From Planoprotostelium fungivorum (Eukaryota > Evosea > Variosea > Cavosteliida > Cavosteliaceae): 64,000 nucleotides of DNA. The position numbers and the translations under genes are program-made. The number at the start of each line of letters is the position of its first letter. The first letter of the stretch is position 1. This document shows, one piece after another, positions 1 to 64,000 of the stretch. Under the pieces are notes generated by a model. It had not been told where the DNA came from and did no database searches. It worked only from the letters and a program-made list of their open reading frames with translations. The stretch is taken from positions 1 through 64,000 of the forward strand of contig MDYQ01000054.1 of the NCBI GenBank assembly GCA_003024175.1, given 5' to 3'.

Positions 1-1
1 T

Positions 2-2173
2 TTATTCTTTCAATTCTTCCTGGGCCTTCCCCTTCCTCTCTGTCCCCTCGCACTTCTCTTCTCCACCACCGTCTGTCCCCTCTGCACACCGTCACCTCCT
101 CATCTTCTATACCACTCACTCCATGACTTCGATGGAACACGATGTCATCGGAGGACGTGCCGATGTCTTCATCGTCCATGAGAAGGACCTCACTGGACTT
201 GGACTCTTCTAAGGCCGCATCGAGGAGGGAGTGCGTTGTAGATACATAGTCCAAGGGGTTGTACTCTTCACTGGCCATCTACAACGAGTGAGGAGAAGAC
301 ATCCGTGACACTCACCGCATCTACAACGTTGTAGATGGAGTCCTTGACCGCCTGAGGTACGTCACGTGACTTCTCCACCTCCGGTTTCTCTGGTAACACG
401 TGTTCTGACGTCACTACGGTCTGATATGACGTCATCACACGTGGGAGGCTGTGATCCCACCCTGAGTAAGAGAGAAGAAGAATGAGAAGGAATTAAGAGG
501 AGGTGTTGCTGCTGTCCAAAGGGCAGACGACTCAACTTGCCGTCGAGTACGTACGGTGCGTACACCAGCAGGGCTTCATCCTGTCTCTGTGATGAGGGTG
601 GAAGGTGAATCATGTGTCTCACCTTCTCGAGAAGGGAAGAGTTGAGAGTGGAAAGGAGATCAGTGTGACGTCGTACCTCTTGTACATCCAATTCCAAGAA
701 TAACATCGGATTCATCGCCGTGACCCTCCACGGCTGAAATATCATCGATCTACAACGAGCCGAGGGAGAGATCGTCACCTGCTGGATGAAGACATCGGAG
801 CTGAGAGAAGACGTCTTGATTCTCTTCTTGATGGTGAAGACACGATTGCCCTTGTTCTCCACCTTCTTCACGTATCGAACGGCTCCACCACGGAGATCTA
901 AGGCAGTGTCCATGTGCTCTGAGGTCAGCTTCTGTTTGGTGATCTCACACTTTGGTTCTGAATAAAAGTCAATGTGTATCGATAGAAATGGGGGGACACC
1001 TGTGTCGCGGGAGATGATGTCCGTGTGATGACATGAGCACATCTGAAGAGCGTGAGATCGAGATGTTGGATGTCATCGATCCCACGGTAGTCTGCTTGAC
1101 CAGAACGTTTTCCACGTACATCTTCTCCAAGTTGATGTAGATGGTCAACGTTTCATTTCCGTTACGGAAGATGATCTCTCCTGGGTATTCGAGCTGGACA
1201 CTGTGAGGGGAAGATTTCGATGAGATTTCACCTCTTCTTCTTCGTACAGCCATGATTTGATGAGACCAATGAATGAAATCCTGAACAGCGATCAGAAGAT
1301 CACGAGTAAAGGAAACTCACTCGTCGTTATCGAGTCTTATGATACTGCAATTGGTCCAATTACGTAGAGTGAGACTGAACGTGGCCAGGCTCGTATTGAT
1401 GAGAGAGTTCGAGCCCTCGACTGTAAAATCATTTAGCGATACATTCTCCTCTCGTTACCGCTTCGATGACGTCACCTGGGACAGAAGAAGGGATGTATAC
1501 GAAATCCAGCAACGCACGAGCCTCTTTCAACACCTCATTCACATCAGATTCGGAAGATCGTACGAATTCGATCGAGGGTATCACCTCCAGAGCTCGATCC
1601 AAGCGATACGCTGCGTCCTCCACGCCCGTGTGCACCACGCCAGACATGAAGTGCGTCACCTTGGCTTGCACAATAGTGTCTTTACGTGTTCTCTTCAGCA
1701 TGGTCTGAAGATGGTCCGCTACCATCTCGAGGGTGGCCACGGCAGCTGAACCCGCTTGAGAAATTCTGTCTGTCTACAACGAACCAACACCACCTGCATT
1801 GGCGGTATTGGAAGACTTGTTTGGGGGAGATCTTATCTTATCCAGAGCTCCCACCATTTGAGCCAAATTGAAGCGCACGGGTCTCAGAATAAACTGCGAG
1901 GATTTAGATGCGATGATGATCTCGAGTGACTCATACCTCGGCGTTACCGTTCGAAACCAAAAGGATGGAATACATCCATTTACATGGAGTATTCGTCTCT
2001 TCTGGGATGGCCATGATGTGAAAGAACTTTCGAATGGCCTGCATGAGATTTCTGAGAGCCATCTGATGAGCAGCCGGTGGAACGTCTGCGTCTGAGATGT
2101 CCAAGATGATATAATGGACGTGAATAGAGTGTGGGGTCGAGACCACTCTCTCGGTTTCGAGAAGTTTCATCAT
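2..2173 (-). CDS. Multi-exon gene of unknown function
   Basis: I do not recognise this protein. The start is placed at the Met of MMKLLETERVV near 2173. Long open exons follow (about 1931-2173, 1429-1740, 1030-1253 and 362-1000), joined by short introns. The N-terminal part reads like an alpha/beta fold (IHVHYIILDISDADV), the middle is helical, and the C-terminus is rich in Lys and Glu, ending EELKE at a stop at position 2. One exon near the 3' end carries an 18-bp palindrome at 319-336 that can be read in frame as IYNVVD. The intron after it appears to end in CGTTGTAG before MASEEYNPL. A resemblance to Integrator subunit 13 crossed my mind because that family has an IYNLVD segment, but nothing else matched. 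The gene is divergent from the WIPI gene. Confidence 0.5.
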
Positions 2174-2733
2174 GGTGACGGTCTCTCTCTGTAACTTACG
2201 TCATTAATACACACCCTCTGAAATTCACTCACTCAAAGTGTTGTTCGTCTGATGGTCTACCTGTGTTGGGTTTTTGACTAAGACGTTCCAGGAAGTCGAC
2301 GGTCTACAACGAGCATTTGTGATTTCCCGCCTTTTTTAACTAGCAAAACCACCAATTCTCAATCAAATGCCTTCGATCATCACTACCGGTGTACCTTCAT
2401 CAGATTCTAACTCTACTCCTCGTCAGTGATTGTTGCGGCCGATGAGATGATGGCTTCCATTGAGAATTCTATGTACAATCGCACAATCACGGCACCTCTA
2501 ATCCATCCGTCCGTCACGCCCTCGCTACCACATGGCCCGAACGTTGACTCCGGCAGTTGAGGTTGAGTCAAAGAAAACTCTTTTTACAAAGTGATTCCCC
2601 TTCCGTCGCACAGATCAACGAGCGGGAGCAAGATCCCAGAGACACGTGTCTTGAACACCAACACCCCTTTATCTAAAATCCACCAAACATACAGTCGAAG
2701 CGGTAGCGCAGCCGACGGACTGCACCCAACATC
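2174..2733. other. Intergenic region between divergent genes
   Basis: No convincing coding exon. It must hold the promoters of the minus gene ending at 2 and of the WIPI-like gene starting at 2734. It contains one half-copy of the recurrent motif (GTCTACAACGAG near 2305). Confidence 0.5.
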
Positions 2734-4204
2734 ATGAACATTCCACCCAATGGTGTGAGCAGAAGGCAGCTGTTATATGCCGATTTCAACCAGGATTATT
2801 CGTGAGTGAGATGGTATTGCCATTCGTTCTAAATGAGTCAGCTGCGTCTGTATCGGCACGACCGATGGGTTCACCGTCTTCAACACGCTGCCAAAATTCA
2901 GTCAAGTCTATTCACAGAGTGAGTATTCCGTAATCATGGCCCCATATCCATCGATCGGGCTTAACGGTAGAGATCTCACCGAACGACAGAAACAGAGAGT
3001 GTTTGTAACTGTGAAATGTTATTTAACTCTTCGCTGGTGGCCGTCGTGGGCGACAGTGATAGTGGCGATCCAGATTTCACCCCTCGAAAGCTTCACATTA
3101 TCAACACGAAAGCCCAAAAGTCCATCTGCGAGCTCAATTTCGTCACACCGATCCTCTCCGTTCGCTTGAACAAGAAGAGGTGCACTCCATCATCTCCTCC
3201 ATCCCATTCCAATCATCGATTCTATTCATCGATTCTAATCATTCACAGGATCGTAGTAGTCATGGAGACCAAGATCCACATCTACGACATCTCCACCATC
3301 AAGATCCTCCACACGATCGACACCGTACCCAACCCCAGAGGTGATCACCATCTACAACCCGCCACCCCTGACTCCCTCCAGGCGTTGTCGCTTTCTCCCC
3401 CAGCGACAACAACTGCTACCTGTGCTACCCCGGATCCAGCGAAAAGGGAGAAGTCGTCGTCTTTGACGCCCTCTCGTTACAGACAACCAACGTCATCTCA
3501 GCCCACAGGACGCCCCTCTCTAAGATGACCATCAACTCCACCGGCACCATGGTTGCTACGGCATCCACCAAGGTGAGCGTTGTAGACGGAGAATCATCGG
3601 AAATTGAACCCGACAGGGAACCGTCATTCGAATCTTCTCTCTGGTGGATGAAGTCTTTGGTGGCAGACAGCTGCATCAGTTGAGGAGGGGAACTTATCCT
3701 GCCACCATCTACTCCATCGCTTTCAGTCCGGATTCCAACTTTCTCGCGGCCTCGTCCGACACTGGAACCGTCCACGTGTTTCGGTCCAACGACACCGGCG
3801 TGGCTTCCAATCATTTGAACCACGGTAACGACAGACCCGACCACCCTCAGCAGCAGAAGCACTCCGTGTCTTCTTACTTGGACGTGCTCGGCATGTGGGA
3901 TAAGGTGGCAGGTTGTAGATGGATCTTTCGCTGAAGGGTATGCAGTACCCCGTGCGATCTTTTGCATTTCTCAAATTGAGCCCCGGCGGACCCTCCCTGT
4001 GTGGATTTGGGACGAACAATTCTTGCGTCATGATCGGTGAGGAGATTTTGGGACGTAATGATGACGTCATCAGTTACGCACGACGGTAGATTGTTGCAGT
4101 ACACGATGGATCCCAAGGTCGGTGGTGAGCTGAGGTTGAGCTTGGAGAACACGCTGATGGGCGTCAAATTGGAGGACAGCTCTTCTACCTTTGTCACTTC
4201 GTAG
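2734..4204 (+). CDS. WIPI1/2-like PROPPIN (Atg18 family beta-propeller)
   Basis: PROPPINs bind phosphoinositides at forming autophagosomes and endosomes. The product starts [20 protein letters not shown], like WIPI starts. It then has the propeller blades, including [26 protein letters not shown] and [12 protein letters not shown]. The lipid-binding signature is LRRG (within [14 protein letters not shown] near 3680), the WIPI1/2 form of the FRRG motif, followed by [19 protein letters not shown]. At least six introns are inferred. One (3573-3616) carries the CGTTGTAGA word, one of about 32 nt near 3904-3935 carries GTTGTAGATG, and one (4038-4074) carries the palindrome TGATGACGTCATCA. The last exon ends [11 protein letters not shown] then TAG. 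WIPI1 and WIPI2 cannot be separated here. Confidence 0.85.
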
Positions 4205-4489
4205 TCCACACATCACCAAACTTGTACAGATCAAATTTTCAGTAGCATTTCGCGGGAAACTGCGCCAAGAATAAAATAGAGGAAAGGCGCTTCGTTCATT
4301 TGACCTTTTATCGTGTCGATGATCGATGCTTAAGATGCCTCAAGTATTCAGATGTCATGTTCAAGAGCAGTCATTCATATACGTGGGACACATGTTGAGA
4401 CGTACGTATTGTGGTTGCCATTGCTTGGTAGTGTGAATCCGACATAGTCATAGGGATATTGTACACAGTGAGGAAAAGGCGAACAACAA

Positions 4490-4560
4490 GCGTCGATGGT
4501 CCAGTGGTAGAATTTCCGCCTGCCACGCGGGAGACCCGGGTTCGATTCCCGGTCGACGCA
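4490..4560 (+). tRNA. tRNA-Gly(GCC)
   Basis: A 71-nt cloverleaf with acceptor stem GCGTCGA/TCGACGC, anticodon loop CTGCCAC (GCC) and a T-arm GGTTCGATTCC. Identical copies lie at 5934, 12035, 18961(-), 19860(-) and 59252. The 5' flank AGGAAAAGGCGAACAACAAG is shared with the 5934 copy, so the flank was duplicated too. Confidence 0.96.
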
Positions 4561-5455
4561 CGGTTTTGCCTGTTTCAACATTGTTAGAGCCTATCATCTA
4601 CCATGTTCATCTAAAAGGAATCACCCGACCTCTGTGAAAGAACGTGGGAATCTAGCGCAACTATGATAGCAGAAACATTCACTGTGATCACGGTGCCTCT
4701 TTGATTGTATTCTTCACGGTCATCTTCTCAGATTGCGGCTGAATATTCATGTGAGCCATCTCCTCTGCCGGAGAACTGAATGGTACAACGGTCATGTCTA
4801 CTGAAATGAGCAAAGGTGATGTTGAACTCCTTGTGGATATCCTTCATGTGTCGCATCTGCGAGAGTGTGAGGGAAAAGTCCTTCGTGTTCGTCGTACACT
4901 TCTCATCTCATTACACATGTTGATCTTCGATTTCTACCACATGAACGAATAAAATTCCCAGCAACAGAAGCAGACCATCAATGACATACACCATCTGATT
5001 CCAGAGAGGTGACAAGGTACGACGTAGAAGGAGACTTTGTTCATCAATGGAGGAAAGTCATTCCAAGTGACGAGAGAGGTGAACTCACAGGTAGCGACAC
5101 GATTATTGGGTGGAGACATCTGCAGTCCGTTCACACCAATTCTGCAGTGAGAGACAAAAGCTACGACACAATGGATTCCCGTGCGGTCTCCCATCACAGT
5201 ATTAGCATCGCCCATGGTCGCTTACCTTACGAGTTCGGAATGGGATCGTGGGTGTTCAATCAGGTATGATCGTAGCTGCGTGATCTTTTTTGTAGAGAGT
5301 AGTACACTCTGTCGACTCGATTTGCCGTCCCAAACTGAATATCTGGTGCAAAGGACCTTGAAGGCTCCTTCTAACACAAACATCCTCTTAACGAGTGATC
5401 ATCTCGCAGAGATAAATCTGATCGTGCGCTGAGATTGTCCGGTCTCTCAATGGCG
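4490..5455. repeat. Block duplicated in inverted orientation at about 19060-19932
   Basis: Segments of this block reappear as reverse complements near 19060-19930. These are the tRNA-Gly itself, the stretch around 5170-5250 (matched at about 19315-19380) and the stretch around 5400-5445 (matched at about 19060-19130). The matches are collinear after inversion but diverged and gapped, which indicates an old inverted segmental duplication. Confidence 0.75.
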
Positions 5456-5460
5456 CCTTG
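4728..5460 (-). CDS. Small putative single-pass membrane protein, unknown
   Basis: The best-supported exons on the minus strand give an N-terminal part with RDRTISAHDQIYLCEM (about 5397-5455). Next comes GVNGLQMSPPNNRVATCEFT with two cysteines and VTWNDFPPLMNKVSFYV. A transmembrane helix (MVYVIDGLLLLLGILFVHVV) follows, then a short tail ending SHEYSAAI before a stop at 4728. The intron just before the membrane helix would be only about 26 nt (GTACCT...ATCAG). The 5' end and signal peptide are not resolved. The acidic residue at the start of the helix recalls signalling adaptors, but no family is recognised. A decayed inverted copy lies at 19.05-19.86 kb. Confidence 0.45.
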
Positions 5461-5709
5461 ACTCTGTTGGCTGCGGCTGATTCACTCTGAATCTTTTCTT
5501 TCAACGACAGCGTGACAATCTACAAGGTGGGAAAGAGCAACAGACAGTATTCTTTTGGAGACAGTCATCCTTATCACGTATCCCATCGCACCGCTGTGAT
5601 GGATTTCTTTTCTCCGTCATTCATCCTTTGTTACAAACATGTGTGATGGTGAGCTTCATAATCTTTGCGTCAAGATGGTCGATCGATATTTGGACCATGG
5701 AATTGGGGG

Positions 5710-5869
5710 GAAGGGTGGAGAATCCGTGGGAGACCGTGACAGGTACGAGCAGCCAGGGAGGATGGTAGTGCCGTGGTATGAGGTGAAGGGAAAGGACTTC
5801 AGAGGAACGTTAGACAAGTGCATGTCCATCTGTACTGAGATCAATCAGTTGGATGTCAATAAAGAATGA
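5710..5869 (+). pseudogene. Copy of the terminal HAUS5 coding exon
   Basis: This stretch repeats the 3' end of the HAUS5 gene at 11814-11971. It encodes DRYEQPGRMVVPWYEVKGKD and the following residues, differing from HAUS5 by about one residue over the last 43 (LDVNKE against LEVNKE). No other HAUS5 exon lies upstream, so it is a fragment that moved with the 3' flank and the tRNA. It is in frame with a short upstream ORF from 5639, so a small chimeric peptide is formally possible but unsupported. Confidence 0.8.
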
Positions 5870-5933
5870 AGAGCGTGTGAATACAATGTCGTGGAAGGGA
5901 AATGTTAGCGAGGAAGGAAAAGGCGAACAACAA

Positions 5934-6004
5934 GCGTCGATGGTCCAGTGGTAGAATTTCCGCCTGCCACGCGGGAGACCCGGGTTCGATTCCCGGTCGA
6001 CGCA
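5934..6004 (+). tRNA. tRNA-Gly(GCC)
   Basis: Identical to the 4490 copy. It sits 65 bases after the HAUS5 exon copy, just as the 12035 tRNA sits after the real HAUS5 3' end, so the two tRNAs are part of one duplicated block. Confidence 0.96.
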
Positions 6005-6270
6005 CGGTTTTGCCAATTCATGCTTATCAAGCAACAACCTTCGGTTCGAAATTCCGTTTTATTCTAATTCGAACAAATCTGTTGTAGTCCATTGAGGTGG
6101 CGAACTTGTGATTAACAGTATTCATGATAGCTATATGGACACGGTAGAGGGTATTGAGTTAGTCTGAGGATATTTGGCCTTGTGCGGGCTGTGAAGATTT
6201 CAAGCGGTTGAGCTGGCAAATTTCGGAGAAAATGTAATACCGCGCCAACACCACATCATCTCATTTCAAC

Positions 6271-7784
6271 ATGAACGTAGTCCACAGTATCATCGGGTCT
6301 ATCGCAGAACAGTGAGTGTCACCTGATGTTCCTATGTTGACGACGTACAGTGCACAAATTCATAATGATCCAACTCAAGATGGAATGCATGATGCTCTTC
6401 ATCAAGTCGTCGAACAGACGTCATCTGACGATAAGAATCTTCACGAAAGTCTTCACAAACCAGCCGACCACCCCGGATCACATAGCTGGCTGCAGAGTCT
6501 CGTTCCAAGTCTGGAGGCGACAGCCGCATACATGAACATGGGGAACTATGTTATAGATAGAGGTGGGATCTGTAAAGTCAATGATGCTGACGTCGAATCA
6601 GAAACAGGTGAGAGGAAATGGGAGAGCATGAGCATCTACGTTCGCATCGGCATGCACATGTTGTTCTACGGCAGACAGCAGGTTGTGAATTGCAACATCC
6701 ATCATTGCAGACGTAACATCCATCAGGCCCGAATCCTACATACAGAGAGGGTGAGAAACATACTGAAGAACGAGAGTATCTCTCAGGGCATCAAATTCAA
6801 CGATCCAGCATCGAGGTGTGTCCACCTCTTCCGTTTGAAATTGAATGGAGCAGAGAATCGATCCCCCACTTCATCCAGGCCATGAGCTTAGATCTCAACG
6901 AATTAGAGGAACCTGACACTACCAAGTACAAGAACTTCAACGAGTTTTTCTACAGGAAATTGAAGCCAGGTGTGTACCTTCGTACGTAAATCGGAGTTTC
7001 GATGACATTCCATAAGATGCCAGACCACCTGCACACCCGCAAGATCCAGAGGTGGTAGTCAGTCCGGCTGATTGTAGATTGACAGCATTCACTTCCATCG
7101 AAGCCGCTACCACCTACTGGTATCTACACGAAATTTCACCATCTCACCCCACGCAGGATCAAGGGAAAAGAATTCACGGTGGCCAAATTGCTGGGTATGA
7201 TCCTCGTTGTAGATGAATCTCACCTCATCTCCAGGAGATAAAGACTGGGCCGAAAAGTGTGAAGGAGGCTCCATCTACATCGCTCGCCTCGCTCCACAAG
7301 ATTACCACCGCTACCATTGCCCCGTAGACTGCACCGTCGGTGACATCAACGTGTGACATCCTCATCATCACACGTCTCATGCGGGCAGGACATCCCGGGT
7401 ACCTATTACACGGTGAATCCGCAGGCAGTGAGGGAAGATCTGAATGTCTTTACCGACAATAAGAGGAGCGTCATGAGATTGCACAGAGAAGGTTACGAAG
7501 ATCCGGTCGCCTTCGTGGCCATCGGTGGGTTGTAGATCGTCGCAATTCGTTGAGACGATCCAGGGGCCATGCTGGTGGGGTCGATCGATTGGACGGCTAA
7601 GCCGGGGGAGAAGGCAGCGAAGGCGAGGGAGTTGGGATACTTTGCCTATGGAGGCAGCACGGTCATCGTCATCTACCCCAGATCGCATGGCATGATGCCA
7701 GACGAAGACCTACTCAAGCACTCGAAAGAGGGAATGGAGGTCATCGTGAAGGTTGGAATGCAAGTTGGAAAGAAGAAGATATGA
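6271..7784 (+). CDS. Phosphatidylserine decarboxylase, PSD2-type
   Basis: It makes phosphatidylethanolamine from phosphatidylserine by a pyruvoyl enzyme that cleaves itself. The clear domain runs from VRNILKNESISQGIKFNDPA and KNFNEFFYRKLKPG through PADCRLTAFTSIEAATTYW, IKGKEFTVAKLLGDKDW, YHRYHCPVD and VAFVAIGAMLVGSI to the C-terminal YFAYGGSTVIVIYPRSHGMM. GGST is the expected self-cleavage site that yields the pyruvoyl group, in the form typical of fungal and plant PSD2 rather than the LGST of mitochondrial PISD. Introns are 35-47 nt; one at 7525-7563 and one near 7197-7234 carry the GTTGTAGAT word. The first exon (MNVVHSIIGSIAEQ from 6271) and the region up to about 6600 are less certain. 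No C2 domain was seen. Confidence 0.85.
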
Positions 7785-8416
7785 GAGGAAGATGAGGAAA
7801 TGAAAGATACTCTTGTCGTTTGGTGATCTTCGATCATGTGTTGACTCATCAAAGTCAAGTGATAGGCTGATATCTATCCCTGCATTATAATCTCCGGTGT
7901 GGTGCAGGACCGGATAATTCCCCCTCGAAATGGCACGGAAAATTACAGGGTTACTTGTGGGCTAATCGTTTGGTCCGCACACACGACGAACCTTGTTCGC
8001 CGCCCTCTATCTCATCGCGGCTGACTCATCACCAACGATAGAGTCGAACTGTGACCTTCTCTCGTCCACACTTCCATTTCCGTTGGACTCATCCTCCGAA
8101 GGAGACTGATGAACCCCGATAACCTCGGCGTCGGGGACAACGGAAGAACAGGAGAGCAGCTTCGGCGATTCAATCAGCGTAGAGCATAGAGATAGATAAA
8201 ACGCAAGGTCTGAGCGAGTGAGGACGCGCACGGCACCTGGGAAACGAATCTGAAGCACCGGAGGAATTCAGTGAAAATCAACTTTCAACAAAAGCGGACT
8301 TCGTTGCAACAAAGCACATCATACCACTCCACGACGACACATTACGACGCAAACCACAGTCAAGTCAACAAGACTTATTTCCTTAGCTCAAAACCCCATA
8401 GAATATAGATAGAAAC
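7785..8416. other. Intergenic region, mostly without recognisable features
   Basis: It lies between the decarboxylase stop and the membrane-protein gene. A minus-strand ORF of 83 codons (8007-8258) is present but has no recognisable domain or splice context, and I do not call it a gene. The region should include the promoter of the gene at 8417. Confidence 0.4.
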
Positions 8417-9158
8417 ATGAGATTCTTTGATAGACAATCGACAGACGCAATTGGCACTGATGCCGTTGCCCTGCAAAAGACACTAATCGGCCTTGGGGTG
8501 AGAAGATGGACAGTCGAAACGTGACTCATCTATTCGCAGTGTCTATATCTTCTCTTGATACCCATATTGTACTTCACTGGACCACTTTCTTGGCTGGCCA
8601 TCGCACTCCAATTCTTCCTCTTCTACACCGCCGCACGAGGAGCTTACCTTCGAAACGAAAAATGGTTGAGAGTGGTGAGTTTACGACTCCAATCGTTGGA
8701 CTGCCTAACTCTCACAGTATTACACCATCAACATCGTCCTCATCTTCCTCACCGTGGTGTCTGTGGCAGCCACTGGCATTTTCCTCCTCACCTACAAGGG
8801 AACATCTCTGCCGAGTCGCATGCCCTCTCTCAACTCGCAGAAGAATCCTCTCCCTCAATCGGACGAAGAAACATTCATGCTCACCGATAACCTCGTCATC
8901 ATGTTCTTGGTCGTCTCATCCGTGTGGACCGTTCTGGTCTACGTCCTCAAGGCTCTGACTATCATCCAATCATACAAATTGGCTAAGCTCATCCGATCGA
9001 CACAACTACTGCTTCTGGCCCATCCCACAAAGAGAGTGGGTTCTTTCATGACCTCTCACGGAAGAACTTATGTGCCTGCCTCAAACTATGCCCAAAAGGA
9101 CATTTACTCGCATATGCAACCAGAGGTCTACTACGTCCCTCAGCATATTCAGGTGTAA
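8417..9158 (+). CDS. Four-span membrane protein, unknown family
   Basis: Three exons joined by two introns of about 43 nt give a protein of about 215 residues starting MRFFDRQSTDAIGTDAVALQ. Hydrophobic stretches lie at CLYLLLIPILYFT, WLAIALQFFLFYTAA, NIVLIFLTVVSVAATGIFLL and NLVIMFLVVSSVWTVLVYVL, separated by short loops. The cytoplasmic-looking tail is rich in Tyr and Pro (ending EVYYVPQHIQV), which might be a sorting or phosphorylation signal. The layout recalls MARVEL/LAPTM-type tetraspan proteins, but no signature motif was found. The start is the first Met in frame with the first exon. Confidence 0.7.
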
Positions 9159-9313
9159 AGAATGAACATAGAAAGTGATCCCAAACTCTTCTTTTCTTTC
9201 GTCTTGTGTCTTCATCGTGATGTTTACTGTTTAGTTTCGTTTGTTGTTCGTAGTTCGTTCATCGTGCAGATAATGGATTTAAAATCGTGCCAACTATTGT
9301 AGATGGATCATTG

Positions 9314-11971
9314 ATGGAAAATCCGTCCCCGCCAAAATCTGAGTTCAAGAGGATCCTCTCATCTGATCTGATGTCGAGACATCGGTCGGTTCGTGATGTC
9401 GACCCTAAACAGAAACTCGCTGAAGAGGTCATTCAATGGGCAAAGACAGAGATGTCTGCTCTAATCAGGTACACTTTGTCATCACCCTCTGAGAGTGTTG
9501 ATCGGTGAATCAGAGTCGGGCAAATTCCAGATGCATTCGAGGTGAAAAAGATCTGCAGAGGGAACATGGTCCCCATTTTTGAGTTCCTTGTCAATCGAGT
9601 CAAAGATCAAAAGTGAGTCGTTCATCACCACTTCGTAACACAAATTTATGTGATTTATAGAACAGTAGAGATGATGAAAGCTAATCTCCAAGTGTATCCT
9701 CCATCTCTTCGATCTCATCGACATCCCATCTCCTTGACTGAGACAGGAACGGTAAGAGGACACAAGAACTGAGAGACGCTCGAGAGGATCGCAGGCGTCA
9801 ATTATTGAAACAGAAACAAGAACTCATGGACTCCATCTCCGATGTGAGAGGTAAAATGAAACAGACGTACATGGAGATCGAAGAGGCCAGTGGAGACATC
9901 CGTGATGGAGGTGAGTCCCCAAGTGATGATCATCTCCTTCTCATTCGACTTTAGAGTCGAAGCTGCGTGAGATCGTACACAAGGGAGATCGAATTTCGAT
10001 GGAAATCTCACTGATGAAATCGTTCGAACGTCGCATCGAGAGATACAACGATATGTTTCAAAGTTACGCAGAGCGGCTCAAACAATTGAACCAAGCCATC
10101 GAGCAGCTCAAATCAGCAGACAAGGCGAGGGAAAGTTCCGTGAACGTTCGTCCATCATCGGCACAGGTGAAACATCTCGACTTCATCTGATGATGTCTTT
10201 GATTTCGAACGTGGTTCGTTTCATTTCACACGTTTTCACTTTCACGACTCAATTTGAGTTCAGTTGACCATAGAAGAGACTGTACGTAAGATCTGCCAAT
10301 ACATGTCAGAGTCCTCGAATGATCAAGTGAGTCTGAAAACCATCACCCACCTGACGTCTAAAAATAGATCGCCGAACAGCTGCGTGTGTCTGCGGAGGAC
10401 TCTGTCGTCAGTAACGACTTTTACTTACCAGACGACATCAGTCCCATCGCTCAGATCGGATACCGAGTAAGTCGAAATCTCCGCGAAATTTCACCGACTC
10501 TCCTCAGTCCTCCACCACTACCCCCTCGGAGTTATTCTCCGTTCTCGGAAATCTATTACGTCACGCCACGTCATCCGCTGGAGCCATGCAGAAGGACACA
10601 GAGTCCATCGATCGATCTGAACAACACCTACTCATCTCTGATCACTTGCATCAACTGAGACAGCAGATGGTAAAGAGGTACGTCTACAACGTTGTAGATG
10701 ACGCTGAAGAGGGTAGGGCGGTGGAGAGGGAGGAGTGCATGAATCGAATGACGGAGCTGAGATGGGAGATCGTGGAGAAACGTTCCCACAGGGACTCCAA
10801 ATTGGACGCGGCGAATTGTCCACCGGCCGTCAAGTGAATGTCCGAATGTCAGAATGACACGATTGACGTAAACAGGGCTCTGAGTGACTTGGAGCTGGAC
10901 AACACGTACAACGAAGCCGTATCGAAATTTCTCGACGAAAAGTTGATCCAACTCCGTTCCGAGAACGACCGGGGGGAGATGGAGAGGGGAAAAGTCGATG
11001 AAAAGTCGGAGAACATCAAGCTACTGAACGAGAAGAAGGAAATTCAGCAGAATCTCATTCAGTGGATCACTCATCAGAACAAAACTGCGAGGAAGAAGCT
11101 ACTCTACACCATCGATCAGTTTCATCGCTATGCGACCGATCACGTGACTACCCTCACGTGTCGACATTTCAATTGACGTCGACAGTTTGGGACGATGGAA
11201 GCCCATGTGAAGAGGAGACACGAAGAGTGTAAAGATTGGGTCGATGTAGAATTACAAGTGTACGACGGGACGGATTTCGATCGTCTGTTGACTTTACCCC
11301 ACGGCAAGTACGTAAACCCCACCCGCTCCTGCATCTCCACCACACTCACTCTCTATAGCGTACCCGTGCGTACAACCATGACCAATCTACTGCACGACGC
11401 CCTCTCATCCGAGAACGACGTTCTACAACGCAACCGAAATCTCTTCGCCGAATTAACGGGTAAATGCCGATTTCCCAGGGAAATGGCGGGAGATCGGTTC
11501 CTGGAACACTGTACCACACTGGAGAATCAGCTCCACGAGAAATCTCACAGGCTCAGATCCCGCAGGAGACTCCACGAAGATTCGTCGACAACTTCACAGG
11601 TCGACGAGCGACGACTGCAAGGTACGATGTCTATAGACCTTCCCCTATCCAACACTGACACCTCTTTAGAGTTGATGGACAATTTCGATCGTGAGACGAA
11701 AGACCACATGGAGAATTGGAGGGACACTCTCCACGGCACGACGGAGATTCTCACCAATGGTCTCGCCGACGTGGCCGAAGTGAGGGAGATCGCGGAGGAA
11801 TGGTGGGAACAAAAATGGAGAATCCGTGGGAGTGACGGTGACAGGTACGAACAGCCGGGGAGGATGGTAGTGCCGTGGTATGAGGTGAAGGGGAAGGACT
11901 TCAGAGGAACGTTAGACAAGTGCATGTCCATCTGTACGGAGATCAATCAGTTGGAAGTCAATAAAGAATGA
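9314..11971 (+). CDS. HAUS5: HAUS augmin-like complex subunit 5
   Basis: Augmin nucleates new microtubules from the sides of spindle microtubules. The N-terminal signature matches HAUS5: CRGNMVPIFEFLVNRVKDQK then TVEMMKANLQ, against human [20 protein letters not shown] then TVKKIRGNL. Long coiled coil follows (DSISDVRGKMKQTYMEIEEA, FERRIERYNDMFQSYAERLK and others). The C-terminus has EIAEEWWEQ, like the human VGDWWEQPG, and ends EINQLEVNKE. Many short introns are inferred: one (10467-10507) contains GCGAAATTTC, another ends at TAAAAATAG before IAEQL. An 18-bp palindrome at 10682-10699 appears to lie in frame inside an exon (YNVVDDAEE). The start is the Met before ENPSPPKSEFK. Its last exon, 3' flank and tRNA are duplicated at 5.7-6.0 kb. 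Confidence 0.85.
10682..10699. repeat. Full palindrome GTCTACAACGTTGTAGAT inside the HAUS5 coding region
   Basis: One of 13 full-length copies of the recurrent word. Here the reading frame runs through it as VYNVVD, and removing the only plausible 32-nt intron around it would break the frame, so it is probably coding. Confidence 0.65.
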
Positions 11972-12034
11972 GGGTGAAGAAAGCACAGAGCTGATGAAGG
12001 AAATGTGTTTGTAGAAGTAGAAGCCGAACATCAA

Positions 12035-12105
12035 GCGTCGATGGTCCAGTGGTAGAATTTCCGCCTGCCACGCGGGAGACCCGGGTTCGATTCCCGGTCG
12101 ACGCA
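12035..12105 (+). tRNA. tRNA-Gly(GCC)
   Basis: Identical to the other five complete copies. It lies 63 bases downstream of the HAUS5 stop codon. Confidence 0.96.
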
Positions 12106-12338
12106 CGGTTTTACTATCTTGCACATCGATTGTGGTAAAGGAACAGCCTCTGCTTTTAGCCATCGGTCATCTGCCATGTTCCTCCAAAGATTAGTGGATG
12201 TACATTATGTACCGAATCGAATTTCTATCAATTTGTACGGATGAAGATGCAACAGATGTCCTCAGAAACAGTTGTTGGTGGCACGAACCGCCGCGTATGA
12301 GATATACGACTGTATAAGGCGTCGGCCATCTACAACCA

Positions 12339-12409
12339 GCATTCGTGGTCTAATGGTATGATGTCTGCCTTCCAAGCAGGCGAACCGGGTTCGATTCCCG
12401 GCGGATGCA
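12339..12409 (+). tRNA. tRNA-Gly(TCC)
   Basis: Acceptor stem GCATTCG/CGGATGC, anticodon loop CTTCCAA (TCC) and T-arm GGTTCGATTCC. The half-motif ATCTACAACCA abuts its 5' end, as it does in the second copy at 33123. Confidence 0.94.
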
Positions 12410-12486
12410 CTTCCTTTTGCTTGTTTGCCCACAGACACTTCCACTCAACAGATAACTCTCTGATTTGGGATAGATAGAAACAAAAG

Positions 12487-12558
12487 AGGCCATACCCGGA
12501 TTTGAACCGGGGTTTCAAGGATCAGAACCTCGCGTGCTGACCGCTACACTATACGGCC
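12487..12558 (-). tRNA. tRNA-Gln(CTG)
   Basis: On the minus strand the acceptor stem is GGCCGTA/TATGGCC, the anticodon stem is CGAGG/CCTTG and the loop is TTCTGAT, giving CTG. A U-rich tract follows less clearly. The block holding this tRNA and tRNA-Gly(TCC) is duplicated at 33.11-33.35 kb. Confidence 0.88.
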
Positions 12559-12721
12559 TTGATGTCTGTCGGTTCAGACTTTGATTTTCAATGAGTACAA
12601 ATTGTTTTCAGAAAAGAAAATAACTATTCGATCATCTGCAAAATCGTAAACTGTGAGGACATACCAGATGATTGTCACAAGGAGCAGCAGCACGACGCAT
12701 ATCGGTAATACATGTAATACA

Positions 12722-14640
12722 TCATTTATCCTGCACTTCCTCGCTTGCATTGACTTTCGATAAGACATAGATTCTCGTCTTCATGCCTCCTTGGTTGATA
12801 TCCATGTGTTCCTCATCCTTCCAAGTCTTCCTGCTGATGATCTACACGCAGTCAGATTCAACCAGATACTTCATTCACCTTCGATTGCATGAGCTCTGTC
12901 TCTTGCGTTAAGACAACTGCCTTCCCTCCTTCCCTCACGATTCTATACATCTCCTGGAATATTCTAGGGTATAACTTGGTGTTACCCTGCTTGTTCCCTA
13001 TCTGATTTAGATGGCTCTGTTTTGTTCACGTTCACTCGATGTAAATGTGACGTGACGAGATACTGACCGATTCTCTTTCCAAAAGGCATGTCAGTGATCA
13101 CCATGTCGACTGAATTGTCTCGGAAAGGTGTGAGGGTGCCGTCCCATTGAAAGACATCACAAGGTGCTGTACGTCTCTTTTCTTCTCTGGCGGAATCTTC
13201 ATTGTTTTTCGTCTTACGTACTGCCACCTGATTCAATCAGATCTACAACGAGACCACGCGGACACCTCTGAGATATCCCCTGCAAAATACAGGCAGTGGG
13301 ACCAAATATTTGAGCCCATCTGAGGTATGGTACCGCATCCACTCATCGGATCTACAACGATCATTCCAGGTCGCAATTGGGCCATGCGTAACTGTATGAA
13401 TGAGATCTCGATGAAATTTCGAGGGCTCTCACCATGGCATAGGCGATGGCAGGTTTCAATGCAGTGACACCCAAGTCACGTGACGCAGAGACGTGAGACA
13501 TAGACAAGGACGATTGGGTGATGGTGAATCCCAGAATCAATTCCGAATTACGCAGATAGGCCATGATCTCCATCTCTGAATTTCTACGACGTGTCAGGTT
13601 GTAAACGGAAGGGAAGAGTTCTCCATGAGTTTTCATTCGAATCCGCGTCACCTGCACTGTTGTCTCCAGCGGGGGTAAAGGGTCTGTATGGATGCCGCTA
13701 GTGTCTACGAGTTGAGAATAGCTTGGGATATCCATCTACAACTCACCTCCCCCATTTCATTCTCTCGAAAGAGATGAGAGCCAGCCGTTCTGGCTGACAC
13801 ACTGAAGATGGCAGTCGACAGCATCTCACTGTTTCGTATACCTATCGAGGAAATGTCGACATTCGAATCGAATCAATTGACTTACCTTTCACTGCTCTTG
13901 CGTACGATTTCCATACCCTGTCAGCGTCTCAACATAAAAGATAGAAATTCAACGATCATCAATGATCGTCAAAGATGATCAACCATCATCAATGATCGTC
14001 AAAGATGATCAACCATCGATGATCATGAGCGTGACGTACCCATAAGCGGTCTCCCAATCGGTCTCGTTGTAGATCGATACCGCACTCGCAATCTCCGCCA
14101 GAGCTTTCTCTTTCAATTGTGGATCTACCTCAGTTTTCTTCTTCTTTCTCCTCTTGTCATCCTCCCTTGCCTTCTTTCTCTTTTTATGTTCTTCTTTCTT
14201 TTCTGCCACCTTTTCTCCTTCGTCACTCTGTTTCTCTTGTCCCTCCTTCTCCTGCAGCGATGATTTCAATTGCTCTGTATCGTCTGTCGTTGTGGTGGGT
14301 TGTGCAGGTGGTGGACAACAACTTTGGAGTGTGATTCTACCGATGAGACAGTATACATATTCCACCGAATGAAGTCCATTCAAGATCGAAAAGGAATCCT
14401 CCTGATACGATCATCGTCCACATCGAATGATCGAGCTCACTGTCATGTTGGACACAGAGAAGAAGACTCTTCCAGGATAATCCTTACGATCGTATTGAAC
14501 CTACGGCGGTTAGATCGTGAAGGCAATGAGATGTTTCTCACCTCCACTTGGCTACCTAAGAATGCATCTCCTATCTCAGCTGCAGCAATGTGTTCAAGGC
14601 CAGACGTGACTGTCGCCATCAATTGGACACGCGATGTCAT
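12722..14640 (-). CDS. THUMPD3: THUMPD3-like tRNA guanine-N2 methyltransferase
   Basis: This family methylates guanosine 6 (and 7) of tRNAs, with TRMT112 as partner. The N-terminus VQLMATVTSGLEHIAAAEIG matches the THUMPD3 ferredoxin-like start. A Lys/Glu-rich insert (about 14100-14300) precedes the catalytic part. That part has MIVVDPMSGCGTIP (SAM motif I, family form VDPMCGTGAIP), WDGTLTPFRDNSVDMVITDM followed by PFGKRIG (catalytic motif, family form TDLPFGKR), and KLYPRIFQEMYRIVREGGKA. The last exon ends RIYVLSKVNASEEVQDK. The codons for VVD in motif I are themselves a CGTTGTAGAT word. A 27-nt tandem repeat sits in an intron near 13960-14020. An upstream in-frame Met at 14670 is an alternative start. 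Confidence 0.85.
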
Positions 14641-14738
14641 CCTGATGTGATGTCCTTGGGTGATCATCACGAGCTTGAATCTAATTTACAACGAGGCAAT
14701 GCAATGTTGTGCAAAAAGAATACACAGCAGCACGATCA

Positions 14739-17628
14739 ATGGAATCCATTCCAATCACGATCGTTTTTGAAGGAAAAAGGTGACGTTCACGACGAGCCAA
14801 GTTTGCACGCCTGACACAGGCCCAGATATGATGGAATTCAACTCGAGCCATCAGAGCCAGTATATCTTCTAAAGAGTCAGATATATAGTATGACTGGTGT
14901 CTCAACTGAAGATCAGATCATCGTCGGTCTTCCGTGTGGCGTATTGAGAGATGATGCTGATCTCTCGAAACTGGCCATACGTCGAAACGCCAGGCTAGTA
15001 GTTTTGAAGAGTACTCGTCATTCAACCCAAAGTGAAGGAAAAGAAGAGGACACTCAGCCATCCATTTCATCTGATCAGAAGGCCCCAACACCATCTCCAG
15101 TCGTAACGGAGAAACCAGTCATTCCTACGACAAAACCAACCATCCAAAACCCACCCATCAACTGTAATGCGTCACATATCATGTTCTCACCGCTCATTTT
15201 CTTCCAGTCGATGAATGGCAAGACACATGCACGTGCATCTTCGTCTCTGGTCCAACCGTTCAACCCTGTTACGTCCGTAAGACCGATGCAAAGAGAGTGT
15301 GCCAGGGTTGTGCGGCCACGTGTCAGATTCCAGGCAGTGTACACCCCGAAAGCTCCACCGCTCGTCTCTTCTTCGAATGCGAGTGCGGCGACAACTGTCT
15401 CTTCTTAGAGAGGAAGCACGCAGACCTATACGCTGGTGCAGACCGTGAACGTCTGCTCGATGTACTGAAGGTGAAGAGACGACTTGTTCGAACGCCACGT
15501 GACTCGTTGTAGATGGCATCGATCGAGCAGATTCGTAGGATCAGCAAGGAGAGACAGTTTGATCCGAACCAAATGAATCAAGAGCAGAGACAGATGCTGC
15601 AACGACTCATGTCTGGATTTTCAACGGTGTCACAATACGAGGACCCCACCATGCAAGCGAAAGCCAGGTAGATTTCGACGAAATTTCGATCTCACCCACT
15701 GCGTTGTAGATCGACCGTACCGTTGAAGGAACTGAAGGAGAGAGTGAAGAAGGCCCTGGGAGATCGCGTTGTAGACGAATCGTCTCCTCCTTTTCGATCG
15801 GAGTTATTGAAGCAGCTGGTGTTCTGGTACAAGCACGAATTCTTCTCTTGGTGCAATTCACCAAAGTGCAACCAGTGCGGTGGAGAGACGAAGGGAATCG
15901 GTGGTGCTCAACCCGATCGACAGGAGGCTATGCATCAGGTACGTGTTTCTAAAAATAGATCAACCGGCTCACATCACTAGGCACACGTGGTGGAAGTGTA
16001 CCGATGCACCGTGTGCAACAGTATCACGAGGTGAGGATATGCGATGACGTGTGATGACGTCATCAGATATCCCCGCTACAACGATCCCGCCAAACTCTTG
16101 GAGACGAAGAGTGGAAGGTGTGGCGAATGGGCCAACTGCTTCACCCTCCTCTGCCGTGCCCTCCAATTCGAAGCGAGATATGTCATGGACTTTACAGATC
16201 ACGTCTGGACCGAAGTGTGGTCAGAAGAACACGAGAAGTGGTGAGTTTCAATATCTCATCATCGTGATGGATGTCATTGAATGAGACAGGCTGCACGTCG
16301 ACTCTTGCGAAGCACTGATCGATTCACCACTCGTCTACGAAGAAGGCTGGGGGAAGAAATTATCCTACATCTTCTCCTTCTCTCGTGAGCTTGCGAAATG
16401 TCCGTGAAATTTCACTGATCGGTGCAGACGAACAGATGAGAGACAGCATCAGGAGATATTCGAGAGATATGAATGGTTCCCTCAGCCGAAGAAATCAAGT
16501 TACAGAAGAATGGCTGGACACTGTCATTGTGGCCATCAACAGGGACCGAACGCACAGACTCGGACTCCCTCAACACAGGATCGATCTACTCCAAGAGAGG
16601 TACCATCCATCTACAACGTTGTAGATCATCACTCACGTGGAGAAGGTACCGTAGAGAGGAAATTGCGTTGGCTGCCGGTCACGTGACCTTGTCGGAGGAT
16701 GAGAAACAAGGCAGAATCAGTGGATCAAAAGAATGGCGGGAAAATCGCGGAGAATTAGGCTCGCAGACCGCATCGAGGGTGGAAGGTGATCGGCTCGTTG
16801 TAGACGGAGAAGTCTAACTCCCCCAGACATCGAACAGATTTCCGTGGAATTTCCCAACTGTCGGTACAGTATGAATCGGGACGGTACAACACGGCTCGTT
16901 ACCGTGGGAACGACAAAGAAAATGTCCGATCGATTACGCCTCACCTCCAAAATCAGCGGCCAGGTTGGTGCAGCGTGGTTAACCGACAAAGTCGACGTCT
17001 CCGAGCCCTTTTCCGTTGAATTCAAATTTCAAATCACCGAGAGAGGCGCGGACGGCCTGGCTTTCGTTCTGCAGAACGAGGGTCCATCGGCCAAGGGAAG
17101 AGACGGCAGTGACCTCGGTTACGGGGGAATTCCCAGGAGCGTTGCCATAGAGATGGATACGTACGACTCGGGTACGCATGGGGATCCCAGTGGGAACCAT
17201 GTTTCGGTGAACAGTCGGGGGGAACTTCCCAACAGTGCCCATCACAGCTTCTCTCTTGGTTGTACGAGGGAGTTGGCAGTGCAGTTGGCAGATGGAGGGG
17301 TGCATCACGTGAGTCAATCTACAAATGATGATCGTGATCGTGATCGTGATCGTGCTGATCTTGATCTTGATCGTGAAGATGAGTGATGACGATGGACAGG
17401 TGAAAGTGGTTTATTTGGATGGAAGCTTGTACGTGTACGTGGATGATCTACAACGAGCCGTGTTGAAGGTGAAGATCCTTCTGACGGACTACCTGGGATC
17501 GGGACAGGCTTGGGTGAAGTTCCATCGAAATTTCTCACACTCACACGTGACAGATTGGCTTCACTGCATCCACGGGAGGTCTCTCACAAGTGCACGATCT
17601 ATTATCCTTCGACTACAACACTCTGTAA
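14739..17628 (+). CDS. NGLY1: Peptide:N-glycanase with UBL, UBR box and L-type lectin domains
   Basis: It removes N-glycans from misfolded glycoproteins retrotranslocated to the cytosol for degradation. The first exon encodes [14 protein letters not shown]. Domains in order: a ubiquitin-like fold (about residues 1-80, with [17 protein letters not shown]); a Ser/Thr/Pro linker; a UBR-box-like zinc finger ([39 protein letters not shown]); and the transglutaminase core. The core has CNQCGG and CTVCNS zinc ligands, nucleophile Cys in [11 protein letters not shown], His in DHVWTEVW and Asp in LHVDSCEA. The family motif [16 protein letters not shown] follows. The C-terminus is an L-type (legume) lectin-like domain ([38 protein letters not shown], ending LSFDYNTL) where animals usually have PAW. 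The usual PUB domain was not seen. Introns at 15471-15512, 16031-16066 and 16385-16427 join the parts in phase. Confidence 0.82.
15471..15512 (+). other. Intron of NGLY1 whose 3' splice site is the CGTTGTAG word
   Basis: Exon LLDVLK, then GTGAAG...CTCGTTGTAG, then exon [13 protein letters not shown], in phase 0 and 42 nt long. Without splicing the frame stops at the TAG of the motif. This intron links the UBL-UBR part to the glycanase core. Confidence 0.7.
16609..16626. repeat. Full palindrome ATCTACAACGTTGTAGAT in an NGLY1 intron
   Basis: Perfect 18-bp palindrome inside an intron that runs from GTACCATCC to GTGGAGAAG (about 16600-16646), between ERYRREE codons on each side. Confidence 0.85.
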
Positions 17629-17653
17629 ATGATTCAAATACAATTCTGGTCGT

Positions 17654-18833
17654 TTATTTCAAATACTTTGCGATGAAAGAGTTCATCTTCTCGAACGCTT
17701 CTTCCGCCCCGGCAGCCAGCCCCGCTCCATTGAATGCCATCAGGCCGTGAACGGCATCTTTCACATAGAAGCTCTCGACTGGTCTGCCCAACTTCTTCAG
17801 CTGCGCCTCCGTGTGCTCTGACTCTGCAGGCAACACGATGAGGTCTTCGTCTCCGTGCACGAGAAAGGTGGGAGGGAATGCATCGACGTAGAGGTGGGGG
17901 AAGAGAGGTCTGAGATGAGAGGGAAGGTGATCGTCTCTCTGCTGTCTGGGGAGGGGGCGGAGTTGATCGCTGAGACCTTTGACTCCCGTGAAGAGGTCTA
18001 AGAAGTCACCGTGGTTGATTCCTCCCGCAAAGAGTTTGGTCTGATGGAGTGTGAGATGATGATCGTGTGGTGAAGGAGAACTCACCCTGCCGTCTTTGAC
18101 GACAAGTCCCTGACCGGGAATGAACTCTACGGGTGAAGATGTCACCGTCGGCCCTTCGAAAAATCGGATGAGCTCTTCATGTCCCACGTTCTTTTCTCCG
18201 AGAAATTCGAATTCGGGGTTGGGTGTCAGCCAGTGATCGTGCAGCTGATCGCCGCCCATGCCGTACAGACTGACGAGAGCCACAGGTTTTGGCTCGAAAT
18301 GAATTGCAGCCAGACGTGCGCAATAGGCTCCAGCTGAGACACCGAAGACGGCGACACGGTTGAAATCGACCGATGAACCGGCTGGAAGGGCAGCTGAGAA
18401 GGCTTCTGAGTGGAGGAAGTGGGAGAGGGATTTGACGTCCTCTACAATGTCGTGAGCTGTAGCAGGAGCTAAGAGACGGTGGTCAGCCGTGACGAAGAAG
18501 TAACCGCGAGACAAACTTCGATCTAGCGGCGTCAGGTGGGACGATGATGATGAAGCGATCACCTAACAACCACTGGGGGAATATGAAATCTTTCTTAGAT
18601 CCACAGACAAGACCGCCGCCGTGATAAAACACGACGAGAGGGCGATTTCCCTTCACATCGGTAGGTATGAAGAGATCGAGCCCGATCTCGACATCACCGA
18701 CAGTAGAGTAAATGAGAGCACGGGAAGAGGTCATGGATGTGTTGTTCAAGTTAACTTGAGCAGTATTGTAAATTGTGAGGTTGGAAGTGGATATACGTGT
18801 TGTCTCATCAGCTCGCCAGCGTGTCGTCATCAT
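17654..18833 (-). CDS. Alpha/beta hydrolase (hormone-sensitive-lipase-like esterase)
   Basis: Two exons joined by a 40-nt intron (about 18505-18545, phase 1, joining QWLL to DRSLSRGYFFVTADHRLLAP). The oxyanion motif HGGG is in VVFYHGGGLVCGSKKD and the nucleophile motif GVSAG is in VAVFGVSAGAYCARLA. The acid is probably in HGDEDLIVLP and the His in VKDAVHGLMAF. These and the length (about 380 residues) fit the alpha/beta hydrolase-3 esterases. The substrate cannot be inferred. The start may be MMTTRW at 18833 or MTSSRALIY about 100 bases later. It converges on NGLY1 with only 25 bases between stops. Confidence 0.85.
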
Positions 18834-18960
18834 TCCGCAACCCGAATTTTTAAATCCGCACCGCTTTTTTCACGAAAACGGAAGTAGTTACTGAAGAAAC
18901 CGAGTTGATGACACACCTCTGGCCAGAAAAAGGAAGATGACAATCAGAGTGGCAAAACCG

Positions 18961-19031
18961 TGCGTCGACCGGGAATCGAACCCGGGTCTCCCGCGTGGCA
19001 GGCGGAAATTCTACCACTGGACCATCGACGC
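18961..19031 (-). tRNA. tRNA-Gly(GCC)
   Basis: Identical to the other complete copies, on the minus strand. Confidence 0.95.
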
Positions 19032-19054
19032 TTGTTGTGCCGATTGCATGCGTT

Positions 19055-19855
19055 GATGGGATGTATCCTGGTTGTCAGGACATTAGAGACTGGACAATCT
19101 CAGTGCACAATCAGATTTATCTCTGCAAGATGATGATTGCCCAAAAAGAGGTGTTTGTGTCTGAAGGAACCCTCCACGGATCTTTGCACCAGAAATCCAG
19201 TTTTGGAATGGCTATTTGATTTGATGGAGTGTACTCGTCTTTACAAAGATCACGCAGCTACAATCATACCTGATTGAACATCCACAAACCCATTCTGAAC
19301 TCGTTTACGGTAAGCAATCATGGGCGATGCCAATACTGCAATGAGAGACCGCACGAGAATCCATCGTGTCGTAGCTTTTGTCTCTCACTGCAGAATTGGT
19401 GTGAACCGACTGCAGATGGTTTGTGTTGCTACCTGTGGGTTCTGATGGGATGAAGATGAAGAGTCTCAAATCTCCTGTCACTTGGAATGACTTTGTTTGT
19501 TAGTGGAGGAAAGTAGCCTTCTACGTCGTACAACAAAGACAAAGGGCCATTCTCTCACACTCTTTCAGACGCAACACATGAACTCCTTGTGGATCACCTT
19601 TGCTCATTTCAGTAGATAAGACCATTTTGCTATTCAGATCTCCAGCAGAGCACATGACTCACGTGAATAAGGTGCAATCTGAGAAGATGACCGTGAAGAA
19701 TTCAATCAAAGAGGTGTATGACTACCGTGATCACTGTTGAATATGTTCTGCTATCATAGTTGCGCTGGACTCCCACGTTATTTCACAGAGGTGGGGTGAT
19801 TCCTTTTAGATGAACAAGGTAGATGATAGGCTCGGACAATGTCAAAACAGACAAA
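19055..19855 (+). pseudogene. Decayed inverted copy of the small membrane-protein gene at 4.7-5.5 kb
   Basis: Traces of the same coding segments are visible: RDWTISVHNQIYLCKM against RDRTISAHDQIYLCEM, and SPVTWNDF against SLVTWNDF. The 3' part (NSLWITFAHFSR-like) is also present. The frame is interrupted repeatedly, the membrane helix region is missing or rearranged, and it ends at a tRNA-Gly(GCC) as the donor block does. Confidence 0.65.
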
Positions 19856-19859
19856 ACCG

Positions 19860-19930
19860 TGCGTCGACCGGGAATCGAACCCGGGTCTCCCGCGTGGCAG
19901 GCGGAAATTCTACCACTGGACCATCGACGC
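19860..19930 (-). tRNA. tRNA-Gly(GCC)
   Basis: Identical tRNA at the end of the inverted duplicate block, corresponding to the 4490 tRNA. Confidence 0.95.
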
Positions 19931-20086
19931 TTGTTGTCGTCGCCATATTAGCCGCACGGTAATTCCACAAAAATTACCAACTTCTTCCCACCTTACCTCC
20001 TCAGGTGTCAGGAAAAAGCTTTGCAACATTCATCAGAGATCTTTTGTGTGGTGACATCACAAAGAGGAGATCGCTGTCCTTTATAC

Positions 20087-21832
20087 CTACATGGAACCAG
20101 TGGCATCGTAATGGTCAACCACTTTGTGTACATCCAAGTGAAGCTCTCTCAGCTCCCCCCTGCGCCTCTCCTGCTCCTTCTCCCTCTCCTCCAACTCCTC
20201 CAACTTCCTCTTCACATCTCCACCCTCCCTCCTCTCCTCTTCCGCTACCGTACGTCACTCTCATCTACAACGACGACATCCACCCGTCGTCCATTGGAGC
20301 TTCTCTTCGATGATTCTCTTCTTGATGGATATCCTTCCTCTCTTCACATCTGATCGAGCCATCTTCACCTCCACTTCCTTCAGTTCACGGAAGAGTCCAC
20401 CGATGTTGTCCTCTATCTGTGTGTGGACATGAGAAGATACGCTTCACGTCTCTCTTACCTGACGGTGTCTCTTCTTCGAATCGTTCCGTTCTCTCTCCTT
20501 CCTCTCTCTGTCCGTCGATTGAATTGTGGTGAACAAGGAGAGATCTACAAAAGTCGGTCACCGATGCAGGTCGGTGACACACTCTCATCGGTCGTGAAGA
20601 CATAAAAGTGTCGCAGTAGATCTCTCATGTCCTCATTCACTGTTGTCTGCAGAACTCTCCTGTGGTCTTTTGAGCTTGTTTTTTTAATGAGATGCACTCA
20701 CGCAGCTCTGACTTGTTCATCGAGAGTGATGACGTAAGAGTGTTTCGACCAACCCTGTTCGTGCAGTTCTTGCATCACTCTCACGATGGCTACATCGCGA
20801 CCTGTCGTTGTCGTACCTTCCTCTGCGATCGATCAGAATCTCTTCGAAATTTCATGCTACCCACCCATGATCTCCAGTAAGGTAGAGGGGAGGTCAGATG
20901 GACCTCTCTCCATGATCTTCCTCTTGAAATTCTCTTCGTGTTGGGAGATTTGTGCTTCGTCGGCCTTCCTTTTGAATTCTCTCAACGAAGCGAACAACTC
21001 GTCGACCATCTCGGAATCGTCTCTCAGTGGGGTCGTCGATTTCGTTGTAGGAGGTGGTGTTACATTGACGGAAGAGCGGGTAGTCTGCACGGCTCGGACG
21101 GGCTCCCGGGAGAGAACAACATCTTTTCTCCTCCTCTCATGGAAATCACCCTTGGTAGAGCCCTTGTGTTGTTGATTCCTCTGTTCCTTGGAAGATCCTC
21201 TCGTTGATGAGGGATGACTCGCTGCATTTCGATTTTGACGAGGCTGGATCGGATGAGCTGATTGATGATGGCAAGAGCTGGTGACTCACTGTGCAATAGA
21301 CCCTGGTCGCTGTTAAGGGGCCGTTGAATTCAATGTCGAAATTGTTTCTTCGAAGGAAATGGAGGAATTCCTCCCCCGGGCAGACGTTCGACCAATGGCC
21401 TACCTGCGACAGAGTCAAGAAGGAAGCTCAAGTCCACTCACCTCGTGTTCCACTCCTTGTCTCAGACTTTTCAAATTCATGGAAGATAGACCAGACGCTC
21501 GCATGATGTCCTGTGAGAGGTGGGTGAGACACTTGGATGGATCTTACCTTGACAATATCGCACAATTTGAGGTGTTTCTCTTCGTCACTCAACTTGTCCA
21601 AGATGTCTCTGTTTCGTTCGAGTCCTCTCTTTCTGGACATTGTATGTGAGGGTGGATGGCTCGAGGATCGGTCCTGGGTAGGTGAGCTGGCACGGTGATG
21701 TGACGGTGGAACTGCGAGACTTGCCATCGTGGATTCTCTGTTTGGAGAGATGGATATAGATCGAACATGTGGATGTGTCATTTCCTTCGGTTTGTTGGTC
21801 GATGTGATGTCCATGATGTCAGAGATGAACAA
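20087..21832 (-). CDS. Coiled-coil protein of unknown family
   Basis: Minus-strand exons give an N-terminal low-complexity segment (MFISDIMDITSTNKPKEMTH) and a helical region MSRKRGLERNRDILDKLSDE followed by EKHLKLCDIVK. Next come VGHWSNVCPGEEFLHFLRRN, an acidic/basic linker, VDELFASLREFKRKADEAQI and RDVAIVRVMQELHEQGWSKH then SYVITLDEQVRAA. The C-terminus is coiled coil (EEERREGGDVKRKLEELEER). The stop follows KVVDHYDATGSM. The layout suggests a structural or centrosomal/ciliary protein, but I could not match it to a family. The exon order is well supported; exact boundaries are not. Confidence 0.55.
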
Positions 21833-22152
21833 TTGACACCTGTGCGATCTGCATCATGTGAGGGTTCGATCAATAGAAGTTGTTCGATATTGAAAGAGGA
21901 TCGATAATTAGGATACACCTTCTTGTCTTAGTGGCTGGCTTGATTATTTGACATCGCTTCCTGTCTTTCTACAACGAGAGTCTTGATTTTATTCATAATA
22001 TGTATGAATAAATGAACCCGCGCACCTCAACATCACTCATCATTCTTCTCATCTGTCTCAAACATATCGAATTTATAGACATCTCTTTAAGAAGAGAACA
22101 CCAAACGAGTATCTTCTATTCACAGATTACACTAATCTGAAGAGAAATCCTC
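21833..22152. other. Intergenic, promoter of the coiled-coil gene
   Basis: No coding signal. It contains one half-motif (TTCTACAACGAG near 21966) and an AT-rich stretch. Confidence 0.4.
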
Positions 22153-25100
22153 TCAACCCACGGCGTACTTGTGTACTGCCTTCATCGCTTTGTAGATCTC
22201 CGTCGCCGGCTCACTCGTCCTCTTGTAGGGAGCATTCCCTCCACTCCAATTCACAACCGCAACCATCGTCGTGATCTCTGGATCTAAGATATCCCTCTCC
22301 AGTATGAACCCAGACTCTGCCTCGATTGAGCGTCTACAACATTGTAGATGGACCCACCCTTGATACTCCCCCGAGTGAATTTGGTGGGCGGAGCTTTTTC
22401 GTTGTTGACAGAGTAGTAACAAGAGATCGCCATCTTCTCATTTGAGAAGGTGCGGTTGGTGAACACGTAATCTCTGGATGTGCTGCCGATACCTCCCTTG
22501 GTCTGAATGTACCTTCGTACGTAAGATGACGAAATTTCGATGGAATCCACCAGTCTGAGGCGTTGTCGTCGTAGATTTCCAAGGGTTCGGCGTGGGTGAT
22601 GAAAGGACAAAATTTGACAAAATTTGAAAAGTGTTTGATGATATCGTACAGTAGTCCTAGGTCAGCCCGGAATTTACAAACAACCTTATACAGATGCTCT
22701 TTCTACAATGAGTTAGTTCTTCCATCTACAACGAGACAGTCACCCCCTTGGCCTCCCACAGGGCCATCTCTCTTTTCCGCGAACTGCGAATGCTCTTCCA
22801 TTCGCATTTCATGATGCCTCTGTGGGCATCCAGTACAGCTTGCTGTTGCATCTGATATGACATCTCGGCCATGGTAGAATTCGACCTGTGACATCATCAA
22901 CGTCGAAATTTCCACCGAATTTCTCACCTCGCCGTGAGGTAATGGTTCTGTAGGTAGTCTCGCAGCTGGTCCTCGATCTCTTGAGCTTGAGGATCCGTTG
23001 GCTGCTTGTAGACGGCCATCAAATCGCTCGAGCTCTGGCTGTGGGGTGGAATAAAGTCATCCATAGAAGTTCTCATTTTTCCGGTCAGTGACAATTTCCT
23101 GCGCTGGATTTGAGCGGCATCATCCGTCTACAACGAGTCAATTTTTCTCTCTCCTTTCAATACGTACCGTTACGGTGTAAACGAACTTGGATACTTTGGC
23201 GCCTTGCTTTTCCAGGAAATCTTCGTAGAGGGGATGGTAAGTCATTCCTCCAGCACGATTGGCAACGATTTGAATCAATTTGGACACGTTGATCAGCCTC
23301 CTCTGAATGTGCACCCTCGCCTTCTCGTTCCACTCTGCGTGATTGTTGTCAATCTACAACCCGCCATGACGGATCGTATGATGTCATGAGATGACGTCGT
23401 CGGTCGTTGTAGATGATCACCTGGTGGGAGTAGACCGAAAGTCTTTGGAGAAGTGAGGCCAGGACAGCAGAAGCGTAAGAAGATGATGGAACACAAGAGA
23501 TAATGTCGATTCTCTGGCGTCTCCATGTCTAAATTCCGCTCCAAGCTAGATCGCAGGTATGCGAACGATTTCCGTATCGAGCTGATACAATTTAGAGTCT
23601 CATCTACAACGATGTAATACCTGGGGAGGCTATCGGCCGACAGACACAGGGCACCCAGAAATTCAGTAGCCGTGTCGATGTACCAGCGTAAATTCTCTTC
23701 TTCTTCAGAGCTCAATTCTTTCTTCTTAAACTCACACTGCAACGCTCAATATCAAAAGAATGAGAGGTGGAGATGATTCACCTCCAGGGATAAAAAGACC
23801 TTGTCTTCACCCTCACCGACCGCCTTGTGATTTGATATCTTGTCCATGAGAGGAGCGTAGATGTGTGACAGAAACTGCATGCCCTCTTCAGTCATCGTTC
23901 TCAGATAGAGAGTTCGAGCTGCTAGTGAATCCCCACGAAAGATGACTTGGAGGGAATCCATGTCTGTGAAAATGAGATGCTGAATGTGAGATGTGATGTC
24001 GATGTGAATCGGGGGGAAATGGTGGCTCACTGGTCGTGATTTCAGAATCCACAGCCCATTTGAATAGATCCCATTCTCTGTGATGCATTGTAAAGAATCG
24101 ATGCAGTAGAGAGGAGAGAGATTGTATGTCTATGGCTTTGTTTACTACGTCTATCACGAGAGATGGTTGTTCCAGGAGGTCCTAAACATCATGTAAATAG
24201 ACACCCCAACGATGTCACATGTGCTCACTTTACATAACTGTTGTGATTCGGAGTTGGCTGCATTTCGACTCGACAGAGATAACGAATTGACTAAACGGCG
24301 GGTGTTATCTTCGACGTCGTCTCCAATCGAAGATCCCGTTCGGTTCTTTAGAGGGGAGACCGGAGCAGATGAGGATGTTCTCTGATGGCAGTCAGTAATG
24401 ATTTCTCTCAATGTTCGTTATACCAATTCTGTGTTAAAGAGGAGCGCTCCTGAAGATCTTCTAAATCAAAGAGGTCAGATCATGTCAAGAAAGCGTTCAT
24501 GCCGTGTGATGCTGCTCTCACCTCCCAATACTAGCGCCTCTCTTCGAAGAGCCAACATCCATCGTCAGATGAGAGGAGACTCTCTCAACCAGTGCCACAC
24601 CTTTAACGACCTTCAACACTCAAACCTGTCAGGCAGATGTAAATTCGAATTTTTTGACACTCTACAACCTCCATCTTTTATTTCCTACACCCGATCAACC
24701 TGTTTCAGGCACATGACGATTGGTGCCTCCTCTAGCATGTCTTGCATTCTATCGAACGCTCTCGTTGCCACTTCGAACCACAGCTTCTGTTGCTGTCTAT
24801 TGTTGAAAGATGCCTCGAAGGTGAATCTGTCATCGAGTGAGTTGTCATCATCACCTCCCTACAGAATGACGCACCTTCTCGGTTCGTAAACGTCTTGATA
24901 TATCCGATAGTCTTCTCCTGAAGAGGCCTTCCTAGAATGAGGAAATAACTCGTTTGTCAGTGCCAGCCGCAGTTCATCCACTCGACCTTCCACGGACATC
25001 ATCGTATATACGTAGCGTTGGGTCGCTGGAAGAGTCAGATGAACACGTGCGTTAGAGTCCTCACATCTAGGCGATCTTGGACTGCTCTTCAAGACACCTA

Positions 25101-28100
25101 TGATACTGGATGACGATTGATTGATGGCAGCCAAGAGAGGCACCTGTCCTGCTTGTTATGACGTGATCTACAACGATTGAACTTGCCTTCAAATTGAGTG
25201 ATTTCTTCCTGGTGTTGGGGCTCTCCGGTGGTTCTTCGTTTCCCGGTAGTGAAGACGACTCGACCTCCTTGGAAGGCGCTCTCTCCCTGATGATGTCACC
25301 AGATGATGCAACAGACGATACTCACCTTCTCTTCGATGCACCCAGGCTCTCGCTTCCACCTCTCGTTCGATATTCTACGACGATGAGATCAAACTCTCTC
25401 TTCAATAGATCCCTCAGAGCCAGAAGATCAGCCGGTAAGGTCTTCGGCATGGACTGTCCGTCCAATCGTCGCTGTATCAACACTTGCGCGATGGCAAATT
25501 CATCAAAGTCCAACTTTCTATCCTTGTTTCCATCGGATAACGCCCTTCACACGTCACTCTCCTTCACGATGGATGAGCTTCTCACCATATCTTTGCCACG
25601 TCATTCGGAGATAGTCCCATGTTGATGAAGAAGGGTGCGGCATCGTGAATCGAAATGATGCCATCTTTGTCCTTATCTGCATCGTAGAAGGATTGTAGAT
25701 AACCGATCTTGGTGTCGATGTCGAGCACGACGGAGGAATCTCTGTCCGTGAGGAAAGATTGTAGAGTGGGGGGTAGACTGTCGGGGACATCCACGCCTCT
25801 CAATCTCCAGATCGTCAAGTGATATAGAACCGAAAATTCACTCTGGTTCAACCTTCCATCGCGATCTAGATCTGCCAAACGCCTCGCGTTACATCAGATT
25901 CAATCTCAGATCGATCGATGCTCACCAGATCTTATTGAGATCGTTCTGTCCCAATCCAGTTCCCAAAAAGAAGGCGGCAACCTCTGACGCGGTGACCAGC
26001 GAATCGTTATCCGTGTCTACCATCTCGAATGCACTCCTCATCTCTCCCACTTCCAACTGAGTGATCTGTCCGTACACCGCTGAAGTCCTTATCTCTCTCA
26101 AATTAGACTCGTAGCTGGCGGATGATGAAGGACGAGAGTGGCGCTCTATGGGTGGACTTGGAGACACTTCGATTCTGGGGGAAGATGAATGTTCACCGAC
26201 ATCCACTGAACTCCTGCCACGTCCAAGGCGACGAACTGAGAGGATGAGACAAGTGAAAAAGAGGGAAACGCACCGATGCTGGGCGTTTTCTTCAGTTCTT
26301 TCTCTCTTGAAGCGCTTTCGAAAGAGGCGTTACGAGCGCGGCTGATGGGCTTCGCTCCGTTGGGTCTGAATTCGTTGACCATTTCCCCCAATAACTCCTT
26401 TGCAGTACGCATCATCTTGCCCTATTCACAGTCACACCTCGAACGACCTTTTGACTCTACCTTGAACTCTGGTGCCTGCATGCAAGCCCTCTCGGCATTG
26501 ATCATCTTGGACAATAACCACTCCCGGAACTTGCTTCCTCCTTCGAATTTGGCTGGAAAGGGTACGTACGGTCCGTACGTACGAACTCCCGGCTTATTGG
26601 CTACCTCGACGTGATACTTTCTGTCGCTGCCCCGTTGTACTACGATGAAAACGTGATTGAAGTGAGATTTCATGACCAATGGGTTGAATGCTTTCTTGCC
26701 CTCCTTGAAGATGACCACGACCACATCGTTACCCAGATGCCGCTTACGCTCAACTCGTTGTAGATCTTCCGGTTGGAAGGGTAAAAGGGTGGATACGTGA
26801 TACATGATCTTGAAGTCCTCCATCGTCGCGACGATGGATTCACTTCCAGTCGTGTTGGCCTTCACATCCAAACCTTTCCAGGTCATCTCAAGTCATACCA
26901 TCCATTCTCACCTCCACGGAAACCAGTCCAACCTTGTAAGCTGACGCGATCTCCCAGTAATTTGAGGAACTCTTCGTATTCCTGAGACGTTTCCGTGTTC
27001 GTGTACATTTCATCGTCTGTGGTCTGACCGTCACGCATGTACAGTACTCCAAATTTGTATCGCTTCACGGCTCCCTGCTGCTCGTATTCGACGAGCTTGT
27101 CCACCAACTGACCCGAACTCGATTCGACAAACTTGACGTTGGCCACGTCTGGATAGAGATTCTTTGTGAATCGAATCATCTCCTTCACGCTGGAAGTGAA
27201 GGCGTTGGGAATGATGTATCGAAAATTTCCCTGGACTCCATCACTCGTGTTGCCACATCACGATCGATTCACCTTTTTCGTTCTTAGGTAGCCCTTCTTA
27301 TCATCTGTACCAGGTAGTTCTAAAGAGAGGATCACGGGAAAGTCTGGAATACCTCCATCTTCATTGGTTCCGATGAGATTCGTGTGCTCTGCGATGGATG
27401 TCAGCCGATGTGATTCGAAACACGTTGGTCACCTTTTCCCGCCATAAACTCTGCATAGAAGGGTGTGTCTTTGTGGACGTCTTCAATGAGATATTCCGTG
27501 CTGGGGTCTGTCATTTCCACCTCGATCGAACCGATCTGCGTCACCTGCGCTCGTCGCGGTCATCCTCTTCCGGATTGTGCACATCGTGAAACTGTCCCAG
27601 TTCGACCTGGTAACCTTCTTGGATGCAAGCACTATCGATCAGTGAAGGACTAGAGGGTACGATGACGTTGTCTTCTGGTAGAGACTGTTGCCACCTTCCA
27701 TCGTCAGCGTCGTGGAGGAAAGATGTCTCTATCACTTGATCTTATCAAAGCTCTTCGATAACCAAGGCTCGGAGCTTGTACTGGAAGCATCATTCCCTAC
27801 TATAAACTCATCACTGTCTCTATTCCTTCTGCTTTTCGAAAAGAAGGCCATCGTCTTCTTTAACCTCAAACTTCCTCCTCTCTCGAGCTTGGGTAGATCT
27901 GAATCCTGCGAGAATTCAGATTCCACAGTCGATCGCAGAGTCGATCTTACCTTGATGTTGAATGGTTCCGTTAGGAGAGGAGAGTTGGTTGGAGAGTGCC
28001 CGGGCGATGTACTGTTCGACTTGGGTGATAGAGAAGAGACGAAGATGTGAGCCAGACTCTTCCTCTTGGCCTTCTTGCTCATGGTGGGTGAACCGTCTAA

Positions 28101-28130
28101 CCCATTCGGATCTAACAGAGGAGACGTCAT
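22153..28130 (-). CDS. RapGAP-EH-EH-RasGAP-START multidomain GTPase regulator
   Basis: Read in order on the minus strand. (1) A Ser/Thr-rich N-terminus, MTSPLLDPNGLDGSPTMSKK. (2) A RapGAP domain (about 26420-27350) with KRHLGNDVVVVIFKEG, whose Asn is the expected catalytic thumb, and KSHFNHVFIVVQRG. (3) A linker, KKTPSI joined in phase to VRRLGRGRSSVDVGEHSSSP. (4) Two EH-type EF-hand modules (about 25390-26100), with GLGQNDLNKIWQLADLDRDG and GLSPNDVAKIW then GNKDRKLDFDEFAIAQ. (5) A RasGAP domain (23290-24030) with arginine-finger segment IFRGDSLAARTL and FLRFCCPGLTSP. (6) A C-terminal START domain (22153-22680) with YVFTNRTFSNEKMAISCYYS and TTMVAVVNWSGGN. EH and RasGAP parts are joined by a GC-AG intron (about 25146-25188) containing CGTTGTAGAT. 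The stretch 24100-24700 is poorly resolved, so two adjacent genes remain possible. Confidence 0.6.
22332..22349. repeat. Palindrome GTCTACAACATTGTAGAT in a START-domain intron
   Basis: It lies in a short intron between SIKG and AESGFILERD of the minus-strand gene. One mismatch from the perfect palindrome. Confidence 0.8.
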
Positions 28131-28343
28131 GCTCTTCCACCTCTCTGGTAATGTCTAAAGGCTGTGGTCTCTCTCAGCCTACCCGATGAGCCGCTCCCAC
28201 CTGTTGGGCTCGTTGTAATGTGTGGAAGCCAACGCACAAGAGGTTCCGTCGACGATCTACCTGGTTACGATCTAAGTCGCGCGTCTTACAGGTGAGACAC
28301 CGTCTTGAACACAGCCACAGACAGCTGTGAATCTGCATATAAA

Positions 28344-28901
28344 CTACCACGTTTTTATTTTGAGAATCAAGCTGATGACCTTCGCCAAGAACGGACGAGT
28401 CAGGACAGCTTCATCTTTGAAGCCCAAACCGAGGAGGAGTGATTTCGTGTTACCAGCTGCGGCTAAAACTTGAGCGATCTGTCTGCAGTATAGCTCTAAG
28501 ATCTGGAGGTGGATTCAGTGTGATGTTTGATGGGATGGTCACCTCGCTGTCACGCTTGCCCAATAAGGTCTTCACGTGGTAAGAGGATTCTTCTGATGTC
28601 GCAGACAACTGCGATGATTCGTCAACCGATGGATGATGAAAGATGTGCTAATGTATGTACTCACCAATGTTCCCATCTTTCCCGTTTGTGTGATGAGGAT
28701 AAATAGTGTGTCTGAGAACTGCTGTAAGACGATGTCTACTCTCTTTCCGTCAATGTTCGCGGCAATCTGCGAATTTGCCATCGTCGGTCCTCTTTGTGGT
28801 GGTTTAATCCCCATGGCCATCATGTCGTTCATCATCGTGTCCATCTTCGTTGTTCGTAATGATTCGATGTGATCTCCGACGTGCTGAGTCACGTGATACA
28901 T
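28344..28901 (-). CDS. PSMG3: Proteasome assembly chaperone 3
   Basis: PSMG3 pairs with PSMG4 to help build the 20S alpha ring. The exon near 28680-28900 contains IDGKRVDIVLQQFSDTLFIL then ITQTGKMGTL, aligning with human ILVVVTQFGKMGTLVSL. The second exon has VKTLLGKRDSEVTIPSNITL, LYCRQIAQVLAAAGNTKSLL and LGLGFKDEAV, matching VLLGQDEPLIHVFAKNLVAF and LLAVAVKDKS in order. It ends SLILKIKTW. The start may be MYHVTQ, MDTMMN or MANSQIAAN; the last gives a length closest to the family (about 120 residues). Confidence 0.8.
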
Positions 28902-28973
28902 GTAGACGGAGGGATATTATCATGGATTTATTTCTCCGAACATATTCTCATCTTCCTCCCCTTTCTTGAGAAC

Positions 28974-31900
28974 ATGGATGTGCAGCAGGTCATCTATCTC
29001 CTCTCCTGTGGATTGTCCTCGAACAACCAGGAGAGAACCAGTTCTGAGAAGGCTCTGTCGGCTGTGAGATAGAAGATGATTCCTTCCGATGGTCTGACTG
29101 TTTCACAGCTCCAGAACCAACCGAACTATTGCGTAGCTCTATTACAGATTGCAGGAAACAATGAAGTCCCAGAGCAATACAGACAGATTGCTGCCATCAT
29201 GTTCAAGCGTCACACCCAATCTCACTGGATTGCTGAGCAAGACGATGAGGCCAGGGGAGAGGTGCATGATTCAATCCATCGACTCTTCCATCTGACCGCA
29301 TACAGATCACAGAGGTCGGTGAGTCCTACACAAACGACGCAGACCGTACCTGGGTCCGAACTCACATCGTTGATGCCTTGACGTACACTCCTTCGAGAGT
29401 TCAATCTCAGTTGGGAGTGGGTTTCAAGGTAAGCCATCTTTCACCATCGAGTGACTCACCTTCTTCCAGAACATTGCAAGATTGGAATGGCCAAATGCTT
29501 GGCCAGAGTTGTTACCTCAGGTGAAGTCGACAAAATGCAATCGTAATCGACGTCTCACATGGAGCAGATACTGAACAACCTCGTGTCTAAGGACGCCCTC
29601 AAGACTCATGGTGCTCTCTTGGCCGTTCGTCTGTTGGCCAGAAACTACCAATACATCCCCCAAGTCAAGAGAAGAATTCCACTGGAGAACCTCGTCAACG
29701 TGAGTGATACATCATGCATCGTGATACGAGATGCATCGTGATGTGATTTCGAATGAGATGAGATTGAAACCGAAACAGACGACCTTCCCCATCGTCTTGC
29801 AACTCCTCCAGAGCCTCTCGCAACTCCAAACCGAGGCCGCCGGGCACATGATCCTCCTCATCCTCAAGTGTTTCTGGTCGAGCTCCAACGTGATGTCCTC
29901 CATCATCTCCTCCTCTGAACTCTTTCCAGTTTGGAATGCCCACTCACCTGGCCGGCGAGAGTGTCATGGTCCAGTGGATGACGGAGATGCTGAAGCTGTT
30001 AGAAGCTCCGATTCCACCCGGAGAGCCTGCCGATGAAGACATGAGAAAAGACTTTGTCTGGTGGAAGTGTAAGCGCTGGGTCGTCAAGATCTTCGATCGC
30101 CTCTTCAACCGGTGAAATTTCGCGGAACCGGAAGAACGGAAGAACTGACCGGGGTAGGTACGGAGAGACGAAGCAGCTACCCACCAAGGACGGCAGGGAC
30201 TTTTCCCGCCAATTTTTGAAACTGTACGCTCCCAGGCTGCTGGAGACTAGCATGAGGATTCTCTTCTCCATGAAGAACGGTAATTACCTCCCGAGTCGAA
30301 TCCAATACAGCTGTCTCTCCTTCGTCAACCACGCCGTGAGAAATCAAGTGATGTATCCCATGTTGAAGCCACACGTGGACGCCCTCTTTAAGGAAGTTCT
30401 ATTTCCCCTCGTCTGCTTCAGCAACGCAGACATGGAGCTGTGGAACGATGACCCGGAAGAATACCTCCGAAAAGAATTCGGTGGGTCAGTCTACAACGAT
30501 GTAGACGCTCATCGAAACAGACATCGAGGAGGACTTTTATTCTCCCAAATCGGCCGCATCGCTCATCATCATTGATTTGGGAAGAAACAGAGGCAAGAAC
30601 CATCTCAACCCCATGATGTCCTTTGTGGGCATGTCCATGATGCGATACCTCCAGGTGAGTCCAATCAGAGACATCACATTGTGACATCGACAGGCAACCG
30701 AGAAGGAGAGAAATCCACAAGAGAAGGACGGATGCATGGCAGTCATCGGAGAATTAGAGGACAAATTGAGAATCACCCCAAGCTACCAGTCCCAGCTAGA
30801 GAACCTCATCATCCAACACATTTACCCCGAGTTCACCAGCCCCCACCCCTGGTTGAGAGCCAAGGTGAAATTTAAGCGAATTTTCGACGGAATCTCACGG
30901 AAACGTCAGGCCTGCTGGATCTTTGGAAAGTATTACAAGATGGAGTGGTCGAATTCGGATAATTTCAAGACGGGTCTGAGACAAGTCCTCACTTGCATTC
31001 GTGACCCAGAATTACCCGTCAGAGTGAGGGCTGTCATGGCTCTACAATTCCTCATCCAAAACCCCGTATCGACCGAGGAGATCCGAAACATCTTACCCCA
31101 GCTGCTCGAGGGTGATGACGTCATCAGATGCGTTGTAGATTGACGATCGACAGAGATCTTCAAGATCATGGGAGAGATCGACAACGATGAACTGGTCGTC
31201 ACGCTCAGGACTATCATCGATCATTTCTCCGAGGAGATGGGACCTTACTCCCTGGGCCTCTGTCAGAAATTGGTGGGAAATCCTCCGACGTACCGTACGC
31301 ACCGGCTGACGTAAGCCGCAGTCCCAGATCTTCATCAAGATCTGCAACGAGAACAACGACGAGGACGACAGTGCCATCACAGCTTTAGAGTGTCTGGGTG
31401 CTATTCAGACCATCTTGGAGGCTATTTCGGGCAGGCCCGAGTTGTACCCTCCCATCGAGGAGGTGAGAAAATTGGCGGGAGATTTCAAGTCACGTGACCG
31501 ATGACAGGTCCTGTACCCCCTGTTGCAAGTGACCCTGCAGCCCGACTTAGCTGGTGAGACGTGACGATCGATCTACAACGAGCCAATTCTCCTCAGATTT
31601 CTTCGAGGAGGGAGTGAAGATCATCACCTTCATCACTTACTTTTCCAACGAAATTTCACCCCGTATGTGGTCCCTCTTTCCCGTCCTCCACGATCGATTC
31701 CAGGAATGCTCCGACTTCATCCAGGACATCCTCAACCCTCTCGACAACTACATCTCCAGGTGACATCTGTCACGTCAACGTCAAACTGACACTCATCAGA
31801 TCGACCGAGACCTTCTTGACTGCCGGACCTTACCTCCCAATGGTGTCTGAGATGTACAAGAAACTCATCTTGAACACCGATGAATCGGAGAGCAACTGTC

Positions 31901-32896
31901 TCGATGCGTGCAAGTTGATCGAAGTGAGATTCGCGGGAAATTTCGATTCGAGTCTCAAAGTCTCCAGGCCGTCATCCTCAACTGCCGCGGTCGAGTGGAC
32001 CAATTCATTGAGCCCTACTGCCAGATTGCCCTGGCTCGTCTCGTGAAGGCCAAGAAGGACAACCTCCGCTGTCTCCTCATCGGTATCGTGAGTCATCATT
32101 TATGTCGACACCCCACCGTCGACCACCACTCACCCCCACAGGTGGTCAACAGCATCTATTACAACCCCGCCTTCACTCTCGATATCATGAACAGAAACAA
32201 CTGGACGCAGCAGTTCTTCACCGTGTGGTTCCAGCACATTCCCAAGCTACCTAGAACACACGACAAGAAGCTGACTATCTTGACCCTCTTGTCCCTCATG
32301 ACTATGACGGAGAACATCCCTGAGGTCGTCCGCGTCGCATCGATTCAGATGCTGGAGACTGCCATTCTCACCTGTCACGATCTCCTCAGACACAAGCAGA
32401 GTGAGTCATTCTCGTCCACACACGATCATCATCGTGATGCATCATGATGATGCGTCGTCGATCATCGAGAGTGATGGAGACTGATGAGATGCAGTCATCG
32501 CCGAGGCGGAGGAAGAAGATGATGACTTTGAAGATAACGACCCCACCGATCAAGAGCTGGACGACACTCAACCCATCCAAGATGAAGAGCCCACCGGTGT
32601 TCAAGAGCTGACGGTGAGAAATACCTCTACATCGTTCTCTCCTGACGTACTTCGAGGGAGAAGACGATGACTTTGATGACTGGGACGATGATGAGTTCGA
32701 GGAAGACGAGGAAGTGACGACACCCCTCGACAACTTTGACGAGACAGCGATGCTGTTGGAGTTTGTGAAGAGAGTTCAGAGGGAGAACTTTGCACTGTAC
32801 GACAGTGTGTTGAAGAAGAACGGTGCCGTGATCACTCGTCTGAACGAGCTGGAGGCGAGAAAGTGCGTCTGTGAGGCACACAAGATCGAGACATAA
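28974..32896 (+). CDS. Importin-7/8-like karyopherin
   Basis: This receptor carries histones, ribosomal proteins and other cargo into the nucleus. The order of conserved segments follows IPO7: MDVQQVIYLLSCGLSSNNQE, IMFKRHTQSHWI, KCKRWVVKIFDRLFNR, YLPSRIQYSCLSFVNHAVRN, VLFPLVCFSNADMELWNDDP then EEYLRKEF, KRQACWIFGKYYKMEW, FISPRMWSLFPVLHDRFQ, and ILNCRGRVDQFIEPYCQIAL. An acidic stretch (DDDFEDNDPTDQELDD and DDWDDDEFEEDEEV) precedes the C-terminal helix, as in IPO7/8. At least a dozen introns of 35-50 nt are visible; 30481-30520 carries a full palindrome and 31924-31967 carries GGAAATTTC. IPO7 and IPO8 cannot be separated. Confidence 0.88.
30489..30506. repeat. Palindrome GTCTACAACGATGTAGAC in a 40-nt importin intron
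   Basis: The intron (30481-30520) splits KEF and DIEEDFYSP in phase 1. The 18-bp word takes up almost half of it. Confidence 0.85.
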
Positions 32897-33122
32897 ACAT
32901 TCAACGATTCAAGTGTTTCTCATTGTACAACTCACATTTGCGATGAAACAACGCTTCGATTCGATTCGAATTAGGTCGTATAAATTGAGATATATGAAGC
33001 ATTCGATCTTATGATGAAGGTTCGAACAGTCATCCGTCTTGTGACCGTCTTATTGAGCCACAAAACTTTGTACTCTGCGTGATCAGTAATCGCATTAGTT
33101 GCAGAACCACGATCTACAACCA

Positions 33123-33193
33123 GCATTCGTGGTCTAATGGTATGATGTCTGCCTTCCAAGCAGGCGAACCGGGTTCGATTCCCGGCGGATGCA
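33123..33193 (+). tRNA. tRNA-Gly(TCC)
   Basis: Identical to the 12339 copy, again preceded directly by ATCTACAACCA. Confidence 0.94.
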
Positions 33194-33274
33194 CTTCCTT
33201 TTGCTAAATCCTAAACCCACAGACACTTCCACTCAACAGATAACTCTGCCTGATTTGGGAGATAGAAACAAAAG

Positions 33275-33346
33275 AGGCCATACCCGGATTTGAACCGGGG
33301 TTTCAAGGATCAGAACCTCGCGTGCTGACCGCTACACTATACGGCC
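33275..33346 (-). tRNA. tRNA-Gln(CTG)
   Basis: Same sequence as the 12487 copy. The spacer between it and tRNA-Gly(TCC) is nearly the same as at 12.4 kb, with small indels. Confidence 0.88.
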
Positions 33347-33606
33347 TTGGTGTCTGCAGAAATTGATATGAAAGTGCAAAAAGATTCAATATTCATAAAT
33401 CAATCGCGTCGAAGAATATCAATTTGAAACGCATTTCCCTATGTCTCACTCTCATGAAGTGCTGGAAAGTCACCACAACATTTCTGATCGAAAGCCAACA
33501 AGTCAGATACTGACCTCATCCATCAAGATGCAAGTAAAAGATCTTGCTCATAAAACCACCTGAAGTATATGTCCAACTAAAGGTGATTAACGTCGTCGAT
33601 CACCAA

Positions 33607-33721
33607 GCATCTGTGGCCGAGTTGGTTATGGCGCTAGACTCAAGCGAAAGCTTACTGCCAAGTCATGGTAGAGATTTCTAGTGTGGGTAACCGCGCGTGG
33701 GTTCGAATCCCACCGGATGCA
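33607..33721 (+). tRNA. tRNA-Leu(CAA) with intron
   Basis: Acceptor stem GCATCTG/CGGATGC, D-arm GGCCGAGTTGGTTATGGC, anticodon stem CTAGA/TCTAG with CTCAAG in the loop, a long variable arm and T-arm GTGGGTTCGAATCCCAC. About 31 extra bases after the position following the anticodon fit the usual tRNA-Leu(CAA) intron. Confidence 0.9.
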
Positions 33722-33838
33722 CAATTTTTATCTTTTGTTATTGTATTTCACAGACGAAATTTCGGTACTACAACCAGATTGCGGTGGTGATTCCGTCATA
33801 CAACAACAGACAGCAAACAACAAAGAGAGAACATCACA

Positions 33839-34302
33839 ATGGTCAAGGTTAACGTCGAGTATTGGTGAGTCGTATCGATCATCTGAAATCTCATGTTTCG
33901 CTTTCAGCACTGCCTGAGGGTACCAGTCCAAGTACAAAGCATTAGCAAACGATCTAAAGAAGACCTTTCCAGACCTGGAGATCACAGTGCGTCTTCTATG
34001 CTTCTCTTCAGACGACTCATGATGTTGACAGGGTGCGGGAGGAAGGACTTCTTCCTTCGAGGTGACCGTANAAGTACAAAGCATTAGCAAACGATCTAAA
34101 GAAGACCTTTCCAGACCTGGAGATCACAGTGCGTCTTCTATCCTTCTCTTCAGACGACTCATGATGTTGACAGGGTGCGGGAGGAAGGACTTCTTCCTTC
34201 GAGGTGACCGTAGATGGTGAGGTCGTCTGGTCCAAATTGGGCGGACAAGGCTTCCCCAAACCTGCGGATATCATCACCGCTCTGAAGAATAAGGGACTCT
34301 AA
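33839..34302 (+). CDS. SELENOW: Selenoprotein W with in-frame UGA (selenocysteine)
   Basis: A small thioredoxin-like redox protein. Exon 1 (33839-33864) encodes MVKVNVEY and two bases of a codon. After a 43-nt intron exon 2 (from 33908) completes C-T-A-U-G-Y-Q, the CxxU redox motif, with TGA at 33915-33917. It continues SKYKALANDLKKTFPDLEIT. After a second intron come GAGGRTSSFEVTVDGEVVWS, KLGGQGFPKPADIITALKNK and GL before TAA. This is the full SelW layout, including GxxSFEVxVxGxxVxSK. The 3' UTR holds a candidate SECIS. Exon 2 with the next intron and the start of exon 3 is present twice around an N at 34071, which I read as an assembly artefact: the upstream copy has the complete exon 2, the downstream copy continues into the real exon 3. 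Confidence 0.88.
33930..34212. repeat. 141-bp near-identical tandem copy around one N (likely assembly artefact)
   Basis: 33930-34070 and 34072-34212 differ at one base (G at 34000, C at 34142) and are separated by a single N. An unmerged overlap of two contigs or haplotypes is the simplest reading. A true tandem duplication would disrupt the SelW coding sequence. Confidence 0.85.
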
Positions 34303-34360
34303 AAGAGGTGGATGGACAATGGAAGACGTCACTGAATGATACAGTCTCTTCTTTCATTAC

Positions 34361-34431
34361 ACAGAGAATGCGATTCGTGAAGGCTCTTCTTTAAATCTGA
34401 CCATTCAGAGGGGAGGAGCTCGAGGACTCTG
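34361..34431 (+). promoter_or_regulatory. Candidate SECIS element of SELENOW
   Basis: Core GTGA at 34377-34380, then a helix GGCTCTTCTTT paired with GGGGAGGAGCT (about 34382-34392 with 34410-34420, several G-U pairs). The apical loop starts AAA at 34393, and the opposing GA is at 34422-34423. The 12 bases between TGA and the AA match the usual SECIS spacing. A short lower stem CAGAG/CTCTG (34362-34366 with 34427-34431) closes it. It lies about 75 bases after the stop. Confidence 0.7.
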
Positions 34432-35154
34432 TCATCATTGCATGTCTCTGTGTGATTGAAACTTCGGAATAAACCGTCGTCGCGAGAGCGAACATTCGTG
34501 TCCTCCTTTCAGCGTCGTCCTTTGATGCGGTGGGCGTGACGTCATTCATCCTCTCCATCATTCCGACTCCCTTCGATCATCATGTGAGAAGCGATGGACC
34601 TTCGATTCGACTCACCCTTTTCGAGCTCGTTGAACCTCTTTCGGAAATTGATAAGGTCGTGCTGCCACAGTCACCCCCGGTATCGTATACCAACCAACCA
34701 ATTGAAGTCCATCGTTATACACATATATGGTGATGGCCAATTGTGTGGGTCTGTTGGGGTGTGAACAACCGAGATCAGTGAATTGAGGCATGGTGAGTCC
34801 CTTGATGTGAAAGTGATGCTTATCGTCTGCCACGATTCTGACGTCTTTCGACTCGCTACGATGATTGGCCTGGAAGACGACCTTGGCGTAGCCCCATCGA
34901 AAACCTGGTAGGGTGTAGGAAGGAGGTTCTCTCTTACCACGGATCGATTGCACGTGTCTACCCCAACACTGATAGACCTCCATGTCGTCGTCTGGGTGTT
35001 CTAGGTAGAGAAGAGGCGTTTGAGATTCTGGAACGGACGTGCCTGTGTGTTGCATGCTTCTCGTGCGGGTTGGCGTTTTGTGAGAAGCCGACCGAGGATT
35101 CAGGGCCCAAAAGTTTGTGTTCGGTTCTGACTGGAATCGAGAGGACAAGACCAT
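34391..35154 (-). CDS. Protein of unknown family
   Basis: A long exon (34612-35154) starts MVLSSRFQSEPNTNFWALNP and includes YQCWGRHVQSIRGKREPPSY, GFRWGYAKVVFQANHRSE and LAITIYVYNDGLQLVGWYTI. This looks like a beta-rich globular domain. It ends at a donor-like GTGAGT, and a second exon encoding DDAERRTRMFALATTVYSEV can be joined in phase, ending at 34391. If so, its 3' end runs antisense through the SECIS of SELENOW. I could not assign the fold; I considered and did not find Rel, Runt, T-box or SMAD signatures. Confidence 0.5.
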
Positions 35155-35319
35155 GAGAAGAACGCTCAGGCGGCTGGTTGGGACCTCTTTAAGGGCCCTG
35201 TTTGGGTTGCTACCTTTGCACGTGCGAGTGCGATGGAGCGATCATGTGCACAGGATTGTAATTTTCTCCGGAGAAATTGATAATTCCGGAGCAGAGTCAA
35301 ATTCCCAAAGAACATCAAC

Positions 35320-36785
35320 ATGTGCACCATTGCAGCTCTTCCAGAAGAGATTCTTTTGGACATTTTCTTGTGCTTGGATACCCCTGACATCATCAAGGCG
35401 CAGTCCGTAAATCAATCTTTCAACAGGTGCACATCATTTGACAATACATGCTGCCGAAAATCCTCCATCTCGATACTTATTTCTTCATACAGAGTCGCCT
35501 CGGATGATCGACTTTGGAGGGAGCTGTTGCTGAGGAGATACAGCGAGTTATCCGACGCTGATGATCGACCAAAGACCAGCATTTGGAAAAAAATCTATTC
35601 CGTGATGAACCGCATGGAGTCTTCCATAGAATCGGCTCTGGAAGAGGTTTTGTGACATGATACAAACCATCACCAACTCGCGAGACAGGTATCGAATCTA
35701 GAGCAACAATTAGAACACGCGAAGGGGCTTTTGGATAGATCGAATCAGACGATTCGTGTGTTAGAGAACCTCCCTGATATGTTAGAGAGAGAACGAGATC
35801 TCATCGAGAGAGAGTTGAGAGAGAGCCAACAGTCGAAAGAATTTCTACAAACCGCTCTTCGCAGCCAAGAGAGACATTTAGAGGTGCAACAGATCCACTG
35901 GCAGCAGATGGAGGTGAGACAATGAAAGACATTCGACATTGGAACAACCTCTCACGTATCGAAGGAGAAACTCGTGAAGACGACCGTAAGATTACAGCAG
36001 CTGGAGGCATCATTAAATGAGGCAAACACGAGAGAAGAAGATCAGACGGTTCAGATGAGAAACTTGAAGCAGGAGAACAGAGAGATGAGAAAAGAGCTGA
36101 GCGAGCTTCGAGGTAATCATCTTCCATCATCACACATCACCGACCTTCCACAGGCGTCGTCTACTCTGAACAATTCCAAACGAATAAGATTGCGAGAGAA
36201 AACGATAGAAAAGAGAGAGTCATCGTCAAGTTGGATGCCAATCTGGCCGAGAAGACGAGAGAGGTGATCTCATCGAAGACGATGGATGATGATCGTGATG
36301 CAGTTGGAGAACACAAGAGAGTTGATGGAAAGAACCGTTCGCGAAGAGAGGAGTAAGAGGACTCAATTGGAGAGGAACATGATGACGCTGAACCAACAAC
36401 TGGAGGAGAATACAGACAGGTTCAATCGCCAATCACATTCCATGGGTGAGACATCTCTTCATCTCCCGTGCGAGCTCATCGTGTCACGTGATGTTGCACA
36501 ATGTCTTCATCATACGATGTGATTCGAGTTGATGTTTCGACAGGACAGAGGCAACAGACTCTAGAGAAATTGATCAAAGACGAATCACAGGTAAACGGCG
36601 AACTGAAGAAGGAGTTGAAGAGGCTGGAGAGGGAGATGAAGAGGACAAAAGAGAAACACGAGATGGAGGTGGGAAAAAGATGAGAGAAGGAAGGCTCAAC
36701 GAATCAGGTCGGCCGAATGAAAGACATACTCATCAAGTCGAATCAGTTGAAGGCATTGTCTTACAACATCATGGCTAAAGCGTAG
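35320..36785 (+). CDS. F-box protein with long coiled coil
   Basis: The N-terminus MCTIAALPEEILLDIFLCLD then TPDIIKAQSVNQSFNRVASD and DRLWRELLLRRY is a typical F-box, which would bind SKP1 in a ubiquitin-ligase complex. The rest is coiled coil (VSNLEQQLEHAKGLLDRSNQ, MLERERDLIERELRESQQSK, NLKQENREMRKELSELRG, LIKDESQVNGELKKELKRLE) and ends KALSYNIMAKA. About eight introns of 30-90 nt are inferred. The coiled coil probably binds the substrate or dimerises. No known F-box subfamily (FBXL, FBXW or FBXO28) was matched. Confidence 0.7.
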
Positions 36786-37099
36786 AAGACTGTACAGATA
36801 GGCAAGGATGTAAACATGAAAATAGATGGAAAGATATTCTGAACGTTTCGATTGTTGGTTTATTAAGAAGCGATCCATCTATGAAACTAAACCTGAGAAG
36901 AACATGAGAAAGTGTTCAACATACAATGAAACATGTGTGCAATTTTCCATCAGAGATCTTGGTGATAATACTAAAGGTCATCGTTTCGCTCGAGTATAGG
37001 TTTTTGTAATCATGTGCGTAGGAAAGGCGATGATTATAGAGAGCCTCACCTTGATGTGATCCTGAAAAAAATGAAGATGAAGCCCTCGTGATCGTCAGT

Positions 37100-39902
37100 A
37101 TGATATCTTATCGTAATGTCAATAGGAGCAAAAGTGAACAGCGGTTCCGCAGACCGCGTCAGTTTTGGTCAAAATCCGCAGAGCTCATGCAATCGGAGAG
37201 GATCAACATCCATGACCCTGCGTCGGGAGAGCAGATCTTAGAGCGATATTGTAATGGTAACATGCCGGAGCTCAACATGATCATGTTTATGTCAACTTCG
37301 GTGAACAACGGAAGCTATCAGTGAGTGTGAAGAGATTCAGACGATATCAATCGGTTACAGGGTCGCGGCTTTGGCGAAGCACATCAAGAGTCGATTGAAG
37401 TTATGGAAGCAGACCAACATACAAACGAGAACGATCAATGTGAGATCTATCTATCCGACAAAATAACGGAATCGTAAAAGAAGTTTTCGTCTGAATGATT
37501 CAGGTGTTATCGAATGTGGTAAGAAATTGCCCCTGTTCGCACTCTGTCCTCGGTGGTAAAGAGTTCCAAACGTGGTTCGAAAAGTTCGTCATGGACAAGA
37601 AGGTTTGTCCTTTGACAGACTCAGTTTCATGCTGATGAGAACAGTTGGACAGTCGCGTGAAAAATTCGGCTCTTCTCATGGTTCAAGACTTTGCTTGCGC
37701 CTTCAGACCCACCAAAGTGAGTCGATGTGCATTCGATGATGTCCTCTGATTCACGCAGGTTCCATACCAATTCGTAAATACGTACAATAATCTGTCTAAA
37801 AAAGGTTGCAAATTCTTTGCAGATACAGAGAGAGCCACATTCACACCGGGGGACATGAGAGAGACAAACGTGAGATCATCATCGTCCATCCACAAACCTC
37901 CCTCCATCTTGCATCCATTCCATCGACACACATCATCTACTCTGAACGACACCATCATCCATCAGTAATGATGATGCATCACTGATCGATCTTCAGAAAT
38001 GGATGACTGATACAACTGTCCTCTTAGATGGAACGAAGAAAGAACCGGGAATTTCTGATTTAGTCAAGAGCAGAATGAACGGGACACCATCTCCAGATGA
38101 AGAGAGGATCGCCACATCCATCAACATTCGGAATTCCACGAATACCTTCAATAAGAACAGCTGGGCTGCTGGAGGTCTCCTGAGTAGTCCCACATCTCCA
38201 ACAGCGAAGCGGATGTCAGGTGAATCATCATCACGATCGCATGCGGCGATGTTGATGTTCGATGATGTCATGACGGAAAAAAATCAGTTCACGGTCCGAC
38301 CAGTCCGACTCAAAGTCCACCCCAATACATCAACGACACACCTGCCACCGCCATCTCTGACGCAAGACGAAAGCTGAAAGTGAGAGGAAGAGAAGGACAG
38401 AAAACCACCTGACGACGACAGAGCTTGAAGACAGACTTAGCCACGGGCAGTGGAGAGAATGCATTCACCCAGAAGATGATGGAAGATCTGAAAGCTCTTC
38501 GAAAGATACGAGTCACCATAGTCGCTTATACTCAATCGGACAAGTGAGACGACGTCACGTGACGTGTGGTGGTGCTGAACGAAGAAGGGCCATCGAATAT
38601 GTGGCGGAGCTGTTCGAGATCAACGAAGAGATCGAGAATTTCCTGGAACTTTCTTCCTCTTTCATCCCCAGCGAAGCCCCCGCTCCAGGTGACATCTCCC
38701 TCACATTTCCTCGAAATTTCCCCATCATGAAATTTCACTGATTTCTCCCAGTCAGCAGTCCACCTCGTGATACCCCCGACCGTCGTTCCTCTCAAAACTA
38801 CACCACGTCAACATCTAACAGAGATCCTTCCACGCACTACGTCTGCTCCTCTGAACTCAGCCGCAGGGCTTCTGACTACTCTCCATCCGCTCCTCCACCG
38901 TCTGCCGGACAACCATCACAAGTGATGGCTGCCATCAACCAATATATGACGTCACCCGGTCACAAGTACGATTCACCTGCATCTTCGAATCCAACGGCGT
39001 CTAACGCGTCCTCTACCGTCCACTATCCGAGATCATCAGCAGTGCATGTGTCCATGAGGGCACCCGATGTCTCCACCAACGGTCATTACGTCTCTACTGC
39101 TGCCTTTCAGATGGCGACGGCAGAATGTACGGCGAACAACCACTACGCCTCTACAGCACCCTTTCAGATCACACATCCACAAACCACGTCGGGGGGTGGA
39201 TATCCCTCCACACCTTCCTTTCAGAATGACAGCACTCCGACCACGTCGAACACCTCATGGGTCAACGGTTCCACCTCTATGACTCCGTCTGAGACTGTAT
39301 CGCCCAACGACTACACTTCCACGGCTCCCTTCCAAATTGCAATGCCAGTGGGGACTCCCTCTCACCCTCATCTCACTTCTCAGAGACAACGTATGATGAG
39401 CTCTCATTACCCGAACAGCAACCCATCACCCTCCTTCTCTCACCCTTATACCTCCAACTCTCCGTCAGCTTACACCGAATCACCACCCAACCATTCTTAC
39501 GTGGCACCATCGAGTGTTCGCGCCATCCAGTCAAACATGCAAATCGGAGATCAATACACGAGCTCATATGATGCGTCATCGAGGAGATCATCAGGTCCGC
39601 TGGCTCCCTTCTCTTCTTCGGGTCCTTACGATGGTTCGTCTCGGACTCCCTACGAAAGTTTTACGCAGCAGGACAGACAGCTGGTCCAAGAGATGAGATC
39701 TCAACAACAGCCACAGACGTTCGAACAAGATCGCAATCACGGAAATCCATTCATCGATAGCTACAGGTGAGGAGGTCTTTCTTCATTGTGGCTCGATGTG
39801 ATGATGATCGATGATGATTCCTAATGGAGATGTAGTGGTGGTGACTATGCAAGTATACCGATGGAATATCTGGAACAGATTCGAAGAACTAAAAATATGT
39901 AA
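37100..39902 (+). CDS. VHS/GAT-domain protein with repetitive tail (TOM1/GGA-like)
   Basis: VHS-GAT proteins sort ubiquitinated cargo at endosomes. A VHS-like domain is read from small exons: SYQVAALAKHIKSRLKLWKQ, VLSNVVRNCPCSHSVLGGKE, VKNSALLMVQDFACAFRPTK. A GAT-like segment follows (YVAELFEINEEIENFLEL). The long last part (38750-39770) is rich in Ser, Thr, Pro and Gln and holds four imperfect repeats of the type YxSTAPFQ (GHYVSTAAFQ, NHYASTAPFQ, GYPSTPSFQ, DYTSTAPFQ). The last exon ends YLEQIRRTKNM. The N-terminus has a non-standard basic extension (NRSKSEQRFRRPRQFWSKSA). Confidence 0.65.
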
Positions 39903-39988
39903 AGCATAAATTTTGTTGTAACACCATAAGCATGCTGTCTAATCTCGACCAAAAGATGGAGGCAGAAACGTTCTTCTTTATTGGAAGA

Positions 39989-40386
39989 TCATTGTTTGTC
40001 TTCGACCTTGTCGATCTTCTGTATGTTGACGTCCTCCCAGGATCCTAATGGCTCATTCAGTCGCACGAATCGTGAAGACGATTGAACTCACCGTCTGGAT
40101 TACTCAACACCCAGTATATCGAGGATTCTGGCTCCACCTTGAGTTCGCTGAGAGATTTACCGGCTTGGAGTGGTGTCTTCTGATCTGAGCCGACCAAACG
40201 AATAGTCTCCACCGGTGCTTGAATGATGGCCGATAACTTCCTGTTCACTTCTTCTACGCTGTCTGAAGGTTCGACGTTCAGGAAAATCGTTTGATTGGTG
40301 CGCTTGACTAAAATGTATTGTGACTAGTAGTTATGATCAGATTCGAAACACCTAGACGATGCAAAGACGTATGAGAATCCCACCAT
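39989..40386 (-). CDS. Elongin B-like ubiquitin-fold protein
   Basis: Elongin B pairs with Elongin C in transcription elongation and in VHL/SOCS-box ubiquitin ligases. The reading is MVGFSY joined to SQYILVKRTNQTIFLNVEPS, SVEEVNRKLSAIIQAP, RLVGSDQKTPLQAGKSLSEL and SIYWVLSNPDG. The last exon gives WEDVNIQKIDKVEDKQ. The order (beta hairpin, helix, a D/K-rich turn, then a W-E-D-near-C-terminus tail like the ELOB TFEALCIEPF) fits ELOB better than ubiquitin itself, but similarity is weak and the first exon is uncertain. Confidence 0.5.
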
Positions 40387-41032
40387 GTTGGCGTTGTTGT
40401 TCTGTTTTGACCTGACAATCTACGCAGATGATGAGATCAGATTGAGTTGTAGATTGTGTCATTTCATCTACACCAAATTTCAACCTCATTTTGCCATCTT
40501 CTCTTCTTCCCCTGACTCTCTCAAGATAAGGTTCAAAAGTGAAGATAACTGTATCCGGTCGCTCTCCTCTGTTTGTCATAATATCTGTTTAATTTAGAGC
40601 AACACCAACTACAACGCTCAGATTGGCGCCTTTTCTCATGAGACGTCGCAAGTGAGATATCATTCTAATATTTTATGGACAGAAAGACACCAGATCACAT
40701 CAGGGAAACATCGAGGAAGGTGAGAGGAAGATCCTTACATTCTTTTATCTTTCATGATGACATATCAACGGGCGGACTGAATATTGATGATTCGTTGTTG
40801 TACAAAATTTTTGTCTGATCTTCTTAACATCGACACTTGTCTTTGAATCTATAACATGTTCTGATGTTCACGTTAGGTTTCTCCTCACATATGAACCAAT
40901 AAAAGATTGTTGCATCGAATGTGTTGAATAATGTATCTCGTTCATCTCAAATCTCTCCTATGTTTTTGTTTCAGACACCGTTGATGTTGCCTCTTCTATC
41001 TCTTCCATCCAATCATCAAAACAGAGGGACGT
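40387..41032. other. Intergenic, no recognisable gene
   Basis: About 650 bases, AT-richer than its neighbours. A minus-strand ORF at 40352-40579 continues upstream of the Elongin B-like gene and might be an alternative 5' end for it. Nothing else stands out. Confidence 0.4.
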
Positions 41033-42971
41033 TTATTCTTGGATATCGAGTTGTTTGTACAGAAACGGCTCGGCCCCAAAGTTGACCCTCGCCCTGGCAT
41101 TCACTGTGTGCATGCCGATGACCGGATAATACTGCTTGCTGCGAGTCACTGCACCGAAGGCGACTCCCAACAGCTCTCCGTTCTTTGTATAGAAGACAAA
41201 CTCTCTCTTCTGATCCCATCCCAGCCCGATCACATCACCCTTTCCAAATGGTTCACTGTACTCTGAAGGCCATCAGACGTGGCTCGTTGTAGATGGAGAA
41301 ATAAAAGGTCCGCTCACTCTGTCCTTTCGTACCAAACTCTGTGTGGAACAGATTTCCATCGTCACCGTGAAAGCCAAACGAGCCCGGCGTCCAACCCGGC
41401 ATTCCATCCATGCTGTGATTCGTCTCTGCGAGTCCCACTCCAACTTCTCTGCACTTCATCAGCAAGATGAGACGACCTCTACACCTCACCCTCCCCTCTG
41501 TGGAAATAAGACAGTCACTTCGAAATAATACACAGAATTTACGGACGGAATTGGGACGTCCCCCCTGACCATCTTGGCCGCCGAGGCCTTGTTCAACTGC
41601 ATGAGGAGTCCACTGGTGGTGTCACCGTCTACAACGTTGTAGATCGACTCACCCCTTGAAGAATACCTCGTAGTTGGCCTCGACTGTGATCTGATGAGGT
41701 GAATCAGATACGAGTCGGGTCGGTAATAAGACGGGCCTCCCCACTAGAGGCGAATGCGTCAGCTGTGGCCTCAGTGTTACAATGAACCTTCTCAATTCCT
41801 CCAGTTGCTGTCGTGGTCAGGAAAAGACGGCTCGTTGTAGATGGACTCACCGAAGAGAGGACGGATCGATCCATGTGCAGTGTCTCTTCGACTAATTTCA
41901 AATGTTCTCCCATGTCATTCTGCATGTGCAAGTGCATCAGATTATTCTTCTCCTGAGAACAGTGAATCTACGTGACATTCCGTGGAGATTTCACCTTCTT
42001 CGTACAACCGTACTGGCTGTACGGACAGGTTTCCCGCCTCTCCGGACAGACCTCGACGTGACTCTGGAGGTCTTTGCGAACGACGGGCGCGTGACACTCT
42101 GGACAGTCGACCTCCGTCTAAAATATCGTCGATATTTGTGGATATTGAAATGGAGGGATCACCATGGGGCACCGCATCTTGTAGTGATCGTTGAGGAGTC
42201 TCGCTTCTGCGATTGGTTCTTCGCATTTGGGACATGTAGATGGCTTGTAAGGACAGAGGTCTCTCTCGTGTTGCTGGAGTTGTCCTCTCAGGATGGACCC
42301 GCAGAGTTTACTCCATCTGATTCGCGTGAGTCGCATTATGGATGATGGAGAGAGGACTCACTTGCAGAGGACCGGCTCGTATAGACAGTGAGTTCGGTGC
42401 GTTTCGACGTTTCCACGGTTGATGATGTCTTGACAGCCTTGTACGTGTGAGGATCCGTTTGTATGATGAAGGGAGGAAGTATCACCTGATCCTGCGTTTG
42501 GACAAGGAATGGGGATACTGCTGATCATCCTCTGAATGGCACGATTTGGTTTGCATTCTTCTCGACTTTTGATGGGTTGTCTGCACTCCGGACAATCAGC
42601 GGACTTATCCAACCACTGAAACAGACAGTCCCTGCAGTAACACTGTAGGATCGTTTCAATCGGATTAAATCAACACGATCGGGTGTGAGCTGACTCTGAG
42701 GATATGCACTGGAACTCACCTTTCCACAGCAAGGAGTCTCTACGGCATAGTTGTAGGGTTCTTGACAGATCGGACACTCGAAGAAAGTATCGTCACCAAA
42801 ACGACTCGTGATGAGACTCCCCATCAGAGAAGACGTGTCAAGGAAAGAGCTCTTAACCTCCCCCATGATGATGTTTGTGTTTGTGTTCGGTGTTTTCGCT
42901 GAAACTGAAGAACTCTGGAGCGATCGCATATCTGAATTCTGCGAACTTTCTTCTTGTGACATCACGAACAC
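41033..42971 (-). CDS. RING - TRAF-type zinc finger - SPRY protein
   Basis: A predicted E3 ubiquitin ligase. The N-terminal RING has CPICQEPYNYAVETPCCGK then CYCRDCLFQWLDKSADCPEC. Two or three TRAF-type zinc fingers follow (CPNAGSG...GCQD...RTHCLYEPVLC, HERDLCPYKPSTCPKCEEPI, VDCPECHAPVVRKDLQSHVE). A helical stretch (QNDMGEHLKLVEETLHMD) leads into a complete SPRY domain (SVYYFEVTVL, VGLAETNHSMDGMPGWTPGS, GDVIGLGWDQKREFVFYTKN, YYPVIGMHTVNARARVNFGA). TRAF proteins normally end in a MATH domain, which is not seen. Several introns carry CGTTGTAGAT, including a full palindrome at 41627-41644. Confidence 0.78.
41627..41644. repeat. Full palindrome GTCTACAACGTTGTAGAT in the RING-SPRY gene
   Basis: It lies in a short intron between the VEANYEVFFKG segment and DTTSGLLMQLNKAS. 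Confidence 0.8.
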
Positions 42972-43000
42972 AGCATCGCTTCAAAGCAGTTTGGACAATC

Positions 43001-45353
43001 ATGAGGGGAATTATATTGATTCTTCTCTGTTTCATCATATTTGTACATTCTGCTGAGAATATCGTCCAAGTATATGTGGACTCCCTTCAGGGGGTTAACA
43101 ATGGTACCTGTGAAAATGTCACCCAACCGTGCAAAACTTTGAGTTATTCGGTCAATGACCGAGACCCACCTAAGCCAACCATCTACGCAGCATACATTCA
43201 GGGCGATATTAGAGGTGACATCACATTCAATTTGAATTATATTACGACAGAGTTCAGGTTTAAATTCGTTGTTGACTGAAGAACAGACGATATCATCTCC
43301 AATCCGCACAAAAATGTCTCTCTTCGATTATACAGCCAAAGCATTTCACAGGTCATCAACATCACCTTCAACGAAATTGGTAATCAGACATCATGTTTCA
43401 TTCTTTAACATATCACCCAGCATTGCAACCTCGTCCTTGGACGAAATTGAATTTCACCAGCACGCGTTTCCTCAACATGATGGGTACAACTTCTTTCACC
43501 TCTCTCACGTGTTACGACTGCCATTTTCAACCCAAATTCGATATGACTTTGAAGAGCAGTCAACTCATCAACTGCACCATCCGAATCGATAATGCCAAGC
43601 TCACTCTGAGTTCTCAAACTGTTTTTCGCGATGGATTCCTCTCTAATGGTTCCTTCATCGAAGTCGGTCAGAGTGAGTCCGCCTTTTATTTTATTTTATT
43701 CTCATTCCACTCTCAGACGGACTTCTGTCGCTCAGCGGACCCCTCTTCATCGACAACATCGCCAACTCATCTGCCATCATCACGACCATCGATGAGAGTG
43801 CGAAGATTGACATTTCGGCCGCCAACTTCACACAGAATACGGGTGAGACGAGAGACAAATTCTCATCTCACCCTCTCAGCTGCCTTGGGCATCATCTATT
43901 CCAATTCGAACGACAACGGTCTCGTCTGGACCAATCTGATGATGCACAAGAACAGAGTCACTCTCCACGCTCCCATCTACCGATCCATCGGTGTTCTGAG
44001 TGTGACGAACAGTCAATTCTCAGGTGATGACGTCACCACTCTCCCCACTGAGAAAATTCAGAGAACGTTGGAGTTACGGGGGGAGTCATCATGATGGAAG
44101 ATGTCACGGGTCTCAGCTTAGGTAGCGTCTATTTCAGAGAAAATTCTGCCGACCAAGGTGGAGTGATCTACACCATGCCAAACCGTAACGAGTCCGCTGC
44201 GATGAACGGTTACACGAGCGTCCTGTGCAAAGGTGAAATTTCACCGAGATTCTGGAACTCAATACGACAGACATCGTTCGATTCGAACGAAACAAGGCGA
44301 GGCAGGGAGGTGTCATCTACAACGCGTTCGAAACTCACTGGAGTCTGTGGTTGGACACACCGATGACTAAGGAAGGTCCTTACTTTGTCAACAATACTGC
44401 AACCGAGGGAGGTGTGTCGACACGTGTCGACAATAGACTGACGTGAGGAGGTACCTTCTATACCACCGATATCATCAAGACCATCAACTTGCCTCTCATC
44501 GTCTACAACTCGCACGCGGAGAGGGGTGGAGGTGAACGACCGTCTACAACGTTGTAGATCGACCGAAGAGCAGGTGCTTACATCACGGCAACCGGCGGCA
44601 TCACGAACACCACCTTCATCAGCTCGTCCGCCACTCTGGGAGGAGCTATTTATAGAATTCAAAACTTGACTTCACCGGTGAGACCTCTTGATTTCATTCT
44701 ATTGAGACTTCACAGATCGTCTCCATGATCTGGGCGGTGTACAGTTCAGCGAGAGAGGGAGGGGCGATCTACACCGAGGATAACAACTGGTCGTTCGGTT
44801 GGAATTACACGAAGATATCCAACACCCGATCTGGCTCCGAGGTGACGTCATCTCCATCTACAACCTGCCATCTCCATCTACAACCCGCCATCTGAATCAG
44901 ATAGATCTCTGGTTCGGGGTACACACAGTGCTTCGCCGCTTATCCACTCGGAGGCTGTGAGATGTGTCCACTGAGTCTGTGTATCGACAATCTACACGTG
45001 GGCATACCATCACGATGCATCGTGTCCAATTCGAGTTCGTGTGGAGAGAAGGAGACTTGTGTCTTTATCAACAGAGGAGAGCCTGCGTGTACCTGCGAGG
45101 CGACGGCCACTTCTTGCTACGACTGGCAATCTACAACGATGCCGGACGATAGGTCCTTCCTCATGCAGAGTGAGGAGGCGCGTTGTAGACGGAAGATTGA
45201 CGCGTTGTAGATCAGATCACCGTGCCGATGATCGTGTTGGGATTGGTGATCGGCACGGGGACGATGGTGTTCATCACGTTGGCCTTGAAGTTACTGCAGA
45301 GGTGGAGAGAGCAGAGTGACTATGCCTACAGACAGGTGCACATTAGAGGATAG
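43001..45353 (+). CDS. Secreted or surface protein with beta-helix-like repeats and a C-terminal membrane helix
   Basis: Starts with a signal peptide, MRGIILILLCFIIFVHSAEN. The ectodomain shows loosely repeated units with polar N-glycosylation sites and recurring GGVIY/GGAIY turns (RENSADQGGVIYTMPN, LGGAIYRIQN, REGGAIYTEDNN), the pattern of right-handed beta-helix (pectin-lyase-like) surface proteins. A cysteine-rich segment near the C-terminus (CEMCPLSLCIDN, CGEKETCVFINRGEPACTCE) resembles an EGF-like module. A membrane helix (VPMIVLGLVIGTGTMVFITL) and a short tail ending YRQVHIRG close the protein. Exon boundaries are only partly resolved. The start codon is 30 bases from that of the divergent RING-SPRY gene. 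Confidence 0.6.
44542..44559. repeat. Full palindrome GTCTACAACGTTGTAGAT in the surface-protein gene
   Basis: It sits in a short intron near 44533-44568, between the HAERGG and AGAYITATGG segments. Confidence 0.75.
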
Positions 45354-45447
45354 ACCAGATGATACAATAGATGTTGAGAGACGAGTCTGAGTTGTGTGCA
45401 GGTGGCTTACACGAGGTTAGTGAGTTGAATATAGAATGTGTGTTTAT

Positions 45448-48400
45448 CTACATCTTCTTCTCTCCTCCGATGCTCTTCTTCACTGCCATCCTCTTCTTCT
45501 TCACTTCTGTCTTGTCTTCTGTCTTCTTGTCTTCTTCTATCTTATCTTCTATCTTGTCTTCTACCTTGTCTTCTACCTTCGTGTCTTCTGTCTTCTCTGT
45601 CTTGATTTCTGCCTTGTCTTCTGTCTTCTCCTCTATCTTGTCTTCTGTCTTCTCCTCTATCTTGTCTTCTGCCTGATGAACGACGGAAGGTTCTGTTGAG
45701 GTAGAAGAGGGGTCCTGGCAGGGTCTCTTGTTCTGCTTCATCCTCTCCTCTCTCTTCCTTGCTCTGGCTGATCTCCTCCTCTTCGTTTTGCTCTTCTGAA
45801 CTTTCTGTCCTTTCCCCTCTCGCCCCAACCTCTCCTGCTCTTCTAACTCCCGGACGATCTCGTCCAAATCATCTTCCTCGGATCCATCCGTGTCTGTGTC
45901 ATCGTCGTGTGTGTCGTCTGTCACATCCTCCGTTTCTCTCTCTTCTCTTTCTTCTGTTTGGTTCTCTAGCTTCTCCTCTTTTCCTTCGTCTCTCTTTTCC
46001 TCTTTTCTTGTCTCTTCCTTCTCTTCTTTTGTCTCTTCCTTCTTCCTCTCTTGTACTTCCTCTTGCGTCTCTTCTTTCTCTTGTGCTTTCTCGTGCGTCT
46101 CTTCTTTCTCTTGTACTCTATCGTGTGTCTCCTTCCTCTCTCTTCCTCTATCGTGCGTCTCTTTACTGGCCAATACCTTCTCATGAGCTGCTTTCTTGGT
46201 CTTCTGTTTCTGCTTCGTCGTCATCTTCTTCTGTATTTGTTGCTTCTCCTCTCCCTTCAGCTTCCCCGTTTCTCTCTCTCTTCCCTTCTTCTCTTCCGAT
46301 TGATGTTTCTCTTCTACTTTGTCTTTTTCTGATCTGTCTGGTACCTCGTCTGCATTCTCTTCTGCTCCCTCCACGTTCTCTTCCGTGTCTTCGGTGTCGT
46401 CTCCCTTCTCTTCCTGCTCCCTCTCCTGCTCTCTCTTCTCCCTCTTCACCTTCCTGTGTTCCACCACCGTCTCTCTCCTCTGCTTCCTCTCATTCTCGTG
46501 ACCCAACAGACCTTCTACCTTTCAGCTTCCTCTGACTCGATCGATCTCACCTTCTACTTCTTTCATAGTCATGACTGAATCCTTCTCTTTCATCCAATCT
46601 AACCAGGCGCTCCATGTGTCATTTGATCTCAGCGTCTCTTCGTTACCAAAGACGATGATACCACGTCGAGCTCGCGTGAGAGCCACATTCAATCTCCTCC
46701 AATCACTGAGGAATCCGATCTTAAACGGATGAGTCTACAGCGTTGTAGATGGATGACTCACCTTCTTCTTGTCGTTGTTTCGAACGGTGGAGAAGAGTAT
46801 GATCTCTTTCTCTCTCCCTTGGAAACCATCTACAGTGTTGACTGTGATGGAATCGTTCAGGTGGTATTTACGGAGATTGTCCCGTATGGCTTCTACTTGT
46901 CCACTGTATTCATATGAGTTTTCTGTATCTCATTTTCTCTCTTCTAACGAGACGGCAAGAGTGATGATGGTGATGATGATGATGATGATGGTGATGATGG
47001 TGATGATGTGATGATGATGATGATGATGGTGATGATGGTGATGATGTGATGATGATAATGGTGATGACGATGATGATGATAATGGTGATGATGTGATGAT
47101 GATAAAGGTGATGATGATGATGGTGATGATGATGATGGTGATGATGGTGATGATGATGATGGTGATGATGATGATCACCTGTATGGACTGAGGATTCCAA
47201 TCTCTTTCGCCGTGATGTTCCCATGCGACACCAGATTCGAAGCCACTCTCACCACCACCCTCGCCTCTCCATAATTCACCTTCGATTTCGAGTACATCTG
47301 CCCTCCGTCACCCTTCCGTCACTCGTTCGACTCACCCGATTCGACTTGGCGTCTCTGTCTGTGATGGGAACGAAGGCGAGTGGCTCTTTGGACGGCCACG
47401 GGAATCCACCGATCAAGTCTGTTCCCTGTCTCTTCCCGTTCTCCACCTTTCCATCGTAAAATCTCCTGTTGGGGAACTCTGCGATGGACGGATGCATCCT
47501 GTACTGGATCTGAAGCATGAACGGTTTGACGCCTGAGAGGGTCAGATGAAGGAGGGTGACGTGTGATGACGTCACCTCGCTCGACGAATCGTTGGAAGAG
47601 AGATTTGCCCAGGCCACCTTCTAAAGCTTTGGCTGATTTGACGGTCGGTGGTAGCTGAAAGTGATCTCCCAATAGGACGACCATCTCAGAGCCTCTCACG
47701 AGGGGACATAGCGTGGCAGGCTCGGTCGCCTGCGTCGATTCTGTTTCGATGAGATCTCGCGTGGATTTCGTGTTACGTACCGTCTACAATGACGAGGGGG
47801 TAATTTCGTTCTTTGAGAATGGGGTGACCGCTGCCGATGCAGGTGGCACATATGACGTCGACAGAAGACAAGATCTCGGCTGTGATCTCCCTCTCCAAAG
47901 AAGCTTGCAGACCTGGATCTCTCAACTCCGTCCATCTCGGATGTTTTTTGACCTGAATCGTTCGGTGAATATCCGTTGGAATTTCTCGGAATTCTCACTT
48001 GAATTTCCACCGAATTATCCTTGTATTCTCTTCGAATCTTCTCGGTCTGTCCGATTCGTAGGCAGTGTATTTTTGCATTGCACAGACCCTCCAATAGATT
48101 ATCCACGGCCACGTTGGTATCTGCAGCGCAGAGTATGGGCACCCTCTTCCCTTCGGACTTGTTCTTCAGAATGTGCAGGAGAACACGGACCAATTGGACG
48201 GTCGTGTGGGTCTTCCCCGTACCCGGTGGTCCCTGTGACGTCATCAATCGATGAAACTTCGTCGGGATTTCAGTCACCTGAATGAGGGAGAGCCTTCGTC
48301 CCAAAATCTTCTTGACAGTGTCGCGTTGACTCTGATTGAGTGACCAAGCGTGGAAGTCTCTCGGTAGATTGTGGATGTCACTTGATGTGAAGAGGGAAGA

Positions 48401-49468
48401 GCGGGTAGATGCTTCTCTTTCGATGTCTTTGTCTTCGCTCATGATCATGTTCTTCAGGGTTGTCACCTAGGTGTGGTGTGAGAAATGTGATGTGATGATG
48501 ATTGGATGTCGCATCGACGATGTGATGTCGATTTGCGAGATGACATCATCGTGATTTGATTATATTTGTGAGATGATGAAGGAGATGAACTGACCTCTGC
48601 TGACGGTTTGTCTTTCAATTTGTGCAATGCTGCCATCATTCTGTCGTGACTGACGCATTTCAGCGAAATTTCACTACGAATCCTCCTCACCTGATGAAAT
48701 TGGGACCCACGTCCATCCTCTGTGATCAGGTCAATCTTCGTATCGAAATTTCACAGAAAACTCACCCACGAGGAGAACTGAGGGTCTTTCGGTGGATTCT
48801 TGAAAGAGACGATGATCTCTCTCTTGCCTTGACTGCTGATGACTCCATCGAACGTGTTCTCCACGGTGGATACGCCTCGATGACTCATCCGACTGATGAT
48901 GATGGATTCTCCGACTTCGAATTTGTGGAATCTGATGGTGAATGAGATGAGTGGGATGTGTGTCCTTACCCGATCGGCTGTCCTCTCTCTCGATAAAATT
49001 TGATCAAAAATTCGTTCCATATAGAGCCTTCTTCCTGTTGTCCATCGTTGGTGTTGGTGGAGATCAAGATGGTTCGGAGATGATGGAGAGGTGGGCTCAC
49101 CGTTGCGTGTAAATCGACTAGAATGAAGCCCGAAGCTTTGAGGTGTGATGTGATCTTGTGTCCATCGTCTCCCAAATGTTCGTGCAGAGCTCGATTCTCC
49201 TCATCGAGAACCATTTGGATCAGGGACGTATACTTGTCGAAGTATTCCTTAGTGTCTGTCAGAACAACACACCATATGATATCAACACCTGTTGAGATTG
49301 TGCTGCGCCATGAGATAACACTTGAGGGATGCCTTTTATGGTCTCACGAGAGGAATTGGCAGGGGGAGGTGGTGCGAATCGATTGGCCGCCTCGAGGACG
49401 ATCTCCCGAGCCGTCTGAAGGTGTGAGATGCAACGTTCGTATTCCTACCTCACCTTTCGTGTGGACAT
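45448..49468 (-). CDS. IGHMBP2/SMUBP2-like SF1 helicase with long charged tail
   Basis: A UPF1-like 5'-3' RNA/DNA helicase. The start is MSTRK joined in phase to TAREIVLEAANRFAPPPPAN. An N-terminal beta-barrel follows (LKASGFILVDLHA, RFHKFEVGESIIISRMSHRG, REIIVSFKNPP). The helicase core has Walker A GPPGTGKTHTTVQLVRV, motif Ia ILCAADTNVAVDNLLEGL, motif III VLLGDHFQLPPT, motif IV QIQYRMHPSIAEFP and motif VI LNVALTRARRGIIVFGN. The GDHxQLPP form and domain order fit IGHMBP2 rather than UPF1. The last exon (45448-46506) adds about 350 residues of Lys/Glu-rich repeats instead of the R3H and AN1 zinc finger of vertebrate IGHMBP2. One intron is a long GAT microsatellite (46960-47178). Confidence 0.75.
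46960..47178. repeat. GATGATGGT microsatellite in a helicase intron
   Basis: Imperfect GAT/GGT trinucleotide array, about 220 bases, in an intron far longer than the usual 35-45 nt here. Its reverse frame reads as poly-His, which I treat as an artefact. Confidence 0.85.
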
Positions 49469-49564
49469 GAAAGATGTATTCCCCCTCTTGTTTCACGATC
49501 GATCAGGTCACGAGTTTGAAATTTTCGGGAAATGGATGCGATGTGGTCTGGCAGCATTTGAAGG

Positions 49565-50807
49565 ATGACGGTGTCCGATGTGGAATCAAACCACAGTGGA
49601 GAAGAGGACACTCAACCTCTCGTTCTCTTCATCGGTCGACATGATGTAGTGCGACCCCATCTGCAGAGTGAATCGATTCACATCATCGTCGTGATCTGAG
49701 GAGTACAGCTCTTCTAAATAGAGACCCTGGCACGCAAACTGAACATTCGTGGCACATTGACAACCGTTACTACAGTGTCGATTTGATCATTCAAGTCATC
49801 GGACCTCAAGATAAGACCAGAGGAGAAGAACTATCGAATGCATGCGGTGCGATTGTCTTATTCTTTGATGGTTCTGAGGTGAATTGATAAGTCTTACGTA
49901 AATCTGCTCATATGAGCAGGCATCTTTTGATAGAGACGTCAAGCCATGGGGTGAATATTTTGAACGAGTAGAGCCTTCTGTAGGTATCTGTATCGCCTGT
50001 AAGACGACCGATCAAGCACCCACAGGTTCGTATCACCTAATATTCAAGTCATCTTAAAGAGACATCACAGGCACGGAAGATCTCTACAGTCGATTCAATT
50101 CGTGGTCAATCGACCATGGCATCGAATTCGTACCCTCTTATCTCTTCGGTGAATCATCATCACACATCCCATCTTTCATCCTTCGTCTTTCATCCAACTC
50201 ATCATCTCACAGATCAAGAAGAGGAAGAAGAAGAGACGTTGGGAGTAGAGAGAATCGGTTTAGACCGCGTCGTAGAGGCATTACAGAGTAACACCTGGCC
50301 CGGAATGGAGTACAAGACCCAATCGAGACCCACCGCCTCCAGACTCACCGAGACGTACAGTACGCAAGACACTGACATCGCCGCCGCAATCACTGCCGCC
50401 GTCGACGGGTGAATTTCGCAGAATTTTCTCGTTCGCTCAACGGATCAGGGTACAGACACCAGCGACTTTGACAACCTCTACAGAGGTCGACCGTGAAGCT
50501 CATCTGAGGATGGATGACCTGTTGGTCGCGATGGAAGAGCCATCTGAAGGGAGCGACAGCCATGAGATGAAGCAATTGGAGGCTTTCGAGAGGGCCCTAC
50601 GTCAATTGGACCAGGTGACGATCGTCATCGGATCATCACGATCGGATCATCTTGGAGGACACGATCGGGATGGAGATGGTGGTTGACGAGAGATAGGTAC
50701 GTAACAGGGCACAAGGACTGCCGGACAGAGAGAGGAGAGAGCTGGCAGCCAAGGTGGCTCTGTCTTTCTTGTCTGAGATGGGAGACAGTTCAGAGGAAGA
50801 CATGTAG
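49565..50807 (+). CDS. AAGAB: Alpha- and gamma-adaptin-binding protein (p34)
   Basis: AAGAB chaperones assembly of AP1 and AP2 clathrin adaptors. An N-terminal exon reads MTVSDVESNHSGEEDTQPLV. The Rab-like domain has SWHIDNRYYSVDLIIQVIGP, NACGAIVLFFDGSE and SVGICIACKTTDQ, matching the family (WTIDNKYYSADINLCVVP, VVYFDST). C-terminal family motifs follow: GLDRVVEALQSNTWPGM, DFDNLYREV, LEAFERALRQLDQ and ELAAKVALSFLSEMGDSSEE. One intron (50409-50448) carries GTGAATTTCGCAGAATTTTC. The join between the first two exons is not resolved. It is divergent from the helicase, 96 bases away. Confidence 0.8.
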
Positions 50808-50925
50808 AGTGTCCATTAAAATAGAAGAAAACGTGTCTCATCGTTTGCACGAGATGATGAGACAAACACTGACATATAGATGATCGTCATCGTGGTGGTA
50901 CAGATTTATTTCGATACAGTTGGTG

Positions 50926-51623
50926 TTACGTCGAGGACATGATGGTCAAGATGAAGAGGATGATTATGGACCATGTGATGGTGCTCGCTGCGCTTTTCAC
51001 GAGTGCCTCTACTGGCTGGGTGGGAATTACATTGTACAGTTGACTGAACTTGTTCAACGTCTTTAAATCTCTTCCACATAGAGCTTCCGATAGAATTGAA
51101 ATTGAGAGTAGCCATCGCACACATCGTTCTCTGATGGAAGACATGTCGTCGAAAGGATCTGGATGCCATAGATCTGGACTCATTTCAATGATCTCGTCAC
51201 AACGAAGCAGCTCACCTCCTCACTGGTGCAATTTGGAGAAAAGTAAAGAGCTACGATGGCCGTATCGTCAGAGATGGATAAATCAGATGGGAGAGCTTGC
51301 ACGACTCTGTCGTGTGCACCGAAGCTGCATGCGGGTCGTGGCCACAGATCGCTGAGACCTCCTCTTACGAAAGACTGTCCAGTGCAGTTGGGTCCATCCC
51401 AATCTCTTTGGACGGTCTGAACGGATCCATTGTGGTAGTCGACGGTGAAGCTCTCCACCGATGTCATTGTGAGTTGATCCGTGTTGCAAAAGGGATTTAA
51501 GAACAAGAATTGGAAGAGTGGTCGTGTTGAATTGCAGAATTCGTCTCCATATAGAGCGTAGTCATGATAATCGTAAGCTGAAGCGGTGGCGGTTATACAA
51601 AAGAGGAAGATGAGTTGGTACAT
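50926..51623 (-). CDS. Secreted, putatively GPI-anchored glycoprotein, unknown family
   Basis: Starts MYQLIFLFCITATASAYDYH, a good signal peptide. The first exon contains about six cysteines and several N-glycosylation sites (CNSTRP, HNGSVQ, PNCTGQ, PNCTSE). The second exon ends ASTITWSIIILFILTIMSST, a hydrophobic tail with small residues before it and no cytoplasmic part, as expected for GPI attachment. In phase 0 the two join only if the intron is about 23 nt (GTGAGC...GACGAG), which would be among the shortest here. No domain was recognised. Confidence 0.6.
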
Positions 51624-52061
51624 GTTGCACGCGTGTGAGATGCTGAAAGAATGATCTCCTGCTCCGTATCAATAGAGCCTCTAACGGAAGGAAAAAAGAC
51701 ACGCCTATTTATCTTCTTCATCACCTTCGTGAAATGAATGCCAGTACTTACGTCCCTACACCTTTGACTCATGAGCTTCTCTCCCGCATCAATGTCCCAC
51801 AGGTGCGATGATCTTCACCATGTGTCCATAGCATCTATCTCACTCGTGACAATTGCTTCTCATAATAAGCTCTTAATCATTTAATCGGTCTCTCGAATGG
51901 TTTTTATATGGTCTGCCAGCGCTTCCTCACGTCAGCCTGGGGCCTCTTCCTCTATAACACGGACTTGCTTATTGTTTGATGTAAGATTGATTCAGACCTC
52001 TTATCACGTTGACTAAGGAGTGAAGCACGTCAGGAGAGAGAACGCCTATAGAGGTGAGTCT
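51624..52061. other. Intergenic, no recognisable gene
   Basis: It holds the promoter of the GPI-type gene and the 3' flank of WAPL. No coding or RNA feature seen. Confidence 0.4.
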
Positions 52062-54095
52062 TCATGTGCAGCTGTCAAACGATGAGAAATTTTCACCTGC
52101 GGCCTTTTGGTACATGATGAATTCTTGGATGACATTGATGATGTTGATGATCTGATCGGTGGATAGAATGTGTCTCATGACTTCTTTGCATCGTTCTTCT
52201 TGACACAAGAGTGCCAAGAGAAGGTTGATGTAAGAGGCGAGGATGTTACCCTCCGTCTCCGACTTCTCGAACGCAAAGACTCGACCATCTACAACGCGAT
52301 CTTGGTAGATCTGGTAGAGGTATTCTAACGTGTGGCTGGGACCTGACACAGTCAATACAACGAGAGGAACGAGACTCACTCTGCATGGCCTCTTGACAGT
52401 GTTCGTGACATTCAACGACGTTGATAAAGAGGGCTAACGTCTGTATGTATACGTCAAAGACATGTTCGTCCTTTTGGGTCGGAAAATTGTTGAGAAATTT
52501 CAATAGCAGGGGTACACCTACGTTCCGTCAGCTGATCGGATTCATCTACAAACGTGTAGATGAATGTTTTTATCCTTTTTCGTCCTTTGAAAGATTGGAA
52601 TGGTCGTGATGATGAAGAAGATCACTGATCTCACCTTCGAGTTGTGTGAATAAATGTGATATTTCTGAATTATTGTTCGTCAGGTTGATGATTGCCCTCT
52701 GAGCTGCCGATAGAGAAGACCAGATGGACTCGTGAGACTCTTCTCCTTCAAAGATGATCTCTGACCCATTCAGTCACGTCGTCTCCTTCATCTACAACGC
52801 ACCCGACACGATGTCCATGTGTTGCAAGATGGAGCCCAGGAGAGTTTTTCCGATGATTTTTCCGCCCTCCTCTCCGTACGTCACGTGATCGATCAGATTG
52901 AACAGCATCTTCAGTTTTTCACACTCGTAGTGCAGACTCTGTCTCCTCTCAGTACATTCTCGTCACAACCCATCACCCCTGTCTCTTCTTTGCATTGTTT
53001 CAGCTCGTTCACACCTGCATCCTTTAGAACTTTTTAACATAGAAGGACTCACTCTTCTCGATGAGCTGAACGACACGATCGATGATCTTGAGGGAGTAGA
53101 TCCTAGATCTCAACAGATTCAGACGATCTCCCGTCAGTCGACTGACGATGTAAGACAAACTATCCATACACAGACTCGATGTCGCTCCCTTCTCTCTCTC
53201 TCGGCCCAATAATTTGAGCAACTTGTCTTTCATATCGCTCTTCTCTTCCTTGTCTTCGTACAGACAGAGAGTCAGTATGAGCTGGAGGGGTCAGTGAGAT
53301 TTCGAGGGAATTTCGATGGAGATCACGCACCTGAATGGATTGCAGGGTGACGTATTCTGTGTTTTGTGGTTCTTGTACGAGATAATAGAGGACGGAAGAG
53401 GCTGCCAAAGCTAAGTCGGAATCCATGACATGCGTGGGAGATGATGGTGATGGTGACGTTTGACCCAAGAGCTCGATCAACGAATCGAACTTGTCCATGG
53501 ATCTCAACATTTGTCCCACTTGTAATGGTTCAGACTGGCACAACTGTATAATCGATCAGTTGATCGATGAGAAGACGTGGTGAAGTGAACCTTGACTAGA
53601 TTGAATGCACTCTTTTGCCGTGCGGTGACTGGCTTTTTGACGGCTAGACCCTCTAATAAAAATCGTAATTCATCTTCCATCATCCTGTTACGATGTCATT
53701 TTCTCGTGGAATTGAGGCTCTCACGATGTGTTTCCTTGGTCCGATAATTCCAGTGTTGTTCTATCTGACATGATGGATGGAAGGTTTTTCATTGTTCTCG
53801 AGGTCATCCTGGGGGAATTCTTCTTGTGCTTCTTCAAAGGAGGTTGAGAGGAGGGCTTAATCGATCTCTTGTCAGATTTAACCTTGATCTCGTCCTTGAC
53901 TAATTTTCTCTTCTCAATGTCGAAAAGAAAGAAGTCGTCAATAGAGCCATTGACATCGTCTTGTGATGAGAGCTCTTGTGATGAGTCTGCCCAACCATTT
54001 TCGGTATTCTCCTTCTCTTCTTCATCAATCTGTAGTTTCGGAGGACTGACAATCTTCCTCCTCGAATACGTGCGCACTGGCGTCAGTGAAGTCAT
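52062..54095 (-). CDS. WAPL: Wings apart-like cohesin release factor
   Basis: WAPL opens the cohesin ring and removes it from chromosomes. The start MTSLTPVRTYSRRKIVSPPK resembles the MTSRFGKTYSRK start of animal WAPL. The C-terminal WAPL domain is read from several exons: RMMEDELRFLLEGLAVKKPV, LCQSEPLQVGQMLRSMDKFD, DSDLALAASSVLYYLVQEPQ, LMDSLSYIVSRLTGD-like helices, HTLEYLYQIYQDR, and ETEGNILASYINLLLALLCQ. The last aligns with human NIVASYTALLLGCLC. The product, perhaps 500-550 residues, is much shorter than vertebrate WAPL (about 1200) because the disordered N-terminal half is small. Introns include the palindrome at 52544-52561. Confidence 0.78.
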
Positions 54096-54214
54096 GATCG
54101 CTGTGTATGGCGGGTCGATTTTGAATTTCCCGCCCTACAAATCGGATGATTGTAGAGGAATTTTATATTATTATATTAATCCTCATCTGATCAGATCATT
54201 AGAAAGAGGGCAAC

Positions 54215-57049
54215 ATGGATGGCGACGACGTTAACTTCCAACAACTCCTCGAGAGGAGTCAACAGTTAGGAGGCAATAAAGAGATTACACAGCGAACACC
54301 TCACCAGCTCGGCAAAAAATCAAAGTTAGGGATCACCCATTCGCCTGCAACTAAGGGTCAAGCATCGGTTGGAGGAATACCGAGAGAACAATTGAGGGCG
54401 TAAGTCTTCTTTTTCGTTTGTTTATAATCTGAACTGACCCATTTCAGAGCTTCCTATCTGAATCAACAAGGTTTCGATCCAGATAAACACGCCAGACATT
54501 TAGAAGCCATCAATCCAAAGAAGACGTTCGAGAGGATTGAACAAGTCAAGCCCACCGACATCCAAGGTTACCTCAGACATGAGAAGTCTCTCATCCTCAG
54601 TGGTATCATCGAAGAATGTATCAGAGACTCCAATAGCAGGTGGATCATCTCTCCCGCTTACTCGGTCTCATTTTCGCAGGAATCATCAAACCATCTCGGA
54701 GCGATTCAAATCCAACTGGGATCAGAGAAAGAACAAGATCTTTGATAACCTTCCAGAGAGAAGATCAACTGTGGGTCCATGATTCATCCGGACCTTCCAT
54801 CTCTTCCCACGTACACTCTGACGCGAACAAAGGGACCCACCTCCAGAAAGATCCCCACCAGCGTATTGACAGGAACTTCAACTTCCAAGAGCAACATCCC
54901 TCAAGCTTATCTCGGTGCAGTCGTCAAGGCGGTACGTTCACCAAAAGAGGGCACTCTCGCTCTCTACATCAAGCAGGGTGTCAGCTCCATACCGGTGAAA
55001 AAACCAACCGAGAAAAATCTGACGGCTCGTTGTAGAAGAACGAAAAGGCACCACAATTGGACGAGTGCTGGGACCTCATCCACTGCCTCGTCGCCGACGT
55101 AACACCCACAACCAACTCCACGAGATCCACCGAATTGGAGAGGAAGCTCCTCCGCAATTCGACCGGCTATCTCGAGTCCAAGTGAGTCACTCTAACTCTT
55201 CCCTCTCTGACGCCTTTACAGATTCCTGGAACACATGGACACTGTCATCTTGGAGAACATCGGTATCGCTCAGGGCGGCGGCAAGCCCAGCTTCATCAAT
55301 ATGCTCCGCTCGTACGTACGAGTACGCAAGCAGATGGAGCCGCAGAACTTCAAAGACTGCATCTTGGACAACGAAGGTCTCCCCGTGTGGGCCCTCGTCT
55401 TCTTCTGCCTTCGAGTGGGTCAACGCAAGAGCATCAAGGCCCTCCTCGAGGCCACAAAGAGAGACAAGAATTCGAACGAGGCCGAGCTGGAGAGACAAGT
55501 CGTCCAGTGGTCCGAGAACTCTGGTAGAGCAGAAGATCGCGTGGCATTCCACACTTCGTTCAAGCAGGTCCGCCTCAACTCTTCAGACGTCTTTCAGCAG
55601 GTGGTCTTCTCCATCGTGTCGTCTGCACCTCTCACGACGATGCCGCCCGAGGTCATTCGGTACTGGCAGGATTGGGTTTGGCACCAGCTGGTATTGGTCG
55701 AGCAATCTACAACGATCCAATCTCAGGTCGTCCGACCGAACACCCTCGCAGAGCTGTCCGCCACCGTCCGCGATTACGGATTCGCATATTTCAGCAACAA
55801 CGGAAAGTCACCTCTCGTTTTCGTTCAAGTCTGCCTCTTGACGCAACAATTTGAATTGGCCGTACAATCGATCATGAGCCAGCACGAGCTGTCACACGAT
55901 GCAGTTCACATTGCACTCTGTCTGTACCACTACGGTCTGATGCCTTCCGAGACGGGAACGAGTGGTGACATCGTGAGCATTCTGGGTGATTACATCTCCG
56001 GGCTGTCGAGCAGCGAGACCGTCTGCTACTTGTCTCTCGTTCGGGACGACGAGAACACGACGGGTGCCACAGATATCACGACTAGAGGTGAGACATTCGG
56101 ATCCTCATCCTCATCATCATCATCAGCCACCATCCATGTTCATCATCGATCATCAATAAAAAATCATCAACATCATGATCTGATGAAACGACAGATTATG
56201 CATTCATGAATGCCCTCCTCAAGATGCACAACCACAACTACCAAGAATTCTACGACGCCTGCAAGGTGATTCACCACCCCATTCACGTCACTCATTTCCA
56301 CAGAACGTCCCCCAATCTCACAACATCGATCGCATCTTCCACCTCGTTGCAGATGAGATGGTGAAACAGACTCGATACGAAGACGCCATTCAACTCTTCG
56401 CCCTGTGCAGGGTGAGTCACGTGACATAGAAGATGTTGACGTGAAACAGAGCGAAGACAAAGTGTGGGAGGTGAGGAACAAGTTTTTCGGCAGACACTTG
56501 ACGGAGGCTGGAATCGAACAACATCCGATCGTTGCCACGGGTTACAACGAATTTGGGACGGTGATGACGAATGCAAAGTCCCAATTCAAGACCATGTGGG
56601 AGCTGATGATCTATCTACAACACATCCACGCCGGAGATTACGCCAGTGCCCACGAGGTGAAATTTCATTCGATTCTCCGTGGATTCTCAAACTGTGGCAG
56701 TCCATACAGAAGCTGCAAGTCATGTCTCTGAATGCCAGGACACATCAGACAGCTCTACACAACCTCTTGAACATGCCAATCGACCTGCAAGCGAAGATTC
56801 CCGTTCTATTGGAGACACTCATGACTGCCATACGTCAGCTGTTCTTACAAGCTTGCGAGTACAATCGAAACGATCAGTACAAGGTGAGGCATCTACAACG
56901 GTGTAGATTGATGGGATCAGGTGACGATGCAGCAATTGAGGGAGCAGAGTGTGGAGCTCATCGGCTTCGCGGGAATGTTGCAGAACCACTTTCACTTTTC
57001 GAACAACGTCATGCAGACCATCTACAAAATCCAATCTCAGATCATCTAA
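54215..57049 (+). CDS. NUP93: Nucleoporin Nup93
   Basis: An inner-ring scaffold of the nuclear pore. The start MDGDDVNFQQLLERSQQLGG is the Nup93 start. Further segments match in order: ARHLEAINPKKTFERIE, VKPTDIQGYLRHEKSLILSG, FLEHMDTVILENIGIAQGGG, YVRVRKQMEPQNFKDCILDN, GLPVWALVFFCLRVGQRKSI, and QFELAVQSIMSQHELSHDAV. C-terminal exons give QNVPQSHNIDRIFHLVADEM, VRNKFFGRHLTEAGIEQHPI and MQTIYKIQSQII. Introns of 35-50 nt include 56884-56920 (full palindrome) and 56657-56700 (GTGAAATTTC). Confidence 0.88.
56891..56908. repeat. Palindrome ATCTACAACGGTGTAGAT in a 37-nt NUP93 intron
   Basis: The intron (56884-56920) separates NDQYK and VTMQQLREQ in phase 0; half of it is the palindrome. Confidence 0.85.
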
Positions 57050-57203
57050 ACCGATCGACGTCTCATGCTCTTCCATCTTGTCATCATCATCTCTAGTTTC
57101 CATTCAGATCGTGCACGTGCGGTGAAAGTTGAGGTCTGGGGTGTCTTTGTGTATAGAGGATGTGTTGGACGTCGCAGGGCTGTCAACATCAACAAGACTG
57201 CGG

Positions 57204-57352
57204 TGGCAACTGCAACACTATCGTTGAAATAAATGATGAGGGCGCTTGTCGTTCATTGATATGGGGGACACATGTTTGAATGACTGTACAACCAAGACAT
57301 CATCGATGACCTAAATTGGCAGGCGGAAATTCTACCACTGGACCATCGACGC
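57204..57352. repeat. Inverted copy of 59252-59443 (CPT2 3' end plus tRNA), internally deleted
   Basis: This stretch is the reverse complement of 59252-59443. It includes the last CPT2 codons and stop, about 120 bases of 3' flank, and the first 36 bases of the tRNA-Gly. The tRNA 3' half and the following 15-20 bases are missing. Confidence 0.85.
57317..57352 (-). pseudogene. 5' half of tRNA-Gly(GCC)
   Basis: 36 bases identical to positions 1-36 of the tRNA, ending at the anticodon. The 3' half is absent, so it cannot form a tRNA. It lies in the inverted duplicate. Confidence 0.9.
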
Positions 57353-57400
57353 TTGTTGATACGGGGCGCTAGTGCGTACCCCAAATACCATCATCAATAC

Positions 57401-57722
57401 GATGTAATAAACCATGTGGCGAAAAGGTAGGAGACCCAATTGATGCGACTTTGGAATGCGACGACGGATGCATCACTAATGTAGAACATAACCATAGTCA
57501 CTGAACAAGTGAACGTATTATGTGATACTTCATCGTATTACGTGAGAATCAGTGATTCCAACAGTAATGGCCTGTCCTGAGAATCTGATGTAATGCACGG
57601 ACAAGGGCTTACGTCATATGCTATACATCATTACGTAATAACCGCTCAGCCGAAGCTTCACGCTGCGGGAGAACGTAACACTCTTACGTGATCATTGTCC
57701 ACTGTCTGGATGATGTAATACG
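57401..57722. promoter_or_regulatory. Cluster of TTACGTAA-like sites upstream of the dehydrogenase gene
   Basis: About nine variants of GATGTAAT/ATTACGTNA occur within 320 bases: near 57401, 57514, 57535, 57588, 57609, 57629, 57684 and 57712. The most symmetrical is ATTACGTAAT at 57630-57639. Such words are bound by PAR/C/EBP or CREB-like bZIP factors in animals. The function is inferred. Confidence 0.4.
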
Positions 57723-57814
57723 TTCCCATCTTGAACGTGAGCCAATGGAAGTCAGCTCACGTCAGCATCTCACCATCAGCATCAGCTTTGTCACTCTCTC
57801 ACTTTCAATCGAAC

Positions 57815-58919
57815 ATGACTCAATCAACAACCTACCAGAGATACTCTTCCACCTACGTCCATCTATTCGGACCCGGTGACGCCAGACCCACAGCGATGCA
57901 ACTTTTAGAGGATGAGGGGAAGAGTGAAGAATGGAAGGAGAGGGTGGTACTGATCACTGGCTGTGCGGCCACATCGGGCATCGGATTGGAAACGGCGAAG
58001 ACATTTTATCGTGCAGGAGCTCACGTGTATGTGACATCGAGAACGGAAGAGAAGGCGAGAGAGGTGAGACGGATGCCGATGGAACGACAATGGCTGAGAC
58101 GATGCAGGTGGTGGAGACGATCCAGAGGGGCGAGGGTGACGGGAAGGTTTCTCCTCTCACCATGGAGTTGGACTCTCTATCATCCGTCAGACAGTGCGCC
58201 AAAGACTTTTTGAAACAAGAGAAACAGTTACACGTTCTCATCCTCAATGCTGGTGAGTTCGTCTCCGTCATCTGTTGTTCTCACACCAGACAGGTGTGAT
58301 GGCCACTCCAAAGGGCACCACCAGAGACGGATTCGAGACACAGATCGGAACCAATCACGTCGGACACCACTTACTCTTCCGCCTCTTAACCGAAGCTCTC
58401 CTCTCGGCTTCGACTCCATCCTTCCTCTCACGAGTCGTCTGCGTTGCCTCCACTGGACATCGTTTGTCACCCGCATCACCCTCCGATCTCGAATGGACAT
58501 TATCTGATCCATATCACTCGTGGCTCTCTTACGGCAAGTCAAAGACGGCCAACATCTACCTAGCCACAGAGATCCACAGGAGACATCACGATCGTCTGCT
58601 GGCCGTTGCCATTCACCCCGGGCTCATCACAACACCCCTGGCAAGACATCTAGACGAAGAGGCCATGAAGGGCTTCCCCCTCTCTGATTTCTTGAACGCA
58701 CAGCAGGGTGCGGCCATGAGCTTCTGGGCCGGATACAGTCAAGAAGTGGAGAAGATGGGAGGCAAGTATCTCGAGGAGTTTGAAGAGAGCGAGTCATTGC
58801 CAGAAGGAAGTTCGTTGCCGGTGTACAAGAAGGGGAGGGCCGCATGGGCTTACGATGAAAAGGCGGCGAAGGATCTGTGGGAGGCAACTGAGAGGGCCAT
58901 AGAGAATGTTGCACGATAA
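57815..58919 (+). CDS. Short-chain dehydrogenase (WWOX / retinol dehydrogenase-like)
   Basis: Three exons. The cofactor motif is VVLITGCAATSGIGLETAKT (TGxxxxGIG), preceded by an N-terminal extension MTQSTTYQRYSSTYVHLFGP. Further SDR landmarks are MELDSLSSVRQCAKDFLKQE, LHVLILNAGVMATPKG (NAG), NHVGHHLLFRLL, RVVCVASTGH and the active-site YGKSKTANIYLA (YxxxK), then VAIHPGLITTPLARHL. The length (about 330) fits the classical or extended RDH11-14/WWOX group. The substrate is unknown. Confidence 0.85.
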
Positions 58920-59251
58920 ATTTATATCCACCATTTGTCTTTCTGTCTAAGATAATCTATTCGTGTCTGCAGGAATCGTGAGCACAACCTAAGATGAAGA
59001 CGATCCTTCTGATGGACGTACTATGAATTCTATTCCTTCTCCATCTACATCATTGTAGATGTACAATCAATTCTACTCACTCCCTTTTATTGAGCTGAGA
59101 TTCTTCTCTGCCTCAATCTGAAGTTCGTGCTGCTTCGCGGAGTGGGTCCACGCTAAATATTCTTTGTTAAGATTGCATTCGTGGTGCAATCTCTATTTAG
59201 ATTCATCATTTCGGACGTTGCACACCACGAGGTTTTAGTCGTTGTCATCAA
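58920..59251. other. Intergenic with one degenerate palindrome
   Basis: No coding signal. ATCTACATCATTGTAGAT lies at 59043-59060, outside any gene model, showing that the word is not confined to introns. Confidence 0.6.
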
Positions 59252-59322
59252 GCGTCGATGGTCCAGTGGTAGAATTTCCGCCTGCCACGCGGGAGACCCG
59301 GGTTCGATTCCCGGTCGACGCA
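59252..59322 (+). tRNA. tRNA-Gly(GCC)
   Basis: Sixth complete identical copy. Its downstream flank runs into the CPT2 3' end and was copied in inverted orientation to 57.2-57.35 kb. Confidence 0.96.
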
Positions 59323-59424
59323 CGGTTTTGTCCCAATTTAAGTCATCGATGATGTCTTGGTTGTACAGTCATTCAAACATGTGTCCCCCATATCAATGAA
59401 CGACAAGAGCCCTCATCATTTATT

Positions 59425-62407
59425 TCAACGATAGTGTTGCAGTTGCTTCACGTAGTGAAACTCTGTTGAAGATGTGGGGTGTGTGAAATGCAGTGAAGCG
59501 GAGGGGGACTTGAGTTTGTCTGGATGAGCCAAGGCCACCGATTGTAAATACAGTAGGCTACTCTCCAGCATCGAAGCAAAGAGAGCAGAAGAAGCACCAC
59601 TCGTCTCCTTACACGTGATGTTGAATGACATCGAGTTGTTCTATCAGGAGTCAGTGATGTGTGATGACCTGTGACGACATCATCACCTTGATCATGTAAC
59701 CCACACCGAAGCCATCGAGGACGACTGGACCGAATCCAAATAAAGAGAGTGAAGGTGAACCACAGTGAGACGTAGAGACAACCCAATGAGAGCTTCGCTT
59801 GTAAGCGGGATCTAAAAATAGACCCGGCCTCTGCATTTCGTTCTTATTACACAAGTCATCGGCGAGTATCTGTACAACGTCATTCGAGATCTCCACGAAA
59901 TCTCACCTGCAAACCGAAGAGATGTCGATCAACACCCCTTCCCTCTTTCGCTTCTCTCATGTAATTCGTGTGTGCCACACAAGCGTCCTGTATGATGTCA
60001 CGACAAGTCCTCACGATGTCACTCTGTGGACGCTGACCTTCAAGAGTGATAATTGTTTGGGTAAGCCACAGTCCAGGGACAGATGGAGCGGCTGCTCCGC
60101 AGCTCGACAGAACGCGACGGATTCAGCGGAAACGCTCCTCACCGTCTCCGTCCTTCCGTGGAGAAACTTCTTCGTCGATGCGGCTTCGTACGTACTGTAC
60201 TCCCGTGAGACACCTCGTACGGTGTCGCAGACTCACGCTCCCGGACGGCCGAAAATTCGATGATAAGTCAATTGGATCGCCAATTGAGCGAAGGCGTCTG
60301 GACTCATGTTGTTGTCTTTCATCAGTTGTCCTCCGTATCGTTCGAAAATCAACGTGGATGTCTCGTTACGTAAAATGCTCTCCTGAAACGATTTCAATCG
60401 AATGATATGACGAGTCCATTCACCCTTAGATGATTGAACGCCGCCTCGATATCGTCTTCGATGTCTTCATTCAGCACAAAAGACAGTCTGATTCAGCACG
60501 TGTCAATTTGACGTTCTACAACGTTGTAGATGATCGATCACCTCTCTTCGTGGGCTCTGCGGAAAGTCTTTGGAGATTTCGGATCAGCTTTTCTCGAATA
60601 TTTGTACATCTCATCAGCCAACCTCAGTGTAGAAGTTCCATCCCCCACCGAATGCTATCATCCACGTCAGACGAAATTTCACGTTACGTGTCTCGTTGTA
60701 GTCACCTCGAATACCATACCGGCGTTACCGTTGGCACAGACGATGAGATTGTGCTTATCGAACCATCGATTTGTAGCCGGACCGTGCAACATCACCCTTG
60801 ACGTCTGTCACGTCGTCATTCTTCGAATTCTTCATCTACAACGCACCTCATCGTGTGACGTCGGCGCGGAATCGTCCAAGCAGACGACCATCAGGGCACT
60901 CTGTATCGTACGTAACACCTATTCTCAGTCGATTTCACGTGATTTTTCCATTCACCTCTTCGTTGGCCGGATCTAACTGAATCATCTTCTCCCTCGTGTG
61001 ATACCATCTTGTTCGATTCCACGCCGTCAAGACTCCCACCGGGGGACACACGTCACCGACCAAAAGGATCTGACGTTTGATCTCTTCGAAACCGCTGGAA
61101 TCTCCCGTGAATCTCACGGAAAACTGGTGGAGATCTCACGCTTCGATCTCGGCTGCAGATGCGATCTTCCCCTTCTCCATGACGTGTAGGGAGTAGAACT
61201 GATTGCGAAAGATGACGATCACGTGACCTGGACTGGCTTCGACGTACTCTGTCGTCTTCGAATTCTGCGATCTGCGATCGCATGGTTAAGGGTACGCCGA
61301 GCCTGGGCTCTCACCTTCCCTGGGGACGATACGTAGTGTACGTAATGATGTGGTCCCTGTCCTTCCCAGGGATGCGTGAAGCGCAGAAGACTCGCGGATA
61401 TTGACTCATATCGAGTGGTGTACTTCTCTCCATGTCAGGCTCCAGTTTCTCTTCGTCTAATTTTTTCTTAAAAACCAGAGCACCTCTTAATAATCTCGCC
61501 GCCCTGTGGCTCTGCACACACTGACGCCCATCAATATCGCGAGATCTCCACCGAAAACACGGTGAAATCTCACCTTGACTTCTCGTTGTAGATGAGGCTC
61601 GTCTTCGAATACGAAGAAATAGTTGACGTTGATGGTGATGGAATCTCTTCCAAAGAGGTAAGCGTCGTCCCACCATCCTTCAAGCCAAGAGGTATGTTGT
61701 GGTTCCGCTGAATCTCTCTCCATCAGCAATTTCTGCAACTGATGGAGAGTCAACGAAGTCTCTACATGTGATGCTCACCCGTTCTCCGTCGCCATTTTCC
61801 AAGAATTCTCTGACGTGCTCCTGCGTGGTCTTGTACTCATCGTCCGTCAGAAGAGGCCGCACCGTCTTTAGATATTTCGTCATGGTGCTCCTGATTCTCT
61901 TCAATTTTTATCACTTATTCCATTCCCACCTCAAATCAGGCACTGGCAGGCGAGGCAAACTGTCTTGTCTTTCGAACGTCCTCCATTTGGGTTGGTCATC
62001 TCCATCTTCGAGTTCTTCTTCCTTGGAAGACACGTCCGTCCAACCGAAGACAGACCTCACCTCTAAGCGTTGTGCGACTTTCTGCTTCTGTCAGTGATCT
62101 GGAACATGAAGCCCGATCACCTCGGGAACATAAGCCTTCAAAAGAGAGACTGTTTGATTCTCCCAGTATCTAAAGAGTGTCAGCCGACATCATCTTCTAT
62201 TACGAACGGTGGATACCTGAGACTATCACGCGTGCGATTGATGAGCACGTTGATCTTGCCATTCGAATTCGAGGGCGGTGAATCTTTCTCGCTCTCTGTC
62301 AAATGATTGGCCTCGCACAATCGAACGTCCAATCATCATTCACCTTCGTGCGTCGGCGTGGCATTGGGAGGTGAGCGAGGTGGAGATCTCGCTCTGAAAT
62401 ATTCCAT
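59425..62407 (-). CDS. CPT2: Carnitine O-palmitoyltransferase 2-like
   Basis: It transfers long-chain acyl groups from carnitine to CoA in the mitochondrial matrix. Landmarks in order: ERQDSLPRLPVPDL (CPT2 form YQDSLPRLPIPKL), TMTKYLKTVRPLLTDDEYKT, WWDDAYLFGRDSITINVNYF, PLDMSQYPRVFCASRIPGKD, and VCLDDSAPTSHDEV. These are followed by NRWFDKHNLIVCANGNAGMV, the catalytic-His segment EHSVGDGTSTLRLADEMYKY, TYEASSTKKFLHGRTETVRS, and GLFLDPAYKRSSHWVVSTSH then FGFGPVVLDGFGVGYMIK. VSTS and DGFGVGY favour CPT2 over CRAT. Upstream, exons starting MEYFRARSPPRSPPNATPTH join in phase through two introns of about 33-39 nt, giving an acidic N-terminal extension not seen in vertebrate CPT2. An intron near 60510 holds a full palindrome (60514-60531). 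Confidence 0.85.
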
Positions 62408-62542
62408 CGCTCTTGACGAAATAGAAGGCGCTACGGTGTGGAAGGGGAAGCAGAAGTTCCTCTGTTGCTGTGGCTGGCCACATGTCAATCTACAACGCGA
62501 GAAAATGGAAACGAGAGATGCGATTACGAAGGCGTTGATTAG

Positions 62543-64000
62543 ATGCAATCGACAGGGACGACACGTTATCATGAGTTCTATCATGATGAGATCATACAGA
62601 TCAAACAGTTTCTGAAGAACTATGTGATGCAGAATGGAGGAAGAAATGTGGTTGAGGGAGGGAGAGCACTCAACGCTGCCAGCATTCCCGTCGTGGTGAG
62701 AGACAACCTATTTCCATTGGACACGAAGAAATATGGGTTTCAGAAATTACAGCCGTTCTTGAAGGTAATGGTCTAGTTCATTCTCCTGGCAACACCTAGA
62801 TGTAAATGTTCTAGAAGAACACGCAAACAAACCTCATCATCTGATATCACACACAGACTATTTATGCAGATGATCCGGATGTTAAGCTCGTCGAAGCAGG
62901 CAACGGAACAAGTATACAGTTTTTCGTCAGAGATATAAAGCAATCATCCGGCCCAACTTCTTCTCAGGTCCCACCAGTGGTATCGAAGCCAATTTCGACA
63001 CCCACTGAGCAGCCAAAACCGGTAGAGCCAGTCAAAGTTCATCCAGTGGTCGCCCAAACATATCCTAATCCTTTTCCAATGGCATACTCACCTCAGATGT
63101 CATACGGCCAGCAATTCCTCTACAATCAATTCGCACAGACACAACCCACTGGATTATCTTATTCTCCGTCTAGACCAACTAGCCCCGTGAGATCGATTCC
63201 ATCATCTCATCGTGACTCATCTACAACGTCGTAGACCGATGAGACGCCTTCAATCACTTCGGTGACACCCTCTATACTTCCAGCTACACCCGCAGATGTG
63301 GCACCTCCATCGACTGCATCATCATCGGTTGCCACATCTGCCCCCTCCAATCCCTCCAATTTCATGACATCACCTCCTCGTACTCCATCTACAACGAGCC
63401 AATCCTCTAACTCTGCGAAGAAGGAAGAATCGAGCCGATCACGTGATGCGAAATCTCGATCACCTCCCCGTGACAGGGGATTGATGAAAGAGAACGCCCT
63501 GTCTCTCTTTCACAAATTGAAGACGGCATCGTCACATAAGCGAGACGATTACATCATAGAATTATTATCGGTGAGACATGATGATCGTGATGTGATGATC
63601 GTGATGTGATGTCGATGTCATTCGATGATGATCGATTGGATGAGATAAACGACCGACTGAATGGATAAGGGATTGATTGGGCAGAGAGTCCAACAGACGA
63701 TCAGAGAAGATGATCTGCAGACCGAGTTCGAATACAAGGTGAGTTTCTCCACCGTTCACTGAACGAATCACGACTGACCGTCCATTCACCGAATGAACCG
63801 AATACCATCATCTACGACATCTCGTTTTGATCCACGATGTCACAGATTAACGGGCTGTGGAGGGCTGTGACATCCGAGAGACTATACGAGTTTTTGAAGA
63901 GATTCCCGTCCATTTTCGAGATCATGCCTGCCAGGACACACCGTGAGCCAGTCAGAGTTGGACTCTGTGCCAATAAGAAGAACGCCACGACTTCATCTAC
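62543..64000 (+). CDS. LOTUS (OST-HTH)-like domain protein, cut by the window end
   Basis: The start MQSTGTTRYHEFYHDEIIQI leads into a winged-helix-like module: LNAASIPVVVRDNLFPLDTK, KYGFQKLQPFLK, ADDPDVKLVEAGNGTSIQFF. The order fits LOTUS domains of TDRD5/7 and MARF1, which bind RNA or Vasa helicases in germ granules. A Pro/Ser/Thr-rich linker follows, with one full palindrome at 63219-63236. Near the end GKGLIGQRVQQTIREDDLQT and INGLWRAVTSERLYEFLKRF may begin a second helical module. The family call is tentative. Confidence 0.5.

What the first reader, a model, noticed from the sequence alone, without database searches (positions are those of the whole stretch)
319..63236. A recurrent 18-bp palindrome, ATCTACAACGTTGTAGAT, seeded through introns of unrelated genes
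I count at least 60 places by eye where the half-word CTACAAC(G) or (C)GTTGTAG recurs. Thirteen are full or near-full palindromes: 319-336, 10682-10699, 16609-16626, 22332-22349, 30489-30506, 41627-41644, 44542-44559, 46733-46750, 52544-52561, 56891-56908, 59043-59060, 60514-60531 and 63219-63236. Most sit inside introns of 37-45 nt in genes of different function on both strands. In so small an intron an 18-bp inverted repeat occupies half the length and could fold into a hairpin bringing the splice sites together. They could be a regulatory site, a splicing device or relics of an introner-like element.
Basis: seen in the sequence. Interest (0 to 1): 0.88.

Follow-up and report, generated by a model that had tools for sequence, protein, structure and literature searches.

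The report
DNA word code in gene bodies
An unidentified protist repeats a short, often palindromic DNA word along the inner parts of its genes, mostly in tiny introns but also in protein-coding stretches, and largely leaves it out of the first half-kilobase of each gene, which points to an unknown DNA-level mark of gene interiors rather than a splicing device.

Summary
The word is real: all 13 sites read as stated, with 78 half-words in the window. It is genome-wide: TCTACAACGTTGTAGA 681 times in 36.9 Mb, reversed control 0. 112 of 743 short introns hold it, 2.85 in shuffles.

It is not a splicing device: inside introns both orientations are equal (38:43) where the branch point is not (123:10), and introns with a single half-word gain no clear fold (-0.31, s.e. 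0.24). It is also written into coding exons by codon choice: 54 of 199 permitted places used, 7.9 expected; permuted words fit expectation. Some exonic copies lie inside Pfam domains.

It avoids gene starts: 3 of 170 introns within 500 bp of the start codon, 109 of 612 beyond; permitted codons used 3 of 47 early, 51 of 152 later. TGACGTCA and GAAATTTC share this in introns, not clearly in exons.

Best reading: sites for sequence-specific DNA-binding proteins acting on promoter-distal gene bodies. Protein and function are inferred. Hairpin and introner readings fit poorly. My samples are about two- to fourfold richer than the genome mean.

The parts
319..336 (.). perfect 18-bp palindrome, in an exon of a minus-strand gene model, coding IYNVVD, 5 nt from an exon end
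   Evidence: exon status rests on the gene model only
10682..10699 (.). palindrome GTCTACAACGTTGTAGAT in an exon (plus gene), coding VYNVVD; exon has a weak CFAP91 match (E 0.0054, below cut-off) over it
16609..16626 (.). perfect 18-bp palindrome inside intron 16600-16645 (+)
22332..22349 (.). palindrome with two mismatched pairs in intron 22317-22357 (-)
30489..30506 (.). palindrome GTCTACAACGATGTAGAC (one mismatched pair) in intron 30481-30520 (+)
41627..41644 (.). palindrome (one mismatched pair) in the 40-nt intron 41613-41652 (-)
44542..44559 (.). palindrome (one mismatched pair) in intron 44532-44573 (+)
46733..46750 (.). palindrome with two mismatched pairs in intron 46720-46761 (-)
52544..52561 (.). 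degenerate palindrome (two mismatched pairs) in the 117-nt intron 52518-52634 (-)
56891..56908 (.). palindrome (one mismatched pair) in intron 56884-56920 (+) of the Nup93/Nic96 gene
59043..59060 (.). degenerate palindrome (two mismatched pairs), intergenic in my model
60514..60531 (.). palindrome (one mismatched pair) in intron 60488-60541 (-)
63219..63236 (.). degenerate palindrome (two mismatched pairs) spanning the 3' splice site of intron 63187-63234 (+)
31571..31585 (+). single half-site ATCTACAACGAGCCA in intron 31554-31596 (+)
   Evidence: intron listing; consensus
15506..15512 (+). half-word GTTGTAG forming the 3' splice site of intron 15471-15512 (TGACTCGTTGTAG|AT)
26756..26763 (-). 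exonic half-word coding L-Q-R inside a Rap_GAP domain; gap-free against human Rap1GAP
13352..13359 (-). exonic half-word (antisense) coding V-V-D of the motif VVDPMSGCGT in a methyltransferase (UPF0020) domain
55707..55714 (+). exonic half-word coding S-T-T inside the Nic96 domain
16052..16065 (.). second vocabulary word TGATGACGTCATCA in intron 16031-16066 (+)
   Evidence: genome count

Best explanation
The word is a strand-independent DNA site, half-site about TCC(A/G)TCTACAACG(A/C)GCCA, used singly or as a face-to-face pair (the palindrome). It is kept in the promoter-distal part of transcription units: rare in the first ~500 bp after the start codon, plateau from about 1 kb on. It sits in introns where it can and in permissive codons where a stretch has few introns. 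Together with TGACGTCA, GAAATTTC and probably TCACGTGA it forms a small vocabulary of mostly palindromic words. Shown here: distribution, strand symmetry, non-uniform mismatch tolerance, codon-level use. Inferred: sequence-specific DNA-binding proteins, probably dimeric at the palindromes, occupy these sites and act generally on gene-body chromatin or elongation (holding nucleosome order, suppressing internal initiation, or licensing long transcription units), rather than on splicing or on a particular regulon.
For: 112 of 743 introns against 2.85 (max 9) in 100 shuffles. Interior orientation 38:43 against branch point 123:10; same 18-bp consensus in both orientations. Mismatch spectrum of RTCTACAACG: 114 exact (0.15 in shuffles), 49 with one mismatch (4.2), none of the 49 at the TAC core, 28 at the two edge positions. 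Coding exons: 54 of 199 permitted places used, 7.94 expected, controls 83 against 85.6. Gene-start avoidance: introns 3 of 170 against 109 of 612, with TGACGTCA, TCACGTGA, GAAATTTC 0 of 170 each against 39, 18 and 40 of 612, while CTGAC (26 of 170; 103 of 612) and CATCATCA (8 of 170; 35 of 612) are flat; codon use 3 of 47 against 51 of 152, and 1 of 9 against 18 of 49 in 50 kb from two other contigs; smooth profile 0.14 to 2.23 per kb. Exonic words rise from about 0.3-0.6 per kb within 100 bp of an intron to 1.3-1.8 beyond 125 bp.
Against: No binding protein, chromatin or expression data. No clear nucleosome periodicity. Words are not evenly shared by genes: chi2/df 1.41 for this word and 2.0 for three words together; one gene with an HMG-CoA reductase exon has 18 late introns and none, so gene-specific regulation is possible. 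In exons TGACGTCA, TCACGTGA and GAAATTTC show no clear gene-start avoidance (3 of 30, 3 of 13, 2 of 6 permitted places used early). Counting the splice-site class, intronic CTACAACG is antisense-biased, 87 to 46. All gene models are my own, without RNA data. Sampled regions are richer than the genome mean.
Confidence: 0.5

Rival explanations
1. Ordinary intragenic cis-regulatory sites: the words are binding sites of conventional transcription factors (Myb-like, bZIP/CRE, E2F-like or E-box-like) that work as internal enhancers or internal promoters of particular genes.
For: The other words look like well-known factor sites (recalled names: CRE TGACGTCA, E-box CACGTG, E2F TTTSGCGGGAA). Uneven sharing among genes (chi2/df 2.0 for three words, neighbour introns OR 2.5). 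Two 4-5 kb-scale genes without any.
Against: Intergenic DNA is poor in the words (CTACAACG 0.29 per kb against 2.64 in introns; TGACGTCA 1 in 48 kb) and first introns are poor (2 of 69), the reverse of usual enhancer placement. Codon-level use in housekeeping genes. No correlation with GC3, a weak expression proxy.
Confidence: 0.25
2. Relics of introner-like elements: introns were created by short elements ending in or containing the word.
For: Intron-specific excess, 37 of 911 introns use the word as 3' splice site, and 175 intron pairs reach E 1e-5, 28 of them near end to end; intron pairs still share 14-mers after masking the main words, 41 same and 20 opposite orientation against 2 and 5 in shuffles.
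Against: Many of those pairs in the visible part are ATC repeats, neighbouring introns sharing flanks, or gene duplicates; others are explained by word plus splice sites. Word introns are not longer than others; position in the intron varies and flanks fade beyond ~18 bp; exonic copies sit in gap-free conserved protein (2 of 2 alignments); mismatches are not uniform.
Confidence: 0.08
3. RNA hairpin or splicing device that brings splice sites of tiny introns together.
For: The 17 introns with both halves fold better than shuffles (-9.85 against -7.05 kcal/mol); a sample of 250 short introns is slightly more stable than shuffled (-0.62, s.e. 0.15).
Against: 95 of 112 word introns have one half only and gain -0.31 (s.e. 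0.24); 450 introns without vocabulary words have no clear excess of stems (>=6: 22 against 19.9) and none of 6- or 8-mer palindromes; 10-mers 20 against 14.6. In transcript orientation A-C outer mismatches (3) are as common as G-U wobbles (3). Strand symmetry and exonic use. U2 is ordinary and has no match to the word.
Confidence: 0.03
4. A HIP1-like word kept by DNA methylation and repair or by biased conversion rather than by a bound regulator.
For: Palindrome, genome-wide iteration, codon-level use and edge-biased single mismatches resemble HIP1 as described in PMC4390886 (passages seen).
Against: Strong intron over intergenic difference and gene-start avoidance, features I did not see described for HIP1 in the passages read; no methyltransferase was looked for; single mismatches C8 to T (3) and G9 to A (2) do not dominate.
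Confidence: 0.08

Closest known systems
HIP1, highly iterated palindrome GCGATCGC of cyanobacteria (PMC4390886, passages seen)
   Same: short palindromic DNA word repeated hundreds to thousands of times, present in coding sequence, single mismatches biased to the outer positions, tied to no single gene family
   Different: here a eukaryote; 18-bp site with a separate half-site form; intron-enriched and rare near gene starts; no methyltransferase shown
Introners (PMC9860276, passages seen; Amoebophrya elements PMC7789003, passages seen)
   Same: repeated short sequences in many introns of unrelated genes, inverted repeats
   Different: here only ~18 bp shared, variable position, no added length, present in exons by codon choice
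PATC signals in C. elegans introns (recalled; one search found no paper on them)
   Same: strand-independent intronic DNA signal that marks genes
   Different: PATCs are periodic A/T clusters, not a specific palindrome
HUSH surveillance of long intronless transcription units (PMC8770142, passages seen)
   Same: length dependence of about 1 kb and introns as self marks; here words start past ~0.5-1 kb and fill long exons
   Different: HUSH depends on RNA, introns and A content, not on a DNA word
General regulatory factors such as Reb1 and Abf1 of yeast (listing only; details recalled)
   Same: abundant sequence-specific factors that position nucleosomes and block polymerase
   Different: their sites are known mainly from promoters and terminators (recalled), which is where this word is scarce

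Membership tests
Introner elements (criteria as in PMC9860276, passages) | sequence similarity between introns extends to near both splice boundaries | tested here: inconclusive
   28 near end-to-end pairs among 175 pairs at E 1e-5 in 1115 introns, many repeats or duplicates, output partly cut; flank conservation around the word ends at ~18 bp
Introner elements (criteria as in PMC9860276, passages) | the element is the intron, so it adds intron length and lies in introns | tested here: not met
   median 43 nt with and without word; exonic use at 54 of 199 permitted places
Introner elements (criteria as in PMC9860276, passages) | target-site duplications and/or terminal inverted repeats (seen in some families only) | not tested
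   no empty sites available
Intronic RNA hairpin splicing device | stable hairpin in the transcript, with pairing kept in RNA terms | tested here: not met
   half-word introns -0.31 (s.e. 0.24), A-C as common as G-U; met only for the 17 introns with both halves
Highly iterated palindrome (HIP-like word) | palindromic word far above chance across the genome | tested here: met
   681 copies, control 0
Highly iterated palindrome (HIP-like word) | used in coding sequence beyond codon expectation | tested here: met
   54 of 199, expected 7.94
Highly iterated palindrome (HIP-like word) | matching DNA methyltransferase | not tested
   no search for one was made
Promoter or first-intron transcription factor site | concentration near gene starts | tested here: not met
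   3 of 170 introns within 500 bp, 109 of 612 beyond
Nucleosome-barrier (GRF-like) site | regular spacing or phasing relative to nucleosome repeat | tested here: inconclusive
   intron spacing peaks at 160-180 bp, but word-intron distances do not stand clear of control; exonic words lie further from introns than uniform, 0.53 against 0.38 at >=100 bp, p 0.011

The most novel reading that the evidence does not exclude
A sequence-coded self-licence for long genes: transcription past roughly 0.5-1 kb is tolerated only where gene bodies carry about one to two of these DNA words per kilobase. Tiny introns are the usual seats, and where exons are long the word is forced into synonymous and near-neutral codons. 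This would be a DNA-word counterpart of HUSH-type or PATC-type recognition of own genes, able to tell the genome's own genes from viral or mobile intronless DNA.
Probability: 0.15. Interest if true: 0.95.

Novelty: new variant of a known kind. Interest (0 to 1): 0.78.

Why it matters
DNA words that mark gene interiors and override codon choice are known mainly from bacteria. A eukaryotic vocabulary that is strand-independent, seated in minimal introns and long exons and kept away from gene starts would give tiny introns a DNA-level role beyond splicing, and would offer a compact genome in which gene-body marking could be read directly from sequence. It makes an open question testable: what, in sequence, tells a cell that it is inside its own long gene.

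Tried and rejected
RNA hairpin: folding and palindrome tests and strand symmetry speak against it. Pairing to U2: the U2 copy read is ordinary, with no CTACAAC or GTTGTAG; other snRNAs were not examined. Introner families: all-against-all intron comparison and masked shared-word counts give extra shared vocabulary but no clean family. Nucleosome phasing: no clear periodicity. Expression link through GC3: none (rho 0.07, p 0.61). Adjacent introns do not attract or repel this word within genes (25 pairs, 27.4 expected). Viral origin: 13 viral contigs hold the 16-mer; the base count of that collection is not given, so chance was not computed, and the loci were not read. Organism: HSP90 matches a metagenome protein at 99% and an unnamed EukProt protein at 85%; a Nup93 exon found nothing; species not identified. 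Literature: listings were seen; none of the listed titles describes this word, but most subscription papers are outside that library. Motif names (Myb, CRE, E2F, E-box, Reb1, Abf1, PATC) are recalled.

Dropped before counts: intron tests used introns shared by two gene models, 743 short ones of 927; one search left out genes cut by the region ends and introns outside 33-60 nt; one N per region was read as A.
Full report
Observation. All 13 listed sites are in the sequence; 2 of 13 are perfect palindromes, 6 have one and 5 have two mismatched pairs. The window has 78 half-words. The host genome has 36.86 Mb in 471 contigs; the window is contig 439. TCTACAACGTTGTAGA occurs 681 times (reversed control 0), RTCTACAACGAG 2907 times on both strands (control 21), and a second palindrome TGATGACGTCATCA 501 times (control 0). 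By length alone about 0.01 copies of a given 16-mer would be expected (arithmetic).

Gene models. No annotation or RNA data exist, so I trained a gene model on 264 kb (window plus 200 kb of contig 1): 102 genes, 973 introns, lengths peaking at 36-48 nt; donor AG|GTGAG and acceptor YAG; branch point CTGAC with its A mostly 9-13 nt from the intron end. A version without intron content shares 927 introns. Spliced models give Nic96 at E 3.6e-69 and a methyltransferase domain at E 6e-29; the latter match spans a word-bearing intron junction.

Introns. 112 of 743 short introns carry the half-word against 2.85 on average and 9 at most in 100 dinucleotide shuffles. Density of CTACAACG is 2.64 per kb in introns, 0.33 in exons and 0.29 between genes. 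In intron interiors orientation is balanced, 38 to 43, while CTGAC is 123 to 10. Over whole introns the count is 46 sense and 87 antisense, because the half-word in antisense orientation also forms the 3' splice site (TGACTCGTTGTAG|AT) in 37 of 911 introns. Away from splice sites both orientations show one consensus, TCC(A/G)TCTACAACG(A/C)GCCA.

Not decay, not folding. RTCTACAACG in introns: 114 exact (0.15 in shuffles), 49 with one mismatch (4.2), 81 with two (61.9). Of the 49, none is at the TAC core and 28 are at the two edge positions. Uniform decay would not do this. Introns with a single half-word (95) fold no better than shuffles within error (-0.31, s.e. 0.24); those with both halves (17) do (-2.79); a sample of 250 short introns is slightly more stable than shuffles (-0.62, s.e. 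0.15). Introns without vocabulary words (450) show no clear excess of stems or of 6- and 8-mer palindromes; 10-mers are 20 against 14.6. So specific words, not palindromes in general, are enriched.

Exons. Placing the word wherever the amino acids allow it: L-Q-R 12 of 25 places (0.41 expected from codon use), S-T-T type 13 of 84 (1.16), Y-N 17 of 27 (5.75), V-V-D type 12 of 60 (0.53), R-C type 0 of 3; together 54 of 199 against 7.94. Permuted words: 83 used, 85.6 expected. Of 20 word-bearing exons given to Pfam, 8 matched something. The word lies inside the match, above cut-off, in Nic96, Rap_GAP and GH35 exons; in the methyltransferase it does so when the whole gene is used. A leucine-rich-repeat exon holds two words, one under weak matches only; CFAP91 covers a full palindrome below cut-off; a 19-residue PMP-repeat match also covers a word; the zf-UBP match does not; 12 exons matched nothing. 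Alignments to Rap1GAP and to a GH35 beta-galactosidase are gap-free at the word. So the word is reached by substitution within coding sequence, not by insertion, at least there.

Gene starts. Measured from the predicted start codon, 3 of 170 short introns within 500 bp carry the word and 109 of 612 beyond. TGACGTCA, TCACGTGA and GAAATTTC: 0 of 170 each, against 39, 18 and 40 of 612. Flat controls: CTGAC 26 of 170 and 103 of 612; CATCATCA 8 of 170 and 35 of 612. Permitted codon places: 3 of 47 used early (1.44 expected), 51 of 152 later (6.5). In 50 kb from two other contigs: 1 of 9 (0.3) and 18 of 49 (2.15), with intron densities 0 of 1.5 kb early and 3.72 per kb later. These contigs were chosen where palindromes had been listed. 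Combined profile per kb in 250-bp steps: 0.14, 0.14, 0.35, 0.83, 1.27, 1.30, 1.75, 2.23, then about 0.5-1.6. In exons the other words do not show clear early avoidance (TGACGTCA 3 of 30 early; TCACGTGA 3 of 13; GAAATTTC 2 of 6).

Introns and exons as alternative seats. Exonic words are sparse within 100 bp of an intron (0.34-0.62 per kb) and denser beyond 125 bp (1.3-1.8). By exon length: 0.30 per kb under 100 bp, 1.37 at 300-450 bp, 1.0 above 450 bp. This looks as if a gene-body density is kept, with introns preferred as seats. A nucleosome-linker reading is attractive (introns are spaced 160-180 bp most often) but periodicity was not clear.

Spread among genes. In introns at least 1 kb from the start, dispersion is 1.41 (p 0.011) for this word and 2.0 (p 6e-7) for three words together; two genes with 9 and 18 such introns have none, one with an HMG-CoA reductase exon. 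So the mark is general but not uniform; a gene-specific regulatory role cannot be excluded.

Comparison. It works like a highly iterated word (HIP1; PMC4390886 passages) in iteration, palindromy and codon use, but HIP methyltransferase association was not tested. It does not meet what I could test of introners (PMC9860276 passages). The length dependence recalls HUSH (PMC8770142 passages) and intronic licensing signals in worms (recalled). No listed paper described this pattern.

Limits. Only 314 kb was read for the statistics; it is about two- to fourfold richer in the half-site than the genome mean (140-350 per Mb against 79). The organism is unknown. The DNA-binding protein, and any function, are inference.

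Noticed in passing
window 12339-12558 and 33123-33346: Two copies of a tRNA-Gly(TCC)/tRNA-Gln(CTG) divergent cassette; each has ATCTACAAC about 9 bp upstream of the tRNA-Gly gene. Seven or more tRNA-Gly genes lie in this 64-kb window.
   Followed up: no
window 5158-5277 (-) and 19256-19377 (+): Two 5S rRNA matches of unequal quality, 94.2 and 61.0 bits; the second may be a diverged copy.
   Followed up: no
window 33607-33721 (+): tRNA family match of 115 nt (50.6 bits) not reported by ARAGORN; perhaps an intron-containing tRNA.
   Followed up: no
L013 (c1a 84775-84816 and 85674-85734), window 16031-16066, c1b 70423-70461 and others: Several introns of different genes share a 23-26-nt stretch GATGACGTGTGATGACGTCATCA, longer than the CRE-like core.
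   Followed up: partly
introns across the sample: A further intron vocabulary around GAAATTTC and GAAATCTCGCGGAGATTTC-like imperfect palindromes (E2F-like by recall), in both orientations.
   Followed up: partly
G000 C27, C123, C90, C94, C387, C120, C234, C451, C23: Fourteen U2 snRNA matches above cut-off; the one read is ordinary.
   Followed up: partly
L021 gene model c1b 61519-65870: A gene with an HMG-CoA reductase exon has 18 introns past 1 kb and none of the three words.
   Followed up: partly
whole genome G000: Word density differs between contigs: in the listed part, contig 4 is dense while contig 6 is not listed at all; contig identity or contamination was not examined.
   Followed up: no
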